Assembly (NCBI GenBank): GCA_030272155.1
Contig: CP126198.1
Coordinates: forward strand, 2,294,001-2,358,000
DNA: 64,000 bases
Reading direction: 5' to 3'
Source: Tetradesmus obliquus
Lineage: Eukaryota > Chlorophyta > Chlorophyceae > Sphaeropleales > Scenedesmaceae
Under the pieces are notes generated by a model. It was given only the letters and a program-made list of their open reading frames with translations, had not been told where the DNA came from and made no database searches. Shown here piece after piece: positions 1 to 64,000 of this stretch. The translations under genes were made by a program, and so were the position numbers. Numbering within the stretch: the first letter of the stretch is position 1; every line of letters begins with the position of its first letter.

Positions 1-174
1 ACCTTATGCATGGCCCTTTCTCTCAATCTATTGCACTGTGATATGCTTGAAAGGTTGTCTTATGCTGCCCAGCCTGCCAGTTCAGCATTACTTTTGGTGA
101 CTGCAGCTTAGCAATGCTATGCACAGCCCACGGCGGCCGGGTCACCCATGCCCCTGCCAGCTGGCAGCGCCTAC

Positions 175-197
175 AGCCCCCCCCCCCCCCCCCCCCC
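175..197. repeat. Poly-C tract
   Basis: A run of about 20 consecutive C residues follows GCCTACAGC. It lies inside the presumed gene at the left edge, probably in an intron, and could be miscounted in an assembly. Confidence 0.8.
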
Positions 198-358
198 ATC
201 CTCTGTGTTGGAGGTGACGGGCATGTGTGTCATCTCCCCAGCCATTTGGGGTACATGCACAGAAGATGTGTCCGTGATAACCTGTCTTTGACATACGCTT
301 GTTACACAGCAGCATCCAGCATTGTTGCAATCGTAGTCCATTGTGTTCAGGCTCACCT

Positions 359-1287
359 GGAAAGCACGGCCCTGCAAGACAACCTCTTTAACACACTGTC
401 GCAGGACTGAAACATCCGGACTCTGAGTCTCCGGCATCCTGCAGCAGAGGGAAGTGTACAGAAGTGCTTGTCAGCTGCCTCACCAGGTGGCTGCCAAGCA
501 TGCAGTTGCAGATGCTTGACGCACTCAGTCACACCACCACATCCTTCCTAAGCACAAGACCCACCTCGTACAGCCTTAGCAGTAGCCGTATAGTGGTTGC
601 TGCCTCTGGTAGGTGCAACAGCTCCTCGCTGGCCTGCTGCTGCAACGAGCGGCGCTGCAACCAGCGGGGCGATGGGGGCAGCGCTGCTGCTGGGTTGGCT
701 GGGAGCTTTTTCACAAGCTCTGTGGCTGCCTTGAAGTTGACCCAGAACAATTCAGAGACTGCTGGTAAGCTGCTTGCGCTACTTTCCAGGTGGTGCTGCA
801 GCTGCTGGACTAGCTGTACATCAGCACCTGTGTTGTCACCCAGCACTCGAGTGCAGCACTGCTCTACAGTTGCTGTCCGCCCAAAAAAAGCCCTTAGAAA
901 CGCTACAACGTTGACGGCTGCGTTGCTCTCAAACAGACCTTCTGGCTCGAGCTCTGCCCAGCCGAGGACTGCAGCAAGTCCACCCCTAGCGCTGTCACAG
1001 AACACGCCCCAGCCGGCACCAATGCCGTCACCAAGTGCGCCCCAGGATCTGCTGATGGTCTCAGGATTTGCAGCACCCTCGGCCTGCGGGTTCCACGCGC
1101 ACTTCCTCCGCAAGTGCTCCACGAGGTCGTGAAGCTTGGGTATGCTGTGCTCAGCGCTGTGGTGTGCTGCTGCTGCAGCTTCATCTGCTGCATGCTGCAC
1201 GGGCACACGGCCTGCAATGCGCATGCGTCCGGTGCTGTGCATTAGCCGCCTCTTGGAAACGGCATACAATCTGCTGCAGCAGGCCAT
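359..1287 (-). CDS. Unrecognised protein, 5' exons only (gene runs off left edge)
   Basis: I do not recognise the family. The first exon starts at ATG 1287 and stays open for about 240 codons. A likely donor (TACGAG|GTGGGT) ends it at 565. The composition looks coding: helical, with few low-complexity runs, and including segments such as LFWVNFKAATELVKKL and TTIRLLLRLYE. The first 30 residues are rich in Arg, Ser and Ala (SRLYAVSKRRLMHSTGR), which would suit an organelle presequence, but this is inference. A second exon probably lies at 359-438 after a CTGCAG acceptor and encodes SVLRQCVKEVVLQGRAFQ before a GTGAGC donor. The two do not join in phase with the simplest borders, so a small exon or another splice site is missing. 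The gene would continue left of base 1. Confidence 0.55.
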
Positions 1288-2241
1288 TAGCTGTGTAAGG
1301 CAGCTTCACGCAATCTTCATGTGGCATGCTCTAGCAGCGCTGCTGCCCAGCAGCAGAAGCCGCATCAAGCAGCTTTGCTCTGCATAAAGCTCTTGGATGT
1401 GTGTTCTGTCACGCCTTGCAGCAGTTTTCGGGTGATTCATACAAGGGTTTACGCGATCATTTGTGATCTGCAATGCATGTCGTCATCGTTGTGTTGTGCA
1501 TATTGTCTGGTGCCTGTTACATCATGTGTCAACGAGACTGTGCATGTGTTGCTGACATGCGCATGATGCAAACGGCCAATGCCGCGGGTGCTTGACTTCT
1601 GACCCATGCACATTGTGGCTACCTGCATAATGGAGGCTGATGCCTAGGCAACGCCGCATGCAGCAGTCCAGCACGTGTTGAATTGCCGAGATGTGCCTTC
1701 ATTGATAAAGGCTTGATAGCATTTGTGCTATGACTGGGCATGCAGCGTGTTAGGCAACCTTCTGCGATGCTGTAAATATTCCCGAGATTGTTTGTAGTGA
1801 ATGTGACCAAATTCATGAGATGTTTGGGGTCGTGCGTTGGCCCACAGTCGCGCGCCAGACATTACACACTGAAGTCTGTCGCAGACACAGCGGCTGTGTA
1901 CATACACATATGTGGGCAGGGGTGGAGAAGTAGTTGTGCCATGATCAAACGGTGGCGGTATAACAAAAGGGTGTTTTCAGCAACTGCCAGGACATCAAGT
2001 GAACTTCGCATGATGCTATGGTGCCGGGCAGCCGTGCCTACTTGTACATGAACAGCCCCACTTGGAGTGCCAGGACTTTGCGGGGGTCTTCTGGCTCAGC
2101 ATTGCTTGAAGGTGCGCAGCTGTGCATGACCAGCGTACTTCGGTATCCTGGCTTTGTCTAGAATTCGTCATTTTACATCATGTTCCGCGAGGCCATGATA
2201 GCGTCTGAGCACCAATTTGTGCTTTAAATGAAGCACCACAG
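1288..2241. other. Intergenic stretch upstream of the left-edge gene
   Basis: I see no convincing gene here. Short open frames exist on both strands but lack coding bias and splice-linked continuation. The part next to 1287 must hold the promoter of the left-edge gene. No TATA box or other named element stands out. Confidence 0.5.
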
Positions 2242-2384
2242 CTGCAGTCATAGTATGACTGCAGCGGGACATAGTATGTCCCGCTGCAGTTGTGAGCACC
2301 CAGCCTTTCTGCAGTGCAGATGGGCTCCTTACATGGACATGTGCCAAACTCGCAGTTGGCAATGCAGTTGAAACCACCGCTCAC
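2178..2384 (-). CDS. Doubtful small Cys-rich ORF
   Basis: A 68-codon ORF begins with ATG at 2384 and has eight or more Cys residues (FNCIANCEFGTCPCKEPIC at its start). It reads straight through the twin palindromes, which give it the similar halves TYYVPLQSYYD. There is no signal peptide and no recognised family. It may be an exon of something larger, or chance. It lies about 200 bases beyond the stop of the phosphatase on the same strand, so it could also be 3' UTR or readthrough sequence. Confidence 0.2.
   Translation of the reverse strand: MSGGFNCIANCEFGTCPCKEPICTAERLGAHNCSGTYYVPLQSYYDCSCGASFKAQIGAQTLSWPRGT
2242..2289. repeat. Two overlapping perfect palindromes sharing a CATAGTATG core
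   Basis: The first palindrome (2242-2264) has 11-base arms around a single central G. The second (2259-2289) has 15-base arms around a single central G. They share the CTGCAG at their junction and have the same central CATAGTATG, so both could extrude as near-loopless hairpins. They lie downstream of the phosphatase stop, outside any firm gene. Confidence 0.85.
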
Positions 2385-2583
2385 TTCAAAACAAGCAGTA
2401 TAGCAGTATAGTAAAGCTCACAAACAGGCTTGCTGTAGTTGCTGTTGCGCTGTTACCATGATGACACACAGCACGCTGCAGGCTGCCACTGCCACTGCCG
2501 CAATTCAGCAGTTGCAGATAAACGGGCAGCACTCTGACGACAAAGGGATGGTTACATGTGGAGCAGGGCACAGCCTGTACGCT

Positions 2584-4957
2584 CTAGTGCTTCTCTGCAC
2601 TCTTTCTGCCGCCAGGCTTTTCATACACCACAGCGCTGGCAACACTCACCAGCTGCCCACCCAGATCAGCCAAGGTGGCGCTGCCTCCCTGGCCCCCTAG
2701 CCCAAAGCCAGCAGCACTGCTGCTCTGCAACTTGCTGCCACTGCTGCTGTTGCCGCCAGGCTCGAGTGGCTGATCTGCTGATGAACTAGCTCCTGCAGGA
2801 TCTATAGGATTCACTTTTGCCAGCAGTTCTGCTAGTGGTGGCAGCACACAAGCTGTGAGCTGGCCTCCGTACACGCAGCCTGTGTCCAGGCCTGTTGCAT
2901 AGGGGCAGTCCTGCAGCCGTCGCTTGGCGTCGTGCCCAAAGAAGACATGCTGAGGGCCTGCAGCAGCAGCAGCAGCAACAGCGGCGGCGGCGGCGGCGGT
3001 TGCGGCGTCATCATGCATAGGTGCAATCAAGACAGCACAGCTGCGGTGTGCGGCGTAGCACAGGCCTGGCGAAAGTTAAGCCAACCAGGAAGACGCTTGC
3101 AGGACGCCTAATACCATAGCCAGGTACAACGCAGAGCACTGGAAAGCAGCTACGCACAGGGAAGAGTTTGCATGAATAGCTTGCTGCTCACCCTGCCACA
3201 CTCCTGCCCACGCCTGGCTGCCTTCTTGCCCCTTCTCAAGGCCCTGCCAGCTGCAGCAGCAACAGCAGCAGCAGGGACAAGACACCAGATGTTTGGGACA
3301 GCAATATCTGGTAATAAACAGCCCTGCGGTCCACACATGCATAGCTGCTGCCTCAAGGCCGGCTCAACCCAGCAAGGCCCTGCCGGGTGCAACACCAGCG
3401 CTGCAAAGGATGCAGCACCTGCCCATCAAACAGCTGTGCAGGCACCCTACACCAACGCAGAGCTGCTTGGTGGCTTGATACAGTACAGCAAAAAACCCTT
3501 CACCATGTTCAGTGTGCTGCTGCCTCACCTGCCGTCTGGTGCCCGAAGCAGCTCCCGCATCTTAATGAGCATGGTCAGCTCTTGCTGCTGCAGCGGCACC
3601 CCTGGCTCCAGCCCGGCATGCACCAGCAGAATGTTGTAGCTGCAGGCAGAGGCACAGATGTATACAGCAGCGGTGTTGTGCTTTGTCCCGGTAGGGTGTG
3701 TTGCTAGCCTGCTTACATGCCGCGATTCACCTGTAGGCAATGCTGCAGCGTGTGTGATCGAGGTAGGTGTTAGGCGGGCATCAGTTGTTGCTGCAAAAGC
3801 ACCCCGGCACCAGGCCAGCGTGCACCACCAGGGTGTTGTGCCTGCACAAAGAGCAGATGATACTACACAGCAGCGAGTTTGACTGAGGACATCACCCAGT
3901 ACATGGTCAAACGCAACAGTCAAACATAACAGTCAAACATAACAACGCTTACCCCTGGACCTGCAGGCTGAAGGGCAAGCTGGCCAGAAACTGCACATCC
4001 TCCGGCAGCATCGACCCCACCCAGTGGTAATCGGTCAAACATAACGGTAAAGCAGAACAGCCAAACGTAAGGCTTACCCCTGGACCTGCAGGCTGAAGGG
4101 CAAGCAGGCCAGGGACTGCACATCCTCTGGCAGCATCAACACCACCCAATGGCAATCGGTCAAACATAATGGTCAAACATAACAATCAAACATAAGGCGT
4201 ACCCCTGGACCTGCAGGCTGAAGGGCAATCTGGCCAGGAACTGCACATCCTCCGGCTGCATCGACCCCACCCAGTGGTACTTGGCATCAACTGGCTGCTG
4301 CTGTGCATGCAGCCTTGCTGCTTCGAGTGCTGACTCATCATGGTTGCCCCGCACTGCCCAGGTGTGGAGCTGCGGGTTGCTGCACCACTGGCGCACAGTT
4401 GACACAACCTGCAGGATCATAGTGACACACAGATTACGGTGCATGCGGTGCATGTTGGTGCTGCGATAGTTAATGCTGGCTGGCTGTCAAGAGCTGCGCA
4501 TGTACAGCAGGTGTAGCTTACAGGACAGCAGCTGGAAGCAACATGTGCACGCATGCTTGCGGTGCAGCATGTGCCATCAGCAGCCTTGTGTGTTGATGGC
4601 CGACCAACATTTTCTAACAAAGACATGTAGCAACATGCAATGCCTACAGTTGCATCGCGCACGCCGAGAACAATCTGCCACAGCAGCCCTTCCTGCATTA
4701 ATCATTCCACAGCACAAGCAGGAGCAGCAGCAGCCAACACCACCCCCGCAAGGCTCCCACCTCTGCTGACTTTGGCCCCTTGTTCACAAGGTCTCCAACA
4801 AACACAAGGTTGTCGCTGCCACGCTTGAAATCCACTTCCTGCAGCAGCTGCTGCAGCTCATCCAAGCAGCCATGCACATCACCAACAAGCAGCAGCCGGC
4901 CGGGCCCCAGCTGCTGCTGCTGCACCACCTGATGCACCACTGGAGGCAGCGGGTTGC
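2584..4957 (-). CDS. ApaH-like (ALPH-type) metallophosphatase
   Basis: A calcineurin-like phosphoesterase of the bacterial-type ApaH-like group. The exons are 4761-4957, 4203-4408, 3529-3639, 3192-3250 and 2584-2957 (stop TAG), and they join in phase throughout. The metal-site motifs appear in order: GDVHG (exon 1), [10 protein letters not shown] (exon 1), RGNHD (exon 2), LVHAG (exon 3) and FFGHDA (exon 5). The stretch [17 protein letters not shown] spans the 3192 splice as in ApaH-like proteins, and [12 protein letters not shown] follows. Family members hydrolyse dinucleoside polyphosphates, capped RNA or phosphoproteins; which one applies here cannot be told. The C-terminal 70 residues are low-complexity. 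Exon 1 follows a strong acceptor (TTTCCTGCAG), so the true start is probably in an upstream exon between 4958 and 5839. Alternatively, ATG 5072 reads into exon 1 without splicing. A TGTAA on the minus strand near 2554 can serve polyadenylation. Confidence 0.88.
3789..3850 (-). repeat. Decayed copy of phosphatase exon 3 start
   Basis: This intron segment resembles the acceptor-proximal part of the exon at 3529-3639: shared blocks on the plus strand are CACCCC(T)GGC.CCAG, GCATGCACCA and a GTTGTGCCTGCA/GTTGTAGCTGCA end. It has lost the reading frame and is not needed by the gene model. Confidence 0.65.
3947..4279 (-). repeat. Triplicated 3' edge of phosphatase exon 2, 125 bp period
   Basis: Three copies start at 3947, 4072 and 4197, exactly 125 bp apart. 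Each holds the last ~75 bases of the exon (ending LPFSLQVQG) plus the splice donor. Only the copy at 4197-4279 is continuous with the rest of the exon and with an acceptor at 4408. The other two lie in the intron and have no acceptor. The spacers are built from repeats of GGTCAAACATAA (about 3903-3946, 4032-4048, 4159-4190), so a short minisatellite shares the same unit. Confidence 0.93.
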
Positions 4958-5839
4958 CTGCAGGAAAGGATGCAGAGAAAGTGCCGAAAGAATCAGCACA
5001 GACAAGTGCCCGGCATGTTATAATTGAACCTTGATGTTTTCTGGGGTTGAAAACGTGTGATTGCCACAACATATGCTCAAGCCATGAACAAGTTGGCTGC
5101 GCCGCTACACAGCTGCTGGGCTCCTTTGTGCGTGGGCGTTCAAATGCCTCTGATGCTCAGCTTACCGTACACCTGGTACTGCATACTTTGCCTGCTTGCC
5201 ACTCTCACGACCCGATTGCTGAGCAACGCGGCTACAGAGCAGTCCCTGATCAACTTGGCACTGCTGGCTAGTAGCATTCAGCAAGTGCTGGTTGCATGCC
5301 ATGTGTTTCCTACGTCACCTTTACGGAAGCAGCACTTACCTGATGGTGTGGTGCGCTGTTCTACACGAGGTGTCCTTTGCCTGCTGAGTGCTGACCTGCA
5401 GCTCCTTACAAACACAGAGAGCATGCCACCCATGCTGCTTGCAGGAGTCAGCTGCCTGCCAGTGTAGTTCTGTGCAACACGTGCAACACGCATCAATGGC
5501 ATCAGCCAGGCCGAAACGCCGCGTGATAAGGGTCAAGCAGTCAGGGAAGCTCCGGTTCGGGCGTGCACTGTGGTCTTTGGGGGCCGTTCCTGCACTACGC
5601 AAGTGCTGGTGTCATGGGTTGTCATGAGGGCTTTGTAACTGACTGTCACGTCGTACTGCGAGCTTCTGAAGTCTCCGAAGGCCTGCAACGTATGCTGATC
5701 ACACAGCCGAGACGTGCAGGGGCTCTTCATATGCTTTGACTTGCCGCACACGAAACCCTGCTTGGCCGCAGACACACTTCCCGGTCACAGCGTGCAGCGA
5801 GCTCAGTAGGGCATGCACATCTGATAACTACAAGCAAAC
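4958..5839. promoter_or_regulatory. Divergent spacer between phosphatase and NOB1
   Basis: The phosphatase points left and NOB1 points right, so this ~880 bp must hold both promoters and probably a first exon of the phosphatase. No core promoter motif is obvious. Open frames on the minus strand at 5336-5602 and 5533-5775 might contain that exon, but no junction is convincing. Confidence 0.4.
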
Positions 5840-7038
5840 ATGGCTTCTTGGGCGTCCATAGCGAAGGCCTCACCGCAGCCTGTAGCGGCTGCGCAGGACC
5901 TGGCCAGCACCGAGAACTTGCGGCTGCTGGTCGTGGATGCAAACGCAATCATCGGAGGAATAAAGCTGGAGGGTGTTGCAGACCGTGCAGTCACGATTCA
6001 GGAGGTGGTCGACGAAATCCGTGACAAGCAGTCTCGGCAGTTCCTGTCTGCCCTGCCATACCAGCTGCAGCTGTCTGAGCCAACAGAGGAGTCAGTGAAA
6101 GCAGGTGAGCGCGTGGTGAAGCAGTAAGTGTATATATAACTGTGTCTGGCTGCTAGCATGCTGAGAATCAGCCACGTCAAGGCTGCTTTTTGGCTTTGCA
6201 GGCCAGCCCGGCTGCTTCCAGGTGTCATCATGCCCATGCAGCTATGTCCTGCATTGAACCCACAGAACTAGCTGAAGCACACACGCTTATATCATTATTC
6301 GCATGACTCTAGCTGTGTTCATCACGCTGATGTACGCGCCTGCCCTGCTGTGTTGTTGCTTGTTGCTGGCAGTGACGCGCTTTGCGCGCGAGACAGGCGA
6401 CATCGCAGCGCTGTCCAGCATCGACATAAAGCTGCTGGCGCTCGCACACACGCTGGAGGCGGCTGCACATGGCACAGAGCACCTGGCAGCACACGCAGCA
6501 CAGGTAAGTATCCAGAAGTAGGCAGCGCCGCCAGCGCAGCAGCAGCAGCAGCAGCATTTGATGCTTGAAGTTTGAGATGTCTCCAAATGCTGCAGCGTCC
6601 AAGTGTGCTCTTTGTCAGCATGCATATGGTGCATGGGGAACAGCATGTTGCGCTGGAGGCTGCTGCAGTCGACTGCCCTGCCATTCGGCAGCTGAGTTTG
6701 TCTGCTTCACGTGCGTCTGTCAGGTTTGTGCAAGGCGCCAACGAAGTGTCGCAGAGCTGCTGAAACTTTTGCTGTGCTTGCATAACCTGCCGTATGCTGC
6801 TCCCTGCTGCCTGCTGCTGCAGCCTCGCATGCACAGCAAAGCCCTCGCATCATCAGCACCCATGCCCGGCTGGGGTCAGGTGTCCAACCCCGAAGATTGG
6901 AAGGTAGTGGATGAGGCAAATGAGGCAGACGAAGCAGCAGCAGCAGCAAGCACCAGCCGCATTGCGCAGCGGGTGCAGCAGCTGAGCTTAGACCCCTCAC
7001 AGCCTAACAGCTTCTTAGCAGAGGAAGTGCTGCCTCCC

Positions 7039-7069
<31 letters not shown>

Positions 7070-7209
7070 CTGTGCCAGTCAGCAGAGCTCCTGCTGCTGC
7101 TACCAATGCAGCTGGTGTGCAGCAGCAGCAGCAACATGCAGCAGCCGTGTCACAACCCTTGCCGCTGCAGCAGCAGCAGCAGCATCAAGCTGCTGGGCCT
7201 GCTGCTCAG

Positions 7210-7256
<47 letters not shown>

Positions 7257-7709
7257 GGAAGATGATGAAGAGGATGATGATGATGATGATGGTGGCTGGG
7301 GCACAGCAGCTAGCAGCAAGAATGCGGCTCGCAGGAAGAAGCGCAAGGAGTTCAAACGGCAGGAGCGGCAGCGAGCTTTTGAGCAGGAGTGGGAGGAGCA
7401 TGCAGCACTGATGCAGCAGCAGCAGCAGCAGCAGCAGCAGCCGGAGGCAGTGCTTGAGCCCCGTGTGCAGCAGCAGAACGGTGATGCAGCTGCTGGTGCA
7501 GATGTAGCAGCAGCAGCAGATGGGGCTGGCAGCGGCAGTGAAGGGGAGTCGGAAGACGGGGAGGCAGAGGGTGGTGACGAAGTAACAATAACAAATGACG
7601 ACCTGCTGGCGGCTGAGCACCAGGTGTACACAGCGGAGGACTTCGAGGAGGAAGATGAAGATGCAGCAGCAGCAGCAGCAGCAGCAGCAGATGCGGCAGC
7701 AGCAGGCAG

Positions 7710-7744
<35 letters not shown>

Positions 7745-9450
7745 GGTTAGGCCCTGGCATGCCAGGCTGGCATTCAAGTGTGGCATGTGTCACTGCAGAC
7801 TTTGCCATGCAGAATGTGCTGCTGCAGATGGGGCTTCGGCTGCTGACGCGCGACGGCCGGCGCATTGCGCGGCTGAGCCGTTACGCGCTGCGCTGCTCGG
7901 CGTGTTATAACGTTACACGGGAGCCGGGGCGGCTGTTCTGCCCCAAGTGCGGCAACATGACGCTGGATCGAGTGGAGGTGGTGGTGGGGCCGGATGGTGC
8001 GGAGTACTTTGGGGCACGCAAGCGACACATCTTGCGGGGCACGAAGTTCTCGCTGCCTAAGCCGCGGGTGAGTGCTACAGTTAGGGTTGTCGTTGGGTTG
8101 GCCAGCTGAAGGACGGCTGTCCATGCTTCTGTTTGTTAGTCAAGCTCATTGCTGTGCGTGTGTCTGGTGCAAAAGGCACCTGCTCTTGCGTGCTGCTGGT
8201 GGTGGGGCCGGATGGTGCGGAGTACTTTGGGGCACGCAAGCGGCACATCTTGCGGGGCACAAAGTTCTCGCTGCCCAAGCCGCGGGTGAGTGCTGCAGTA
8301 AGGGGGCTGTGTACAGGTTGTGCTTGTGTGCTGGTCATTGCTGCTGGGTGTGCGTGCTGGTGGCCTGTGTGTGTGATGCGGTTGTGCCTGGTTTAGTCAA
8401 GCTTACTGCTGTGCGTCTCTGGTGTAAAAGGCACCTGCTTTTGAGTGCTGGTGGTGGTGGGGCCTGATGGTGCGAAGTAATTTGGGGCACGCAAGCGGCA
8501 CAGCCTGCGGGGCACCAAGTTCTCACTGCCTAAGCCGCGGGTGAGTGCATACAGCTTATATTTGATGTCTGGTTGGTTGGTTGAAGGACCGCTGCTCGGG
8601 CACATGCCTGGTGTAGTCAAGCTCACTGCTGTGCATGTCTCGTGTATATGGCACATGCTGTATATGCGCCAGGCTGTGCACGGATGTATGTTGCAGCCGA
8701 CAGTCAGCTGCTGCCATACACTCATTATTGTATTGCCTGCTGCGCTGCCTGTTGTACTGCCTGCATTGCACTGCAGGGTGGCCGCAACAGCGACGACCCC
8801 GTGCTGCGCGAGGACAACATGCGCATCCATCACTGCCACTGCCGATTCAACTCAAGTACGCATTCAAGTTTGTACTGCCTGTGTTACGCTGCCATTGTTG
8901 TACCGCAGGGCGGCCGCACAGCAACGACCCCGTGCTGCGCGAGGACAACGTGCGGATCCATCACTGCCACTGCCGTAACAACTCAAGTGCTCAATCAAGT
9001 TTGTACTGTCTGTGTTGCGCCGCCTTTGTTGCACCGCAGGGCGACCGCAACAGCAATGACCCTGTGCTGCGCGAGGATGTGTTTCTGCTCAACCTGCCAA
9101 TACTTAATTTGATTAGTAGCTCAGTCTGTTCTGCCTGTTGTACTGCCTGTTTTATGTCGCAGGGCGGCCGCAACAGCAACGACCCCGTGCTGCGTGAGGA
9201 CGTGTTCCTGCTCAAGGTCAAAGCCCTGGGCAGGCGCGCCACAAAGAAGAAGCCAGCAGCAGATGCAGATGCAGATGCAGCAGCAGCAGGCGACGTGGAC
9301 CCCTTTGCGCCGGAGTTTTCGGCGGACACGTGGCACGTGCAGAGCCAGGCTGAGCTTGCGCAGCACCGGGGGCTGGCTGCGGTGCTACAGCCGGCGTGGA
9401 AGAACAACCCCAACGAGCGCAAGCTCACGCGCAGCAACAGGCGCGGCTAG
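5840..9450 (+). CDS. NOB1: NOB1, 20S pre-rRNA endonuclease
   Basis: NOB1 makes the last cleavage that turns pre-18S into 18S rRNA in cytoplasmic pre-40S particles. The exons are 5840-6104, 6373-6503, 6823-8067 and 9163-9450, and they join in phase to about 642 residues. The PIN domain is spread over exons 1 and 2 (LVVDANAIIGG, VDEIRDKQSR, LPYQLQLSEPT, then TRFARETGDIAALSSIDIKL). The zinc ribbon lies late in exon 3 (CSACYN...FCPKCG), followed by HILRGTKFSLPKP and, in exon 4, NDPVLRED and the basic end NPNERKLTRSNRRG. Between PIN and ribbon sits a ~300-residue linker full of Gln, Ala and Asp/Glu runs, which makes the protein longer than the roughly 410-residue human form. ATG 5840 is chosen because it precedes the PIN domain with no better upstream start. 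TGTAA at 9761 is the likely polyadenylation signal. Confidence 0.95.
7206..7260 (+). repeat. (GCA)n run inside NOB1 linker
   Basis: About 17 consecutive GCA/CAG triplets read as poly-Ala in the NOB1 frame, followed at once by an Asp/Glu run. A second long run lies at 7666-7742 (poly-Ala, then poly-Gln). Both are translated. Confidence 0.9.
7978..8550 (+). repeat. Triplicated 3' edge of NOB1 exon 3
   Basis: Copies of about 100 bp start near 7978, 8196 and 8448. Each carries VVGPDGAEYFGARKRH...PKPR and the donor CCGCGG|GTGAGTGC. The first copy is the functional exon end. The third has GAAGTAATTT where the gene has GAGTACTTT, which puts a stop in the frame, so it is a relic. The spacers also match in part (GGTGYAAAAGGCACCTGCT before copies 2 and 3), so intron sequence was duplicated as well. 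Confidence 0.95.
8745..9217 (+). repeat. Quadruplicated 5' edge of NOB1 exon 4, with its acceptor
   Basis: Exon starts follow CAG at about 8779, 8910, 9041 and 9163. Each is preceded by a pyrimidine-rich TTGTACTGCCTG-type intron end and begins GG(C/T)GGCCGCAACAGC with small changes. Only the last runs on into the full exon. Copies 1 and 2 share ATCCATCACTGCCACTGCCG, which the last copy lacks, so they descend from a common duplicate. Copies 1, 2 and 3 remain potential acceptors. Confidence 0.95.
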
Positions 9451-9706
9451 TTGAGGGCATGTTTTGGTTTCAGAGCAGCCGCGGCTGGTCAGGTGCTGCT
9501 CAGCAGCGCGGCAACATGCGCAGCTGTCTAACACGAAGTTCTCCATGTGTTGTTGCAGCGGCGGAGGTGGGGCAGGCAGCGGTGAGCAGCAGCATGGGTT
9601 GTGCAGCATGGTGGGAAGAAGGTTGAGGGTGGCTGGAATTGGCTGCAGCTGTGTGTGGCTGTTCTGGCAGGACATAGCTGAAACACAGTCGTGTGACGGC
9701 GTTGGT

Positions 9707-9760
9707 GTGTGGCAGAGGTGTGGCAGAGGTGTGGCAGAGGTGTGGCAGAGGTGTGGCAGA
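9707..9760 (+). repeat. 11 bp tandem repeat in NOB1 3' UTR
   Basis: Five units of GTGTGGCAGAG follow one another directly before the TGTAA at 9761. Confidence 0.9.
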
Positions 9761-9765
9761 TGTAA
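9761..9765 (+). terminator. Probable TGTAA polyadenylation signal of NOB1
   Basis: TGTAA is the usual green algal polyadenylation signal. It lies about 310 bases after the NOB1 stop. Confidence 0.45.
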
Positions 9766-10467
9766 ACTCAGGCATATTGTGTTCTGTTCTACGCAAGCAG
9801 GGCTAGCAATTACTTCTGGTGGACGACTCCCTCTGGGTGACGCATGTGTGTTGAACACTGCATGGCGCGCGGCTGCGAAGCTATTCAGTAGCTGAAGCTG
9901 AACCGCGCTGGCAGGTGCTGTTATTGCAGCAGTGGTGTGATGTGTCATTCTCGCGTGGGCAGCGCAGGCAGAGGTGGGCATGGTACTGCCAGGGAGTTGT
10001 CTTTTGTGAGAGCTTGGTGGGATGGGTTGAACACCTAGACAGCAAACGTGCACAGCCGCTATGCACAAGCATGCAGCTTGACTGAGCAGGCGACTCACAT
10101 AGCAGCGCCGCTCATCATATACATGTTGGCGGCAGGCTCTCTGTGGGTTGCAAGCTGCAGCAGGTCTTGCAGGCCTGAGCAGTGGTGGTAGTAGTGGGGC
10201 CGCACTTGAGAACTACGTTGGGCAGCATTCAGCAGCACATGAAGGGGTGCCTGTCTGCCGCAAGTTGCTGTGGCTGGGCACAAGGGCGCCAGCTTCCCCT
10301 TGCTGTCTGATTAGAATGCTGCGTGTTGTTGCAGACATCTTAAGATCATCAGGCTGACTGTGTACTGAAAAACTTCTGATTTGCGCCGGGTTCGAAAGGG
10401 TTACCTCGAAATTTGCGGTACATAGCCTCAGCATTTGGGCAACTTTTGACAATTCTACAGAACTTTC

Positions 10468-10549
10468 GGGCAGATGCCCGAGCGGTCTAAGGGGCCAGAC
10501 TCAAGTTCTGGTATCGAAAGATGCGTGGGTTCGAACCCCACTCTGCCCA
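10468..10549 (+). tRNA. trnL-CAA: tRNA-Leu (anticodon CAA)
   Basis: An 82-base class II tRNA. The acceptor stem GGGCAGA (10468-10474) pairs with TCTGCCC (10542-10548), with discriminator A. The anticodon stem CCAGA/TCTGG encloses the loop CTCAAGT, giving anticodon CAA, which reads UUG. A long variable arm (TATC-GAAA-GATG) and the T arm GTGGG-TTCGAAC-CCCAC complete it, and the T arm supplies the Pol III B box. There is no anticodon intron. A short T run at 10555-10559 can terminate Pol III. Confidence 0.97.
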
Positions 10550-10554
10550 TATTG

Positions 10555-10559
10555 TTTTT
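10555..10559 (+). terminator. Pol III T-run terminator after tRNA-Leu
   Basis: TTTTT six bases past the tRNA 3' end, in the usual position for Pol III termination. Confidence 0.7.
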
Positions 10560-11394
10560 GTAGTTGTTGCTCAATTTCCGCAGTGGCTTCTCGCTCTCTC
10601 ACGCAAGCTTTGCGTGCTTATTGTACAATGTAGATATTCAGGTTTTCGGCTTCGTACAGGCATCTCATATGAACGCGGGAAGCACACCACTGCGCTTGCA
10701 TTTGCATGTGAAGCTGCATCTTCCTTCACACCACACATGTATGCTGTGGACTTCAGCAGGCTTGTGGTCAACTTGCAGCAAGCAACATGCAATGCAGAGT
10801 TGTGGGTCTAATCGAGCCAAAGCTGCAGCGCCGAACTGGTCTTTGGTCGTGAAGCTTCTGTTACAGGTGGTGCTGCTCCAAGCTGCAGCTGCTCAGCCTG
10901 CCAAGATAACACAGTGTGCAACAGCATTTTCAACCAATGCGACATGCCTGAATCTTGACCTCAAGCAGCATCATAGCAAACACAGCCACACGCCACTGCC
11001 GTGGAATACACCACTTGCCCGGCTAGGCCTGCATGCATGCATCCGCATGCAATTGCTATGTCGACATATGCATGCTACAGCTTGCAACACACACAGAAGG
11101 TGCCCACAGCTTGTGCATGGAGCGGCTGCCTCAACTTACTGTGCCTGGTTGATGCACAGGCAGCTGCCACATGCCACTGCATCAGCCTCTTCACGCAACG
11201 GTCATGTTCATCAGAATGCATCACGCAGCCTCATCCGCCGAGCCGGGCGGCTGCCTCTGCACATCATGCACACAGCGCACACTCCATGCAACACTGCCTC
11301 ACAAGCAAATCGAAGCTCACGCATGTCACTGCGCAGCTTCAACTGGCTCGCCAGCAAGGCACAGCTCACTAGAACAGCAGTACCGCACAACGCT
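10560..11394. other. Region between tRNA and the SPT5 3' end
   Basis: There is no supported gene. Long plus-strand open frames here (10564-11874) overlap the antisense of SPT5 and have no recognisable domain or coding bias. The right part is enriched in short direct repeats of CACACTGCGCAGC type (about 11385-11590). This is probably the SPT5 3' UTR and downstream flank. Confidence 0.5.
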
Positions 11395-11625
11395 CAGTGC
11401 GCCTGCAGCTTGCCCAGCATCATGCAGCACTGCCCTGAAGCAAGGCTCACACTGGCTCGCACAGCGCTAGCGCTCACTGGCTCGACAGCAACACGCACTT
11501 CACACTGCGCAGCCCTCGCTTCACACTGCGCAGCACACACTGCACAACTCACACTAGTGTGCAATACCGCACAGCTCACACTGCGCAGCCCTCACTGCGC
11601 CTGCAGCTTGCCCAGCATCGTCCTG
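11394..11625 (-). repeat. Duplicated 3' terminus of SPT5 coding sequence
   Basis: The last codons and stop context of SPT5 (MLGKLQAQ, 11592-11616) recur about 200 bp downstream as MLGKLQAH at 11396-11420. The spacer holds several CACTGCGCAGC-type repeats. Confidence 0.85.
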
Positions 11626-14600
11626 TCTATCACATCGCCGTCCTCCAGCACCGCATCCCCTCCATCAAACGTCATCACCTCGCCCACCTTGCCCGCCTTG
11701 TCCCCAAACACCACCTTCACGCGGTCCTTCTTATCCACCTCCACAAGCTCAACCACCTCTAGCACCACAACCTCCCCACCATCAAGCGGAATCGCCTCCA
11801 GCTCGCCATTCGCCCGAATATCCCCGCCCACTCCCACCCCCCCACCCGGCAGCTTCACCAGCACGCCGCGGTAGTCCGGCCCGCGCTGCGCGATCGGCGC
11901 CGGCGGCCGCAGCCCGCCGCCGTCAGCCGCCAGCCCACCGCCCAGCCCACCACCCAGCCCCGGCGTGCTGGCCACGCCGCCCTCCAGCCCTGGCGTGAAC
12001 GCCAGCGAGGGAGTGATGCCTGGGGTGTAACCGGTAACCATGCCGGGGGTTGCGACAGTGCCAGGTGTGGCACCCATGCCTGGTGTTGGCTGGGCGTAGT
12101 AGGCATCACTGCCGTAGCCGCCTGGCCCGCCTGCTGCGGGGCTTGGGGCAGGCATGTCAGCGCCGCCGGGCGTCTGCGCGGGCGCGTAACCTGCGTGTAT
12201 GCGTGGGCAGTGAAGCGGGTAAGATGAAGGAAGTGAGGCGGTGTAGAGCAGCGGAGCTGATGCTGGGAGGCCGTGCACTGTATAGGCAGCGGCCAAGAGG
12301 AGCAGGCATGCTGGGTGACGCAGCGAGCAAGCCACGCAGCATTAGCAGCAGCACGGGCAGCAGCGCACAGCAGTATGGACGCCGAGCGCAGCACATGTGC
12401 ACAGCCTGTCATGCCTGGCACACTGTTGCATCCAAACGACCACTGCTTGAAAACAAGTAACAGGCATCCAATTTTCTGTGTACGTCCGCCCTCCACGACA
12501 GTATGTAACAAGTGTACAAGAAGCACCCACCTCCTGGTGTGTAGGCTGTCACGCCGTAGGCGTCTGCACCGCCAGGGGTTGCTGCCATTGCGCCTGGTGT
12601 GCGGGCATTGCCTGGATCTGCATAGCAGCACACACCACACAGGAACAGACATAAGGTTGCGGGCGCCAGGAAAGCAAGGTCTGCGGAATAACACCCTCAC
12701 AAACTATTGAGGGACGCAGGTGATGACAAAAACACTACAGAATAGACAGCAGGCAAAGCTTGGTGCATCTGCCACTACTAGGGCCCTGCCGGCACTGAGA
12801 ATGCACACTGGCCGGTGATCAACATGTTACGTGGATGGCCAGCTGCACAGACGGCTCCTCTTTTGCAGCCTCCACATGCTCACACCCCATGCCACCACTT
12901 CCTGCCACCACACCACACTAGCATATCTCGCCATCGCAACATGCACCCAGCCTCCCCATCCGCACCTGCAAACGCACCGCCGGGCGTCTCCGCAGTGCCA
13001 GGCGTAGGCGCCGGCACGTAGCTGCCCAGCCCACCAGGTGTTGACGCCACCGCACCGCCCGGCCCACCATAGCCGCCGAAGCCGCCGGGCGTGGCAGCCG
13101 CTGGCGGCGGCGGGCCCCTGCCGCCTGCTGCTGCTGCTGCCCCGCCATAGCCGCCGCTGCCGCTGCCGCCCCAGCTGCCAGCGCCTGGTGCTGCTGCATA
13201 GTAGTCTGGTTCGGAGCTTGGGTGTGCTGGAGTCATGCCTGGGTGCATGGGTGTCATGCTGGGGTGCATTGGCGTCATGCTCGGGTGCAGAGGAGTTGCG
13301 CCGCCCATGCTGGGGTGCAGGGGAGTGGCGCCGCCCATGCTTGGGTGCAGCGGTGTCTGCAGCGGCAGCATAGAGCCACAAGCAGCACAGCAGCGACAGT
13401 GGCGGCAGGCAGGCAGTAGCAGGTAAGAGTTGTGCAGCAGGCATATCACAGCAGTCCCCGTCATGCCTGGGTGCATTGGCGTCATGCTGGGGTGCAGTGG
13501 CGTTGCGCCGCCCATTCGGGGGTGCAGGGGTGTAGCACCACCCATGCTTGGGTGCAGCTGCGTCTGCAGGCTGGGGAGAGCAACAACAGAACGGCAGCAG
13601 TGACAATGACAGCAGGCAGGCAGCAGCAGTTTGAGTTCTACAGCGTATGGCAGTCCCCAAAGGAGCAGGTCCACGCCGAGCTGCAGGCTGACAGCACGAT
13701 CGTGCGAAACTCAAAAGAGAGCTGCAGGCGGCAGCCACCACTACTTTGTCGTGCTGAACGCTGGCCGCAAGTCTGGTCGACACTCGCGCTGCCCACCCTG
13801 AGAGATATGGCGCCAACAACTTCAACCCCTTCAACAACCTCACTTAAACCAACCAATGCCCATGCAGCAGTACCAGCAGCAGCAGCAGCCTACCTGCATG
13901 GCATGCGCCGGCGTGCGCGGCACGCCGCCTGCAGCAGCTGCTGCAGGGTTGAAGCCCCCAAAGCCTCCCATGGGGCCGCGCCCTGGCTGCTGCTGGCATT
14001 GTCGGTGACACTTCGCTGAGCACTTCGGTCACCGCGCAACTTTGTGATTGACAAAACCACACTGGAACCAACCAATGCCCATGCACCACCACCACCACCA
14101 CCAATCTGCGCAGCCCTCACCTGCATAGCATGTGCCGGCGTGCGCGGCACGCCGCCTGCAGCAGCTGCTGCAGGGTTGAAGCCGCCAAAGCCTCCCATAG
14201 GGCCGCGCCCCGGCACAAAGCCTCCCCTGCCTGCTGCCATCATGCCGCCGCCGCGGCCGGGTGTGCCGAGCACGTCTTGCCGCTTGACTGTCACAATCTT
14301 GTTGATCGCATCAAGCTCTAGCTGCAGGTGTGTGGCGGTCTCCTGCTTCACGCGGCCCTTGTAGCGTGCGTATGGCCCGCCGCGCACCTGCAGCAATAAC
14401 AAGATATATGACACGCAACGACAGTGTGTGACGTGAAGAGTGCGGCACATGTAACAAACACGTGGGTCATGTGCAGCTAAGTGAATGAATGGCTCAACAG
14501 CCTCATGTTTGCAAGGCAGCTGCCTGGATTATGATGACAGGATGACTTCCATCATCTCATTGTTTTACTTATACAACCCTATCACACCACCTGAGCAAAG

Positions 14601-15569
14601 CATAGCATAGACAGCCGCCGCTCACCACCACTTCCTGCCCCATCAGGCCGCCACCATGGCCGCGGCCCCTGCCGCCGCCCCGGCCGCCTCCAAAGCCGCC
14701 ACCTCCGCGCCCGCCCATATCCCCTCCAGGCCCAAACGGATTCTGCGGCCCAGCGCCAGGGGCGTGCTGCGGCGACGCAAGCACGCCCATACCCATACCA
14801 GCAGCAGCACCACCCATGCCAACACCGGGTGCTGCTGCGCCTGGGGCGCCGTTTGCTGCTGCTGCAGGGCCGTTGCTGCCCCGCAGGCGGACTTGGCGGT
14901 TGCGTACCACGAAGAAGCCACCTTGGGTTTGCAGTTTGGGGTCCCGCAGGAACAGCACGCCCCTGCTGATGGCATGCACAGTGCCTGCAGACAGCAGCAG
15001 CAGCAACAGCAGCAACAGCACCAGCACATGTGGCAGCGATGTGTTTGGGTTTTTGTGGCGCTGGCAACAGTGTGATTCTAGTTTAGGGTCCCGCAGGAAC
15101 AGCACCCCCCTGCTGATGGCATGCACAGTGCCTGCCGGCAATGCGATGACAGCACAACACGTGGCAGCGTAAGGCGTTGAGTCAGCGCAATCCATGTTTT
15201 CACGTGACAGCACGTCTGCGGCTGTGTGCGGATCTGTTGAGCACACTTTTTGCCATGAATTCAGGCACATGCTCCATCAACTGCCTGACCTACAAATGCT
15301 CCGCCCCTGCTGGCCAGTCTGACTGCTTTTTGTTATATACCAAGCACTGCCACGGTGCGTATATAAAAGAACTTGCTACGCCGACTGACTCAGCGCTCTA
15401 GTGCACAGCACACACGCACCTCCCTGCGGTCCCTTTGCGCCGCCGCCTGACCGTGCTGCTCCTTGGGCGCCCTCCAGCGCGCAGTAATCGCCCACGTTGA
15501 TTACCGCGTTGTTCATGTCCACGGTGGAGGTGCGGCGCATGTCCAGCTTGCGCATGATGTCAGATTCCT

Positions 15570-15605
<36 letters not shown>

Positions 15606-18600
15606 CGCACGCACATATACTGTCAGACTGTTGTTCGAACTTGTGCTTGTACACAGTACCTACTCGTGCACCCTGTTGCAAATCCCGCCCTGTGATCACA
15701 AGCAGCTGATGCATAGCGCCAGGCAGCGCTAGCTGGTGAAACCACACATGACAGACAAACCACGCCAGCTGCAGAATACCCCTACACAGCAAGCCCGCGC
15801 TTCTGCTGAGCAGACCAGGTGGCTCCTTCAAATTGCAGCACCAGACACGCTCCTCACACCCAAATGCTACGATCAGACAATGTCAACCATCCTGCTGAAG
15901 CTATTGCCGCATGGCCTGGGCCCGCACCTTGCACATGCGCACGTCGGGCTTGGCGATGGTGCTGCTGTTGGTCAGCACGCGCGCGTAGTCCTTGTCGATG
16001 CCGATGATGACGCCTGCGGTGTTGGCGTCCAGCTGCACCAGGTCATGCAGCTCGTACTTGCCGCCAAGCACCTCAATGCCTGCAGCAGCAGCAGTGGTCA
16101 ATGTATCAGCGTTACTGAGGCTTTGACTGACTCAAGCATTAATCTACACGTATTAGTGGGTGTGCAACGCCCGCGGTGTTGGCGTCCAGCTGCACCAGGC
16201 CACGCAGTTCGTACTTGCCGCCCGTACCTCGATGCCTGCAGCAGCAGCAGTGGTCAATGTGTCAGCGTTAGTAACGGTTTGACTAAAGGTTTCAGTAGTG
16301 GGTGTGCAATGCCCGCGGTGTTGGCGTCCAGCTGCACCAAGTCGTGCCACTCATACTTGCCGCCCAGCACCTCGATGCCTGCGGCAGCAGCAGTGGTCAA
16401 TGTGTCAACGTAAGTAACGGTATGTTAGCAGGTTTTTGTCTGTAATAACGCACAACACCAGCTCGTACTTGCCGGCCAGCACCTCGATGCCTGCAGCAGC
16501 ACAAAATGATACTGTCAACAGAATACACTCCAGAAGAAGCGATGTATCATGCCAGCCAGCCGGCCAGCCAGCCAGCCAGCCAGCCGTGCAGCCAGCCATG
16601 TGCAACCCTGGAGCTGGCCACATTCAAGCCACCAATGCTGCGAGAGGTCCACAACCAGTGGTGTTGAGTGGGCTTGTGCAAGGCTGCTCCCTTGGCGTGT
16701 ACCCGCAAGTAACATCAACATACGCAACACAATACATTGTCTCACATGTGCTGCTGTCTGCTGCTGCCTCTGTGAGGTCCTTCAGGAAGGCCTTGGCTGG
16801 CACAGGGCTGCTCCTTTGGCAGGCAACTGTTATTTACTTTAACAATTGTAACAAGCCACGCCTCACCTGTGCTGCTGTCTGCTGCCGCCTCCGTGAGGTC
16901 CTTCAAGAAGACCTTGAGCTCCTCCTTCTGCGTGTCCGGAAGCAGGCACATCCCGTCCTGCACAGCCACCACCATGCATGCCAGCCAGCCAGCCAGCCAG
17001 CCAGCCTGCCTGCACGCCAGCCAGCTAGCCTGCACGCCGAATCAACCCTCTAAAGCACACACAACTCGCCAACTTGTGTTGCAAGCGGCCCCCAAACCAT
17101 ACGCCATTCACACCACAACCCAGCTCACCTGTGCTGCTGTCTGCTGCCGCCTCTGTGAGGTCTTTCAGGAAGACCTTGAGCTCCTCCTTCTGCGTGTCTG
17201 GCAGCAGGATGCACACGCCGTCCTGCACAGCCACCACCATGCCGCGCTGGCCGCCATGCGGCCCCGACAGCACACGCACGTGGTCGCCAGCCTGCAAAAT
17301 GACGCAGCAGATGGTGTGCATATATTGCATGTTAGTAGAGTAAAAGAAGCCTTGCCATGGTTGGAATGTAGAAGAGGGATGCTTGCTAGCACGCGCACGT
17401 GGTCGCCAGCCTGCAAGGAAGCAGCAGCAGGTGGTGTACAGAGCGCGCAGCGCAAAACATTGGGCAACGCTTCTCAGACAGTCGATGACTGCCGCGTATG
17501 CGGCCGTGCGGCCCAGACAGCACACGCATGTGATCGCCAGCCTGCAAAAGTGACGCAGCAGATGGTGCAGATGGCAAGTATTGTCAGCGTTCAAGCCAAC
17601 TGTCTTAAACCTCTGTGCCTGCTAACACTTTCCAAGCCATGCGCAGCTGATGCACCTGCAAGAACCCTGCGACACCTTTCAGCCGCATGGTCGCCAGACC
17701 TGAAACACGCCACTTCTTCTCACCTTGAACAGCTTCTGCACCTCATCCAGCTCCACCACCTGATCAGCCATGACATCATGCATGCAAATACAAATCCTGC
17801 CCCTTGCCAAGCCCTATCAACAGCTGCAACTGCAGCAACCGTGTGGCCAGCGCCAGCGCACCTTGAACAGCTTCTGCACCTCATCCAGCTCCACCACCTG
17901 GTCAGCCATGAGGCCATGCTATGCAACAATCAACCCTGCCCCTTCCTATACACGTTGCAATCACTGCAATCACTGCAATGAGATGAGCGCACGCAAGCGA
18001 TACGCCCCGCTTGTGCCCTAGGGCAAAAGTGGACGGGTAGAAGGTGTGGAGCCCAGGGGCGCCGCCCCTGGCCACACACACCCTCTTAGCCTTAACTTAC
18101 CCAGGAGCTGCAGAGCTGCCTGGGTAGTCACTCACTCACTCACTCAATCACTGCATCAGGCCTTTGGCCAGCCACTTGCCCTTCTCACCTTGAACAGCTT
18201 CTGCACCTCATCCAGCTCCAGCTCCACCACCTGGTCAGCCATGAGGTCGGGCCGCACCAGCAGCTTGCCGTCATCGGGGCGCACATCCTCCACAGTGCCT
18301 GCAGCACACATTGATACGCACAGCGCACAGCATGTGAGTTGTAATGCAGCTGCGGCGAATGGCTGGCGCATCAGCGCAAGCTGCATGATCCGTACTCGCG
18401 AGATGCGTTCACGCCACATCTGCACAACCGGAAAGCACATTGCCAGCGCTACAAGGGGGAGCTGCATTCAACGCTCCCACACCCCTCCAGCGTTTTGAGG
18501 TCTCCCGCCATCACCATCACGCGGTCGCCCATGATGTACGAGCTTTATTCATACCTAAATTGCTGCAAATACTTGCAGAATCTGCCTCATGGGATGAAAC

Positions 18601-19128
18601 TGCAGAGAACACTGTTACATCACTACCCAGCCTCGGCATGTAGCTGCTACAAAACAACTGCCAAGTCTCCAATTCCTCACCCTCCGGCGTGTTGAGGTCT
18701 CCCGCCACCACCACCACGCGGTCGCCCTTCACATTTGAATTTGCAAATAACAACCACGACCTTTTTATAAATGCTAACCCTCCAGTGTGTTGAGGTCTCC
18801 CGCCCCCCCCCCACCACGCGGTCGCCCTTCACATTTTGAATTTGCAAATAACAATGAAACCCGTCTAGAGAGCTCACCCTCCAGTGTGTTGAGGTCTCCC
18901 GCCACCACCACCACGCGGTCGCCCTTCACATTTTGAATTTGCAAATAACAATGAAACCCGTCTAGAGAGCTCACCCTCCAGGGTGTTGAGGTCTCCCGCC
19001 ACCACCACCACGCGGTCGCCCTTCACGTAGGTGGCCTTGGGCGCGCCGCCATCAGGCAGCGCCTTGAGCAGCTGCTTCAGCCCAGACGTGGGGTCCTGCA
19101 AAGGCACCAGGCACAGCCAGCAGCAGTT

Positions 19129-19161
<33 letters not shown>

Positions 19162-19579
19162 TGATGTATGTGGCGCCATCAGGCAGCGCCTTGAGCAGCT
19201 GCTTCAGCCCAGAGGTGGGGTCCTGCAAGGACATTGTGCACAACAACAAACACAGCAAAGAGGGTTGGCAACAGCTTGAGCCCCAAAGTGGGGTCTGTCA
19301 GGCAGCGCCTTGAGCAGTTGCTTCAGGCCAGACGTGGGGTCCTTTGAGGAGGACATAAATCACCAGGGCATATCGAGTTAGCAGCAGGGGCCGACAAGGC
19401 AACTGATGCCATAGTGCAAGAGCAGCACACAGCAGTGACCAGGCAACACCAACACGTGTGTCACAGCAGCAGCAGTGTGCTGTGCATGGCTTGTGTCCTC
19501 ACCGTAAGGTCCTCCACCTCGCCCGACTGCCCAGCCTGGTTGAAGCGGCTGATCTCATCCAGCGGCGGCGCCACATCCT

Positions 19580-19621
<42 letters not shown>

Positions 19622-22600
19622 GCGTCAGAGGCTGGCAGCAGCAACAGAGCTTGGCAGCAGCAAGGAAGCAATCAAGCTAACACAGCAGCATTCAGACAGC
19701 TGCCACAGCCCGAATCGGCGAACACGCTACCACTAAGGGCAAGATCAGGTCAGAAGTTGGCTGCGCCACATGGCACATATCACGTTACACACACACAATT
19801 CACACTTGCCCCACCTGCAGCATGAGGCCCTTGAGCGTGAACTTGCTGACGCTGGTACATGATAGGGTCAAAACCCTGCAAAAGCAAGGTTGGCATGCCG
19901 GTGCAACCACACATAACTTTTGCAGAGCTGCTGCTTGCCCCACCTGCAGGATGAGGCCCTTGAGCGTGTAGCTGCGCAGCGTGTAGCCCTCAATGAACCT
20001 GGCAGCAGCAGCAGCAGCAGCAGCAGCGGCAGCAGCAATAACACAGCAGAGTGTCAGCAGATTGGCATGTTCAGCATACACAAGTACCCCACTCCTCGAT
20101 GGCGCCAGGACCCACACGCGCGACTGGTGAAACAAGATCAATAGTGGCATGACTTGTCTGCGCAGACGTGGTGACGCTAGGGTTGTCCCTGTCATTGCCA
20201 GCAACTCAGATTGCAATCCATGGTGTTAGTGTTCATGGTGTTAGTGTTGATAACCTGTGTGTGTTGAGCGTGAACACGTTGGGGTCGTTCCTGTCCTTGC
20301 CCACTGGCAGCCCCAGCTCACACGTTTATTCAGTGTGAAACTCGAGGTTGCGCATGTGTTCAGTGTGAACTTCTCACCTGTGCGTGTTCAGTGTGAACAC
20401 GTTGGGGTCGTTCCTGTCCTTGCCCACTGGCAGCCCCAGCTCACACGTTTATTCAGTGTGAAACTCAAGGTTGCGCATGTGTTCAGTGTGAACTTCTCAC
20501 CTGTGTGTGTTCAGTGTGAACACGTTGGGGTCGTTCCTGTCCTTGCCCACTGGCAAGCCCAGGTCGCCCGCCTCCCTGGACCGCCACGGCTTGGGTGGAG
20601 GGCGCACCGCCTGGCGCCCAAACGGATTGCGCCGCCCGCCTGCACAGGGCGAGAGATTGCAACTTGTTACTTCTCAACTCAAAAAGCTGGTGAGTGCAAG
20701 CAGTACGCGGCGTACACGCACCAGGCCCACATCAGTGATGCAGCAGCAGCTGCAGCTGCATTATAAGCTGCAGTGCTACAATGCAGCAGCGCCGCAGTGC
20801 AGCCGCAAGTGCTGCCCAGCTGCGCCTCACCGCCTCCCATGTGGTCCTTGGCCATGGCAGCCAGGCTGGGTGAGGCGCGGCGCCGATGCCGAAAGGTATG
20901 GCTTACAACACGGCTATTATATTATCTCAATATCCACGCAGCACGCCAGGCGCCTCACCGCCCCCCATGTAGTCCATGTGGTGAGGCGCGGTGCTGATGC
21001 CGAAAGGTATGGCTTACAATAAGACTATTATATCAATGCAGTATCAAAGCAGCAGCGCCTCACCGCCTCCCATGTGGTCCTTGGCCATGGCTGCCAGGTC
21101 CAGGCGCGGCACCAGCTTGATGGTGGCACGGCCCCCGGCAAAGTCCACGTCCACCACCTGCAGTAATAAGTAACACATGACAAAAGGTTGCAACATGACA
21201 AGGCGCAGCACCAGCTGGATGGCGGCACAGCCGGCGAAGTCCACGTTGGCCACCTGCAGCGAAAGTGGAATAACGCACGTCGTTGCTTGAGCTTGAAAGC
21301 CAATGTGATGAGAAGTGGCACCAGCTTGATGGTGGCGCGCCCCCCGGCAAAGTCCACGTCAAACACCTGCAACAGACAAACCAGCACAACATTTGAGACG
21401 TTGTTGATGGCATTGTTATTGATGTTGCACTGCACTGTCTTGAGCACAATACCACTAAACACCCTAGAAACATCCGTATCCTGCTCACAAGCAACGCACA
21501 CAAGACAGTGCACGCACCTTGGCCAGGTCATCCTTGTAGAGCCCTCCCCTCACACGCACTCAGCTGTCACTGACCCTGCTGTCACTGACATACCTCCCAC
21601 CAGGAATAACAAGGCCATTGCAGTGATGCGCACCTTGGCCAGGTCGTCCTTGTAGAGCCCGCCCCTCACGCTGCACGTTCATAGGCACGATCCCACAACA
21701 ACTCCCCACAAAAGCCAAGACCATTATTAGAAACGGCGCACACAAAGCAGTATAGCCACACACAAACACACCCGCACCTTGGCCAGGTCATCCTTGTAGA
21801 GCCCTCCCCTCACACGCACCCAGCTGTCGCGCTCGATGGCCGCCTTAGCTGCGCGGTTTACGGTGATGGCCGCGGGCCGCTCCTTCAGCGGCACCAGGCG
21901 CGCGCCCTTGCTGGGGAAGATGGTGCGCAGGCCACGCACCGCCTCCATGACCTGCGAGATTGACACACAATGTGCGAGCATGCATGCATGTGTGGGTGAG
22001 CATGCACAGCGGTTGGCCTGGGAGGCAGACAATTTCATCATTCTGCGTGTGAGTGCTTGTCCTGCACCAGCTGTCTGTAACAGAAAAGCACACAGAAGAA
22101 CCGCTCATGGTGGCACTCTCAACAGTTCACCAACTCTCTAGCACAGGCCCCTCCCCCTAGCCCTGCACAAGCTCCCCCGCGAGCAGCAACCAAGCCTTGT
22201 ATCCCGTTGTTCTGCACTATCCTGCGCTGTTTCACTGGTTTCCCCCACTCACGTGTGAGTCCCTAAACGCCTCCACGTAGAAGAAGCCCTTCAGGTGGTC
22301 CAGGCACACCGCAGACTTGATGGCCAGGGGAGTGCCACGCTCCGCCATGTTGTAGCACTTCTGCAGCAGCTGCATGCACGCCTCGCGCTCAGAGCCCAGC
22401 CTGAGGAGGACAGCAGACAGCAGACAGCAGGGCAGACAGATGGTTGTTTGAGCAGGTGAATTTAGCAGTTGGACAGCGCTTGCAAACACACACAAGCCAC
22501 AAGCCCCAAGCCAAACTGCCTGTCGCATGCTAGCATGCGCAAACTCAACACTCCCCTGACACCCCTGCCAACCAAAACAGTACCCACTGCCCCTGCCGCA

Positions 22601-22723
22601 CCTGCAGGTCACGATGAACAGGCCTGGGTCCTCCTTGGTGGGCTGCAGCCCCTGCTGGCCCACGTCCTCCTCTTCGCCGTAGTGGCCGTAGTCGTCCTCC
22701 TCGTCATCGTAGTCCGCCTCCCT

Positions 22724-22774
<51 letters not shown>

Positions 22775-22853
22775 ACAAAGGCGACAAAGATCAGTAGTGC
22801 CCGTAGTCATCCCCTTCGTCATCACAGTCCGCGCCCCTGCAGCAGCAGCAGCC

Positions 22854-22906
<53 letters not shown>

Positions 22907-25348
22907 GGCAGCCACTGCGCAGTTGAGAAGTCAGTGGCATGGCTTGTACCATTGAGTCAAGCCAAGCTGCAATGTATCCCTGCTGCTGAAACCCTCAGCC
23001 TTGCACCCAAGCCTCACTTGTGCTTTTCCTCGATGTACTTTGCCATCTCCTCCTCGGTTTGCTCGCGCTCCCAACAGCATCCTAGGTTGCCACCAAAACT
23101 GTCTTGCACCCTATACCCTTTTGACCCCACCTCGGCAGCCCAAAACTCAACCCCTGCAGCCTCACTTGTACTTTTCCTCGATGTACTTTGCCATCTCTTC
23201 TTCTGTCTGCTCACGCTTGTCGCCGCGCCGCAGCTCCAGGTCGCGGTAGTGCGCGGCAGCGTTAGCGCCCCCAAGCTCCTCACCCCCCAGGTCCTCCTCA
23301 TGAGCAAGCATGTCGTCCATCTCCTCCTGCAGGCATGAACCAGCAGGTTTCATTTTAGAAGAACTGAGATGCGTTCTGCTGCCTGCAGCACTGGCACTGC
23401 ATAAGACAGCTGGCAGTTGTCCTGCAGGTGCCGACTGCTGGTGTGCTTGCAATAGCTGCTCCACCTACTGCATTTTCTGCTACAATCCAATGCTCTGCCA
23501 TTACCAGTAAGGCACCATTTGAGACTACCCCAGTGCTGCCAGTGCTGCCAGTGCTGCACTGCGACAAGACGTCACAGCCGGTGCAGCACCACCAATGCAC
23601 ACTCACGCAGCTGCCACTGCGCACGTGCAGCATACGTGCACAGCACCACTCACGTCTGCCTCCTCCTCCTCTTCATCGCTGTCCACTGCTGCTATGTCAT
23701 CAATGAAGCGGGACGCCTTGGGCCGCTTCCTGCCGCCGCCTCCATCGCCCTCCTCTTCCTCATCATCGTCCTGCAGGAGGTGTTTTAACAAGCACGGCAG
23801 CAAGACTGACTTACACACAAGCATTGTGACGTTCTGCAGCATTGGTGCTTGGGTACTGCTTGCAGGGCAAATGTTGTGCTGTGTCGGTAGCTGCCGGGAG
23901 CTGGTGCAGCACTGCCGCGTCTCTTGCGAGCACAGAGGCATCAGCAGTAACACCTGCAGGTGTGCTGCCGCTGCAAGCCTGAAGCAGCTGCTGTGTACTG
24001 CTAGCATGCTGCTGACATGACCATTGCCTTGCAGGATGCTGCTTTACTGGCGTGTATCCCCTGACATGTGCCGGCAGCCCCTCCTAGTGCCGGCGCTATG
24101 GCTGCTGCCACTGCTGTCATTGCCACTGCTGCCGTAGCCGCCGCTGGCACTGCTGCTCCTGCCTCTGCATAGCTGGCAACAGCCCACTGCACATGCTGCG
24201 GGCACTATGGCTGTGGCAACAGCCGCTGCTGCCGCTGGTGTTGCACTGCAATACAGAAGGCCGCTAGCATTGCTGCTCACTGCCGTTGCACCGCCGGCAA
24301 CAGCTCCACTGCACATGCTGCGGGCAAAATGGCTCTGGTGAGAGCCACTGCCACTACAGCTGCTGCTACTGCCAGCAGCACTGCTGGCAACACGCATGCA
24401 TGCTGTGCATAATGATCAGCGGCAGGCCTCACCTCATCTGCCTCATCTGCCTCTATGAACTGCGATTTCTTGCGCTTGCTGCCGCTGGCGGCCTTGCCCT
24501 TGGCCCCCCTGCTGCTGCTGGCTTTGGCCTTGCTGGCTTTGCTGCTGCGGCCTTTGCCGGCATCCTCCTCTTCCTCCTCCTCTAGCTCCTCTTCCTGCAA
24601 GCATTGAGTTTGATATATAAAGCAGAGTTAAAAGCACCAACATGTTATTGCGAATGAAATGCGCTTGTCAAACTGTTGCCTTGCTGTTGCAGTGGACACC
24701 CTGGCACCACCAGCTTGCTGCAATACTGCAAGCCCTGCAGAGTGCCTAAACACAGGAACAAGGTGCTACATCCAGCTGTGCCTAACAGCCTGCAGCAACC
24801 ACCGTGCACCAGCAGCAGCAGCGTGCAGCCTGCCAACTCATGTTGTCCATTGGACCAGGTGCACATGCGTGCTTGCTGCAGTGATCCTTCACTGCTCTAC
24901 GCATGCTGCTTAGCTGCTGGTAACCATCAGCTGCTGATACTGCAAAGGCAGACAAGCTGCTGCACCCACATCATCATCTCCGCCGGAGCCTCCCTCAAAG
25001 TCGCTGTCCTCCTCTTCCTCGAACTCCTGCAAGCAAAAGCACAGCAGAGCAGCCAATTTGAGTAAACACATGGCAACGCATACCACAAACATAGTCACAT
25101 GGCGGCCACCGCAGAGCCTTTGCGGGAATCAGACATGCAGCATGTGTTCTCTGCTGGGTTGAATGCCTACAAGGTACCAACGAATGGCTGCAGTGCAAGG
25201 TGAATGGCTAGACAAGTTGGGCAGCCCAAGCGCTGCAAGTGCAGGGATGGCAGTAACACCACCACAGCATGCTAGCTCGGTGGAAGGCTGCTTTCTGCAG
25301 ATGGCAAATGCAAAGGTGCTTTACCTGCTCCTCCTCATCCCTGGCCAT
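11592..25348 (-). CDS. SPT5: SPT5, large subunit of DSIF transcription elongation factor
   Basis: SPT5 with SPT4 forms DSIF, which clamps RNA polymerase II and controls pausing and elongation. ATG 25348 opens MARDEEEQ, with donor GTAAAG. Exons read by eye: 25325-25348, 24970-25026, 24433-24594, 23654-23770, 23166-23326, 22602-22721, 22253-22400, 21778-21951, 21064-21157, 20501-20639, 19944-19998, 19503-19577, 18975-19095, 18189-18298, 17129-17291, 15928-16079, 15420-15567, 14626-14984, 14121-14387, 13356 or 13579 to 12966, 12531-12617, 11592-12190. The order is acidic N-terminus (EEEEDSDFEGG, KRPKASRFIDDI), NGN domain (DPGLFIVTC, EREACMQLLQKCYNMAERG), then KOW domains (DSWVRVRGGLYKDDLAKV, GDHVRVLSGPHGG, GGKYELHDLVQLD, GGPYARYKGRVKQ). 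A CTR with TPLHPSMGGA/MTPMHP units follows, then a C-terminal KOW ending GGDAVLEDGDVIDRTMLGKL. The CTR threonines are the expected P-TEFb targets. More than 14 exon edges have tandem relics. One or two small exons may be missed. Confidence 0.93.
13221..13579 (-). repeat. Duplicated SPT5 CTR exon start
   Basis: The TPLHPSMGGATPLHP...MTPMHPGM coding block with its CTGCAG acceptor occurs at 13230-13356 and again at about 13460-13573 (TQLHPSMGGATPLHPRMGG...). Both have intact acceptors and open frames, so the upstream copy could be a used CTR exon rather than a relic. Inside each copy the unit is itself a 21-24 bp tandem repeat. Confidence 0.85.
13850..14215 (-). repeat. Duplicated 3' edge of SPT5 KOW exon (14121-14387), with intron flank
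   Basis: About 90 bp encoding GPMGGFGGFNPAAAAAGGVPRTPAHAMQ plus the donor recurs at 13895-13985 and 14121-14212. The intron flank ACCAACCAATGCCCATGCA is also copied (13850 and 14069). The unit is about 218 bp. The left copy has frame differences and lies in the intron. Confidence 0.93.
14936..15142 (-). repeat. Duplicated 5' edge of SPT5 exon 14626-14984
   Basis: The block reading GTVHAISRGVLFLRDPKL with its acceptor occurs at 14936-14990 (functional) and at 15083-15139 (intron). They are about 147 bp apart, with a CAG-run region between them. Confidence 0.93.
15568..15606 (-). repeat. (CTG)n tract abutting an SPT5 acceptor
   Basis: Thirteen or so CTG triplets on the coding strand end directly in CTGCAG|GAATCTGAC, the start of the exon at 15567. 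Confidence 0.9.
16009..16500 (-). repeat. Four copies of the 5' edge of SPT5 exon 15928-16079
   Basis: Copies begin near 16009, 16168 and 16309, with a truncated one at 16458-16500. Each reads GIEVL.GKYEL on the minus strand after a (CTG)n CAG acceptor, and the first three also share the intron block TGACCACTGCTGCTG. Periods are about 159, 141 and 150 bp. The copy nearest the rest of the exon (16009-16079) is the functional one. Confidence 0.94.
16547..16602. repeat. (CCAG)n microsatellite in SPT5 intron
   Basis: GCCAGCCAGCCGG-type tetranucleotide repeats. A second cluster lies at 16976-17030, next to the middle copy of the 16735-17300 duplication, so the same simple repeat sits beside two copies. 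Confidence 0.8.
16735..17300 (-). repeat. Three copies of SPT5 exon 17129-17291, two truncated
   Basis: Blocks at 16745-16800, 16862-16975 and 17122-17291 encode FLKDLTEAAADSSTG with the donor AG|GTGAG. The middle copy extends further, through LPDTQKEELKV. The copies shorten with distance from the functional exon (17129-17291). Confidence 0.92.
17246..17565 (-). repeat. Three copies of the 5' edge of SPT5 exon 17129-17291
   Basis: The acceptor and first codons (AGDHVRVLSGPHG) recur near 17246-17295 (functional), 17388-17415 and 17490-17550. The flanking intron blocks CGCAGCAGATGGTG are also shared. Thus both ends of the same exon are duplicated independently, in opposite directions. Confidence 0.92.
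17716..18246 (-). repeat. Three copies of the 3' edge of SPT5 exon 18189-18298
   Basis: Blocks at 17722-17770, 17860-17912 and 18183-18246 carry MADQVVELDEVQKLFK and the donor. The functional copy has an extra ELEL duplication. A dispersed repeat (17978-18144) has inserted between the second and third copies. Confidence 0.93.
17978..18144 (+). mobile_element. Dispersed SINE-like repeat, copy A
   Basis: About 165 bp, starting ATGAGATGAGCGC and ending in a TCAC tetranucleotide tail. Two self-complementary segments are visible: GTGTGG...CCACAC around CCAGGGGC/GCCCCTGG, and ACCCAGG...CCTGGGT. It is flanked by CAATCACTGCA on both sides (17967-17977 and 18145-18155), a probable 11 bp target-site duplication. 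It sits in an SPT5 intron and has no coding capacity. Two other copies are in this window. Confidence 0.8.
18487..19030 (-). repeat. Five copies of the 3' edge of SPT5 exon 18975-19095
   Basis: The block GDRVVVVAGDLNTLEG with its donor recurs near 18487, 18680, 18778, 18876 and 18971 at about 97 bp spacing (193 for the farthest). Later copies share the intron block TTTGCAAATAACAATGAAACC. The farthest copy is the most diverged. The one at 18971 is continuous with the exon. Confidence 0.95.
19053..19345 (-). repeat. Three copies of the 5' edge of SPT5 exon 18975-19095
   Basis: DPTSGLKQLLKALPDG with its acceptor occurs at 19053-19095 (functional), 19182-19224 and 19297-19342. Periods are about 125 and 118 bp. 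The farthest has lost the CAG acceptor. Confidence 0.93.
19578..19620 (-). repeat. (CTG)n tract abutting an SPT5 acceptor
   Basis: About 14 CTG triplets on the coding strand run directly into CTGCAG|GATGTGGCG, the start of the exon at 19577. Confidence 0.9.
19809..19990 (-). repeat. Two copies of the SPT5 YTLKGLILQ exon end
   Basis: YTLKGLILQ|GTGGGG (19944-19975) recurs as FTLKGLMLQ|GTGGGG at 19816-19850, 125 bp away. The left copy follows its own in-frame stretch, so use as an alternative exon cannot be excluded. Confidence 0.88.
20266..20560 (-). repeat. Three copies of the 3' edge of SPT5 exon 20501-20639
   Basis: PVGKDRNDPNVFTLNTH plus donor recurs at about 20268, 20392 and 20513. The two relics are nearly identical over some 125 bp, including intron sequence, so the second duplication step is recent. 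Confidence 0.94.
20825..21370 (-). repeat. Copies of both edges of SPT5 exon 21064-21157
   Basis: The donor side (MAKDHMGGG|GTGAGGCG) recurs at 20825-20895 and 20950-20985 beside the functional 21058-21095; the relics also share GATGCCGAAAGGTATGGCTTAC. The acceptor side (DVDFAGGRATIKLVP) recurs at 21200-21257 and 21316-21368 beside the functional 21110-21157. Both exon ends have been multiplied outwards. Confidence 0.92.
21510..21830 (-). repeat. Three copies of the 3' edge of SPT5 exon 21778-21951
   Basis: VRGGLYKDDLAKV with donor occurs at 21516-21562, 21631-21672 and 21776-21822. The last is functional. Confidence 0.93.
22650..22905 (-). repeat. Duplicated SPT5 NGN-exon start plus two long CTG tracts
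   Basis: The acidic exon start EADYDDEEDDYGHY (22680-22721) is preceded on the coding strand by about 17 CTG triplets (22722-22771). A diverged copy (22793-22837) is preceded by another ~22 triplets (22838-22905). The CTG tract was therefore inside the duplicated unit and has expanded in both. Confidence 0.92.
23010..23220 (-). repeat. Duplicated 3' edge of SPT5 exon 23166-23326
   Basis: EQTEEEMAKYIEEKYK with donor is at 23161-23210, and its relic EQTEEEMAKYIEEKHK at 23013-23072, about 148 bp away. Confidence 0.93.
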
Positions 25349-25879
25349 TGCTGCTGTTGCTGCTGAAGCCCCTCAGGGCCTGCTGCTGCAGCAGCAGCAG
25401 TACAGAGGCGTGCCCTTGCTGGTCGGGTATTGATGAGCAGCGTCTCCAGTTCTTGTTGAGTGTGTAAGTGTGCGATCACAAGTCACTGATCCGCCCACAG
25501 GAGCTCGCTACAACTAGAGGATGCAGCAGTTCAGATTGCTGTCAGCCAGTGCCATGCTCTTATGGCACTCGTTCCGGTTCCTGAATATCTTCCCTCGCAG
25601 ATGTACCTTTTACCTTTAGCACAGGGCGCCATGCAGAGTACCTGAGGAGTAACAGGTATGTTTGCTCAAACCGCTGCGACCCCTCGTTTCCTCAGCGTGT
25701 GGTGTATACATAGACAATCTCATCGTCATCAAACAACTTTTCTGTGGTGGACGCGTTCACTGTATGCTTGGCTTTGCACCCGCTGATTGTACGGCATCTC
25801 ACGTTGATCAAGTGCTGCCAATTCCACGCACCGGGTGCTGTGAAAGCGAACCAAGTTTCAGACGGTCACGGGTGGTCGC
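25349..25879. promoter_or_regulatory. Divergent promoter region, SPT5 and START-like gene
   Basis: The two genes start 531 bp apart on opposite strands, so this spacer must drive both. No named motif stands out. It lacks the trinucleotide runs of the flanking genes. Confidence 0.55.
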
Positions 25880-28800
25880 ATGGCAATGCCTGCAGCACAC
25901 AGCAGCAGCGCGCAGCAGCACCAGGCTGCATCTCCGGACCAGGATTCAGCAGTAGCAGAGGGCCCATCAGTGGATAGCTGGAGCGAAAAGGACCAGCGAA
26001 TTGTTGTCAGTCAACCCGCAAGTGGATTCCTGTATGACCTGATCCTCAGGGCGAAGGTGTGCTGACTTTCAGGACTGGTGCCAGACTGGGTTGCAGCTGC
26101 TGCTGTGTGGGAACTGTCAACGACTGTCATGCATGCATGCGGGCATCAGTGGCATGCAAGTCAGTCGATTGTTGTATGGAGCAAATTCCATCCCAGCACT
26201 TATGCGTCAAGCCAGCGCAAGCGTGCCTTTAACATCAGCAGCTTGCAGGAACAATTTGATTCTTGCTATGACGCACATAAGCACAGTATAGTAGCGGCTG
26301 GTGGTCCTCAGCTATGCATGCGTACCAAACCTTGTGCATGTGCTCCACATGTCTGCAGATTGTTGCTCCCCCTGATGATGTGTACAGCGTGCTGAGGGAT
26401 CCCAGTGAGTGTGGCTGGAGCGGCCATGAGCAGCAGGCAGATGCAGCAGCCTAGCAGTGATGAATCAGCACTGACTTAGCTGAGACAGCTTTTTGTGGTG
26501 CTGCTGAAAGTCATCACACAACATTGCAGCGGTCTCACCTGCAGCACAGCACACTGGCACAGTAGCCAATGAGGGCTGATAAGGTTGAGATGCATGGTGA
26601 TGGACATTCTCAGGCCTCTCGCAGTGCAGTGTGGGTGTATGCATGCATGCAGCGGGTGCCTGGTATGTGTTGCAGCAGCAGCTGTGGCTGGCAGCACTGC
26701 ATGCATAGGCAGCAGTCCTTTGCAGGAAACACGCCATCATATCCATTACATGTCTGCCACAGCAGCACTGCCCATCTCATGCACACTGCACATGCAGCAC
26801 CTGCTATGCTGGCTGTGGCAGTGTCGCACTTTGGTGTGCTTGTGCATGAAACATTCTCCAACTGCTTATGCCTAGGTCCAGCCATTCCCCTCTCTGACTG
26901 TGGTCATGTTTGACCGCCTTGTTATGTTACGTTTGACCAGATTCGCACGAGATCTTCCGCGGCATCAAAGACACGCTGCACCGCACCACACTGGAGGATG
27001 ATGGCAAGGGTGCCAGGAAGCTGCGCATCGGGCACAGGGCAGTCACCAAGTTCCTGTGGCTGTCAGTCACCTTTGACACAGGTGCGTGGGGTTGTGCGGC
27101 TGTGATGAACTTGGTGGACCTTTCTTGGCGACGGCAAGAAGGCCCGCGAACTGCGCATGGGGCGCACAGCAGTGGCAAACTTCCTGTGGGTGTCGGTTGT
27201 GTGTATGACAAAGGTGCAAGGGGTCGTGGCTATTTGTGATGTTTGAGGATGACGGCAAGGGCTTGCGCAAGCTGCGCATCGGGCACAGGGCGGTCACCAA
27301 GTTCCTGTGGCTGTCAGTCACCTTTGACACAGGTGCGTGGGGTTGTGGCTGCTTGCGACCTTAGAGTGTGGGTGTTTTCAAACGGTGCCAGGAAGCTGCG
27401 CATCGGGCACAGGGCAGTCACCAAGTTCCTGTGGCTGTCTGTCACCTTTGACACAGGTGCGCGGGTGTTATTTGAATGTTTGTTACCTGTGGCTGTCTGT
27501 TGCTTTGATACAGGTGTGTGGGGTTGTGCGGCTGGGGGTGATTCTGGTTGGCTTTTGTAGGGTACTTGGCGTTCATACTTCCTGTGGGTGATGGTGATGT
27601 ATGACAAGGCAATCATGATGGCAGCAAGGAAATGTATTGGCACAAGACTAGCACAGCCGAACTCGAACCCTGCAAAGAAACGACAGCACGGTACAGGCGA
27701 ACCAGACCACCGCAAAAAGCCACGGTTTAGATGAGCGCACGCAAGCGATACGCCCCGCTTGTGCCCTAGGGCGCAAGTGGACGGGTAGAGGGTGTGGAGC
27801 CCAGGGGCGCCGCCCCTGGCCACACACACCCTCTTAGCCTTAACTTACCCAGGAGCTGCAGAGCTGCCTGGGTAGTCACTCACTCACTCACTGATGTATG
27901 ACGCATGTGTGTGGGTTTGTGCTCTAGTGTTATATGTGAGCATGATCTGCTTCACACCAACACAGGCAACACCGTCAATCTAAAGGCACTTGTGACTGCT
28001 GCTGCTGTGCCTGCAGAGCTGTTTGTGTGGGAGGACGACAACGCGCGCACCATCCTTTTCACCCTGCCACATGAATGCTTCTTCCTGCCCCCTGCAACAC
28101 CTATGATGACACCATCTCACACTCATGGCCACACTTGCCGGTTGCCGCTGTGCTTGCAGAGCTAGTTGTGTGGGAGGATGACAACGCGCGCACCATCCAC
28201 TTCACGAACGCGTGCATCAACACCAGTCCAAAGGCACTTATGACCGCCTTTTGCTTCTGCTGCTGCCTGCAGAGCTGTTTGTGTGGGAGGATGACAACGC
28301 GCGTACCATCCGCTTCACCAACGCGCGCAACGACGGCTTTATGAAGAAGTTTGACGGCACCTGGAATGTGCAGCCCTTCACGCAGAGCACGCTGGACAGC
28401 ATCTACAGGCCAGGCCAGCAGCAGCAGCAGCAGCAGCATGGCTGGCTGGCGCCGGGCTCAGCACTGTCAGCGCTGCAGCAGCGTGAGTTGGATGCTGGCC
28501 TGCTTGGCTTGTCTGGCCTCATTGTTGCCGCAGCAGGTGCTTGTTTCATTCAGCGATCACTAAATGCGCGTGCTTGGTAATCCTACTAGGGTCACGCCAG
28601 CATTGACCCGCTCCTGTTGTGCACCTCGGTGGTGCAGCACAGCGCCATTTCATTGGCGTTCATTTCACATCTGCTGCATGCCTTGTTGTCTGTCTCTTTC
28701 GCAGGCCTGCACAACGGCAGCAGCCAGGACTGCTCCACACTAGTGACGCTGGAGCAGGCGCTAGCCCCAAAAGCCCGCCCCCCTGGGCCCCTGATGCACC

Positions 28801-29144
28801 TGGTGCGGGGGCTGTGTGCGCGCGTGCTGCAGAACATGATGGCAGACCTGCGGCTAGAGGTGCAGCGGCGGCGGCAGCTTGAAGCAGCAGAGGATGCAGC
28901 AGCAGCGAAGTCTGCGAAGGGCAAGGGCGGGAAGAAGGTGGTGTCATCGCTGCCGGTTGCGAGTATCACCGCCAGCAGCATGCGCAGCAGCAGCATGCGC
29001 AGCAGCAGCAGCAGCATGGACGGTGCGTGGGAGCTGAACAGTGCGGCAAGCAGCAGGAAGACAAACAGCAGCAGCAGTGGCTTCCTGTCTCTGCCGGATC
29101 TGCTGGCAGCGGCAGTGCCTTTAGAGATCACCATCAGGCTGTGA
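25880..29144 (+). CDS. START/polyketide-cyclase (COQ10-like) domain protein
   Basis: Recognisable pieces follow the order of a START-like cyclase. A first exon 25880-26056 (MAMPAAHSSS...FLYDLILRAK) leads to an exon near 26361-26402 (IVAPPDDVYSVLRDP) and one near 26941-27091 (SHEIFRGIKDTLHRTTLE...LWLSVTFDT). The exon from about 28271 reads ELFVWEDDNARTIRFTNARN and FMKKFDGTWNVQPF, the family's ligand-fold hallmark, and is followed by a Gln run. The last exon is about 28705-29144 (GLHNGSSQDCSTLVTLEQAL...VRGLCARVLQNMMADLRLEVQRRRQ). These splice in phase where tested (DP|N|SHEIF, FDT|E|LFVW). Such proteins bind lipids or quinones; the plant and algal members are often chloroplast proteins. The exact ligand is unknown. 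TGTAA at about 29198 and 29215 follows the stop. Several exon edges have relic copies. Confidence 0.75.
26995..27530 (+). repeat. Up to five copies of the 3' edge of a START-gene exon
   Basis: The block KLRIGHRAVTKFLWLSVTFDTG with its GTGCG-type donor occurs near 26995 (functional), 27130 (diverged), 27248, 27383 and 27486 (short). The last copies keep the ACAGGTGYGYGG donor region but lose the coding part. This is a clear decay series. Confidence 0.93.
27729..27892 (+). mobile_element. Dispersed SINE-like repeat, copy B
   Basis: Nearly identical to copy A over ~165 bp, from AGATGAGCGCACGC to the (TCAC)n tail, in the same orientation. It is inserted in a START-gene intron between duplicated exon relics. 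No clear target-site duplication is visible. Confidence 0.85.
27985..28330 (+). repeat. Three copies of the 5' edge of a START-gene exon
   Basis: Acceptor plus ELFVWEDDNARTI occurs near 28017, 28160 and 28271. Each is preceded by AAGGCACTT and TGCTG-rich intron ends. The third copy is the functional one. Confidence 0.94.
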
Positions 29145-30466
29145 ATGGCGGGGCATGCCATTGCGGCTGCTGCAATGGTGTACACTGTGTGCATATATTG
29201 TAAGTACAGCGTATTGTAAGGTGTGAGTGTCAGAATCCATGCTGCTGGTGCGCAGTACCTGTAGTTATGTTCCTGCATGTTTGGGGCGCGCTTGTGCATT
29301 GTTGCGGTGCTATCATGTTGGTGCCACGACATGCAATGCAGAACTTTGATGGAAGAACCTGATGCTGATTCTCCAAAGATACAGCCGCATGGGGCCCAAA
29401 CAGCAGAGATTGTGGTGAATAAGACATTGATGTTCTTGACATATTTCCGCTTTATCAGTACGCGTCACAAGCTCGCTGCTGCTGGCAAGTGTGCATATAT
29501 CTGTGTTATTCTGCAGTGTCATTGTTAGTTTGGGATCAGTTCCCCAGCACACCTGCTGTTATCCTTGTTGTTGTAAGCATCTCATTGCTGTGAGCATCTC
29601 GTGTGAGCATGCATGCATGTACATGCTGTTTATCTTGTGATTTTACAGGCCAAGAATGTGCTGCAAATGACAACATGCATGCATAAAGCAGCATGTGTTG
29701 GGGTAATTGTGCGGCTTTCGCCTTGCATGCAAGGCGCGGGCCTAAACGTTGCTGTTAGACAATTGCTCAACTGCTTGGCTTTGTGGTAGTTCTCAAGATG
29801 TGATTGTCATGTTACTAAGGCTGTTTGTGTCTGCATGAGTGTTGGTGGTGGTAGTGTGGTGCAGCAGCCATGGAGCGGCTGGATAAACCCTAGCACATGA
29901 GGGACGTGTTCCAGGTAACACCACCCTGCAAGAACCTGGCCAAACGAATGTGGAATCGAGTGTGTCAAGATTATATGCTCAGTATGCTCACATAGTGTAG
30001 ACGCTGCAGCCCTCACAGCAAGGCCTGTGAGAACAGCTTGTGTCTATTGCTGCACCACTGATGATGCGCTTCTACGCTGAACGTTGCTTCACCAACTGTT
30101 AAGGTTGTAAACATGCCATTTAAATCACTAACAACATAATCACAGCTTTATGGCTAGGCTAGCGTGGGCGCTGCGGCCCGGTAGCCAGATCATGACGTTC
30201 CATGTCCCACGTAGGCAGAAATAGACGAGAAAGTAGGTCCGATCCTGCCGAAGCGGATGCCATGCGTCGTACCTGGACGAAAATTCGGCTTGCAGCTGCG
30301 CTGTGGTACGCACATGGGAACACAGCGTACTGCTGCTGTTGCAGCTGCTGTTGCCCTCCTCTGCTGCTGTTATAACCCTGTGAACAAATCGCAGCTTTCC
30401 TGGTGCTTGCTGTATGTTTTATAACTTCTGATGCACATCATGCATGCAATTGACACTGCCATGCAG
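29145..30466. other. Intergenic stretch, START-like gene to EI24
   Basis: No convincing gene. It contains the 3' UTR and TGTAA signals of the START-like gene on the left and the EI24 promoter, and possibly a first EI24 exon, on the right. It is more AT-rich than the genes and has almost no CAG runs. Confidence 0.5.
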
Positions 30467-31348
30467 GCAGCAGGGCCTATGGGAGGCGCTGCAGCTGCAG
30501 CGTTGTGTTGTGTTCTTTGTGCTAGACAGCTCTGGGAGGGTCCTGGTGGGTCAGCTGCTTTATGAGCTTTGTTTATGTTGTTATATCATACACCTTAAGT
30601 AGTGCACATTGCCCTGCATACAGAATGCGTGCTGTGACGCATGTATGCTTGCATGAGCTCGCATGTGATACCAACAGCTGCTTGCTTGGCCATAACTTGA
30701 GTGCACTGCTGATACAGCAATTGTTCACTGTCACTGCAGTCGCAAACAACCAAATGCTTTGTGGTGAATGGGCTCATCTACTTGGGCAGGTGAGCACAGC
30801 AACGCCACCAGCAAGCTACATGGCAGCAGCACCCAGCAAAACTTACACTACCTTGATGCTTGATGATGCTGTCCAAAAACCGCACAGCTTTGCCATTATG
30901 TTAGAGTAACTGCTGTGTGCAATAGCACAGTCATGCAGATGCTGCATGTGGGGCAGGCACACCCAACAACAACTGCTGTGGAAGTGCGTGGCCCTCACAC
31001 CATCACAGTGCAGTACCCTTTGCTCTGATTCCTGCTGCGGGAATGGTGGCATGTTGGGCTTGTTGTTGCACTGCTGATGCTGAATGTCACTGTTGCTGCC
31101 GCCACCGCTACTGCTGCTGCTGACCCGCTCGTGTGCCACGCCCTCTACACCACTGCAGCATTGCCTTAAACCACTACTGCACAACCAGAGCAGTCACCTG
31201 GCTGCTGCAGGCGTACGCACAGCCCGTGTATGGCGCAGCAGCCGTGGCAGCATGGCAGCAGCTGCTTGGACTGCTGTTCCAGCTGCTGTGGCTGATGCCG
31301 CTGTATGGCATCAGCATCATGGTCAGCTGCATCTGGTGAGCGGCGGCC

Positions 31349-31441
<93 letters not shown>

Positions 31442-31481
31442 AACATCAGCATCATGGTCAGCTGCATCTGGTGAGTGGTGC

Positions 31482-31530
<49 letters not shown>

Positions 31531-31570
31531 AACATCAGCATCATGGTCAGCTGCATCTGGTGAGTGGTGC

Positions 31571-31638
<68 letters not shown>

Positions 31639-34476
31639 ATAACGTCAGCATCGTGGTCAGCTGCATCTGGTGAGTGGCGGCCCGCTGCTGCTGCTGCTGC
31701 TGCTGCTGCCATGGCAGCAGCTTGTGGCGCGCACGCAGATGCTTGCGTTCCTGTGCTGGCATTTCAGCTGTTTTGTTATGTATCGTATTGCACAATGCTT
31801 CGCTGAGCAGTTGCTCCGTGCACTGCCTGCGTCACTGTCTCGTGTGTAGGTACCAGCAAGTAGCAGCTGCAGCATATGACGTCATCTGCCAGCAGCAGCA
31901 GCAGCAGCAGCAGCAAGCGCCACAGACAGGGCAGCCTGATGGGCTGCAGCACCAGCAGCAGCAGCAGCAGCAGCAAGGCCGGCCATCCATCCACCCAGCT
32001 TTGGTAGGAGCAGCAGCAGGGCCGTGGCCTGCCAGCACCTGCAGCAGCAGCAGCAATAATCAGTCAAGATTAGACGGGACACAAGCAGCAGCAGCAGCCG
32101 GAGCAGCAGCGGTGCCAGCTGCTGCTGCTGGTGGCATGATGCAGGTGCTTGAAGGCACAGCGCAGGAGGTGTTCCGGGTGCTGCTGTTCCTGGTGTTTAC
32201 GCTGGAAGTGTTTGTCATCAGTCTATTGCCTTTTGTAGGTGAGTGGAGCTGCTGCTGCTCCAGCTGCAGTAGCAGCAGCAGCAAGAGTAACATTGTGCTG
32301 CAAAGTGGCTATCTGGTTGGGCAGCAGCAGCAGCAGCAGCAGCACAGGTGTCACTGTGATGCTTCAGTGAGGCTTTCCCCACGCCAGCGGGCGTTCATAC
32401 TGTCAACAGGGCTGCTATGCTGGTGTGCTTCTCACACGATCTCAACATGTGGTTCCTCGGTCTGGATGTGTTTGCAAACTGTCGGCTATGGCTTGCAGGC
32501 CACCTGTTGAAAGTGCTGCTGCTGTCATGGCTGTACGCACATCACTGCTATCATCATACCAGCGATCCGTCCACTGTGTCCGTGTGCTTGCAGGTCCGGT
32601 GTTGAACGTGCTGCTGCTGCTGCCCTGGCTGTACTCCTACTACTGCTATCATCATAACGACCATGCTCCTCTGTCTTGATTGCCTGCAGGTCCGGTGTTG
32701 AACGTACTGCTGCTGTCCTGGCTGTACGCCTACTACTGCTTTGACTACAAGTGGGCGCTGCAGGGCGCACGGCTGCCGCAGCGGCTGGCGTTTTTCGAGG
32801 CGCACTGGGCCTTCTTCGCAGGTGTGCTGGTTGAGGGCGGGTCAAGGAATGCACATATGGTCAGAACGCTTTTGTGCGCAGCAGACAGGGATAGCAGCAG
32901 CTGCTGGCGCTTGCTGAACTGCACTGGGCTTTCGTTAGTGTTTCTGCCAAAGCAAGGACGCGTGTTTGAGGAACGTGATGCGCTGGACGGCAGCTGCCGC
33001 AGCGGCTGGCCTTCTTTGAGACCTGACCCGCTGGGCCTGCTTTGCAGGTGGGGGATCTTTGGCTTCCCATGCGTGGCAGCCACGTCCTTTTCCCCACTCA
33101 CATTGGCGCTGCGCTGGCCAACCTGCTGTTCCCAATCTTTGATCATGGCTTTTGGTCGCATGCATCGCTTGTTTGCTCCATTGGTCTATGCTGCTCTGGC
33201 CTGCTATTGTTCACACTCATCTGCTTTTCTGCTTTCCTTTTGCTCTGGACGTGCTGCTGCGCTGCTGCATCTGCTGCTCAGGCTTTGGCTTCGTCTGTGT
33301 GGCAGCCACGCCCTCCTTTCCGCTGCACATCGGCGCTGCGCTGGCCAACCTGCTGTTCACCGGCTTCTGTTGCTGGCTGTCGCAGGCTACCGTTTCGTCA
33401 CATGCATCAGTTCTTTGCTGCATCAGTCTGTGATGACTCACCCTGCATCTGCTGTTCTGCTGCTCTGCACATGCTGCTCTGGTGCTATCACATGTTTGCC
33501 GCAAGGGTTTGGCTTCCCGTGTGTGGCGGCTACGGCCTTCTTTCCAATGCACATTGGTGCTGCGCTGGCCAACCTGCTGTTCCCTGCCTTCATCCTGGTG
33601 GCGGCTGGCGCGGATCCACTGGCTGCGCAACGTGAGTGGCTTGGCTGTACAATGATTGGCTGCATAACAGCTCGCCTGTAGGTAGCGCCAGGCTGAATTG
33701 TGGTAGTCTGTCTTCATGCTGGTGGCGACCGGCGCCGACCCGCTGGCTGCACAACGTGGGTTGCTGCCTATCTTGGTGTTCGGGCAGTGTTGAGCAATTA
33801 CCAGAACACTGATGCACACAACCGCAGCGTGGCATGTCGCAGCGTGGCATGTCGCAGCGAGTTGGCGCAACACGTGGTAAGCACACACTGCTCAGCCCCT
33901 GCTGTGCTTTTGAGTTGCATGGCCACACCCGTTTCAGTGCTGCTTTGTGTTTAGGTTTCAATCATCCCCCACACCACGGCTCTGCTGTGCCCTGTAGGGC
34001 GTGTGCTGGCTCCGGAAGACAGCAGCTTGCGCAGCATACCCATCTTCAAGCTTCACATCTCCTCTGAATCTTTTGCTGCATGTGCGCCCCTGCCCTGTTT
34101 TGGCCCGCAGGGCATGTGGTGGCTCCAGAAGGCAGCAGCTTGTGCAGCATATCCATCTTCAAACTTTGCATCTCCTCTGAATCTTTTGCTGCATGTGCGC
34201 CCCTGCCCTGTTTTGGCGTTCAGGGCGTGTGGTGGCTCCAGCAGGCAGCAGCTTGCGCAGCATCCCCGTCTTCAAGCCTTACATCTCATCTGAATCTTTT
34301 GCTGCATGTGCGCCCCTGCCTTGTTTTTGCCTTTTATTTGTCGTGCAGGGCGTGTGGTGGCTCCTGAAGGCAGCAGCTTGCGCAGCATTCCCATATTCAA
34401 GCTTGCCCTGCGGCCCACCTACTGGATCATCCGGCGGCTGTTTGGCGGCAGATCCAGCAGGGTGCATGCAGCCTGA
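30467..34476 (+). CDS. EI24: EI24/EPG-4 family ER membrane protein
   Basis: EI24 proteins are multispanning ER proteins required for late autophagy steps in animals and found in plants. Exons: about 30467-30545 (LWEALQLQRCVVFF...SGRVL), 30740-30789 (CFVVNGLIYLG), one ending 31336 (WQQLLGLLFQLLWLMPLYGISIMVSCIW), 31850-32238 (YQQVAAAAYDVI, Gln/Ala inserts, then EVFRVLLFLVFTLEVFVISLLPFVG), 32690-32821 (PVLNVLLLSWLYAYYCFDYKW...FFEAHWAFFAG), 33506-33631 (FGFPCVAATAFFPMHIGAALANLLFP) and 34349-34476. The last five join in phase, for example CIW|YQQV, as in other EI24 proteins. An exon between 30790 and 31210, and the start codon, are not resolved. A low-complexity Gln/Ala insert of about 70 residues interrupts the domain. 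TGTAA at 34595 follows the stop. Confidence 0.85.
31305..31680 (+). repeat. Exon-end plus CTG-repeat minisatellite in EI24
   Basis: Four units near 31308, 31446, 31538 and 31650 each contain about 30 bases of exon end (ATCAGCATCATGGTCAGCTG), the donor TCTG|GTGAGTGG and then a CTG tract. The tracts after units 1, 2, 3 and 4 are about 30, 14, 21 and 8 triplets. The first unit is the functional exon end. Units 2-4 lie in the intron but each keeps a perfect donor. Confidence 0.96.
32496..32760 (+). repeat. Three copies of the 5' edge of EI24 exon 32690-32821
   Basis: VLNVLLLSWLYAYYC with acceptor recurs at about 32505, 32595 and 32690, roughly 95 bp apart. The first two continue into ATCATCATA. 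instead of the exon. The first has lost part of its acceptor side. Confidence 0.94.
32985..33600 (+). repeat. Three copies of the 5' edge of EI24 exon 33506-33631
   Basis: FGFPCVAAT.FFP.HIGAALANLLF occurs near 33055, 33283 and 33506, about 225 bp apart. At 32990-33020 there is also a piece of the previous exon's end (LPQRLAFFE). The third copy is functional. Confidence 0.94.
33588..33765 (+). repeat. Duplicated 3' edge of EI24 exon 33506-33631
   Basis: LVAAGADPLAAQ with donor CGTGAGT (33596-33637) recurs as LVATGADPLAAQ with CGTGGGT at 33719-33762, about 123 bp on. Confidence 0.92.
33995..34410 (+). repeat. Four copies of the 5' edge of the last EI24 exon
   Basis: RV.AP..SSLRSIPIFK with acceptor occurs near 33999, 34111, 34225 and 34349. 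Each of the first three is followed by the same ACATCTCMTCTGAATC intron-like block instead of LALRPTYW. The spacing of 112-124 bp and high identity suggest recent amplification. Only the last copy continues to the stop. Confidence 0.95.
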
Positions 34477-36223
34477 CAGCAGTGGATGTGCACGTTCCTG
34501 CAAGCGTGCCTGCAGGAGTTGGGCTGCAGCCTGAATTTGTACACTGTGGCGTGCTTGAATTCAATTTGAAGATTGTGGCGTGCTTGAACTTGATGTGTAA
34601 CACTGTGGCGTGCTTGAATCCAATGTGCAACACTCGTGTCCCTTTTCTAAACTAGAGGAGGGGAGGAGGATGTGTGAGAGTCAGGTTGAGATCGAGATGC
34701 CAGGTCCAGACCCAGGTGGCCAGGCGAAGCACGAGCCAGGACCCAGCAAGTGCTTGTCAGGGCAGCTAGGGTAAGGGTGCGTGCGCCGCTTCACCACAAC
34801 CTCGAACGGTGTGTTAAGTTGTTTCAATATCGCTGTCAACTCTTGTCGAAGGCGTGACCTGGACTGCACGTATCACCACACATGTGTTAGCATGCCCCAG
34901 CATTTCTGAGTTGAAGCAGCCATGATGGCCTGAGGGGCTCATAAATTACGCGTTGTGTTGCATTGTGCTTGTAATGTGACCTGCATGCACGTTGAATTTT
35001 TAGTACAGACTCTGCAGGTCAGCTGCAGGCCGGTTGCAGGTCAGCTACAGCCTGAGGCCCAGTGGCTGCAGGTGAGCTTCAGTTGACCCAGCTGGGTGCG
35101 GTGCAGGAGAGTATGGCGACGAAGGCATAGCAGACGCATTAGCAAATTGGAATTACACACGATGGACGAATGTGGCACGACATCTGTCCCAATCAGCTGC
35201 CCACTCCCCTGACCTTCCTGACTGGGCGCAGAACCCTCATCGTCACTTCGCTGGCTTGGGTGAACATTCCAAGTCGGTGATGTGGTGGTTTTGATAGTCA
35301 CGTGATACTTGAGAGAGGAGGCAGAGGAGGATTCTGGCTTTCGGTTCTGCAAACACACTTACAAACTTCGCTAGGGCCTCTGCGTGTGACCCTGTTGCCA
35401 TTTGATGCCTCACAATCAAACTATTATGCAGACGTAACTTAAAGAGACAGTGAATTTTGATATTAAACGGCCCTCGATGTCTTTTCACCTGGCTGGCGAG
35501 TACTGAAGTTTACTTGCTGTACCTACTGACCGTGATACCCGGGTGATCTGCTTTTGTAACAACGCTACAACGAACCATGCTTTCAGGTGAGGCATCGGTA
35601 GAACGCAGCACGGCCGAAAGGACCCAAGAGGCACGGGTGGCAGCAGCAGCAGCGCTTTGGAAAGACAGCAGCCTGTTGCCACATCAGCAGATGCTGTTCG
35701 ATTTGTGAGCCATCCAACAGTGGTGCACCTCGGACTGGAGCTCAAGCGCGACTGATCACTGTTCAGCGCTGCAGTGACAGCACTGCTGTCAATCGGCTGC
35801 AGGCCTGTACTCTCAACAATTGAAGCGTGTTTTTTAGCAGAGCTTAGCTATCAATCAGCTACATGAGTTCATGTCGCGTGTGCACGGCCATGTAGACGTC
35901 TTGTTAGTGTAGTGTGTTTAGTACAGCAGCGCTGTTCCTCCTGTCACACAGCCCCAACATAACTGCAGTAGGTGGATCATCCACCTGCACCAGTGGTGCA
36001 TGCACTTGTCCAGGCAAATTGACCACACCATTATGCTGTGACATTGAAAGCACACTTTTGGACTGAAAAAGTTTGTGTTTGCAGCAAATGGTGCCGTGTG
36101 CCACACGGTGTGTGATGTGCCACAGTGTGTCGTCCACTTGCTGATTCCACAGCTGCCTGCTGACATCGTAATCACCCAGGGGTATGTCATCACCAGCCTA
36201 GAGCTAGGTATGTCACATACGGT
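34477..36223. other. Intergenic stretch, EI24 to protease
   Basis: No supported gene. Weak minus-strand open frames (34681-34869, 35243-35488, 35485-35745) have neither a domain nor convincing splice links. At 34540-34640 a CTGTGGCGTGCTTGAA block is repeated three times at ~36 bp spacing in the EI24 3' flank. Confidence 0.5.
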
Positions 36224-39200
36224 ATGGCTTGGACCAACAGGACTCGGTGCTTGTCTGCTGTTGCTTTGGCAGGCGTGGCTATGCTGGTTATGCTGCTGGT
36301 CATCACTGCACAGCTGGCACTGGCACAGCCTGCAGGACAGTGGATGACACAGCCTGGCAATAGGCAGGCACAGCACGGTACGCACCGGCTCAGCTGTGCT
36401 CGCAAACCTTTTGCAGCTACAGCAGCTACAGCAGTATGCTTTCTACTGAGACTGAAGCATACATGCTGAATATCTATGTCGCAATCTGCCGCCAGGAGTG
36501 CAGCATGTGTCACCAGGCTTTGCAGCATGTGTCACCAGGCCTGCAGCATGCGTCGCTATGCCGGCAGCATGCGGCGCTATGCCGGCAGCATGCGTCACCA
36601 GGCTCTGCAGCAAGTGTCACCAGGCTCTGCAGCAAGTGTCATCAGGCTTTGCAGCAAGTGTCACCAGGCGTGCAGCAAGTGTCACCAGGCGTGCATCATG
36701 CGTCGCTAGGCTTGCAGCATGCATTGCCAGGCAGGCAGCATGTGTCACCAGGCTTTGCAGCATGTGTCACCAGGCTTTGCAGCAAGTGTCACCAGGCGTG
36801 CAGCAAGTGTCACCAGGCGTGCATCATGCGTCGCTAGGCTTGCAGCATGCATTGCCAGGCAGGCAGCATGTGTCCCTGGGCCTGCAGCCTTCAGCAAAAG
36901 GGCACCACAGGGAGCACCTCTGCAGAGTACACCTCACCCACAGCGCTGTCTCGACAAAGTTTCAAAGGCTGTGTGGCACCCTCTGCTGCTGCAGGTGCTC
37001 CTCAGAGGCAGCTGCTGCAGCCGCCAGCACGGTGAGTAGCATAGTGTGCCTGCTTGCCGTGCTGAGCACCATTCAGCAATCACTATCAGCAGCACCTGTA
37101 TAACACCTGTGCCGCGAAACTTAACTGTGGTGTGCTGTGGCTGCTGCTGCTGCTGCTGCTGCCACATCTTGTGTTGCAGGCGCGCCACATGCAGAACACG
37201 CTGCACTGCTTTGCTGTATCAGGCAGGGGCAGATGCGGCAGCAACTTTCAGGCTCAAACTCTATGCGCTGCTGCTGCTGCTGCCGCAGCTGCAGGCATGC
37301 CACATGTAGGTGACATCGCTTGTGCAAAGGTTGCTGTATGTGTCCAGGGGCACGCACTCTACAGCGAAGATCGCCCCAGCTTCTGACAACTTGCATCTTC
37401 TTGTGTGCTGCGCTGCTGTCATTATCTGCATCTCTGCACAAGCAGTCCATTCACAGGGCTACTGTATGAAGCTAAGGGCATGCGGTCCCCACCCAACGCC
37501 ACACGCCGCAGCTATGTGTACAGCAGGCTCAAAAGGGGCATCCTCAGCAATCTGGGGGCAGGCGCCAACACAACGCAGATCGCGCGCGCGGTGTGCGGCA
37601 AAGATAATGTCACAGAAGATCCCGCATGCAGCGATGTGCTGCTGCTAGCGCTTACACCTGATGCTTACAACTCCAACAATACAGCTGACACTCCTGGGGG
37701 CCCCGCTTTGATCAGCCCTGCTCAGGTGAGCGTCCTCGTGTCATGTTGCTTAGTGTCTTGTCCCATTTCCAACCTGTAGATTACCTTGACGACACGAATT
37801 TTGGTTTGTTTTGCAGGCACTTACCAGATGGAGGCACAGCAGCAGCTGACGGCTTGACGTGTCTATGCATTGCTCTCCATGTGCGTTGTTGGCTGCAGTG
37901 CGCAAGTGCAACACATGCCAGTTCAAAGCGGCTCGTTGTTGCTGTAACTACATGGGTATTGCTGCTGTTGCCGACTGTGGTGATATCTGCTGCCTGCCCT
38001 TGCAGGACCAAGGCAACTGCGCCGTATGTGTGGGTTTTGCTGTCACAGCCGCTGCTGAGGCTGCTGTCAACGTGTACAAGCAGCAAAGCTGGCAGAGCAC
38101 AGGGCTATCAGAATCTGACCTCAGCTTTTGCAAGTGAGCAGTTGCTGCTGCCTGGTGTCTTGCTACTGCATGGCAGGCATTGCTGTGAAGCTCGTGTCAT
38201 GTCCTTTTGAAGACCAACAGCCCATGGTCAATAGCTTGGCGGCAGCAGGAGGGAAAAGGGGGGAGTCTGCAATGCAGTTGCAGGTGGCTGTGACATATGT
38301 TTCGACTGCTCCTCCGATTTCAGTTACATTGAAGCATTTGAACAACAGCAGCAGCAACAGCAGCAGCGGCTGCACGTGTGCTGCGATCTGCTCTACAGCA
38401 CTGTGCTAGTGGTATGTCAAACACCCTCGTTGGTGCTGTAGAATTCATCAGTCAATGTGGCCTCATCTCTGCACGAGCTGCTTTTCATGGTGCATGTCGA
38501 TGATATGTGTGCACTGCAGGCTGGTTGGCCGTATCAGCTGTGAAACTGGATCCTCCTACGATTCAGTGGTGGCTAGCATTGGCAGGGGCGACGTCAGCAG
38601 CTGGGCAGCACGGACGTGTTACGGCTATAACGGTGAAGCCGAGAGCTGCTTTCCGGTCTCTGAAGAAAACCCCCGCGCATGCAAGTCGCAGCTGCCTGCA
38701 GGTGAGGCAGGGGCTGCTAGGTTTGCTGTTGATGGGCGGTGCCGCTGGTATTTAAAGAAGGACAGTCCAGCATGAAAGATGCAAATATGCGCACCTTCAA
38801 GCATTGCTGGTATCTGCAGGGCTCAAAGCAGATGTGCTACTGTAAATTTTACCCAACCTCTTTGATTAGACACATGGCCAGCAGCTGAGCACAGCATCAA
38901 ACCATGTGCCTGCTGCCCTGCAGGGGGTGTGGTGTGCTGCCTGTGGCGTAAGGCGGTGGCATATGCGAGCCAGGCAGCAGATGATGCGTGATATCAAACC
39001 CGTACTTGTGTTTGCTGTCGTGCAGGAGGCATGCTGTCGGTGGCATATGACGGCAATGCGCTTGACAAAATGGCTAAGGTTAAAGAGCAGATCATGCTCA
39101 ATGGCGGTGTCCTGACATCGCTCGCAATGTCAGATGGTGTTCACGGCGCTTTCAAGGATTTCAAGGCAAACAAAACGGCTGCTAACGGCGCATTCAGTGT

Positions 39201-40404
39201 GGCAGAAGACCTACGCATGGTTGTGCCGAGCAGTGTGGTCATGCACGCTGTCTTTTGCTATGGCTGGTGGGACAACCCAGTTAGGGCTGATGACGGTTAC
39301 TGGATCTGCAAGAACAGGTAGGAGTGGTCGCTGCTTGCTGCAATGCAGAAGGGACATGTCACCCAAGAAACCAGTCAACACCTGGTGGTGTGACTGCCAG
39401 TGTCGCTCGCAGTTACACCCACACCATGGTGGCGTCTCCCCATGTGTCACTTGTCACTTGTCACTTGTCCCCTGGTACTTGTCACCCGTCACCTGTCACC
39501 TGTCACTGCAACTCGTGCAGCTGGTCATCCTGCTGGGGCTTGCAGAGATCTTTGCTGCGTCATGTTGCATTGATCACTGCGTCACTGCTTTGACTGCTTT
39601 GACGGTGTGACAATGTGTAACTGCTTCGCAGCTGGGGCTTCTCGTGGGGCCTCCGCGGCTCTTTGCACTCACCTCGTGCTGGTGTAACCCGCAGTGTCAC
39701 CCGCAACGTCATCTCTGTCACTTTGTGTCTGCTTTGCAGCTGGGGCTCCTCATGGGGCCTGCAAGGCTCCTTCCGTGTCGCCTACGCAACACCGCAGTGC
39801 GACCCATGGTGCCATCATGACGGTGTCACTAACAAAACTCAACTGTGTTTTCCTGCATTGCACCACAGCTGGGGCTCCTCGTGGGGCCTGCAAGGCTCTT
39901 TCCGTGTTGCCTACGCAGCCGCCAACATCATGCAGCCCGACTACACCTTCGCCCTGCAGTACAACACAGCCAGCATGAGCGCCAGGGCCGCACTAATCAG
40001 CCGCAAGCTCAGACCCAACTTGTCTCGCAAGCCGCCGGCTGCTTTGAATGCTTCTGGCTGGAAGCCAGAGTGCCTGGCATACAGTTCTAAGGACCAGCAA
40101 ATGCGGCTGATCAAGCTTGCTGACGACATCAACACGCTTGCGCTGACGGCGCCAGCTGCAGCGCCCCGCGTGCGCAGGGCCGAGATAATCTTCGACCTCG
40201 TCGCCTCCAATCTCGGATACATGAACAGAAGCTTGTCAGCGGCTAGCACAGGGCCGTTCCTGCTCTGCGGCAAGACAGCACGTCTGCTGAGGTACTTGCT
40301 GCTGCGGGGGCCGCCGCCAGCTGCAAGCCCTGCACCTTCACCTTCACCTTCCCCGGGAGCGACACCGTCGCCGGCACCGTCTCCCTCACCAAAGCCAAAT
40401 CCTG
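36224..40404 (+). CDS. Secreted papain-family (C1A) cysteine protease
   Basis: Exon 1 (36224-36377) starts with ATG and encodes a signal anchor or signal peptide (VAMLVMLLVITAQLALAQP). Later exons: 37457-37725 (propeptide-like, LLYEAKGMRSPPNATRRSYVY), 38006-38133 (DQGNCAVCVGFA, LSESDLSFC), 38324 to about 38411, 38520-38701 (SCETGSSYDSVV...CYGYNGEAESC), 39026-39317 (VMHAVFCYGWW) and 39869-40404. The catalytic Cys, His and Asn are present; Asn falls in KN|S|WGSSWG across the 39317/39869 splice. Residues around the Cys differ from papain (AVCVGF for GSCWAF). The end is a Ser-Pro linker (ASPAPSPSPSPGATPSP). Exons between 36378 and 37456 and the join at 38411 are unresolved. Without the next splice it stops at 40457, and TGTAA at about 40683 could end it there. 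Confidence 0.8.
36486..36880 (+). repeat. 24 bp minisatellite (GTGTCACCAGGC.TGCAGCA)
   Basis: About 15 units of a 20-24 bp motif alternate between CAGCATGTGTCACCAGG and CAGCATGCGTCGCTATG variants. A higher-order copy of about 110 bp is visible, as 36677-36755 and 36793-36870 match. It is open in all three forward frames, so openness does not show that it is translated. It lies within the protease gene, probably in an intron. Confidence 0.9.
39440..39520 (+). repeat. TGTCACTTG/TGTCACC short tandem repeat
   Basis: A string of related 7-10 bp units (TGTCACTTG, GTCACCTG) lies in a protease intron, just before the duplicated acceptor cluster. Confidence 0.75.
39625..39920 (+). repeat. Three copies of the 5' edge of the protease Asn exon
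   Basis: SWG.SWGL.GSFRVAYA with a CGCAG/TGCAG/CACAG acceptor occurs at about 39631, 39740 and 39869. The last is functional and carries the residues next to the catalytic Asn. The second has a perfect acceptor but reads into a relic. Confidence 0.94.
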
Positions 40405-40912
40405 GTGGGCTGATTTGTGGTAGTTTGGTTGTGTTGCTACCTTGCACGTGCATGTGAATCTTCAGGGGCAGTGCAGCGCATTCTTGCAGCTCGATGAGAG
40501 AGAATAGAAAATGTGTGTCCTGGCACCATCCAAAACGGTATGAGCTGCAACAGGATGAGCCCATGGTTTGAGAGCAGGAAGCAGAGAGTGATCACCATAA
40601 CACATAATGCACACTCTTACACGGCCTTTGCAGGCACACTTCGCAAGAGCAACGCTGCTCCGATGCATTCTGCCAAAAGTAATGTAACCTTCACCTGCAT
40701 GGCACAGCTGCTTGAGCGTGCATATCGTCATGCTGCTGCTATCTAATCACGCCACGTCGCATCAGCACATATGCTAGAGGTGAGTAGCTGCTTGTAGTGC
40801 CCAGCAGAAACAACACCTGGTGCCTGCAATGGTGGTACTGACTCGAAGCCATCAAGCATACTGCACCCAATTTCTCATTCAGCTGCTTTGGGTGCTGCTG
40901 CCTGCCGTGCAG

Positions 40913-42030
40913 GTGGTGTTGAGACCTGCACGCTGGAACGCGCAGCCGACCCTGTCTGCAGCCGCTGCGTGCGCGACATTGCAATCTCTAGCGACCACAC
41001 ATGCGTCCTGTTTTATGATGCCAGTGTAGCATGTGTTGGGGCAGGCAACTACGGCCAGTTGGGAGACGGCTGGAGCTCTCGTGGCCGCTTTGAGACCACG
41101 CTTGTTGCGGCAACTGCACTAAGTGCTAAAGGAGAAGTCAGCACTGTGGGGGTTGCGGACAGCATCACCTGTGTAGCAGTTGCTGCTGCAGATGCCAGCA
41201 AGGTTTACTGTGTGGGTTCTGATGCGTTCGGAACGCTGGGAAGTGGCAATTTCACCAAAGGGTTGTCGAACCAGCCTGTGGCGATTCAGGGCTTGAAACA
41301 GACATCCCTCATCCGGCAGGTGGTTGGCACATGGCAGATGTGTGCCTCGTATGCTGGCACAGGTGAGTTTGACACTGTGCAGTGCTGGGGTGACTATTAT
41401 GACACCACACCTATCGACATAGGTGGCACCAGCGGCACTGTGTTTTTGGCTGGCAACGACGACTACTTCTGTGCGTTGCTCAGTGACAGCACCGTGTCGT
41501 GCTGGATGCAGCCGAATGTGGTAGCGGTGCCTGTTGCAGGCATAAGCAATGCAGTGCGTGTTGCTGCAGGGGCAGCTTTTGGCTGTGCTGTCACCCGTAG
41601 TGCTGGCTCAGCAGGTTTGCTTTGGTGCTGGGGGAAGTCCGCTGGTGTGTCAAACAGTGACATACCTTGGCGCGTGGATGCTCTTGAAGGCAATGTATTG
41701 GACGTCGCAGCTGGCATCAATCATGTGTGTGCAGTGGTTGAGACATCTGCGGGTAGCGGGGATTTGTATTGCTGGGGTGACAATACGATTGGGCAGCTGG
41801 GTCAAGGCAATGTCAACAGTAGCCAGCCCACAGCGGGTGTGCTGGCACCTGTCCGAGTGAAAGGCATCAGCAAAGTGACAGCACTGTTTGCGGCGTACCA
41901 CTCTACATGCGCCTTGACTGTCTCCCAGCGTGTTTTGTGCTGGGGTATAAACTTGTACTCACAGTTGGGAGTGGGCATTAACATCAACCCCATCACACTG
42001 CCTCAATTAATGAAAGGTTTGTGTGCTTAA
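40913..42030 (+). CDS. RCC1-type beta-propeller, likely C-terminal part of the protease gene
   Basis: An uninterrupted ~370-codon frame follows a TGCCGTGCAG acceptor. It shows repeats of the RCC1 pattern: SSDHTCVLFYDASVACVG.GNYGQLGDG, KVYCVGSDAFGTLGSG, VQCWGDY, LWCWGKS, DLYCWGDNTIGQLGQG and RVLCWGINLYSQLGVG. The Cys-rich CW-G form, with a Cys in each blade, resembles extracellular RCC1-like domains such as those of CRINKLY4-type receptors, not nuclear RCC1. There is no start codon or signal peptide of its own. The donor at 40404 (CCTG|GTGGGC, phase 1) and this acceptor join in phase (KPNPG|GVETC). A fused secreted protein of protease, Ser-Pro linker and propeller is therefore the simplest reading. 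The stop is TAA at 42028-42030. Confidence 0.8.
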
Positions 42031-42099
42031 GCTAGCAGGCGACTTGCTGCACAATGCGTATCGTTTACGGCCTGTTGGGCCCTGCACTCCATCAAAGTT

Positions 42100-42460
42100 G
42101 TATGAAGTGTTGTGCATGTACTCATGGGTTGATGCACGGCATGCATGCCCTCTTGGGTTTACACGAGTATGGTGCACACATTCCTCCAAGGGTGCACAAA
42201 ATGTCATGATGTTCTCGTGGGTTCGTCGCTTGTTGCGCATGCACTCTTGGGCTCAAGGCTGGTTATGCTTGCACTCTCTCCTCCAAGATAGCATGGAGTG
42301 TCGCAAGTGCAGTCGTGGGTTGTGGTCTTTTACGAAATGCCGTGTACGTACTCGTGGTTTGTAGTCTGTTATGCATTGACAGCATACACTCGTGGGTTTA
42401 GGCTTTCAGCGCTGCATTTTTGGATGAACATGTATGCACTTGTGGGTTTAGTGGCGCATT
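42100..42460 (+). repeat. Degenerate ~60 bp repeats around ACTCGTGGGTTTA
   Basis: Related blocks (TACTCATGGGTTGA, CTCTTGGGTTTAC, TCTCGTGGGTTCG, CACTCTTGGGCTC, TACTCGTGGTTTG, CACTCGTGGGTTTAG, CACTTGTGGGTTTAG) recur every 30-70 bases downstream of the RCC1 stop. No coding use is apparent. Confidence 0.7.
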
Positions 42461-43960
42461 GCACATGCACCCCCTCCCTCCCCAGAGTTGTGCTGTGACC
42501 ATCAGATGGTGGTGCTCTATGTGTGCAGGGAACGGCATCATGGTAAGCATTGTCATCAGCAGTGGCACATCTTTGTGAAGCAAAGTAGTGATGTTGCCAT
42601 CAGCACCCGCCCTACCCAGAGCACAAGGCAGAGGGGGCAGGACTGCTCTGATGTGTCTGCAACTGTGTTGAACACCACAGCGTGGAACCAAAGCATGTGC
42701 ATGCCAATGTAGGCATTCACAGCACGGGGAAGGATGCCACATACAGCAAATGCTCTGAAGTTTGAGCCTCATTCAGCCTACAATGCATTGCTGTGCACGG
42801 CAGCTGCATGAATTGCGGATTGTGCATTGATCAGGTGGTTAGTTGGGTGGCTGGCTCAGGCTGCCCAGTTGACGTAGCAGTAGTCGGTGTCTGGCTCAAC
42901 CGTTCAGCAGTGTGATGCACAGGTTCATCAAACATTGTCAGGGAGGTGCACTGCACTGTTTGTGGTATGCGCGTGCATAACCATGTGCTGGCTTCTGGGA
43001 CTGCTCAATGAAGACGGGCCTATTTGCTGCGCATGTTTCTTTCAGGATTGGACAGCTTTGATCTGGAGCAGAAGTTCGGCGTGTGCCAAGGGGGTTTTGA
43101 ACCGGTGATGCTTCCAGGCCTGACATGGTTCCGTTACTGTGTATTGTGACTTATCTCGAGGATTTTCCGATGGCAACGGTGTGTATGTGATGCTGCTGCA
43201 GCTGCAGTCAACGAGCATCGGTTCAGTGGTGCAGCAGCTGCAGTGGGCATTGCATCATTACGGCATGCATGATGCTGTGGGTATACGTAGCAGAGAGTGT
43301 CCTGTGATATGCCTGGATCAGCATACTAGCAGCTCGTTGTGATCAGCTGAGCATGCTGGATGCTTGTACCGTATGTGCCTGCCTCCGACGCGTAGGACTT
43401 GTAACTTGTAACTTGTACCGTATGTGGTACTCGGCAGACAAAGAGGCAAGCCAGCAACGCCGTGTGGGTAACACAGGGAGGCCACAAGCTGTGTTGCGTG
43501 CATCATCGTGAATGCAGAGTTGTGACGTTACAACTTCGTGAACATAACAGCAGTGTTGTCACATGGCGCGGCGTGGCGCTAGCGCCACCACTCTTAAGCG
43601 CAGTGCACACATCAGGCTATGCTTGCTCAACAATGAGGAGCAACTGAGAGTCTCACAGAGGTGACCGGTCAAGCAGTAAACATATCACACAAAGCCACTG
43701 CATGCAGTACAACACGGCTCAAGTGGGCGCCTGCTTGACGCAGCAGATCACAGCCAGCAGTCACGGTGCGTAACGCACTCACCTCTGTTCTTTGGAGTAA
43801 GTTAGCAGTTCGGTTTCGTCTTTTTATAACTGCAGCAGCAGGGGCAGGGGTGATGGCAGCGGCAGCAGCACTGCTGCTGAGCAGCGTGCAGCCTGGGACC
43901 TGCAGCCGGTCAAAGGAGGTTACTGATTTGCCTGTACATGTGTAATACGTGGTAGGATAG
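42461..43960. other. Stretch without a supported gene
   Basis: There are only short open frames without domain similarity. Small local repeats such as GACTTGTAACTTGTAACTTGT (43397-43416 area) are present. This could be the 3' UTR and intergenic space, or the introns of the weak downstream exon at 43981. Confidence 0.4.
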
Positions 43961-43980
43961 AACGTGCTTCTCTCCTTCCA

Positions 43981-44307
43981 GTGGCATGCAGCCGAGCTTC
44001 CTATCTTAAGCCATTAGGGAAGCTTCCCGTAGCGAAGGTCAGGTACATCAGGGAACGTAATGTTTTGGGCGTTGGGAAGGAAGGTCACTTGCGTGCCAAT
44101 CGCACAGCACTTAGACACCTATGTAAAAGGTTATCATGTTCAGGAACTTGCATGTCCTTGATCAACCTCCTTGCACGTCGGAGACACTTGCCCACAGCCT
44201 TTCGTAACTGCCTCGAGGCCTTTCTAAGAGGTGAGCAGTTGGATTGGAATCAGGTGTCACATATTACCTTTGATTATTTTAAGTTTCGTTGTGTAGACGT
44301 GGATTAG
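43981..44307 (+). CDS. Hypothetical exon, basic protein of unknown function
   Basis: A 108-codon frame follows a strong pyrimidine-rich acceptor (TTCTCTCCTTCCAG, about 43967-43980) and ends at TAG 44307. The product is basic (KVRYIRERNVLGVGKEGHL, LINLLARRRHLPTAFRNCL) with no low-complexity runs. It is more AT-rich than the rest of the window. I recognise no family. It may be the last exon of an unseen gene or a fragment of foreign or mobile origin. Confidence 0.3.
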   Translation: MACSRASYLKPLGKLPVAKVRYIRERNVLGVGKEGHLRANRTALRHLCKRLSCSGTCMSLINLLARRRHLPTAFRNCLEAFLRGEQLDWNQVSHITFDYFKFRCVDVD

Positions 44308-44691
44308 TGGTCCTAAGGAAGCACAGGCGAGGGCACGTGCCTGCCAGCCCAGGCTGGCGTGGACTTCATGTGCTTGCATGCATAGCGGGCTGCCGATTTT
44401 TCATTTCAGACAATCTTATCAGCCAATAAATGGCGTATACTCAGTAAGATAGTGCTGTCTATTCTGTAATTGCATGGGGCGTAATCACCTGCACTGCGAA
44501 GGCCCTTACGGTCAGCTTATCAGCTGCATGCTTGATCAGCACGTAAGGCGCCTTGCTACGAACAGGAGATTGTTAGTAAGCAACTTTGTAAATATCTTTC
44601 ATCACCTTCACCGCTGCGCTGCTGCATCGGCCCACGTGCCCATGGATGCAACCAATCGCCTGCAGAGACACCAGAGGACACCAGGGCCACA

Positions 44692-44919
44692 ATGGCGCCC
44701 TTCAAACCCAGTGTCTTCATGCTATTGGCGGGCCTTCTGGCTGCGCTCATCGCAACATGTAAGGGCACGGTGCCGGTACTGTTCGCTTGCATTGGCACAG
44801 GCAGTAGAGCTACTGCAGCAGACAAGGCAGCAGATATCACTTTTGTCATGCACCGCGTGCTTGGCGTCTGCAAGCAAGTGCTGCCTTTCCAGCTCACGGC
44901 ACCTTACCAAAGTTCTTAG
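44692..44919 (+). CDS. Possible signal-peptide exon
   Basis: ATG 44692 opens a typical secretion signal (MAPFKPSVFMLLAGLLAALIA) followed by ACAT|GTAAGG, a good donor at about 44760. It would make a natural first exon for the Cys-rich secreted protein at 45286-45866. However, the phase after this donor does not match the obvious acceptor at 45273, so the link is unproven. Unspliced, the frame runs to a stop at 44919. Confidence 0.35.
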   Translation: MAPFKPSVFMLLAGLLAALIATCKGTVPVLFACIGTGSRATAADKAADITFVMHRVLGVCKQVLPFQLTAPYQSS

Positions 44920-44950
44920 GTGTTACTGTCAACAGCTGCATGTGTGCTGT

Positions 44951-45077
44951 ACGGGTAGAGGGTGTGGAGCCCAGGGGCGCCGCCCCTGGCCACACGTGTG
45001 TGCACACACCCTCTAAGCCTTAACTTACCCAGGAGCTGCAGAGCTGCCTGGGTAGTCACTCACTCACTCACTCACTG
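44951..45077 (+). mobile_element. Dispersed SINE-like repeat, copy C (5' truncated)
   Basis: This copy starts at ACGGGTAGAGGGTGTGG and so lacks the first ~50 bp present in copies A and B. It keeps the two hairpin segments, has a small GTGTGTGCA insertion, and has the same (TCAC)n tail. TGTGCTG flanks it on both sides, a possible 7 bp target-site duplication. The 5' truncation suits a retroposed element. Confidence 0.85.
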
Positions 45078-45285
45078 TGCTGCACTGTGCATCATAAAGC
45101 AGCTGACGTGTTGCCTAGCATGGGTCACGTGGTTCCGGTCACACCTCAGCCTGGTCATCACTTAGCCTAGTATGCGATGCCCGTACGCTACCATGGTGTG
45201 CACATCCTCCCAGTTGTAGGCCCAGTGACCTCACATGTTGAGCCTTTTTCCCCCTGCTTCTTGCAACTGCAGCTGCTGCCAATCA

Positions 45286-45866
45286 TGCGTCTGGCTGCAC
45301 AGGCTGCTGACTCAGCACAGGCCGCAGATTCTGCACAGGCCGCCGATTCTGCACAGGCTGCTGATTCTGCACAGGCCAACCCGTGCAAATCACCTCAAAC
45401 AGAACTGGACGATGGCAGCCGCGACGGCGTCAACCCCCTGTACCAATCCATGGCCGTTGACTAGTGCAGGGACGGCTTCGGCAAACAGTGTGGAAAGCCT
45501 GCAGCTGTCGAGTTTTGCAGGCAGCTTGGGCTTGACCTCGAGAAGTTTTCACGATGGAAGAAAGTGGGTGACGAGACCATCATTCCCAAGCTCGGCTTTG
45601 GCTGTGACGAACCCGACCAGTGCGTGGGGTTCAACTACATCTGCTGCGAGGGCGACGGGGGTGACTCAAGCGATAACGATCCCCCTCCAAGCCGCCCCAC
45701 CGGGCACCCGGCCAGCAGACCCGGGAACCCACGCGCGAACCCACCCACCCGGGAATCCGGCAACGATTCCCCGGACTGTGAGAATGGCAGTTGCAACAAT
45801 GGCAGGTGCTGCAAGGGGTGGTTTGGTGTCGGGTGCTTCAAGCGTGGTTCCATCTGGCCGTGCTAG
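45286..45866 (+). CDS. Cys-rich secreted protein with in-frame TAG
   Basis: The frame starts MRLAAQ and then has four AADSAQ repeats, followed by a Cys domain: NPLYQSMAVD-TAG-CRDGFGKQCGKPAAVEFC, GFGCDEPDQCVGFNYICC. After an acidic, Pro-rich linker comes a second Cys cluster (CENGSCNNGRCCKGWFGVGC) and a stop at 45866. The domain resembles a plant and algal secreted Cys-domain with the pattern D-x-C...CGxPAAxxFC, in which the TAG (45463-45465) occupies the x, often Trp or Arg. The TAG may be a nonsense mutation, a sequencing error or an intron edge (TAG|TGCAGG could be an acceptor). The label pseudogene would be premature. No ribosomal or catalytic role can be inferred. Confidence 0.5.
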
Positions 45867-46276
45867 ACACCTCGGCAGCTTGTGTGCAGTGTATGCATGC
45901 ACTGATGAAAGGGTTCGGAGCCTGCTGCCATGAAAAGAACTTTTGGGGGAGGTTTTGCTGCTTGTATGCCGCACTCTGTGACTGCACAGTTGATGCTCAC
46001 ACACTTGGCAACAACGGTGTCTTTTGTTTTTGCTGCGGGTGTGGCAGATTTTCATGTTGCCTTTTCAACCACAACACACGCAGCATATGCAGGCCAACTT
46101 GTGTGCTTGTTTACGGCTTGTCTGTCAGGGTTCACGGTGGTTGAGTGTTGAGATTGGGGGTGGAGAAGTGGCATGCCAACTCACAATACAGCAGGATTGG
46201 CATTCAACCTCACGCCTTCACACACAGTGGCTGTTTGTTCAAGATCCTAACCTTGTTGCGCTGCCCTTTCGATGTC

Positions 46277-47320
46277 AGGTAATGCACTGCTTTGACTAGT
46301 CGTGTACTGTCCCAACAGCCAAAAGGCTGTCCATTAGCGGGTGGCACTTTTGCTGCACAGGGGAGTGCTTCACACAGGCCTAGCGAGCCTTGCATACCCC
46401 GAGTTTCTTCCATCAACAACACAAATGCTTATTGCACGGGCGGGTTATGGTTTATGGTGTGCGTGCTTATTGCAGGCGTTGACCCTGCTTCCTGGTGTGA
46501 GTGCATGTTGCAGGGTTGCAATTGCTGGCTTGCCAACTCCGTGTGCAGCAACTTTTGGCATTGCTACTTGCTGGCGCACAGTTTGCATCACTGGTGTATG
46601 CAGCATGCCTGGGGCATGAGGTGGGCGGTTGAGCAACAGCAGTTTTCTTTCACTGTGCCGTTATGTCCCGGACATGCAGTTGGTGGACAGCCTGATTGGC
46701 TGAGTATTCAATCACGGCTGAGCTTGTCCCGTGGCCCTTGCAACTTGAGAAGATGTACTGCTTTGACTGGTCATGTATTGCTTTGACTAGTCATGTACTG
46801 CTTTGACTAGTCATGTAGTGCTCCACATCCGCAGTCAGAAGGCTGTTCAAACTGTGGCAACCATGCTGCACAGTGTGAATCCTTGCTGCCATCATGTGTG
46901 CGGCATACCGTGCACTGCCTTTTTACATTCCCCGCGATGCATACATACCAGCCTTGGGTGATTCCGCGCGACAGTCATGAGGTGTGATTGCGTATCACAG
47001 GGGTGCACTTTTAGCATGCCAATCCGACATGGCAGTGAATCTGGCATGGACAGTTGAGTATGCATCCTTCGTGCATGCAGTGTGCATGGGTTATGAAGTG
47101 GATGGTTGTGCAGGCCTGGGTTGCTTTCTGTCTACCACCGTGTCCAGGTCTTGCAGCCGTGACAGGCCTGGTTGGCTCTTTGACCCTCGGGTTCCTGGGT
47201 TCCTGTTTTTCTATAATAAAATGATGTACTGCTTTGAATAGTCAAGCACTGCTCCACAGCCAGAAGGCTGTTTATCGGTGTGTGGCACCTGCGCTGCACA
47301 GTGGACACCCTTGCCCCTCC
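46277..47320 (+). repeat. Three diverged copies of a TACTGCTTTGACTAGTCA block
   Basis: Blocks of about 95 bp near 46277, 46790 and 47224 share ACTGCTTTGA.TAGTCA, GCCA.AAGGCTGT and a following TGTGGCA...GCTGCACAG. The spacing is roughly 510 and 435 bp, and parts of the sequence between them also resemble each other. At 46746-46815 the first motif is a local 23 bp triplet. No coding function is seen. Confidence 0.75.
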
Positions 47321-47348
47321 AAGGGTTTGATAAACCATGCACTTCTTC

Positions 47349-47497
47349 TACCTTTCATCCACCCCTTGTGTCTTTCATCCACCCTTGTACCTTTCATCCA
47401 CCCCTTGTACCTTTCATCCACCCCTTGTATCTTTCATCCACCCTTGTATCTTTCATCCACCCTTGTATCTTTCATCCACCCTTGTATCTTTCATCCA
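47349..47497 (+). repeat. Minisatellite TTTCATCCACCC(C)TTGTAYC
   Basis: Eight tandem units of 18-19 bp, the later ones nearly identical. It lies outside any supported gene. Confidence 0.95.
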
Positions 47498-47499
47498 CT

Positions 47500-48460
47500 G
47501 CACAGCAGCCCCACCTTGAGTGCATGTTTGTGCTTGCGGCCCTGGGAAGGATGGAAAAAAGGAAGAGGACAGCTGGTTGCAGTCTCTTGGCTTGTATGCT
47601 GGGTTGGCTGAGAGCAGCACAGCAAACAGCGAGCACGTTTGTGAAGACAGTGATGCAGCAGTGCGGTGAGTGTTGCAGCAGTTGCCTCAGTGTTGCAGGG
47701 CAATGCCGCGGCTGAGGGTTGAGCAGTTGCAGGACTGGCGCAGCAGTGACGCAGCCAGTACATCAGTACAACTCACAGGGAAGCTGCATCACTGTGCATC
47801 TTGTGCAGGGATGGGAGTCACTGGCTCCACATGATGTGGAGCAGCGGACTTTATCACATGGCGACATTGGCACCAATGCAGCAGGTGCTGGTTGGTAAAG
47901 GGAAAGACGAGGACAGCGTGGTTTCATGTGCAGCAAAGCTTGTACATCTGATTTGTTCAGGGAGCGGCGACGGGGCTAAACAGCAAGTGCACCCGGCTCT
48001 GGTTACAGGTTTCTGCAGCAGATGACGCCAGGCTGGGTCAGCCCTTCAAACATTGTAACAAAATCAACAGCAGCGTGCGGCAGTAGCAGCTACGCTGCGG
48101 CTACAGCCAATGCGGCTAGCTGGTGCTTGATAATGCGCCAGGCAAATCACACGTCAAGGCATATCTGCAACTGTCACCAACAAGGGTTGCCTATCCCAGT
48201 GTTGCAGTACAATATCTGCAACAGTTCTACATGCTCAACTGCGTGCGTGCATGTTGCAGTCCAGCAGAAACAATCAACTGGCATCACTCCTAACACAAAT
48301 CACGATACAAACTTTCTAAGGGACGCAGAAACACAACAAACGTGGCTGCAAGCGCACCACCAACGTCAACTCCAACTGCAACCATTTGTCAGTGCCTATC
48401 ACCAATATCTGTTCGCAGGCCAGGGCGGCCAAACACACCATAATCCAAACTGTCGGATGC
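47500..48460. other. 3' flank of the beta-hydroxylase, no gene seen
   Basis: There are only short frames without similarity. It should include the hydroxylase 3' UTR (minus strand). TTACA near 48003 is a possible TGTAA signal on that strand. Confidence 0.45.
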
Positions 48461-50061
48461 TCAGGCTGCCTTCTTTGTGCCACTCACACCAGCAGCAGCC
48501 AGGCCAGGCTGCAGCTGCTGCAGTGCCTGCTGCTGCAAAAGATGCAAGGCCTTCTGCAGAGCTGCCTGGTCAAAGGGCAGCCCACGCATGGCACCGCCAC
48601 CTGTCCCAGCGCTGGTCAAACTTTGACCGGTCAAACTTTGACCGACAGCTGCTGGACGCTGTGGATCGGTTTGCTGACTGTGCGCAGGCAGCTGCTGCTG
48701 TTGTGCCTCGCTTCCTTGAGCTACCTGCTTAGCAGCTGCATCTCCAAGCACCTGCTGTTGTGTGTTGCCATCTGCAGCGGTACCCTGGCGCTGTGTTGCA
48801 ACGCCTTGCAGCTGCATGCCAGTGAACAGCGCGTCAATCAGCGCCTGCTGGTCTGCTGCTCGCTTGGCTAGGTCTTCTGCGGCTGCTTGTGTCACTCTTG
48901 GCAGGATGCGCTCGCCTTCTGGTGTCTTGCAAGCCATGCCTGCAGCAGAGGCAGCAGATGCATTCGGATGAGCTCACAGGGTGTGAATGACATGCTTGCA
49001 GGAACTGCACATGCCGCCTGTACTGACACAGAGCAGCTGATCTCTGATCAGGGGCCACTTGCCCCTGCATACAAGCAGCCTGGTGCTCGGCAAGAGCAAG
49101 CACTTCGAATCAGGCTGGCACAGCAATGCAAGCTGAGTGCAACACCAGATCAGCATGTGTGCTCAGCAGCCAAGGCACCTGCAGTTGCCAGAAGCAGCTG
49201 GATCTCTGCTGCCAGTGCTGCTTTGTCCATGCCCTCCCTCAGGGCCAGCTGCATGCTTCCAACAGCTGCCAAAGCAAAACATTCACAGCATACCACGCTC
49301 ACTGGCATTGGCACGCATATGCCGTCACACGCCCACCTGCAGTTGCCAGCAGCAGCTGGATTTCAGCTGCCAGTGCCGCTTCGTCCATGCCCTCCTGCAG
49401 GGCCAGCTGCATGATGGTGGATATCTGCTGCAGCGATGACAGCTGGCCGCCATACTCGCAGGAGCTGCCAGCTGGCACCATGGTGCGGGGGCGGTAGTCC
49501 TCAAAGACATCAACCACCAGGTGGACGCGCGGGCCTGCACAAGGCGGTGTCAGCGGTGCAAATTATGTGGCGCAGTCAGTGGCAGAGCAAGCCTTGCTGG
49601 GCATGCCGGATGCTAGGCTAGCGCAGCGGCCAACGCCCATGGCACCTGATAAAGGCAAGCAAAGTAAAAGCTCAGTCACAACATCTGCACCAGCCACTGT
49701 TCTGCCATGCAGTGGATATCCAGTTGGTGTGCATCCAACCAACAGCAGCCTCACACACCTGGTCCAGGGTTTGCCACCTTGTGCTGCACGCGGTTGTTCA
49801 GCTCAAACACAAGGCCCTCAGGCGCATGGATCTTCACACACGTATTGGGATTCTCCGCATCAAAGTGCTGCTGCTGCTGCTGCTGCTGCTGTTTTGCCAG
49901 CAAGCCACGGATGAGCGGCTCTGGGGCCTGCATCTGCTGCTGCTCCTTGTGCTGCACCTGCTGCTGCAGCAGGGCCTGCTGCTGCTGCCGGCTGGGCTGC
50001 TGCAGCTGGCTGTGCTTGTGCTCTCTGTGCAGCCACCACCAGCGGCTGCTAGGGGTTGCAC

Positions 50062-50097
<36 letters not shown>

Positions 50098-52717
50098 CGT
50101 CATCTTCATGGGCATCCAACCCAGCAGTATCTGCCACAAGTGCTGCTGCCTCCGCAGGAGTAGGAGCTGCATCAGCAGCAGCTGCAGCACCGATGGCTGC
50201 CAGCTGTTCCAGCGGCGCCGGAAGCGGGCATACGTCGAACAAGACGTGCGGGTGTGTGATTATGGGCACGTGGATTCGGTGGCCTCGCTTTGCGTAGCCG
50301 CCGCTGTCAACGTGCAGTTTGATGTCACTAGTGCCTGGCTTCATGAGGGCGAATTGGATGCGCACGATGTTGCGGGCGTCTGCAGGGCCCAAGATCTGCG
50401 AATGTACATACACAGACAGTGGATTTGTGTGGAAGAAGTCAATACACGCAGTAATGAGGGTTTGCAGGAAGGGTGGCGGCACGCAGCAGCAGCAGAGCAG
50501 AGTGAGTCGAAGGTTCTGCAGGGGTCCATGTGTCGTCGTGCAGCTTGATGTCGCTTGTGCCTGGCTTCATGAGGGCAAATTGGATGCGCACAATGTTGCG
50601 GGCGTCCGCAGGACCCAGAATCTGCAATTGTGCAGACACACAAACAACAACTATGTGAGCGAATTGATTGCGCACAGTGAGGGGGTCTGCAGGACCCAGG
50701 GGGTGCCCTTTGAAGAGTGTTTGCAGGAAAGGTGGCGGCAGGCAGCAGCAGCAGCAGCGCAGCGTGAGCCGAAGGCTTTGCAAGGGACCGGTTGTCAACG
50801 TGCAGCTTGACTCAAGACATCATCGGATGTCATTGGTGCCTGGCTTCATGAGGGCGAATTGGATGCGCACGATGTTGCGGGCATCCGCAGGACCCAAGAT
50901 CTGCGAATGTGCAGACACAAAACAGGACAGTATGTGGGGTGGTTGATTGTGCATAGTGTTGAAGAAGTCCGAAGGACCCAGGGTGTGGCCTTTGAAGAGT
51001 GTTGACAAGAATGGTGGCGGCAGGCAGCAGCGGCAGTGCAATGTGTCAAATTAGCTTCTGATATTCGACCGCACAACCACGCAACAACTTTGGTCCGCCC
51101 ACCTCATGCAGCAGCGGCTCCAGCTCTGCCTTGAAGTAGTCATACTAGGAAAGGTGGTACACCACCTCACTAGTGTTTTTGAATGTTCCAAAAGTAACAT
51201 AACAGTAGCATAACAGAAGGGCTGTTCACCTCGTGCAGCAGCGGCTCCAGCTCTGCCTTGAAGTACTCGTAGTATGGGAACTGGTACACAACCTCTCCGT
51301 TGTTGTCGCTGAACAGCAGCACCATGCCATCGACCCCAGGCTTGAAGCGCTCCATGTTGCTGTTGCGGCCGTTCATAACAGCGTTACTAACGGCCTGCTC
51401 CTCCTGCAGGCGAGCATTGAGCACCATCAACACCAGCAGGGCGGCAGAAGAGCTTTTACAGGTCGGTGAAGCGCTCCATGTTGCTGTTGCGGCAGTTCAT
51501 GACAGCATTACTAACGGCCTGCTCCTCCTGCAGATGGGATAGGCCAGTGCAGACTGATTAGTACGGCTGGGTAATGCAGAGCTTCCAGTGAGGCGGATTT
51601 TCAATGCTGATGCATCAGCGCTGGTATGGCTGCTGTGTAGACCGCTACGTTCTACATGTCAGCTGCAGGCAGTTGCAGCGAGCAGCTGCACAACTGCACA
51701 GCTGTGGTCTTGCGGACCAGCGTGCAGTTCTATCAATGAGCAATCATCACAGCTGTTTCAACATACACATCAACCAGGCCGCACCTTGCTCCACATGGCT
51801 GGGGGCATGGCCAGCAGCTTTGCTTTTAATGCGCTGATGTCAGCATGGAACAGCGGCAGCTGCAGCCCTGCAGCCTCCGCATAGCTGGTCAGCTTGGGCT
51901 CGATGTCCAGCCTGCAGCAGCAGCGGCGGCAGCAGCAGAAGCAGCAGCGGCAGCAGCAGCAAAAAGGCAGTATCGGTGTGGTGCTGAGGACTGTGCTGCT
52001 GACTGCACGGTTAGCAGGGCATGCCATTACTAACACGTACATGCCAGCATACTGTGCTCGCAATGCGTCTGCATTGCCTGCTGCCACAGGAGCATCAACA
52101 ACGCATAACCAGGGATTTTGATAGACGTGCGTTGGGTGCTGCCCCTCACCTAGGCCAACCGCTGCTCCAGTAGTTGGTAGGCCCCAGGTGTGGCGGGTGG
52201 TGCCCCGCTGCTGTGTTCACAGGAGCACTACTTGCAAAACGGCTCGACTGATACACCTCTACACTGCATGCCGCAAACCTCAGCGCTTACATTTTAAGGT
52301 ACAGCATTATGGTGCTGCTTACCTGGGCCAACCGCTGCTCCAGTAGTTGGTGGGCCCCAAGCGTGGCGGGTGGTGCCCTGCTGCTGCCAGGTGTGCAACA
52401 GCAGCATCCACCATGGCTGCACTGTCTGGCAGCACTAGGGGTCCCAGTGGCTTGAGGTGGGAGGCTGGTGCAACTTGAAGTGTGGCTAGAGAGTGAGGTA
52501 TGCCAGCTGTTGTTGATGTTGCTGCAGTGGGATGTCCAGAGGGTCCTGTGATAGATTGTAGTGCTGTCACTGCTGCTGCTGCTGCTGCTGCTGCTGTGGT
52601 GTCTGATGCGTAGGCGCTTTCTGTGTGGTGGGGTAGAAGTGGAGCAGCAGGGTGTGGGCGAGTGAAAAGAGCAGGGTCAGCGAATGTATTGAAGATGCGG
52701 GTGGTGGTGCTGAGCAC
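48461..52717 (-). CDS. Aspartyl/asparaginyl beta-hydroxylase family protein
   Basis: A 2-oxoglutarate- and iron-dependent dioxygenase family that hydroxylates Asp or Asn residues in animals. Exons: 52323 to about 52717 (ending LGPTNYWSSGWP), 51785-51911 (LDIEPKLTSYAEAAGLQLPLFHAD), 51230-51403 (EEQAVSNAVMNGR...YEYFKAELEPLLHE), 49759-50395, 49337-49534 and 48461-48939. All six join in phase. The core is in exon 4: ILGPADARNIVRIQFALMKPG, the iron His in KLHVDSGG, GHRIHVPIITH, then a ~100-residue Ala/Ser/Gln insert, then EGLVFELNNRVQHKVAN with the second His. The next exon supplies RVHLVVDVFEDYRP. The insert between the two iron-site halves is unusual. The start codon is not found; the first exon opens without an ATG before MVDAAVAHL, so a targeting exon upstream is likely. 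Confidence 0.88.
49178..49420 (-). repeat. Duplicated 3' edge of hydroxylase exon 49337-49534
   Basis: LQEGMDEAALAAEIQLLLATAG with donor (49337-49402) recurs as LREGMDKAALAAEIQLLLATAG at 49180-49245, about 157 bp away, with several synonymous changes. The relic has kept an open frame. Confidence 0.94.
50298..50985 (-). repeat. Up to five copies of the 5' edge of hydroxylase exon 4
   Basis: ILGPADARNIVRIQFALMKPGTSDI with acceptor occurs at about 50320-50395 (functional), 50550-50623 and 50826-50901. Two more diverged pieces (LGPADPLTVRNQFAHI at 50655-50703, LGPSDFFNTMHNQPPHI at 50940-50986) alternate with them. The alternation suggests a two-part unit that was itself duplicated. Confidence 0.92.
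51095..51540 (-). repeat. Duplicated edges of hydroxylase exon 51230-51403
   Basis: The donor side (YFKAELEPLLHE) recurs at 51102-51143. The acceptor side (EEQAVSNAVMN.RNSNMERF) recurs at 51466-51530. The exon is thus flanked by relics of both of its own ends. Confidence 0.93.
52140..52390 (-). repeat. Duplicated 3' edge of hydroxylase exon 1
   Basis: PPRLGPTNYWSSGWP with its GTAAG-type donor (52319-52375) recurs at 52146-52200 with GTGAGG as donor context, about 177 bp away. Confidence 0.92.
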
Positions 52718-53843
52718 TGCTGTGCCGCAGGGTGTTGCTGCTTGATGCAGTATATTGCAACAATCTCAAGGTTGAAGCACGTATGGATGAACAAATTGGT
52801 GTAAACCAAAAGCAGCTGTCTTATGGCTTTACAGCTGGAGCAGCAATCTTGGCGACAATCAACGGATGTGGCGGCTTACCGCTCTCCCTCAAGTGCGTGC
52901 GGACACGCTAGTAGCACATGTTGCGGCAGCAGTGCAACCTACCTTGCATTACTGTGGGCGGAACCAGAGTGCGTGTGTAGCTTGCCACATATGTGCTATC
53001 AGGGGCGAGGTGGGGTGCCCCAATGATGTTGAGCAGCCCAGATGTGTGCACCTAGGCAGGCAGCAGCAGGCAGCAGCAGGCAGCAGCAGGCAGCAGCAGG
53101 CAGCAGGCAGCAACAGCAGGCGGCAGCAGGCGGCAGCACGCTGGGTATGGCTGAAGGATAGCAGCGGAGTTGATGCTTATGCGACTGAACAGCTTGCGAG
53201 CAACTGGTTGAGCAACCATAACTGCAGCATGTGCTCTGTCTGACCAGCCACATGTCTATCTGTACTTTTAAATGAATTGCAGCGCAAACAACACATGTTT
53301 TGGGTGGCATGCATCACTACAGCATTGCATGCTGCTGGCAGCAGCAGCTCTGCAGCGATTTCAAATTGCCCACCCACACCGTTTGTTTTCAGGCACAGCA
53401 CTATATCGGGATCGCTGCAGCGCTGCAGGGAGCGTACGCCCCACAGCAGCCCCATCGCAAAAGCCACGGTAATGCCAGGAGGCAGGCGAGTGTGGCCATG
53501 TCTGGCCTAATCAGCACAGCAATGTCAGCCAGCCTCAGCCCCGCCCAATCAGGCGCTTGGCACCGCCCACCAGCCAGCATTGAAACCGCGCACGCGTGCA
53601 CTACAGCGGGACCGCTTCTAGCGATCGCACTGCAAACACGTATGCGTGCCACAATGCCGGCTGCTGCGCGGTGCAAAGGACTTGCTTGGCCGGGACCGAG
53701 GCCAGCCGCCACTGCATGCACAGCCACTGCCCGTCTCCCAGCTGGCTTTGCCCTGTAGTTGCCATGCCTGGTTCTGCTGTTATTACATTCAAACGCATGC
53801 CACGGCGTCCAATGACAACTCTTTGTTGCTGAGTGGCAGCTAA
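52718..53843. other. Region between hydroxylase and propeller gene
   Basis: This probably holds the missing 5' exon of the hydroxylase. A candidate on the minus strand is near 53400-53490, where ATG opens MATLACLLALPWLLRWG, a signal-like hydrophobic start. No splice join to 52717 could be fixed. GATTGGGCGGGGC on the minus strand near 53545 is CCAAT- and GC-box-like. Nothing else is supported. Confidence 0.35.
53050..53140. repeat. (GCAGCAGCAG)n tandem repeat
   Basis: CAGGCAGCAG-type units repeat about eight times upstream of the hydroxylase gene. Confidence 0.85.
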
Positions 53844-55995
53844 CTAGACGATCATGTACATATAACGTTGCTGCAACTCATCAGGGGCATCGAACAACTG
53901 GCTATGAACATCTGTGGGCCCTATGTGACAGACACTGCATGAAACATGGGCGCGAGAGACACAATACAAGAATAGAAAAAGAAAACAACACAAAAACACA
54001 GTGCCTGTCACGCACCACTCTCCTCCACAGCAGCTTGTTCCTCATGAGGTCAAAGGCGGCCAGCTCGCCATGGCTGTCAGCACTGTCACGCACAGACCTG
54101 AAGAAACAGCAGCAGCAGCAGCAGCAGCAGCGTAGCAAGCAGCAGCGGCATGAAAATAACACTGGTGATATGCCACTGGCAGGTGTGTGCAGGTGCCCTG
54201 AGGCAAGCTTGCACTGCTCAGCACCTAAAGCTACGCAGCCCCAGACTGTGTATGATTCCAAATTATGCTGCCTCTCATGTCAAAACCAAGTACGCCACAG
54301 GGGAAATCCACACCCCTCACTCTGAGGTGCAAACCTCTCAAACCCGTCCTCTGTACCAAGCTCTCAGACCCTCTCAGAGCAGGACCCACAAGGAACTACG
54401 CCCTCCATGAAACAGGCTGCCTGCCCACCTGTGGCTCCAGGTGGTGATGCCAAAGTAGGCAATATCATCCAGCACGGCAAGGCCCTTCAGGAACTTGCCC
54501 TCCTCTGGCACCTGGCACAACCACAGCAGCAATACATGCAGCGTGTCGGCAACAATGCAATCATTTTGCTTTGTGGTCCAGCACTGCCAGGCCCTTCAGG
54601 AACTTGCCCTCCTCTGGCACCTGCACGCAACACGGCATGGAGTGCATGCACTGAGCCGGCACCACAATGGAGTGCATGGACTGTGCCGGCACCACAATGC
54701 TGCTATGTCGTAAGCAAAGTGTGGTAGCACTACAGGTGTGCACATGCACAAGTGTATGAAGGGATCCAGGCCGAGCAGCGCTGCATTGTCAGAGTCAAGC
54801 ATGATTATCGTCTGCTGCTGCCACCCCGGCCTGCCGGGCGGAGCCATTCTACAAAACGAATTTTTCAGCGCACTTTCCCTGCATGCACCTGCACTGTGCA
54901 GCTCTTTGCTTGCATCCCACACTTGACCAAAACCTACAACAGCGTCACACCAGGCCAGCCTCACCTGCCACAGCTCCACCTCATCACCAGTGGCAGGGTC
55001 CAAACTGACTAGCGCAGCATTGTCAGAGTCCAACAGAATGAGCTGCTGCTGCCCCTGCCTGCCCCAAGCCACCAGGCCATGTGCCTTGCTGCCAATGTTG
55101 CGGATGCGGGACACCTCATGGGGAGGGCTGGAAGGGCCCACATAAACTTTGACCAGGTCACTCTGCGGCATGGCAGTGCAGTTGGTTGTTGTTCAGATGG
55201 GGTTTCAGGTGTTGCGGATGCGACAGACTTCATGGAGAGGGCTGGCAGGGCCCACAAACACTTGACCAGGTCACTCTGCACATCAGCAGTAATGCAAGGT
55301 GTTACATCAAGGGGTGTGTCAGGCGCTACATGTACAGGCTGTCGGCTGGCAGGAGGGCAGCAAATTGTGTTTGTGTGTCGTATACTTGACAGCAATGGCA
55401 TCTCTAAGTAACGTTTGCGTAGACCTGCTGACATATCGAAGCGCCGCGACAGGAATGCAAAGGCAAATGTTGTACAAGGACCTCAGAAGTGCTGCCTGTC
55501 TACAGCCACTCACTGGGCCCAGGTTGTGCAGCATCACCCACAGATGATCATCGTCAGCAGCAGCCAGTGTGTTGGGGTGGTCTGCCTCGCTGAACAGGTG
55601 CATCTTGCGCAGCTGCAGGCAACGGGGCAGGCAGCAGGCAGCAGGTCAACGTTTGCACGCAACTGCACTCTGTTCACGCAGGCGCATTGTGTGCAGCAGC
55701 TTCTGCTAAGTGAGCTGAAAGTATGTGCACACTGCTGTTTACCACTGTCGCGTCAATACCCAATAGCAAAGTGTGCATGTCCAGACAGCAGATGCCCCAG
55801 CCAACTGGCAGACACAGCCGTGCAAGACATGGCTGCCATCATTCTTCATTGCAACAGCTGCTGCTGATGGTGATGCCTACTGCGGTTTCCTCAATCACGC
55901 ACCAGTTTCATGCCTGGGTATGACAGCTCCAGTATGGAGCCGTCTCCTGTGCTGCACACATACACGCGCTCACCCATGCGGATCTGCACCGACGC

Positions 55996-56045
<50 letters not shown>

Positions 56046-57565
56046 CCAGCAGAAGCCTGTCAGTCTATGAGCACTGCCCTGCCCTGCAGTCAGCAGTAAC
56101 GTACTGCTGCCTCTGTTGTTTGGCAACAGGGCTTGCTGCTGCATGACATACACACAAACCAGCTGGCTGCCGGCAACATAAATCAATTGGCCTTGGGCAC
56201 GGCCATGGCATGCAGGGCGATCATATGCTTTCAGGTGTCACATGCTGCCACATCAGCAGCAGCACCGCCTCACCGCATCGTGAGTGAAGCGAGTAGGCAG
56301 CTGCACACGCGCCAGCTCCATCCCTGCAGCCAGGGCAGCCGCCGCCAACAAGTTAACAATCATCACCACATTGGCATGCACAGGTGGTTGAAGCTGGGTG
56401 GCCTGTACAACGTGTCATTGCATGCATTGTGATGGACGTGCTGCGGTGGTGCAAACTGCGGTGACAATACCTTCTATTAGGCTGCTTGGGCTTACAAGCA
56501 AAAGCAGTCGCTGCGGCCGATGTGCCGGCTGTTGTTTTGGGCTGTCAGGCCTCCAGATGCAATTGTGACATGTTATGTTGGGCATCGCACCTGTGTCTGC
56601 GTCAAACTGCACCAGGTGCTCCTGCTCGCTGGTGGGCCGCCAGTTGTGGGGCCGCAGCACGTTCCACAGCGTGCGGGGGTGGCCGGCCACAGGCTCCCCA
56701 GGGAACATACCATAATGCACACCCTGCAGCAGCAGCAGCAGCACCAGCAGCAGCAGCAGCAGCAGCACCAGCAGCAGCAGCACCACCACCAGCAGCAGCA
56801 GTGGGTTGTCACAACCTCCTGGCAGGAAGTTAGGCTAGCGCTGTTCACGCTGTGGGTGTGTACAGGTGCAACAAAGACAGGTCTTTCAAGCGCAGTACGC
56901 TGTACATAGCAGCAACTACTGTGCTTGCAGCCTGAGCTGCAACTCCCCAATAGCCTGCAACAGCAGGGTGGCTTGGCCGCGTATTGTATGGTGCCTCACC
57001 TCTCCCCTGTGCAGCTCCTCCATGGTGTCATACTACTGTGCTGACGGTAAGCAATGCGAATATAGCACCATGTCAGCCGGCAACAGCTATGTGTGTTGCC
57101 GCCTTACCTCTCCCCTGTGCAGCTCCTCCATGGTGTCATACTGCGGGTAGTACCAGGCCAGCACCTGCAGCGCCAGACACAAACAGCAGTTTGCACAATC
57201 AGCCAGTAAGTACTACTTATGTAGTACACACCAGGGAGGCACCTCTCAGGATCATCTAAGCAGCATTTCCTAGATGCAAAGCACTGCACAGAAAAGTGTC
57301 AGGTTGCTGCGCGTAGTACCAAGCCAGCACTTGCAGGGCCAGACACACACAGCACACACGCCTTGGCAACATGTATGCACAGTCATTCGGTAACAGCTCC
57401 AGGAGATAATCACTCAAGAGAACCGCAGAATTACTGTCTGCATGCAGGGCGCGGTAGGTGGATGCTGGCGCACACAATCAGCAGGCCTCTCAGCACTCAC
57501 GTTGTGTGTAGCCAGCAGCAAGCGGTGCGGCACAACCTCGGACAGCCTGCCAGACTGCTGCTGCA

Positions 57566-57598
<33 letters not shown>

Positions 57599-57955
57599 GC
57601 AGGCCGGCTCTGGGTGGTGAGGTGTCGATTGCCACATTCAGCGCCTCGTGCACAGTCATCATTGCCAGGGTTGCTGTGGTGATGGCTAGGGCCATGACAG
57701 CCAAAAAGGCAGGCTTCTGGCCCAGCTGCAGGGTGAAACGTAACACAATGATTGAGTATGTTGAGTGATATTGCTATGGTGGGGGGAATGTGCTGTTGGG
57801 TGCGGGGGGTTTCGTGCCAGCACTGCTGTGGTGATGGCTAGGGCCATAACAGCGAGGATTGCAGGCTTCTGGCCAAGCTGCAGCACAACATCAGTTGGGT
57901 AGATGAGTTGACGTTCAGCACCGCGTTGAATGGTTGCATCTACTTGTTGTGGCAT
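53844..57955 (-). CDS. Membrane-anchored beta-propeller-like protein, unknown function
   Basis: I do not know the family name. Exons in order: a piece with a membrane segment (FLAVMALAITTATLAMMTV, 57501-57725), 57108-57164 (VLAWYYPQYDTMEELHRGE), 56591-56723 (MFPGEPVAGHPRTLWNVLRPHNWRP...EHLVQFDADT), about 56272-56332 (ELARVQLPTRFTHDAVR), about 55909-55993 (RMGERVYVCSTGDGSILEL), about 55517-55618 (ADHPNTLAAADDDHLWVMLHNLG), about 54965-55167 (SKAHGLVAWG...LILLDSDNAALVSLDPATG), about 54433-54513 (FLKGLAVLDDIAYFGITTW) and about 54008-54099 (SHGELAAFDLMRNKLLWRR). The last exon may end at TAG 53844. The recurring H-x-V...D-x-x-T/G...G-x-x-V pattern is that of a beta-propeller with an N-terminal transmembrane anchor. 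ATG 57955 (MPQQVDATIQRGAERQLIY) is one possible start. Confidence 0.6.
54477..54625 (-). repeat. Duplicated 5' edge of propeller exon 54433-54513
   Basis: PEEGKFLKGLAVLD with acceptor occurs at 54479-54513 and again at 54586-54622, about 108 bp apart. The flanking GCAGCATTGTGG-type sequence is not shared. Confidence 0.9.
55075..55285 (-). repeat. Duplicated 5' edge of propeller exon 54965-55167
   Basis: DLVKV(Y)VGPS.P.HEV.RIRN occurs at 55090-55165 and 55205-55278, about 113 bp apart. The upstream copy has frame changes. Confidence 0.9.
55998..56045 (-). repeat. (CTG)16 tract close to a propeller-gene acceptor
   Basis: An uninterrupted CTG tract on the coding strand ends a few bases before the TGCAG|ATCCGC acceptor of the RMGERVYVC exon. 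A second CTG/CTGGTG-rich tract abuts the acceptor at 56723. Confidence 0.9.
56995..57345 (-). repeat. Three copies of propeller exon 57108-57164 or its edges
   Basis: The donor side (MEELHRGE) recurs at 56995-57025. The acceptor side (LALQVLAWYY) recurs at 57308-57350. The full exon is between them. Both ends again have outward relics. Confidence 0.9.
57570..57596 (-). repeat. (CAG)n coding for poly-Gln in propeller protein
   Basis: About nine CAG codons on the coding strand, in the exon that follows the membrane segment. Confidence 0.85.
57690..57890 (-). repeat. Duplicated 5' edge of the propeller membrane exon
   Basis: LGQKPAFLAVMALAITTATLA with acceptor (57673-57725) recurs as LGQKPAILAVMALAITTAVLA at 57830-57882, about 155 bp upstream in the gene. 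Confidence 0.93.
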
Positions 57956-58000
57956 CTACGTCACCCACGCAGCAGCACACATGCGCCTGGCACGTGCATT

Positions 58001-58101
58001 GCAGGGTGCGTACTGCTTTTCAAAATTGGCTCATACCGTTTAATGCATTGACTAGCGGCTGTCCATCTGCGGGAGATTTTGAAAAGCAGTACGCACCCTG
58101 C
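58001..58101. repeat. Perfect 26 bp inverted repeat with 49-base loop
   Basis: 58001-58026 (GCAGGGTGCGTACTGC...) is the exact reverse complement of 58076-58101. Transcribed from either strand, it would fold into a 26-pair stem. It is not inside a supported exon. It could be a small-RNA precursor, a young foldback element or the footprint of a fold-back duplication. Confidence 0.92.
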
Positions 58102-60224
58102 AGAGCATGGCATGCTTCCAAATCTACAAGGGAGCCGTACGGCTGGCAGCAGGCATGTGCTGTATGTGTGTGGCCAGTATTGTACTGCATGACGCAAGAT
58201 GCAGCGGCTCACCCGCAGAACCTGCTGCAGCTGTCGCCTTATCCTGTGCCGCAGCGGTTTGACCTTGTCTGCGCCATAGTCAACCTGTCCAGGTGGCTCT
58301 GCTGGGATAGTCCAGCTGTCGCTGCCATGGGTGCGGTGCAGGTGAGCTGAAATGACTGATGCTGTTGCCATTGTCTTCCAGGAACAAGCAGCGTCAGCGT
58401 CAGCGTCAGCAGCAGCAGCAGCAGCAGCAGCAGCTGGGGCTCTGTCTGCGTGCAGTGCTGCTGCAGCTAAGTGGACAGGGGTGGCAGCACAGAGCGCGAG
58501 CAGTGCAGGAGGAGCAGAGCTCAACGCTGTATGAAAGTTTTCAGTGAGTTAGTTTGCTTTTCGAGTGAGAATCGCACGTTGCAGGCCGGTTTTGGTTCAC
58601 GACGGAAGCCGTTGTGTCGCTCAGTTGCAGTGCAACAGGCTACGCAGCAGCCACATCATCGATACGCATATGCACAACAGAAAAGATCGCTACCCACGTG
58701 CCTTTGTGGTCAATGATCAGCGCGTGTGTGGCCATTACGTGCAGCTTGCAGGAAGTTCTGCCTGTCCAAGCGTTGGACAAGTTGAAGATCATGGCACCCT
58801 GGTAGCTGTCGAACTTCGAAGATCTAAAGCAAATTCACGGGGTTGTATTCAAATATTGATTGTTGACATTACATTGTCAGGCTGTGCTTGACCGGCTGTG
58901 CGGAATTCGAAGTCACGATATGGAGGGTGGTTGTTGACCCACATCAACCACCCGTGGAGGGTGGTTGTTGACCCACATCAACCACCCGGTGCACACAACG
59001 AGAGACGTGATTACGTGGCTGTCTCCTGGTGCTGTTTGCAACATGAGGCAGTTGTACATACAAGGGCCACACAGGTGCGATGCGCACCAGTCTTATTGCA
59101 GTGACCGCCCAAGCAACATCATTGGTGCGGTGGTACCGCAGGTGCCACATGCCCAGTGGGCAATAACCCCATCAAGCAAGTAACCAAGGTGCAAGTGAAA
59201 GTCGAAGACATCAGCCATCTTTTGTTGAAAGCACTTTACAGGTTGCAGGGACCGTCCCTTCGAAGTGACAGCCCTGAAATGCATGGAAAGCAACAAGATG
59301 CCAGCAGTGCTGCATGCGGCAGCAGTACGCATCGCACTGCAAGCACCTGTCACCGGTGATCATGCAACGAATTGCAGCCCATTTGAACTATAATCATGGC
59401 CAAGCACCGGCTACGCGCAGAGGCACGCACCATGCACCATCGGCGCTGAAGAACAAGGTGCACTGCTGCAGACCTTGCACACAACCACGCACACAAAGCT
59501 CGACAAATCGACAGAGAAGCGTCCTGCAGCAGCCGCCGCTGCACCGCATCCCTGCTGGCATAGCTAGTACCCTGTTGCTGGTGCCCTGTCGGTGCTCTGC
59601 AGGCCGCGCCTGCCATGCAGCCGATGTCACTGCCGCCGCTGCTGCTGTAGTAAGCTGCAGAGTTGCGCCTGGCCCAGCTGCTCAGCCGAGCTGCCGCTGC
59701 ATGTGCCGCTGCATTCGCTGCCCACGGCACCCATCACCCACAGCTGCTGCTGCTGCAACAAGTCGACACCGGTGCAGCATACAGCACAACAAGAGTAACA
59801 TCCAGCTGCTGCACTGCTTGCAGCAGCGGCTCCTTCTGCTGCTGCTGATGTTGCTGCTGCAAGCCGTGCACAGCGCTTGCGCGGCTGCTGCTGTTGCTAC
59901 TGCTGCTGGTAATCACCACAGTTTCCAACAGGCGTCGCTCATCCCGCCGCTCCTGCCGCTGCTGTTGCTGATCACAGCAGCTCCCAGCAGGCGCCGTGCA
60001 CCCTGCTGCTGCTGCTGCTTGTGGTGGTCACAGCAGCTCCTACATGTGGCGCACACCCTGCTGCCGCCGCTGCTGCTGCTGCAGCTGCTGCTGCTGGTGG
60101 TGGGTACAGCAGCTCCCAGCAACTGCCGCGCACCCTGCCACTGCTGCTGCTGCTCAACCTGCTGCTGCTACTCACCCTGCTGCTACTGATCTCCCTGCTG
60201 CTACTGCTTGCCTGCTTTGCTTGC
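58102..60224. other. Stretch without a supported gene
   Basis: No domain-bearing frame. It includes CAG-rich and CTG-rich segments (58400-58430, and 59815-60195 with many near-repeats of CTGCTGCTG...CACAGCAGCTCC). The 3' UTR of the transporter must lie at its right end. A plus-strand frame at 58565-58891 has no low complexity but no recognised family either. Confidence 0.45.
58921..58988. repeat. Two exact 34 bp tandem units, each a hairpin
   Basis: 58921-58954 and 58955-58988 are identical. Within each, GGGTGGTTG pairs with CAACCACCC around TTGACCCACAT. It is outside any supported gene. Confidence 0.93.
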
Positions 60225-60400
60225 CTCACCCAGCTTGATCTGCAGGTATCATACGATGCCTGCCATGGCGCAGCCCAGTCCTGCTGCCGCTGCTGCTGCT
60301 GCTGCCGCTGCTGCTACTGCTTGCCTGCCTTACTCGCCTCGCCCAGCTTGATCTGCGAGTACCACACTATCCCCGCCATGGCGCAGCCCAGTCCTGCGAG
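60225..60400 (-). repeat. Duplicated 3' end of the transporter coding sequence
   Basis: The sequence for the last ~25 codons of the transporter (GLGCAMAGIVWYSQIKLGEA.KAGK) at 60319-60400 recurs at 60205-60285 with substitutions, about 115 bp downstream of the gene and beyond its stop. Exon-edge copying thus also affects an intronless gene. Confidence 0.9.
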
Positions 60401-61591
60401 CTTCTTGGCGCTCATGCTGTCCCCAAACAGCAGCACACCACCTGCCACAATCAGCACCGTCTTCATATGGCCCACCACATTGTATGTTAAGCTGCTGGTG
60501 GCTCCAATGAACAGGAATGTTGACAGTGTAACAACCAGCCCCAGCATAGAGCTCACAATGATCCAGGTTGCAGCTCCAGGTGTTAGGGTATAGCCGAGCA
60601 CCGTGTCGGGTCCCGGGTTGATGAACCCTACTGGCTCCAGTAGCGGAATCATCACTGCCAGTAGCGCCACTGACAGCGGCGCGACTTGGTGCAGCAGCTG
60701 CAGCCCATTCAGCCCAAGCTCCCGCTGCTTGCTGCCTGCCCAGACTTGGTACAGCCCTGTGACACATACGTTGATGGCTGCAACCAGCATGCCTAGGGGC
60801 CGGCTGGACACCTGTGAGTCTGTTACTGTAGCCAGTGTGATGCCGGTTAGCAGCACTGCAATGGATGCCAGGATGCGAGGTGAGGCTGGCTTGCTGTAAA
60901 AGGCCCATTCAATAGCCACCACCACTGGAGTGATGGCTATTTTGCTGATTTGGTAGAAGCCCACTGTGTTGAGCTGTATGCTGAGGTTGTTGAGGACGAT
61001 GAAGCCCACGTACACTGTCGCTACTGGCAGGGATTTGGAGACTGGCACGCGCTTGATTTCAAAAACGCCGACAGCTGCCATGGCAATCATGCCAATGGTG
61101 GTGAAGATGGTGTGTAGCCAAGTCAGCGTGGCTGCAAAGTGGAAGTCGTGCGTGTACAGCACTAGCTTGTTTGCAAACACGATGGCCACCACGCTGCTGA
61201 GGTTGGTCAAACCAAACAGCGTGGCCTTGACCGCGCTACTGCTGCTTGATGGCTGCTGTTGTTGTTGCTGCTGCTTCTGCTGCAACGGCGGACCTGCTGC
61301 TGCGCCTGCTTGCTGCTGCAACTGGCCTAACGGCTGCTTTATGCTGAGTCGTAGCTCATCTTGCTGTTTGCTGTCGGTGCTAGCTGTCACATCGACAGAG
61401 CGATGGTGGCTGGACTTGCTGCTAAGGGAGCTCTCCCTGACCACCTCGGTCTCTACGGGCTGCTGCTGCGACGACTGCAGGACCTCTGCATAACTGGCCT
61501 CCCTGCCTTGAAGCAAAGGCAATTGCTCCCCTCCATCGGCTGCAGAGCTTCCAGGCGGGGCAACCCCCAGCACTCTATCGAACCAGCTCAT
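60314..61591 (-). CDS. Nucleotide-sugar/triose-phosphate-type transporter (DMT superfamily)
   Basis: A single intronless frame of 425 residues from ATG 61591 to TAG 60314. After a ~110-residue soluble N-terminus with Gln runs come about ten hydrophobic segments, starting TLFGLTNLSSVVAIVFANKLV. Family marks are LTWLHTIFTTIGM, FIVLNNLSIQLNTVGFYQISKI, VVAIEWAFY, GSKQRELGLNGLQLLHQVAP and, near the end, YNVVGHMKTVLIVAGGVLLFGD. These fit the plant and algal TPT/NST group that includes Golgi UDP-sugar (UDP-Rha/Gal, UDP-Xyl) transporters. The Lys before TVLI is the usual substrate-site Lys of the family. The exact substrate cannot be told. It is the only full-length gene in the window without introns. 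Confidence 0.93.
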   Translation of the reverse strand: MSWFDRVLGVAPPGSSAADGGEQLPLLQGREASYAEVLQSSQQQPVETEVVRESSLSSKSSHHRSVDVTASTDSKQQDELRLSIKQPLGQLQQQAGAAAGPPLQQKQQQQQQQPSSSSSAVKATLFGLTNLSSVVAIVFANKLVLYTHDFHFAATLTWLHTIFTTIGMIAMAAVGVFEIKRVPVSKSLPVATVYVGFIVLNNLSIQLNTVGFYQISKIAITPVVVAIEWAFYSKPASPRILASIAVLLTGITLATVTDSQVSSRPLGMLVAAINVCVTGLYQVWAGSKQRELGLNGLQLLHQVAPLSVALLAVMIPLLEPVGFINPGPDTVLGYTLTPGAATWIIVSSMLGLVVTLSTFLFIGATSSLTYNVVGHMKTVLIVAGGVLLFGDSMSAKKLAGLGCAMAGIVWYSQIKLGEASKAGKQ

Positions 61592-62529
61592 GCTGCTGCC
61601 TGTGATGCGTCCTGCTCAGCTTCAAGCAAAAAGACTTGTTTGCAGATTAAGAAAGAGGGAAGAAGCGTACAGTACGGAGTGCACAGTAACTGCCACGAGC
61701 AGTTGAGACTTCTCTCTGACAGAAACGGGACGTATAGTGATTGCAAGGTGCGAGCCTAACACTACGTGCTGATCACTCCTGAGTTCATGGAGGCATGGAG
61801 GTCTGGCAGGATGTGGTCTGGCAGGATGTAACACGTACGGAGTGTCACTCACTCGATTTCAAAGTGGTAGTCAGCCCTTCTGCATAAAACCAAGCAGATA
61901 AGCTCAAATCACCAACACAGGCATCCAGCAGTGCAGGCTACGGCTGACACACCTAGTATCCAGGCAACACACACAACTCCAGCACACCAGCCTGACTAGG
62001 GTTGTTCTGTTCAGCAGAGCTGATGACAACACCTGCCAGCATGCCAAGCAGAGCACGCATCATGCACGGAGTGATATTGCGCTGCTGTACACAGATATAG
62101 TCGCTCAGACCACAACCAACAACAGCCCGTGCAGCCGCCTGCAGGGTGCAAAGCTTATAATTGTTCAGCTTGCAAGCTGGCGTATCCAACATCACGGCGT
62201 GCACATGCAGCAGCAACATCACAAAGCAGCATAACACATGGCCAGGTACAACAGCCTGCAGCAACGCAAGAAAACTCACACCTTGACTTTGCTGGCTTGC
62301 TGTGCTAGGCACGCGCTAGGCCCAGCACAGCACAAGTGTAACTTTGATGTACTGCCACTGGCACTCGTCCTGCCACCCTAGCGCTGTAGGCACAGAAAAT
62401 CTGTAACAGAAAGCCAGGCTCATCAAACATGTCAGGGCTGCCAACAGCAAACAAACTACCACCCCTGGCTCCTGGCAAGTCACTGCATACCCAGCCTGCT
62501 GACTCTGCACATCTACAGTTCATCCTGAA
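61592..62529. other. Intergenic stretch right of the transporter
   Basis: It holds the transporter promoter on its left side. There is a small direct repeat of GTCTGGCAGGATGT (61801-61828). No gene is supported. Confidence 0.5.
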
Positions 62530-62702
62530 CAGATGCTAGGCTGCCTGCTGACTAAACGAGTTGAGTCACAATGCCCCCTCACCACCAGCTTCCTGCAAGG
62601 CATCATGCCAAGATTGCCTACCAGATGCTATGCTGCCTGCTGACTTGTTGTGCTGAGTCACAATGCCTCCTAACCACCAGCTTTCCTGCAAGGCATCATG
62701 CC
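62530..62702 (-). repeat. Tandem duplication at the zinc-finger gene stop
   Basis: Two units of about 80 bp (62530-62609 and 62624-62702) share CAGATGCTA.GCTGCCTGCTGAC, GAGTCACAATGCC and CAAGGCATCATGCC. The right one overlaps the stop region of the zinc-finger gene, so the left one is a copy of its 3' end and UTR. Confidence 0.92.
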
Positions 62703-62792
62703 GGCCTCTGAGAGCTGCACATCGCACAGAACAGAAACTCCGCCTCCGCCCCAGCATGCTCATACGTGCACACGCTGCACGACCACGGCCCA

Positions 62793-62824
<32 letters not shown>

Positions 62825-63863
62825 AGCTGGTCCCCTTGGCGCACTGCCAAGCCGCTGCTGCTGCTGCTGCTGCTGCTGCTGTGGTGGTGGCGGCGCCTGC
62901 TGCTGCTGCATGCGTTGCGCCTGCCTGTGCTGCTGCGCAATCTGCCCTGCCTGCTGCGGTGCAGGCCAATGATGTGTGCTCAACACAGCCGGCGTATTGC
63001 CGGGCTGCAGGCGCGCAGGCGCAGCAGAACTGAAGTCTGCAACAGCAATGCCACCAGCTGTAGGGCGCTGGTACCCTTGCTGCTGCTGCAGCAGCAGCTG
63101 CTGCGGAACAGGCATGCTGGTCCTAGCTGGCGCAGGCTGCACAGGTGCTGCAGGAGGTGTTGCTGCAACTGGCATTGCTACAGGCACTGCAAACGGAGCC
63201 CGCGGCGGCGCTGCTGCTGGCACTGCAGCAGCAGCAGCTGGTGCAGGTGCCACTGGTGCTGCAACTGGCAGAGCAATAGGCACAGCAATGGGCACTGCAA
63301 GCGGCACACTGAACCCTGCTGCTGCTGCTGCTGGCGCTGCGGGTGCGCTGTTAGCAGCAGGCTGCTGCTGCTGCTGCTGCTCACCCCAGCTGCCGCCCCA
63401 TGCATCAGCGCTGCTGCTGCCAGCTTGTGAACCCTGCATAACCGTAGCCCACGGGTTTGCAGCTGCATTGTCAGCAGCACTAGATCCCGCCGCTGCTGCT
63501 GCTGCTGATGCTAATGCAGTATTGCCTGCCGCGCTGCTGCTGCTGTTGTCAGCAATTGGTCCCACATCCCACGCGCTGGCGCTGCTGCTCGTACCAGCAG
63601 ACCGAATCCTGCTCCAAGCATCCGCCGCCGCAGCAGCACCGCTGCCGCCGCCGCCATTCGCACCGTTGGCAGCTGCTGCTGCTGCTGCCTCTCGCCGCGC
63701 CTTGGCTGCTGCCTCCTTTTCTGCGCGTGCTTTGGCTGCTGCTGCTGCCTGCGCCTCTGCGCGTGCTGCTGCCTGTGCTGCGTACTCCTCGTAACCTGGC
63801 TCTCCTGCCTTTGGTGGGGGTGGGGGAGGCAGTGGGGTGCGCCAGCCTTGAGACAGGTAGTAC
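62696..63863 (-). CDS. RanBP2-type zinc-finger protein, C-terminal exon (gene runs off right edge)
   Basis: The exon starts after an acceptor at 63864-63869 (CCTGCAG|GTACTACC) and ends at TGA 62696. It begins YYLSQGWRTPLPPPPPPKAGEPGYEEYAAQ, then an Ala-rich charged helix (ARAEAQAAAAAKARAEKEAAAKARREA) and a long Ala/Pro/Gln-rich disordered region. It closes with a RanBP2/NZF finger, WSCSVCTYEHAG...FLFCAMCSSQRP, having W-x-C-x2-C and C-x2-C. Such fingers bind ubiquitin or single-stranded RNA. The final finger has lost nothing essential. The N-terminal part, which would identify the protein, lies beyond base 64000 or in the unread 63900-64000. Confidence 0.75.
62797..62882 (-). repeat. Two (CAG)n runs coding for poly-Gln
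   Basis: Runs of about nine CAG codons each in the zinc-finger gene (62797-62823 and 62857-62881), read as Gln. Confidence 0.9.
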
Positions 63864-64000
63864 CTGCAGGGCCAGGGAAAGAACAGCACGCATGACTGTC
63901 ATTACGCGCATTACTCACTCTGCTGTCGGTTACCCAGCAGCAGCATAGCGCATCAAGTGTAGGGCAGGGAGCACAGGGCATAGCAGCCATGCCAAACACA

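Follow-up and report, generated by a model that had tools for sequence, protein, structure and literature searches.

The window, a stretch of 64,000 nucleotides on contig CP126198.1 of Tetradesmus obliquus (assembly GCA_030272155.1), includes genes for a metallophosphoesterase, NOB1, SPT5, an EI24-like protein and a member of the triose-phosphate-transporter family (Table 1). The gene model at 11592-13338, located downstream of SPT5, probably represents the 3' part of that gene, judging from its position and TPGG-like repeats. All models derive from a self-trained HMM, which predicts 37% coding sequence (an initial training drifted to 47% and was discarded); a published coding share for T. obliquus, in the portion of PMC5966456 available, is 15.7%.

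Table 1. Genes and repeat arrays in the window. Donor-type units carry an exon end and its donor, and acceptor-type units carry an acceptor and its exon start.
Feature	Positions	Strand	Details
Metallophosphoesterase gene, HMM model	3525..5184	-	Pfam Metallophos 1.1e-14
Acceptor-type pair	3582..3875	-	offset 203
Donor-type array, 3 copies	3905..4279	-	unit 125 bp: ~75 bp exon end + donor + 50 bp intron
NOB1 gene, PIN + Zn-ribbon	5840..9450	+	Pfam 1.3e-22, 1.2e-22
Donor-type array in NOB1 intron, 3 copies	7970..8659	+	offset 218
Acceptor-type array, 4 copies	8745..9215	+	offset ~130; same NOB1 intron as 7970..8659
Copied 3' coding end + stop codon of model 11592-13338	11382..11619	-	in 3' flank
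SPT5 gene, HMM model	13890..25348	-	Pfam NGN/KOW on two pieces; PDB SPT5
Acceptor-type pair	14933..15135	-	56 bp, 96%
Acceptor-type array, 4 copies	16010..16501	-	start of SPT5 KOWx exon
Donor-type array, 3 copies	16741..17242	-	
Donor-type array, 3 copies	17709..18246	-	without clear homology to the real exon's intron
Donor-type array, 5 copies counting the real exon	18483..19026	-	unit 97-98 bp
Acceptor-type array, 3 copies	19047..19343	-	
Donor-type pair	19805..19968	-	35 bp, 97%; no intron homology detected
Donor-type array, 2.5 copies	20253..20565	-	unit 123 bp, 96%; unique in genome search
Donor-type + acceptor-type arrays	20817..21371	-	
Donor-type, 3 copies	21513..21828	-	the more similar copy is the farther one
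Donor-type array	26994..27534	+	copies at 130, 251, 375, 433 bp
Acceptor-type array	27955..28329	+	
Acceptor-type array, EI24-like gene	32488..32740	+	EI24 1.7e-5, under Pfam cut-off
Acceptor-type array	33979..34404	+	unit 113 bp
Acceptor-type, 3 copies	39606..39917	+	
Donor-type pair	49176..49413	-	80 bp, 91%
Acceptor-type array, 3 copies	50305..51040	-	unique in genome search
Donor-type pair + probable acceptor-type pair	51100..51533	-	
Acceptor-type pair	55096..55323	-	unit 114 bp
Donor-type pair + acceptor-type pair	56993..57354	-	donor-type 98%
Duplicated 3' coding end + stop codon, triose-phosphate-transporter-family gene	59953..60397	-	by eye; automatic class splice-edge
Pair, splice-site content uncertain	62530..62702	-	unit 92 bp

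Exon-edge arrays in the window and the genome

When the window is compared with itself, 86 off-diagonal matches are found at E<1e-6, all of them direct and 83 within 1 kb. At E<1e-3 and offsets of 50-1000 bp, the direct repeats form 42 clusters. Read by eye, from up to two pairs per cluster, 31 clearly contain a donor or acceptor and four (22679, 24101, 54777 and 62530) are uncertain; two are located at stop-codon ends (11382 and 59953), two are coding, three are intergenic, and none is clearly all-intron. This agrees with an earlier sequence-only reading, which had counted more than 30 clusters of copied exon edges with their splice sites. Automatic assignment, which depends on our home-made gene model, gives 29 splice-edge, five start/stop-edge, four intergenic, two coding, one intron-only and one mixed cluster. 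The region 13800-25400, which covers SPT5, accounts for 13 of these (11 splice-edge, one start/stop-edge, one coding and no intron-only). Two short-unit arrays (36490-36888 and 47336-47498) are intergenic and separate from the exon-edge arrays.

The unit includes an exon edge, its splice site and some intron, as the earlier reading described. For 53 pairs from the window and the random genome sample with offsets of 300 bp or less, the median offset is 131 bp (IQR 123-174, 10-90% quantiles 98-240). The exon part has a median of 50 bp (10-90% quantiles 29-90), and a typical unit of 131 bp comprises about 50 bp of exon and 80 bp of intron. Donor and acceptor junctions are affected symmetrically (32 versus 34). 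Minisatellites are composed of tandem units that expand and contract. Unlike these, the arrays consist mostly of 2-5 copies of long units, each array being anchored on a functional exon edge, and the median offset rules out a short-unit minisatellite.

The pattern is a property of the genome rather than of a gene family, as had been proposed. In 20 random 10-kb stretches of the genome, 113 direct matches were identified at offsets of 50-1000 bp, covering a mean of 8.9% of bases, whereas Markov-5 control sequences gave none. The same stretches hold four matches more than 1 kb apart and four inverted hairpins of less than 50 bp. The window lies above the genome average, with a mean coverage of about 18% in its six full 10-kb pieces. 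Scaled up from the 33 splice-edge clusters in these 200 kb, the genome would hold on the order of 17,000. At 60-1000 bp, 250 matches are direct and only six are inverted. Matches were obtained by BLAST with dust masking on, and TRF without masking agrees, which argues against low-complexity matches.

An Introner or other mobile element can be rejected for the two units that were searched against the 104.7 Mb genome, since within the limits of the search each matched only its own array, and since matches are mostly local (eight between different random stretches versus 113 within them). The copies are local, direct and decayed, and the two tested units fall outside any dispersed family. An assembly artefact is unlikely because, among 143 nearest pairs, identity reaches 99% in only one and has a median of 84.7%. 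Tandem duplication across splice sites, as first suggested for these repeats, is the description that fits best.

Content and divergence of the copies

Young arrays (20253-20565, 18676-19026 and 3905-4279) are head-to-tail tandems, and in the nearest copy of the 18483..19026 array the intron part is identical across the 45 bp compared. The sequence-only reading held that copies decay with distance, and this was not borne out. Among 34 edges with at least two copies, the best copy is the nearest in 17 cases and the farthest in 14, with three ties. Loss of splice sites does occur, but it is weaker than had been claimed: GT is present in 27 of 32 donor copies and AG in 20 of 26 acceptor copies, leaving the dinucleotides intact in 47 of 58.

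Retained exons and their intronic copies differ by 7.4% at first, 6.9% at second and 18.0% at third codon positions, compared with 15.8% for noncoding versus noncoding sequence, and 88 of the 121 exon-part indels in all 143 nearest pairs shift the frame. Both would follow from a copy that evolves neutrally beside an exon whose changes are largely silent. Divergence between copies is 1.40 times that between exon and copy (32 edges). Thus, intronic copies of exon edges change much like neutral DNA. Full neutrality of the copies would predict equal numbers of differences at positions 1 and 2 combined and at position 3, whereas 285 and 359 are observed, a shift towards third positions that is greater than predicted.

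Intron parts were compared in a junction-anchored manner with unrelated introns of the same type, after a first null that scored the splice consensus itself was replaced. They exceed the unrelated introns in 28 of 59 pairs (rank<=0.02), or in 33 under a looser null (p<=0.02). No clear intron homology is seen (rank>0.05) in 26 pairs, some with 93-98% BLAST identity, and five pairs fall between. In pairs lacking homology the match often ends a few bases beyond the junction, and a weak residual intron similarity (median z 0.51, KS p=0.02) could reflect composition. A set of 36 gapped pairs with no detected extension has only three exon-part indels, together with 42 differences at positions 1 and 2 and 61 at position 3. 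In full-unit arrays, exon similarity is no higher than selection on one copy predicts, and a direct sign of conversion is therefore absent from such arrays.

Origin of the concentration at exon borders

Exon borders carry about 14 times as many arrays as expected from random placement, relative to both introns and intergenic DNA. Automatic classes include 62 splice-edge, four intron-only and eight intergenic clusters, whereas random placement would give about 47% intron-only clusters and about 1.9 intergenic clusters per edge cluster. Of 27 TRF arrays with a period of at least 60, 18 are splice-edge, four start/stop-edge, three intergenic, one coding and one intron-only. In five domain-matched genes (one match being weak), 19 of 21 clusters are splice-edge by automatic assignment, one is start/stop-edge, one is coding and none is intron-only; one of the 19 reads by eye as a stop-codon end. 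The repeat-coverage profile around junctions is blurred by gene-model errors.

Detection bias explains little of this excess, amounting to about 1.1-fold when simulated and integrated. At 0.03-0.09 substitutions per site and lineage, the simulation recovered 0.98 of edge and 1.00 of intron-only duplications; the corresponding values were 0.93 and 0.90 at 0.12, 0.88 and 0.68 at 0.15, and 0.45 and 0.10 at 0.20, the oldest age covered. Edges would be favoured more among arrays older than this.

We consider it reasonably probable that the arrays result from recurrent, ordinary small tandem duplications, each of which copied a segment lying across an exon-intron border. In support of this reading, the copies are local and almost all direct, about half of the testable pairs share intron sequence beside the junction, divergence is near neutral, array introns less their surplus copies are as long as array-free ones, donor and acceptor junctions are equally affected, and the D1 protease protein contains only one of two copies. 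Staggered-break fill-in with end joining is known to produce small tandem duplications, and either this process or replication slippage would fit as the starting event. Such a duplication would copy the splice site along with the exon edge and might be tolerated for this reason, since splicing should persist at the copy joined to the rest of the exon. The surplus exon edge would then become intron and decay neutrally. Tolerance at any border between coding and noncoding sequence also predicts arrays at stop-codon ends, where two of the 42 window clusters are found. Unequal exchange or slippage among the copies could subsequently expand or contract an array, and the real exon edge may exchange sequence with its copies. 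Because the real exon would stay fixed as a partner, the exon part and splice consensus should hold homology longer than the intron part. Such anchoring, which is our preferred but unproven account, would let arrays build up at edges and would often make the closest copy other than the nearest. Although the duplications themselves are of an ordinary kind, chance placement and tolerance do not on their own account for how strongly they are concentrated at borders. Plain duplication and neutral decay likewise fail to explain the pairs, 26 of 59, in which no intron homology is clear.

A different reading is that births rather than survival are concentrated, with transcription, splicing, R-loops or nucleosome positioning driving breaks and duplication at splice junctions. 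The size of the edge excess, its persistence among the TRF arrays and in the domain-matched genes, and the location of the junction within a unit whose size varies rather little all speak for such a hot spot. In addition, array load varies among genes beyond chance (p=0.001; 69 array-bearing introns out of 239 in 45 genes), a pattern expected of a process tied to transcription or chromatin. However, load shows no correlation with GC3, and the stop-codon-end arrays and few intergenic ones indicate that a splice site is dispensable. Exchange inside old arrays may also generate the young ones, in which case their position at edges would need no hot spot. CpG observed/expected barely differs among coding (0.51), intron (0.50) and intergenic (0.55) sequence, and thus gives no hint of a link to methylation. 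On balance, we regard a junction hot spot as unlikely. A bolder reading, which we offer tentatively and with considerable doubt, is that junctions are themselves a duplication target. Junction-containing units of about 130 bp would be copied much more than other DNA, to an extent that depends on the gene, and would stay matched to the functional exon edge as the intervening introns drift, leaving the spliceosome to choose continually among several near-identical sites.

Duplications might instead arise mainly in exons, with coding ones purged by selection and edge-crossing ones remaining. This would account for the depletion of introns and intergenic DNA and for the stop-codon-end cases, and some coding repeats are indeed in frame, with the best offset divisible by 3 in six of 12 coding-only clusters. 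However, this is hardly above the four expected by chance, and the exon share of the unit (mean 60 bp) falls below the 71 bp of uniform placement, so we find an exonic origin quite improbable.

It is very improbable that the copies serve as functional alternative exon edges in regulated splicing. The mostly intact splice dinucleotides and the indel-poor, third-position-leaning pairs without detected extension are consistent with such a role, but the reading frame of the copies is unconserved, divergence at codon positions is near neutrality, and the copies occur in unrelated genes. Offsets divisible by 3 are not in excess (14 of 53, with 15 leaving a remainder of 1 and 24 a remainder of 2). 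Moreover, the gene for D1 protease has an acceptor-type tandem of about 94 bp (L014:1773-1957), and the duplicated peptide is present once, as one of the two copies, in the PDB protein. Finally, short templated insertions or cDNA capture, carrying exon edges into nearby introns without their own intron, would suit the pairs that lack clear intron homology and whose match ends near the junction, but we give this reading hardly any credence because about half of the pairs clearly include an intron part and inverted copies, which such insertions might often be expected to yield, are scarce.

Intron growth and relation to known systems

The arrays lengthen introns that already exist. Array introns less their surplus copies have a median of 240 bp (n=73, a crude estimate), compared with 239 bp for array-free introns (n=182), and the mean over 255 introns is 341 bp, versus a crude 280 bp without surplus copies. 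The available portion of PMC5966456 reports a mean intron of 462 bp in T. obliquus and of 230-302 bp in four other green algae, which fits intron lengthening.

In the model of Rogers and of Hellsten et al. (2011), an exonic unit is reportedly duplicated in tandem and the ends of the new intron match the opposite exons. The arrays resemble this model in that tandem duplication makes extra splice-site copies. However, the two-sided match was found in none of 231 introns, which tells against the earlier suggestion that these repeats are raw material for such intron gain. The upstream exon end matches the 3' end of one intron (1.2 expected), and the downstream exon start matches the 5' start of five (1.2 expected), a small excess.

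Green algal tandem repeats near intron-exon junctions have precedent. In Chlamydomonas reinhardtii and Volvox carteri, unlike land plants, tandem repeats are densest in introns and commoner towards intron ends (G3 2013, PMC3887541). However, the motifs in the accessible part of that report are short (17 bases or less), and that part describes no units of exon edge and splice site and no neutral decay. The available text of a 2016 study (PMC4974935) describes one tandem duplication that runs from the 3' portion of an intron into the beginning of the exon after it and copies the acceptor and its signals, in a gene that also has an 83-bp duplication within an intron. That case is a single event, verified by RNA-seq, that produced a new intron and inserted exon sequence, whereas here 33 splice-edge clusters per 200 kb lengthen existing introns. 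Small tandem duplications formed when staggered breaks are filled in by CST/Pol alpha-primase and end-joined (PMC8355091) are likewise local and direct, but that system uses nickase breaks in mammalian cells, with 50 bp overhangs at one target, and the part of the report available mentions no link to splice sites. A search of open-access titles and abstracts, with subscription papers mostly outside its range, returned no report of the exon-edge array pattern.

The arrays show how introns can lengthen in the absence of mobile elements, here by about 60 bp for the average intron studied. The copies also mislead gene predictors, and 42 exons predicted by the HMM were removed as redundant copies. 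With a real site and one or more near-identical copies, together with their exon context, about 100 bp apart, the arrays offer many natural tests of how splice sites are chosen. Should the border bias prove mutational, the formation of duplications would be tied to gene structure.

Distribution of the arrays in the window and the genome

Comparison of the window with itself yielded 86 matches (E<1e-6), all of them direct and 83 separated by at most 1 kb. More sensitive settings gave 42 clusters of tandem direct copies. By-eye reading of the printed pairs places a clear splice junction in 31 of the 42 and a possible one in 4, which bears out the sequence-only reading that more than 30 clusters copy splice sites. 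The remainder are two stop-codon ends, two coding clusters and three intergenic clusters. Junction pairs (n=66) are split about evenly between donor (32) and acceptor (34) types. Other features of the window are included in the table, and (CAG)n runs are numerous in other exons too.

The proposal that the copying is a property of the genome also holds. The surveyed genome comprises 104.66 Mb on 17 contigs, with the window on contig C8, and that of T. obliquus has been published as 107.7 Mb with 57% GC (PMC5966456). Twenty random 10-kb stretches (200 kb, GC 0.53-0.61) carry 113 direct matches at offsets of 50-1000 bp, which cover 8.9% of bases, whereas Markov-5 control sequences carry none. The same 200 kb contains 33 splice-edge clusters, which extrapolates to roughly 17,000 genome-wide. 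Seven of the 20 stretches are free of any such match, and array load varies strongly between genes, beyond chance (p=0.001; 45 genes, 239 introns), for example 14 of 23 introns in SPT5 against 0 of 15 for a gene at sampled locus L034. Thus, copying of this kind occurs across the genome, though unevenly, and the window is richer in arrays than the genome average. Array load has no link with GC3 in the window and random stretches. Among 13 additional non-overlapping gene-centred loci, picked up via kinase and S41-protease matches, 6 are cluster-free, and 19 of the 20 clusters in this sample are no more than 6 bp from a predicted exon edge.

Features of the window and of other sampled loci (L numbers)
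Feature	Position	Strand	Detail
Young array	18676-19026		head-to-tail tandem, intron part included
Young array	20253-20565		head-to-tail tandem, intron part included
Stop-codon end	11382-11619		3' coding end tandemly copied
Stop-codon end	59953-60397		3' coding end tandemly copied
D1 protease acceptor edge	L014:1773-1957		acceptor and exon start twice in tandem, ~94 bp apart
Donor edge	L019:5615		five copies, real one included
Intron with downstream-exon-start match at 5' start	L019:7456		
Same	L027:8855		
Same	L030:6844		
Same	L034:8981		
Same	window:56064		
tRNA-Leu (CAA)	10468-10549	+	sole gene in window from ARAGORN and Rfam (gathering scores)
Intergenic minisatellite	36490-36888		~21 bp units; higher-order period near 128 bp
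Intergenic minisatellite	47336-47498		~19 bp units
Coding CAG/CTG-rich region	31061-31709		
Exact 89-bp repeat in that region	31396-31617		

Excess at exon borders

Gene models came from a simple HMM trained on the window and the 20 random stretches, whose splice consensus was sensible (mostly GTGAG at donors, TGCAG at acceptors). The model probably overcalls coding sequence (37% versus 15.7% published; PMC5966456), and 42 intronic copies initially predicted as exons were stripped automatically.

When observed unit sizes are placed randomly, with surplus copies removed from introns, 47% of intron-touching arrays are expected to be wholly intronic. The classification gave 62 splice-edge versus 4 intron-only clusters, the latter being two short-unit minisatellites, one exon edge that by eye had been missed by the model, and one uncertain case. 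Intergenic positions outnumber edge positions ~1.9-fold, yet only 8 clusters are intergenic. Arithmetic on the counts from both comparisons gives a border excess of ~14- to 15-fold, for which detection bias accounts for ~1.1-fold over the ages simulated. An independent detector, TRF (period at least 60), found 27 arrays: 18 splice-edge, 4 start/stop-edge, 3 intergenic, 1 coding and 1 intron-only.

How large the excess is depends on the HMM, although domain-supported genes show it in the same direction. In the window these encode SPT5, NOB1, a metallophosphoesterase and a triose-phosphate-transporter-family protein. Together with an EI24-like gene scoring below the Pfam cut-off, they hold 21 clusters, called automatically as 19 splice-edge (one of which, in the transporter gene, is by eye a stop-codon end), 1 start/stop-edge, 1 coding and no intron-only. 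Alignments with SPT5 proteins from the PDB take in single copies of the repeated peptides. Tandem copying of 3' coding ends with their stop codons (table) indicates that non-splice coding borders are affected too. The border excess has three possible causes: arrays anchored on a conserved exon may survive longer, splice junctions may be duplication hot spots, or duplications may be born in exons and then removed from coding sequence.

Origin and fate of the copies

The copies are local and direct. In pairs anchored at the junction, with the splice consensus excluded, intron homology is clear in 28 of 59, not detected in 26 and intermediate in 5. Pairs with none detected occur at both high and low exon identity, and their similarity often stops a few bases beyond the junction. 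Templated insertion or cDNA capture is disfavoured for these pairs, as inverted copies are nearly absent. They might instead be old duplications whose exon parts have since undergone sequence exchange with the real exon. Such exchange would also fit the lack of a distance gradient: decay with distance had been claimed, but the nearest copy is best in 17 cases and the farthest in 14, with 3 ties. At L019:5615, the nearest copy is 96% identical to the exon, whereas the most distant one (588 bp) matches it perfectly across 44 bp. Counting against an exchange step, exon-specific homogenisation is not seen in arrays where the intron part is copied too.

Across 143 nearest pairs, retained exon and intronic copy diverge by 7.4, 6.9 and 18.0% at codon positions 1, 2 and 3, and noncoding parts diverge by 15.8%. 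On these sequence comparisons, one neutral partner would contribute ~7-9% and two ~16-18%, which indicates that divergence of the copy is close to neutral and that of the exon largely silent. Per site, the ratio between positions 1+2 and position 3 is 0.40 rather than the expected 0.5, a small significant shift. Neutral-like divergence, together with the frame-shifting share of exon-part indels (88 of 121), argues that most copies are relics. The decay by frameshift described from the sequence alone is seen, but most copies keep their splice sites (GT in 27 of 32, AG in 20 of 26).

Direct support for relics comes from photosystem II D1 protease. The predicted L014 protein matches residues 19-392 of PDB entry 1fc7, from Scenedesmus obliquus, with two differences, a count that excludes a 16-residue stretch added by the gene model and a mis-modelled start. 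The solved protein contains the duplicated peptide once, and it corresponds to the copy contiguous with the exon.

Intron gain and intron length

Tandem repeats near intron ends have been reported in Chlamydomonas and Volvox (PMC3887541), and a single intron in potato originated when an intron-exon segment was duplicated (PMC4974935). The open-access literature searched yielded no account of such a pattern at genome scale. The kind of event is already known; its scale and restriction to exon edges are new. The suggestion that the copies feed intron gain finds no support in 231 introns, where the two-sided signature of gain by tandem duplication is absent. One half of it, similarity of the downstream exon start to the intron 5' start, occurs in slight excess, in 5 of 231 versus 1.2 expected (table).

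Array-bearing introns have a median of 379 bp (n=73), or 240 bp after crude subtraction of surplus copies, and array-free introns a median of 239 bp (n=182). For all 255 introns, the mean falls from 341 to 280 bp without surplus copies. In published data (PMC5966456), mean intron length is 462 bp in T. obliquus and lies at 230-302 bp in four further green algae. The arrays lengthen the introns of this alga.
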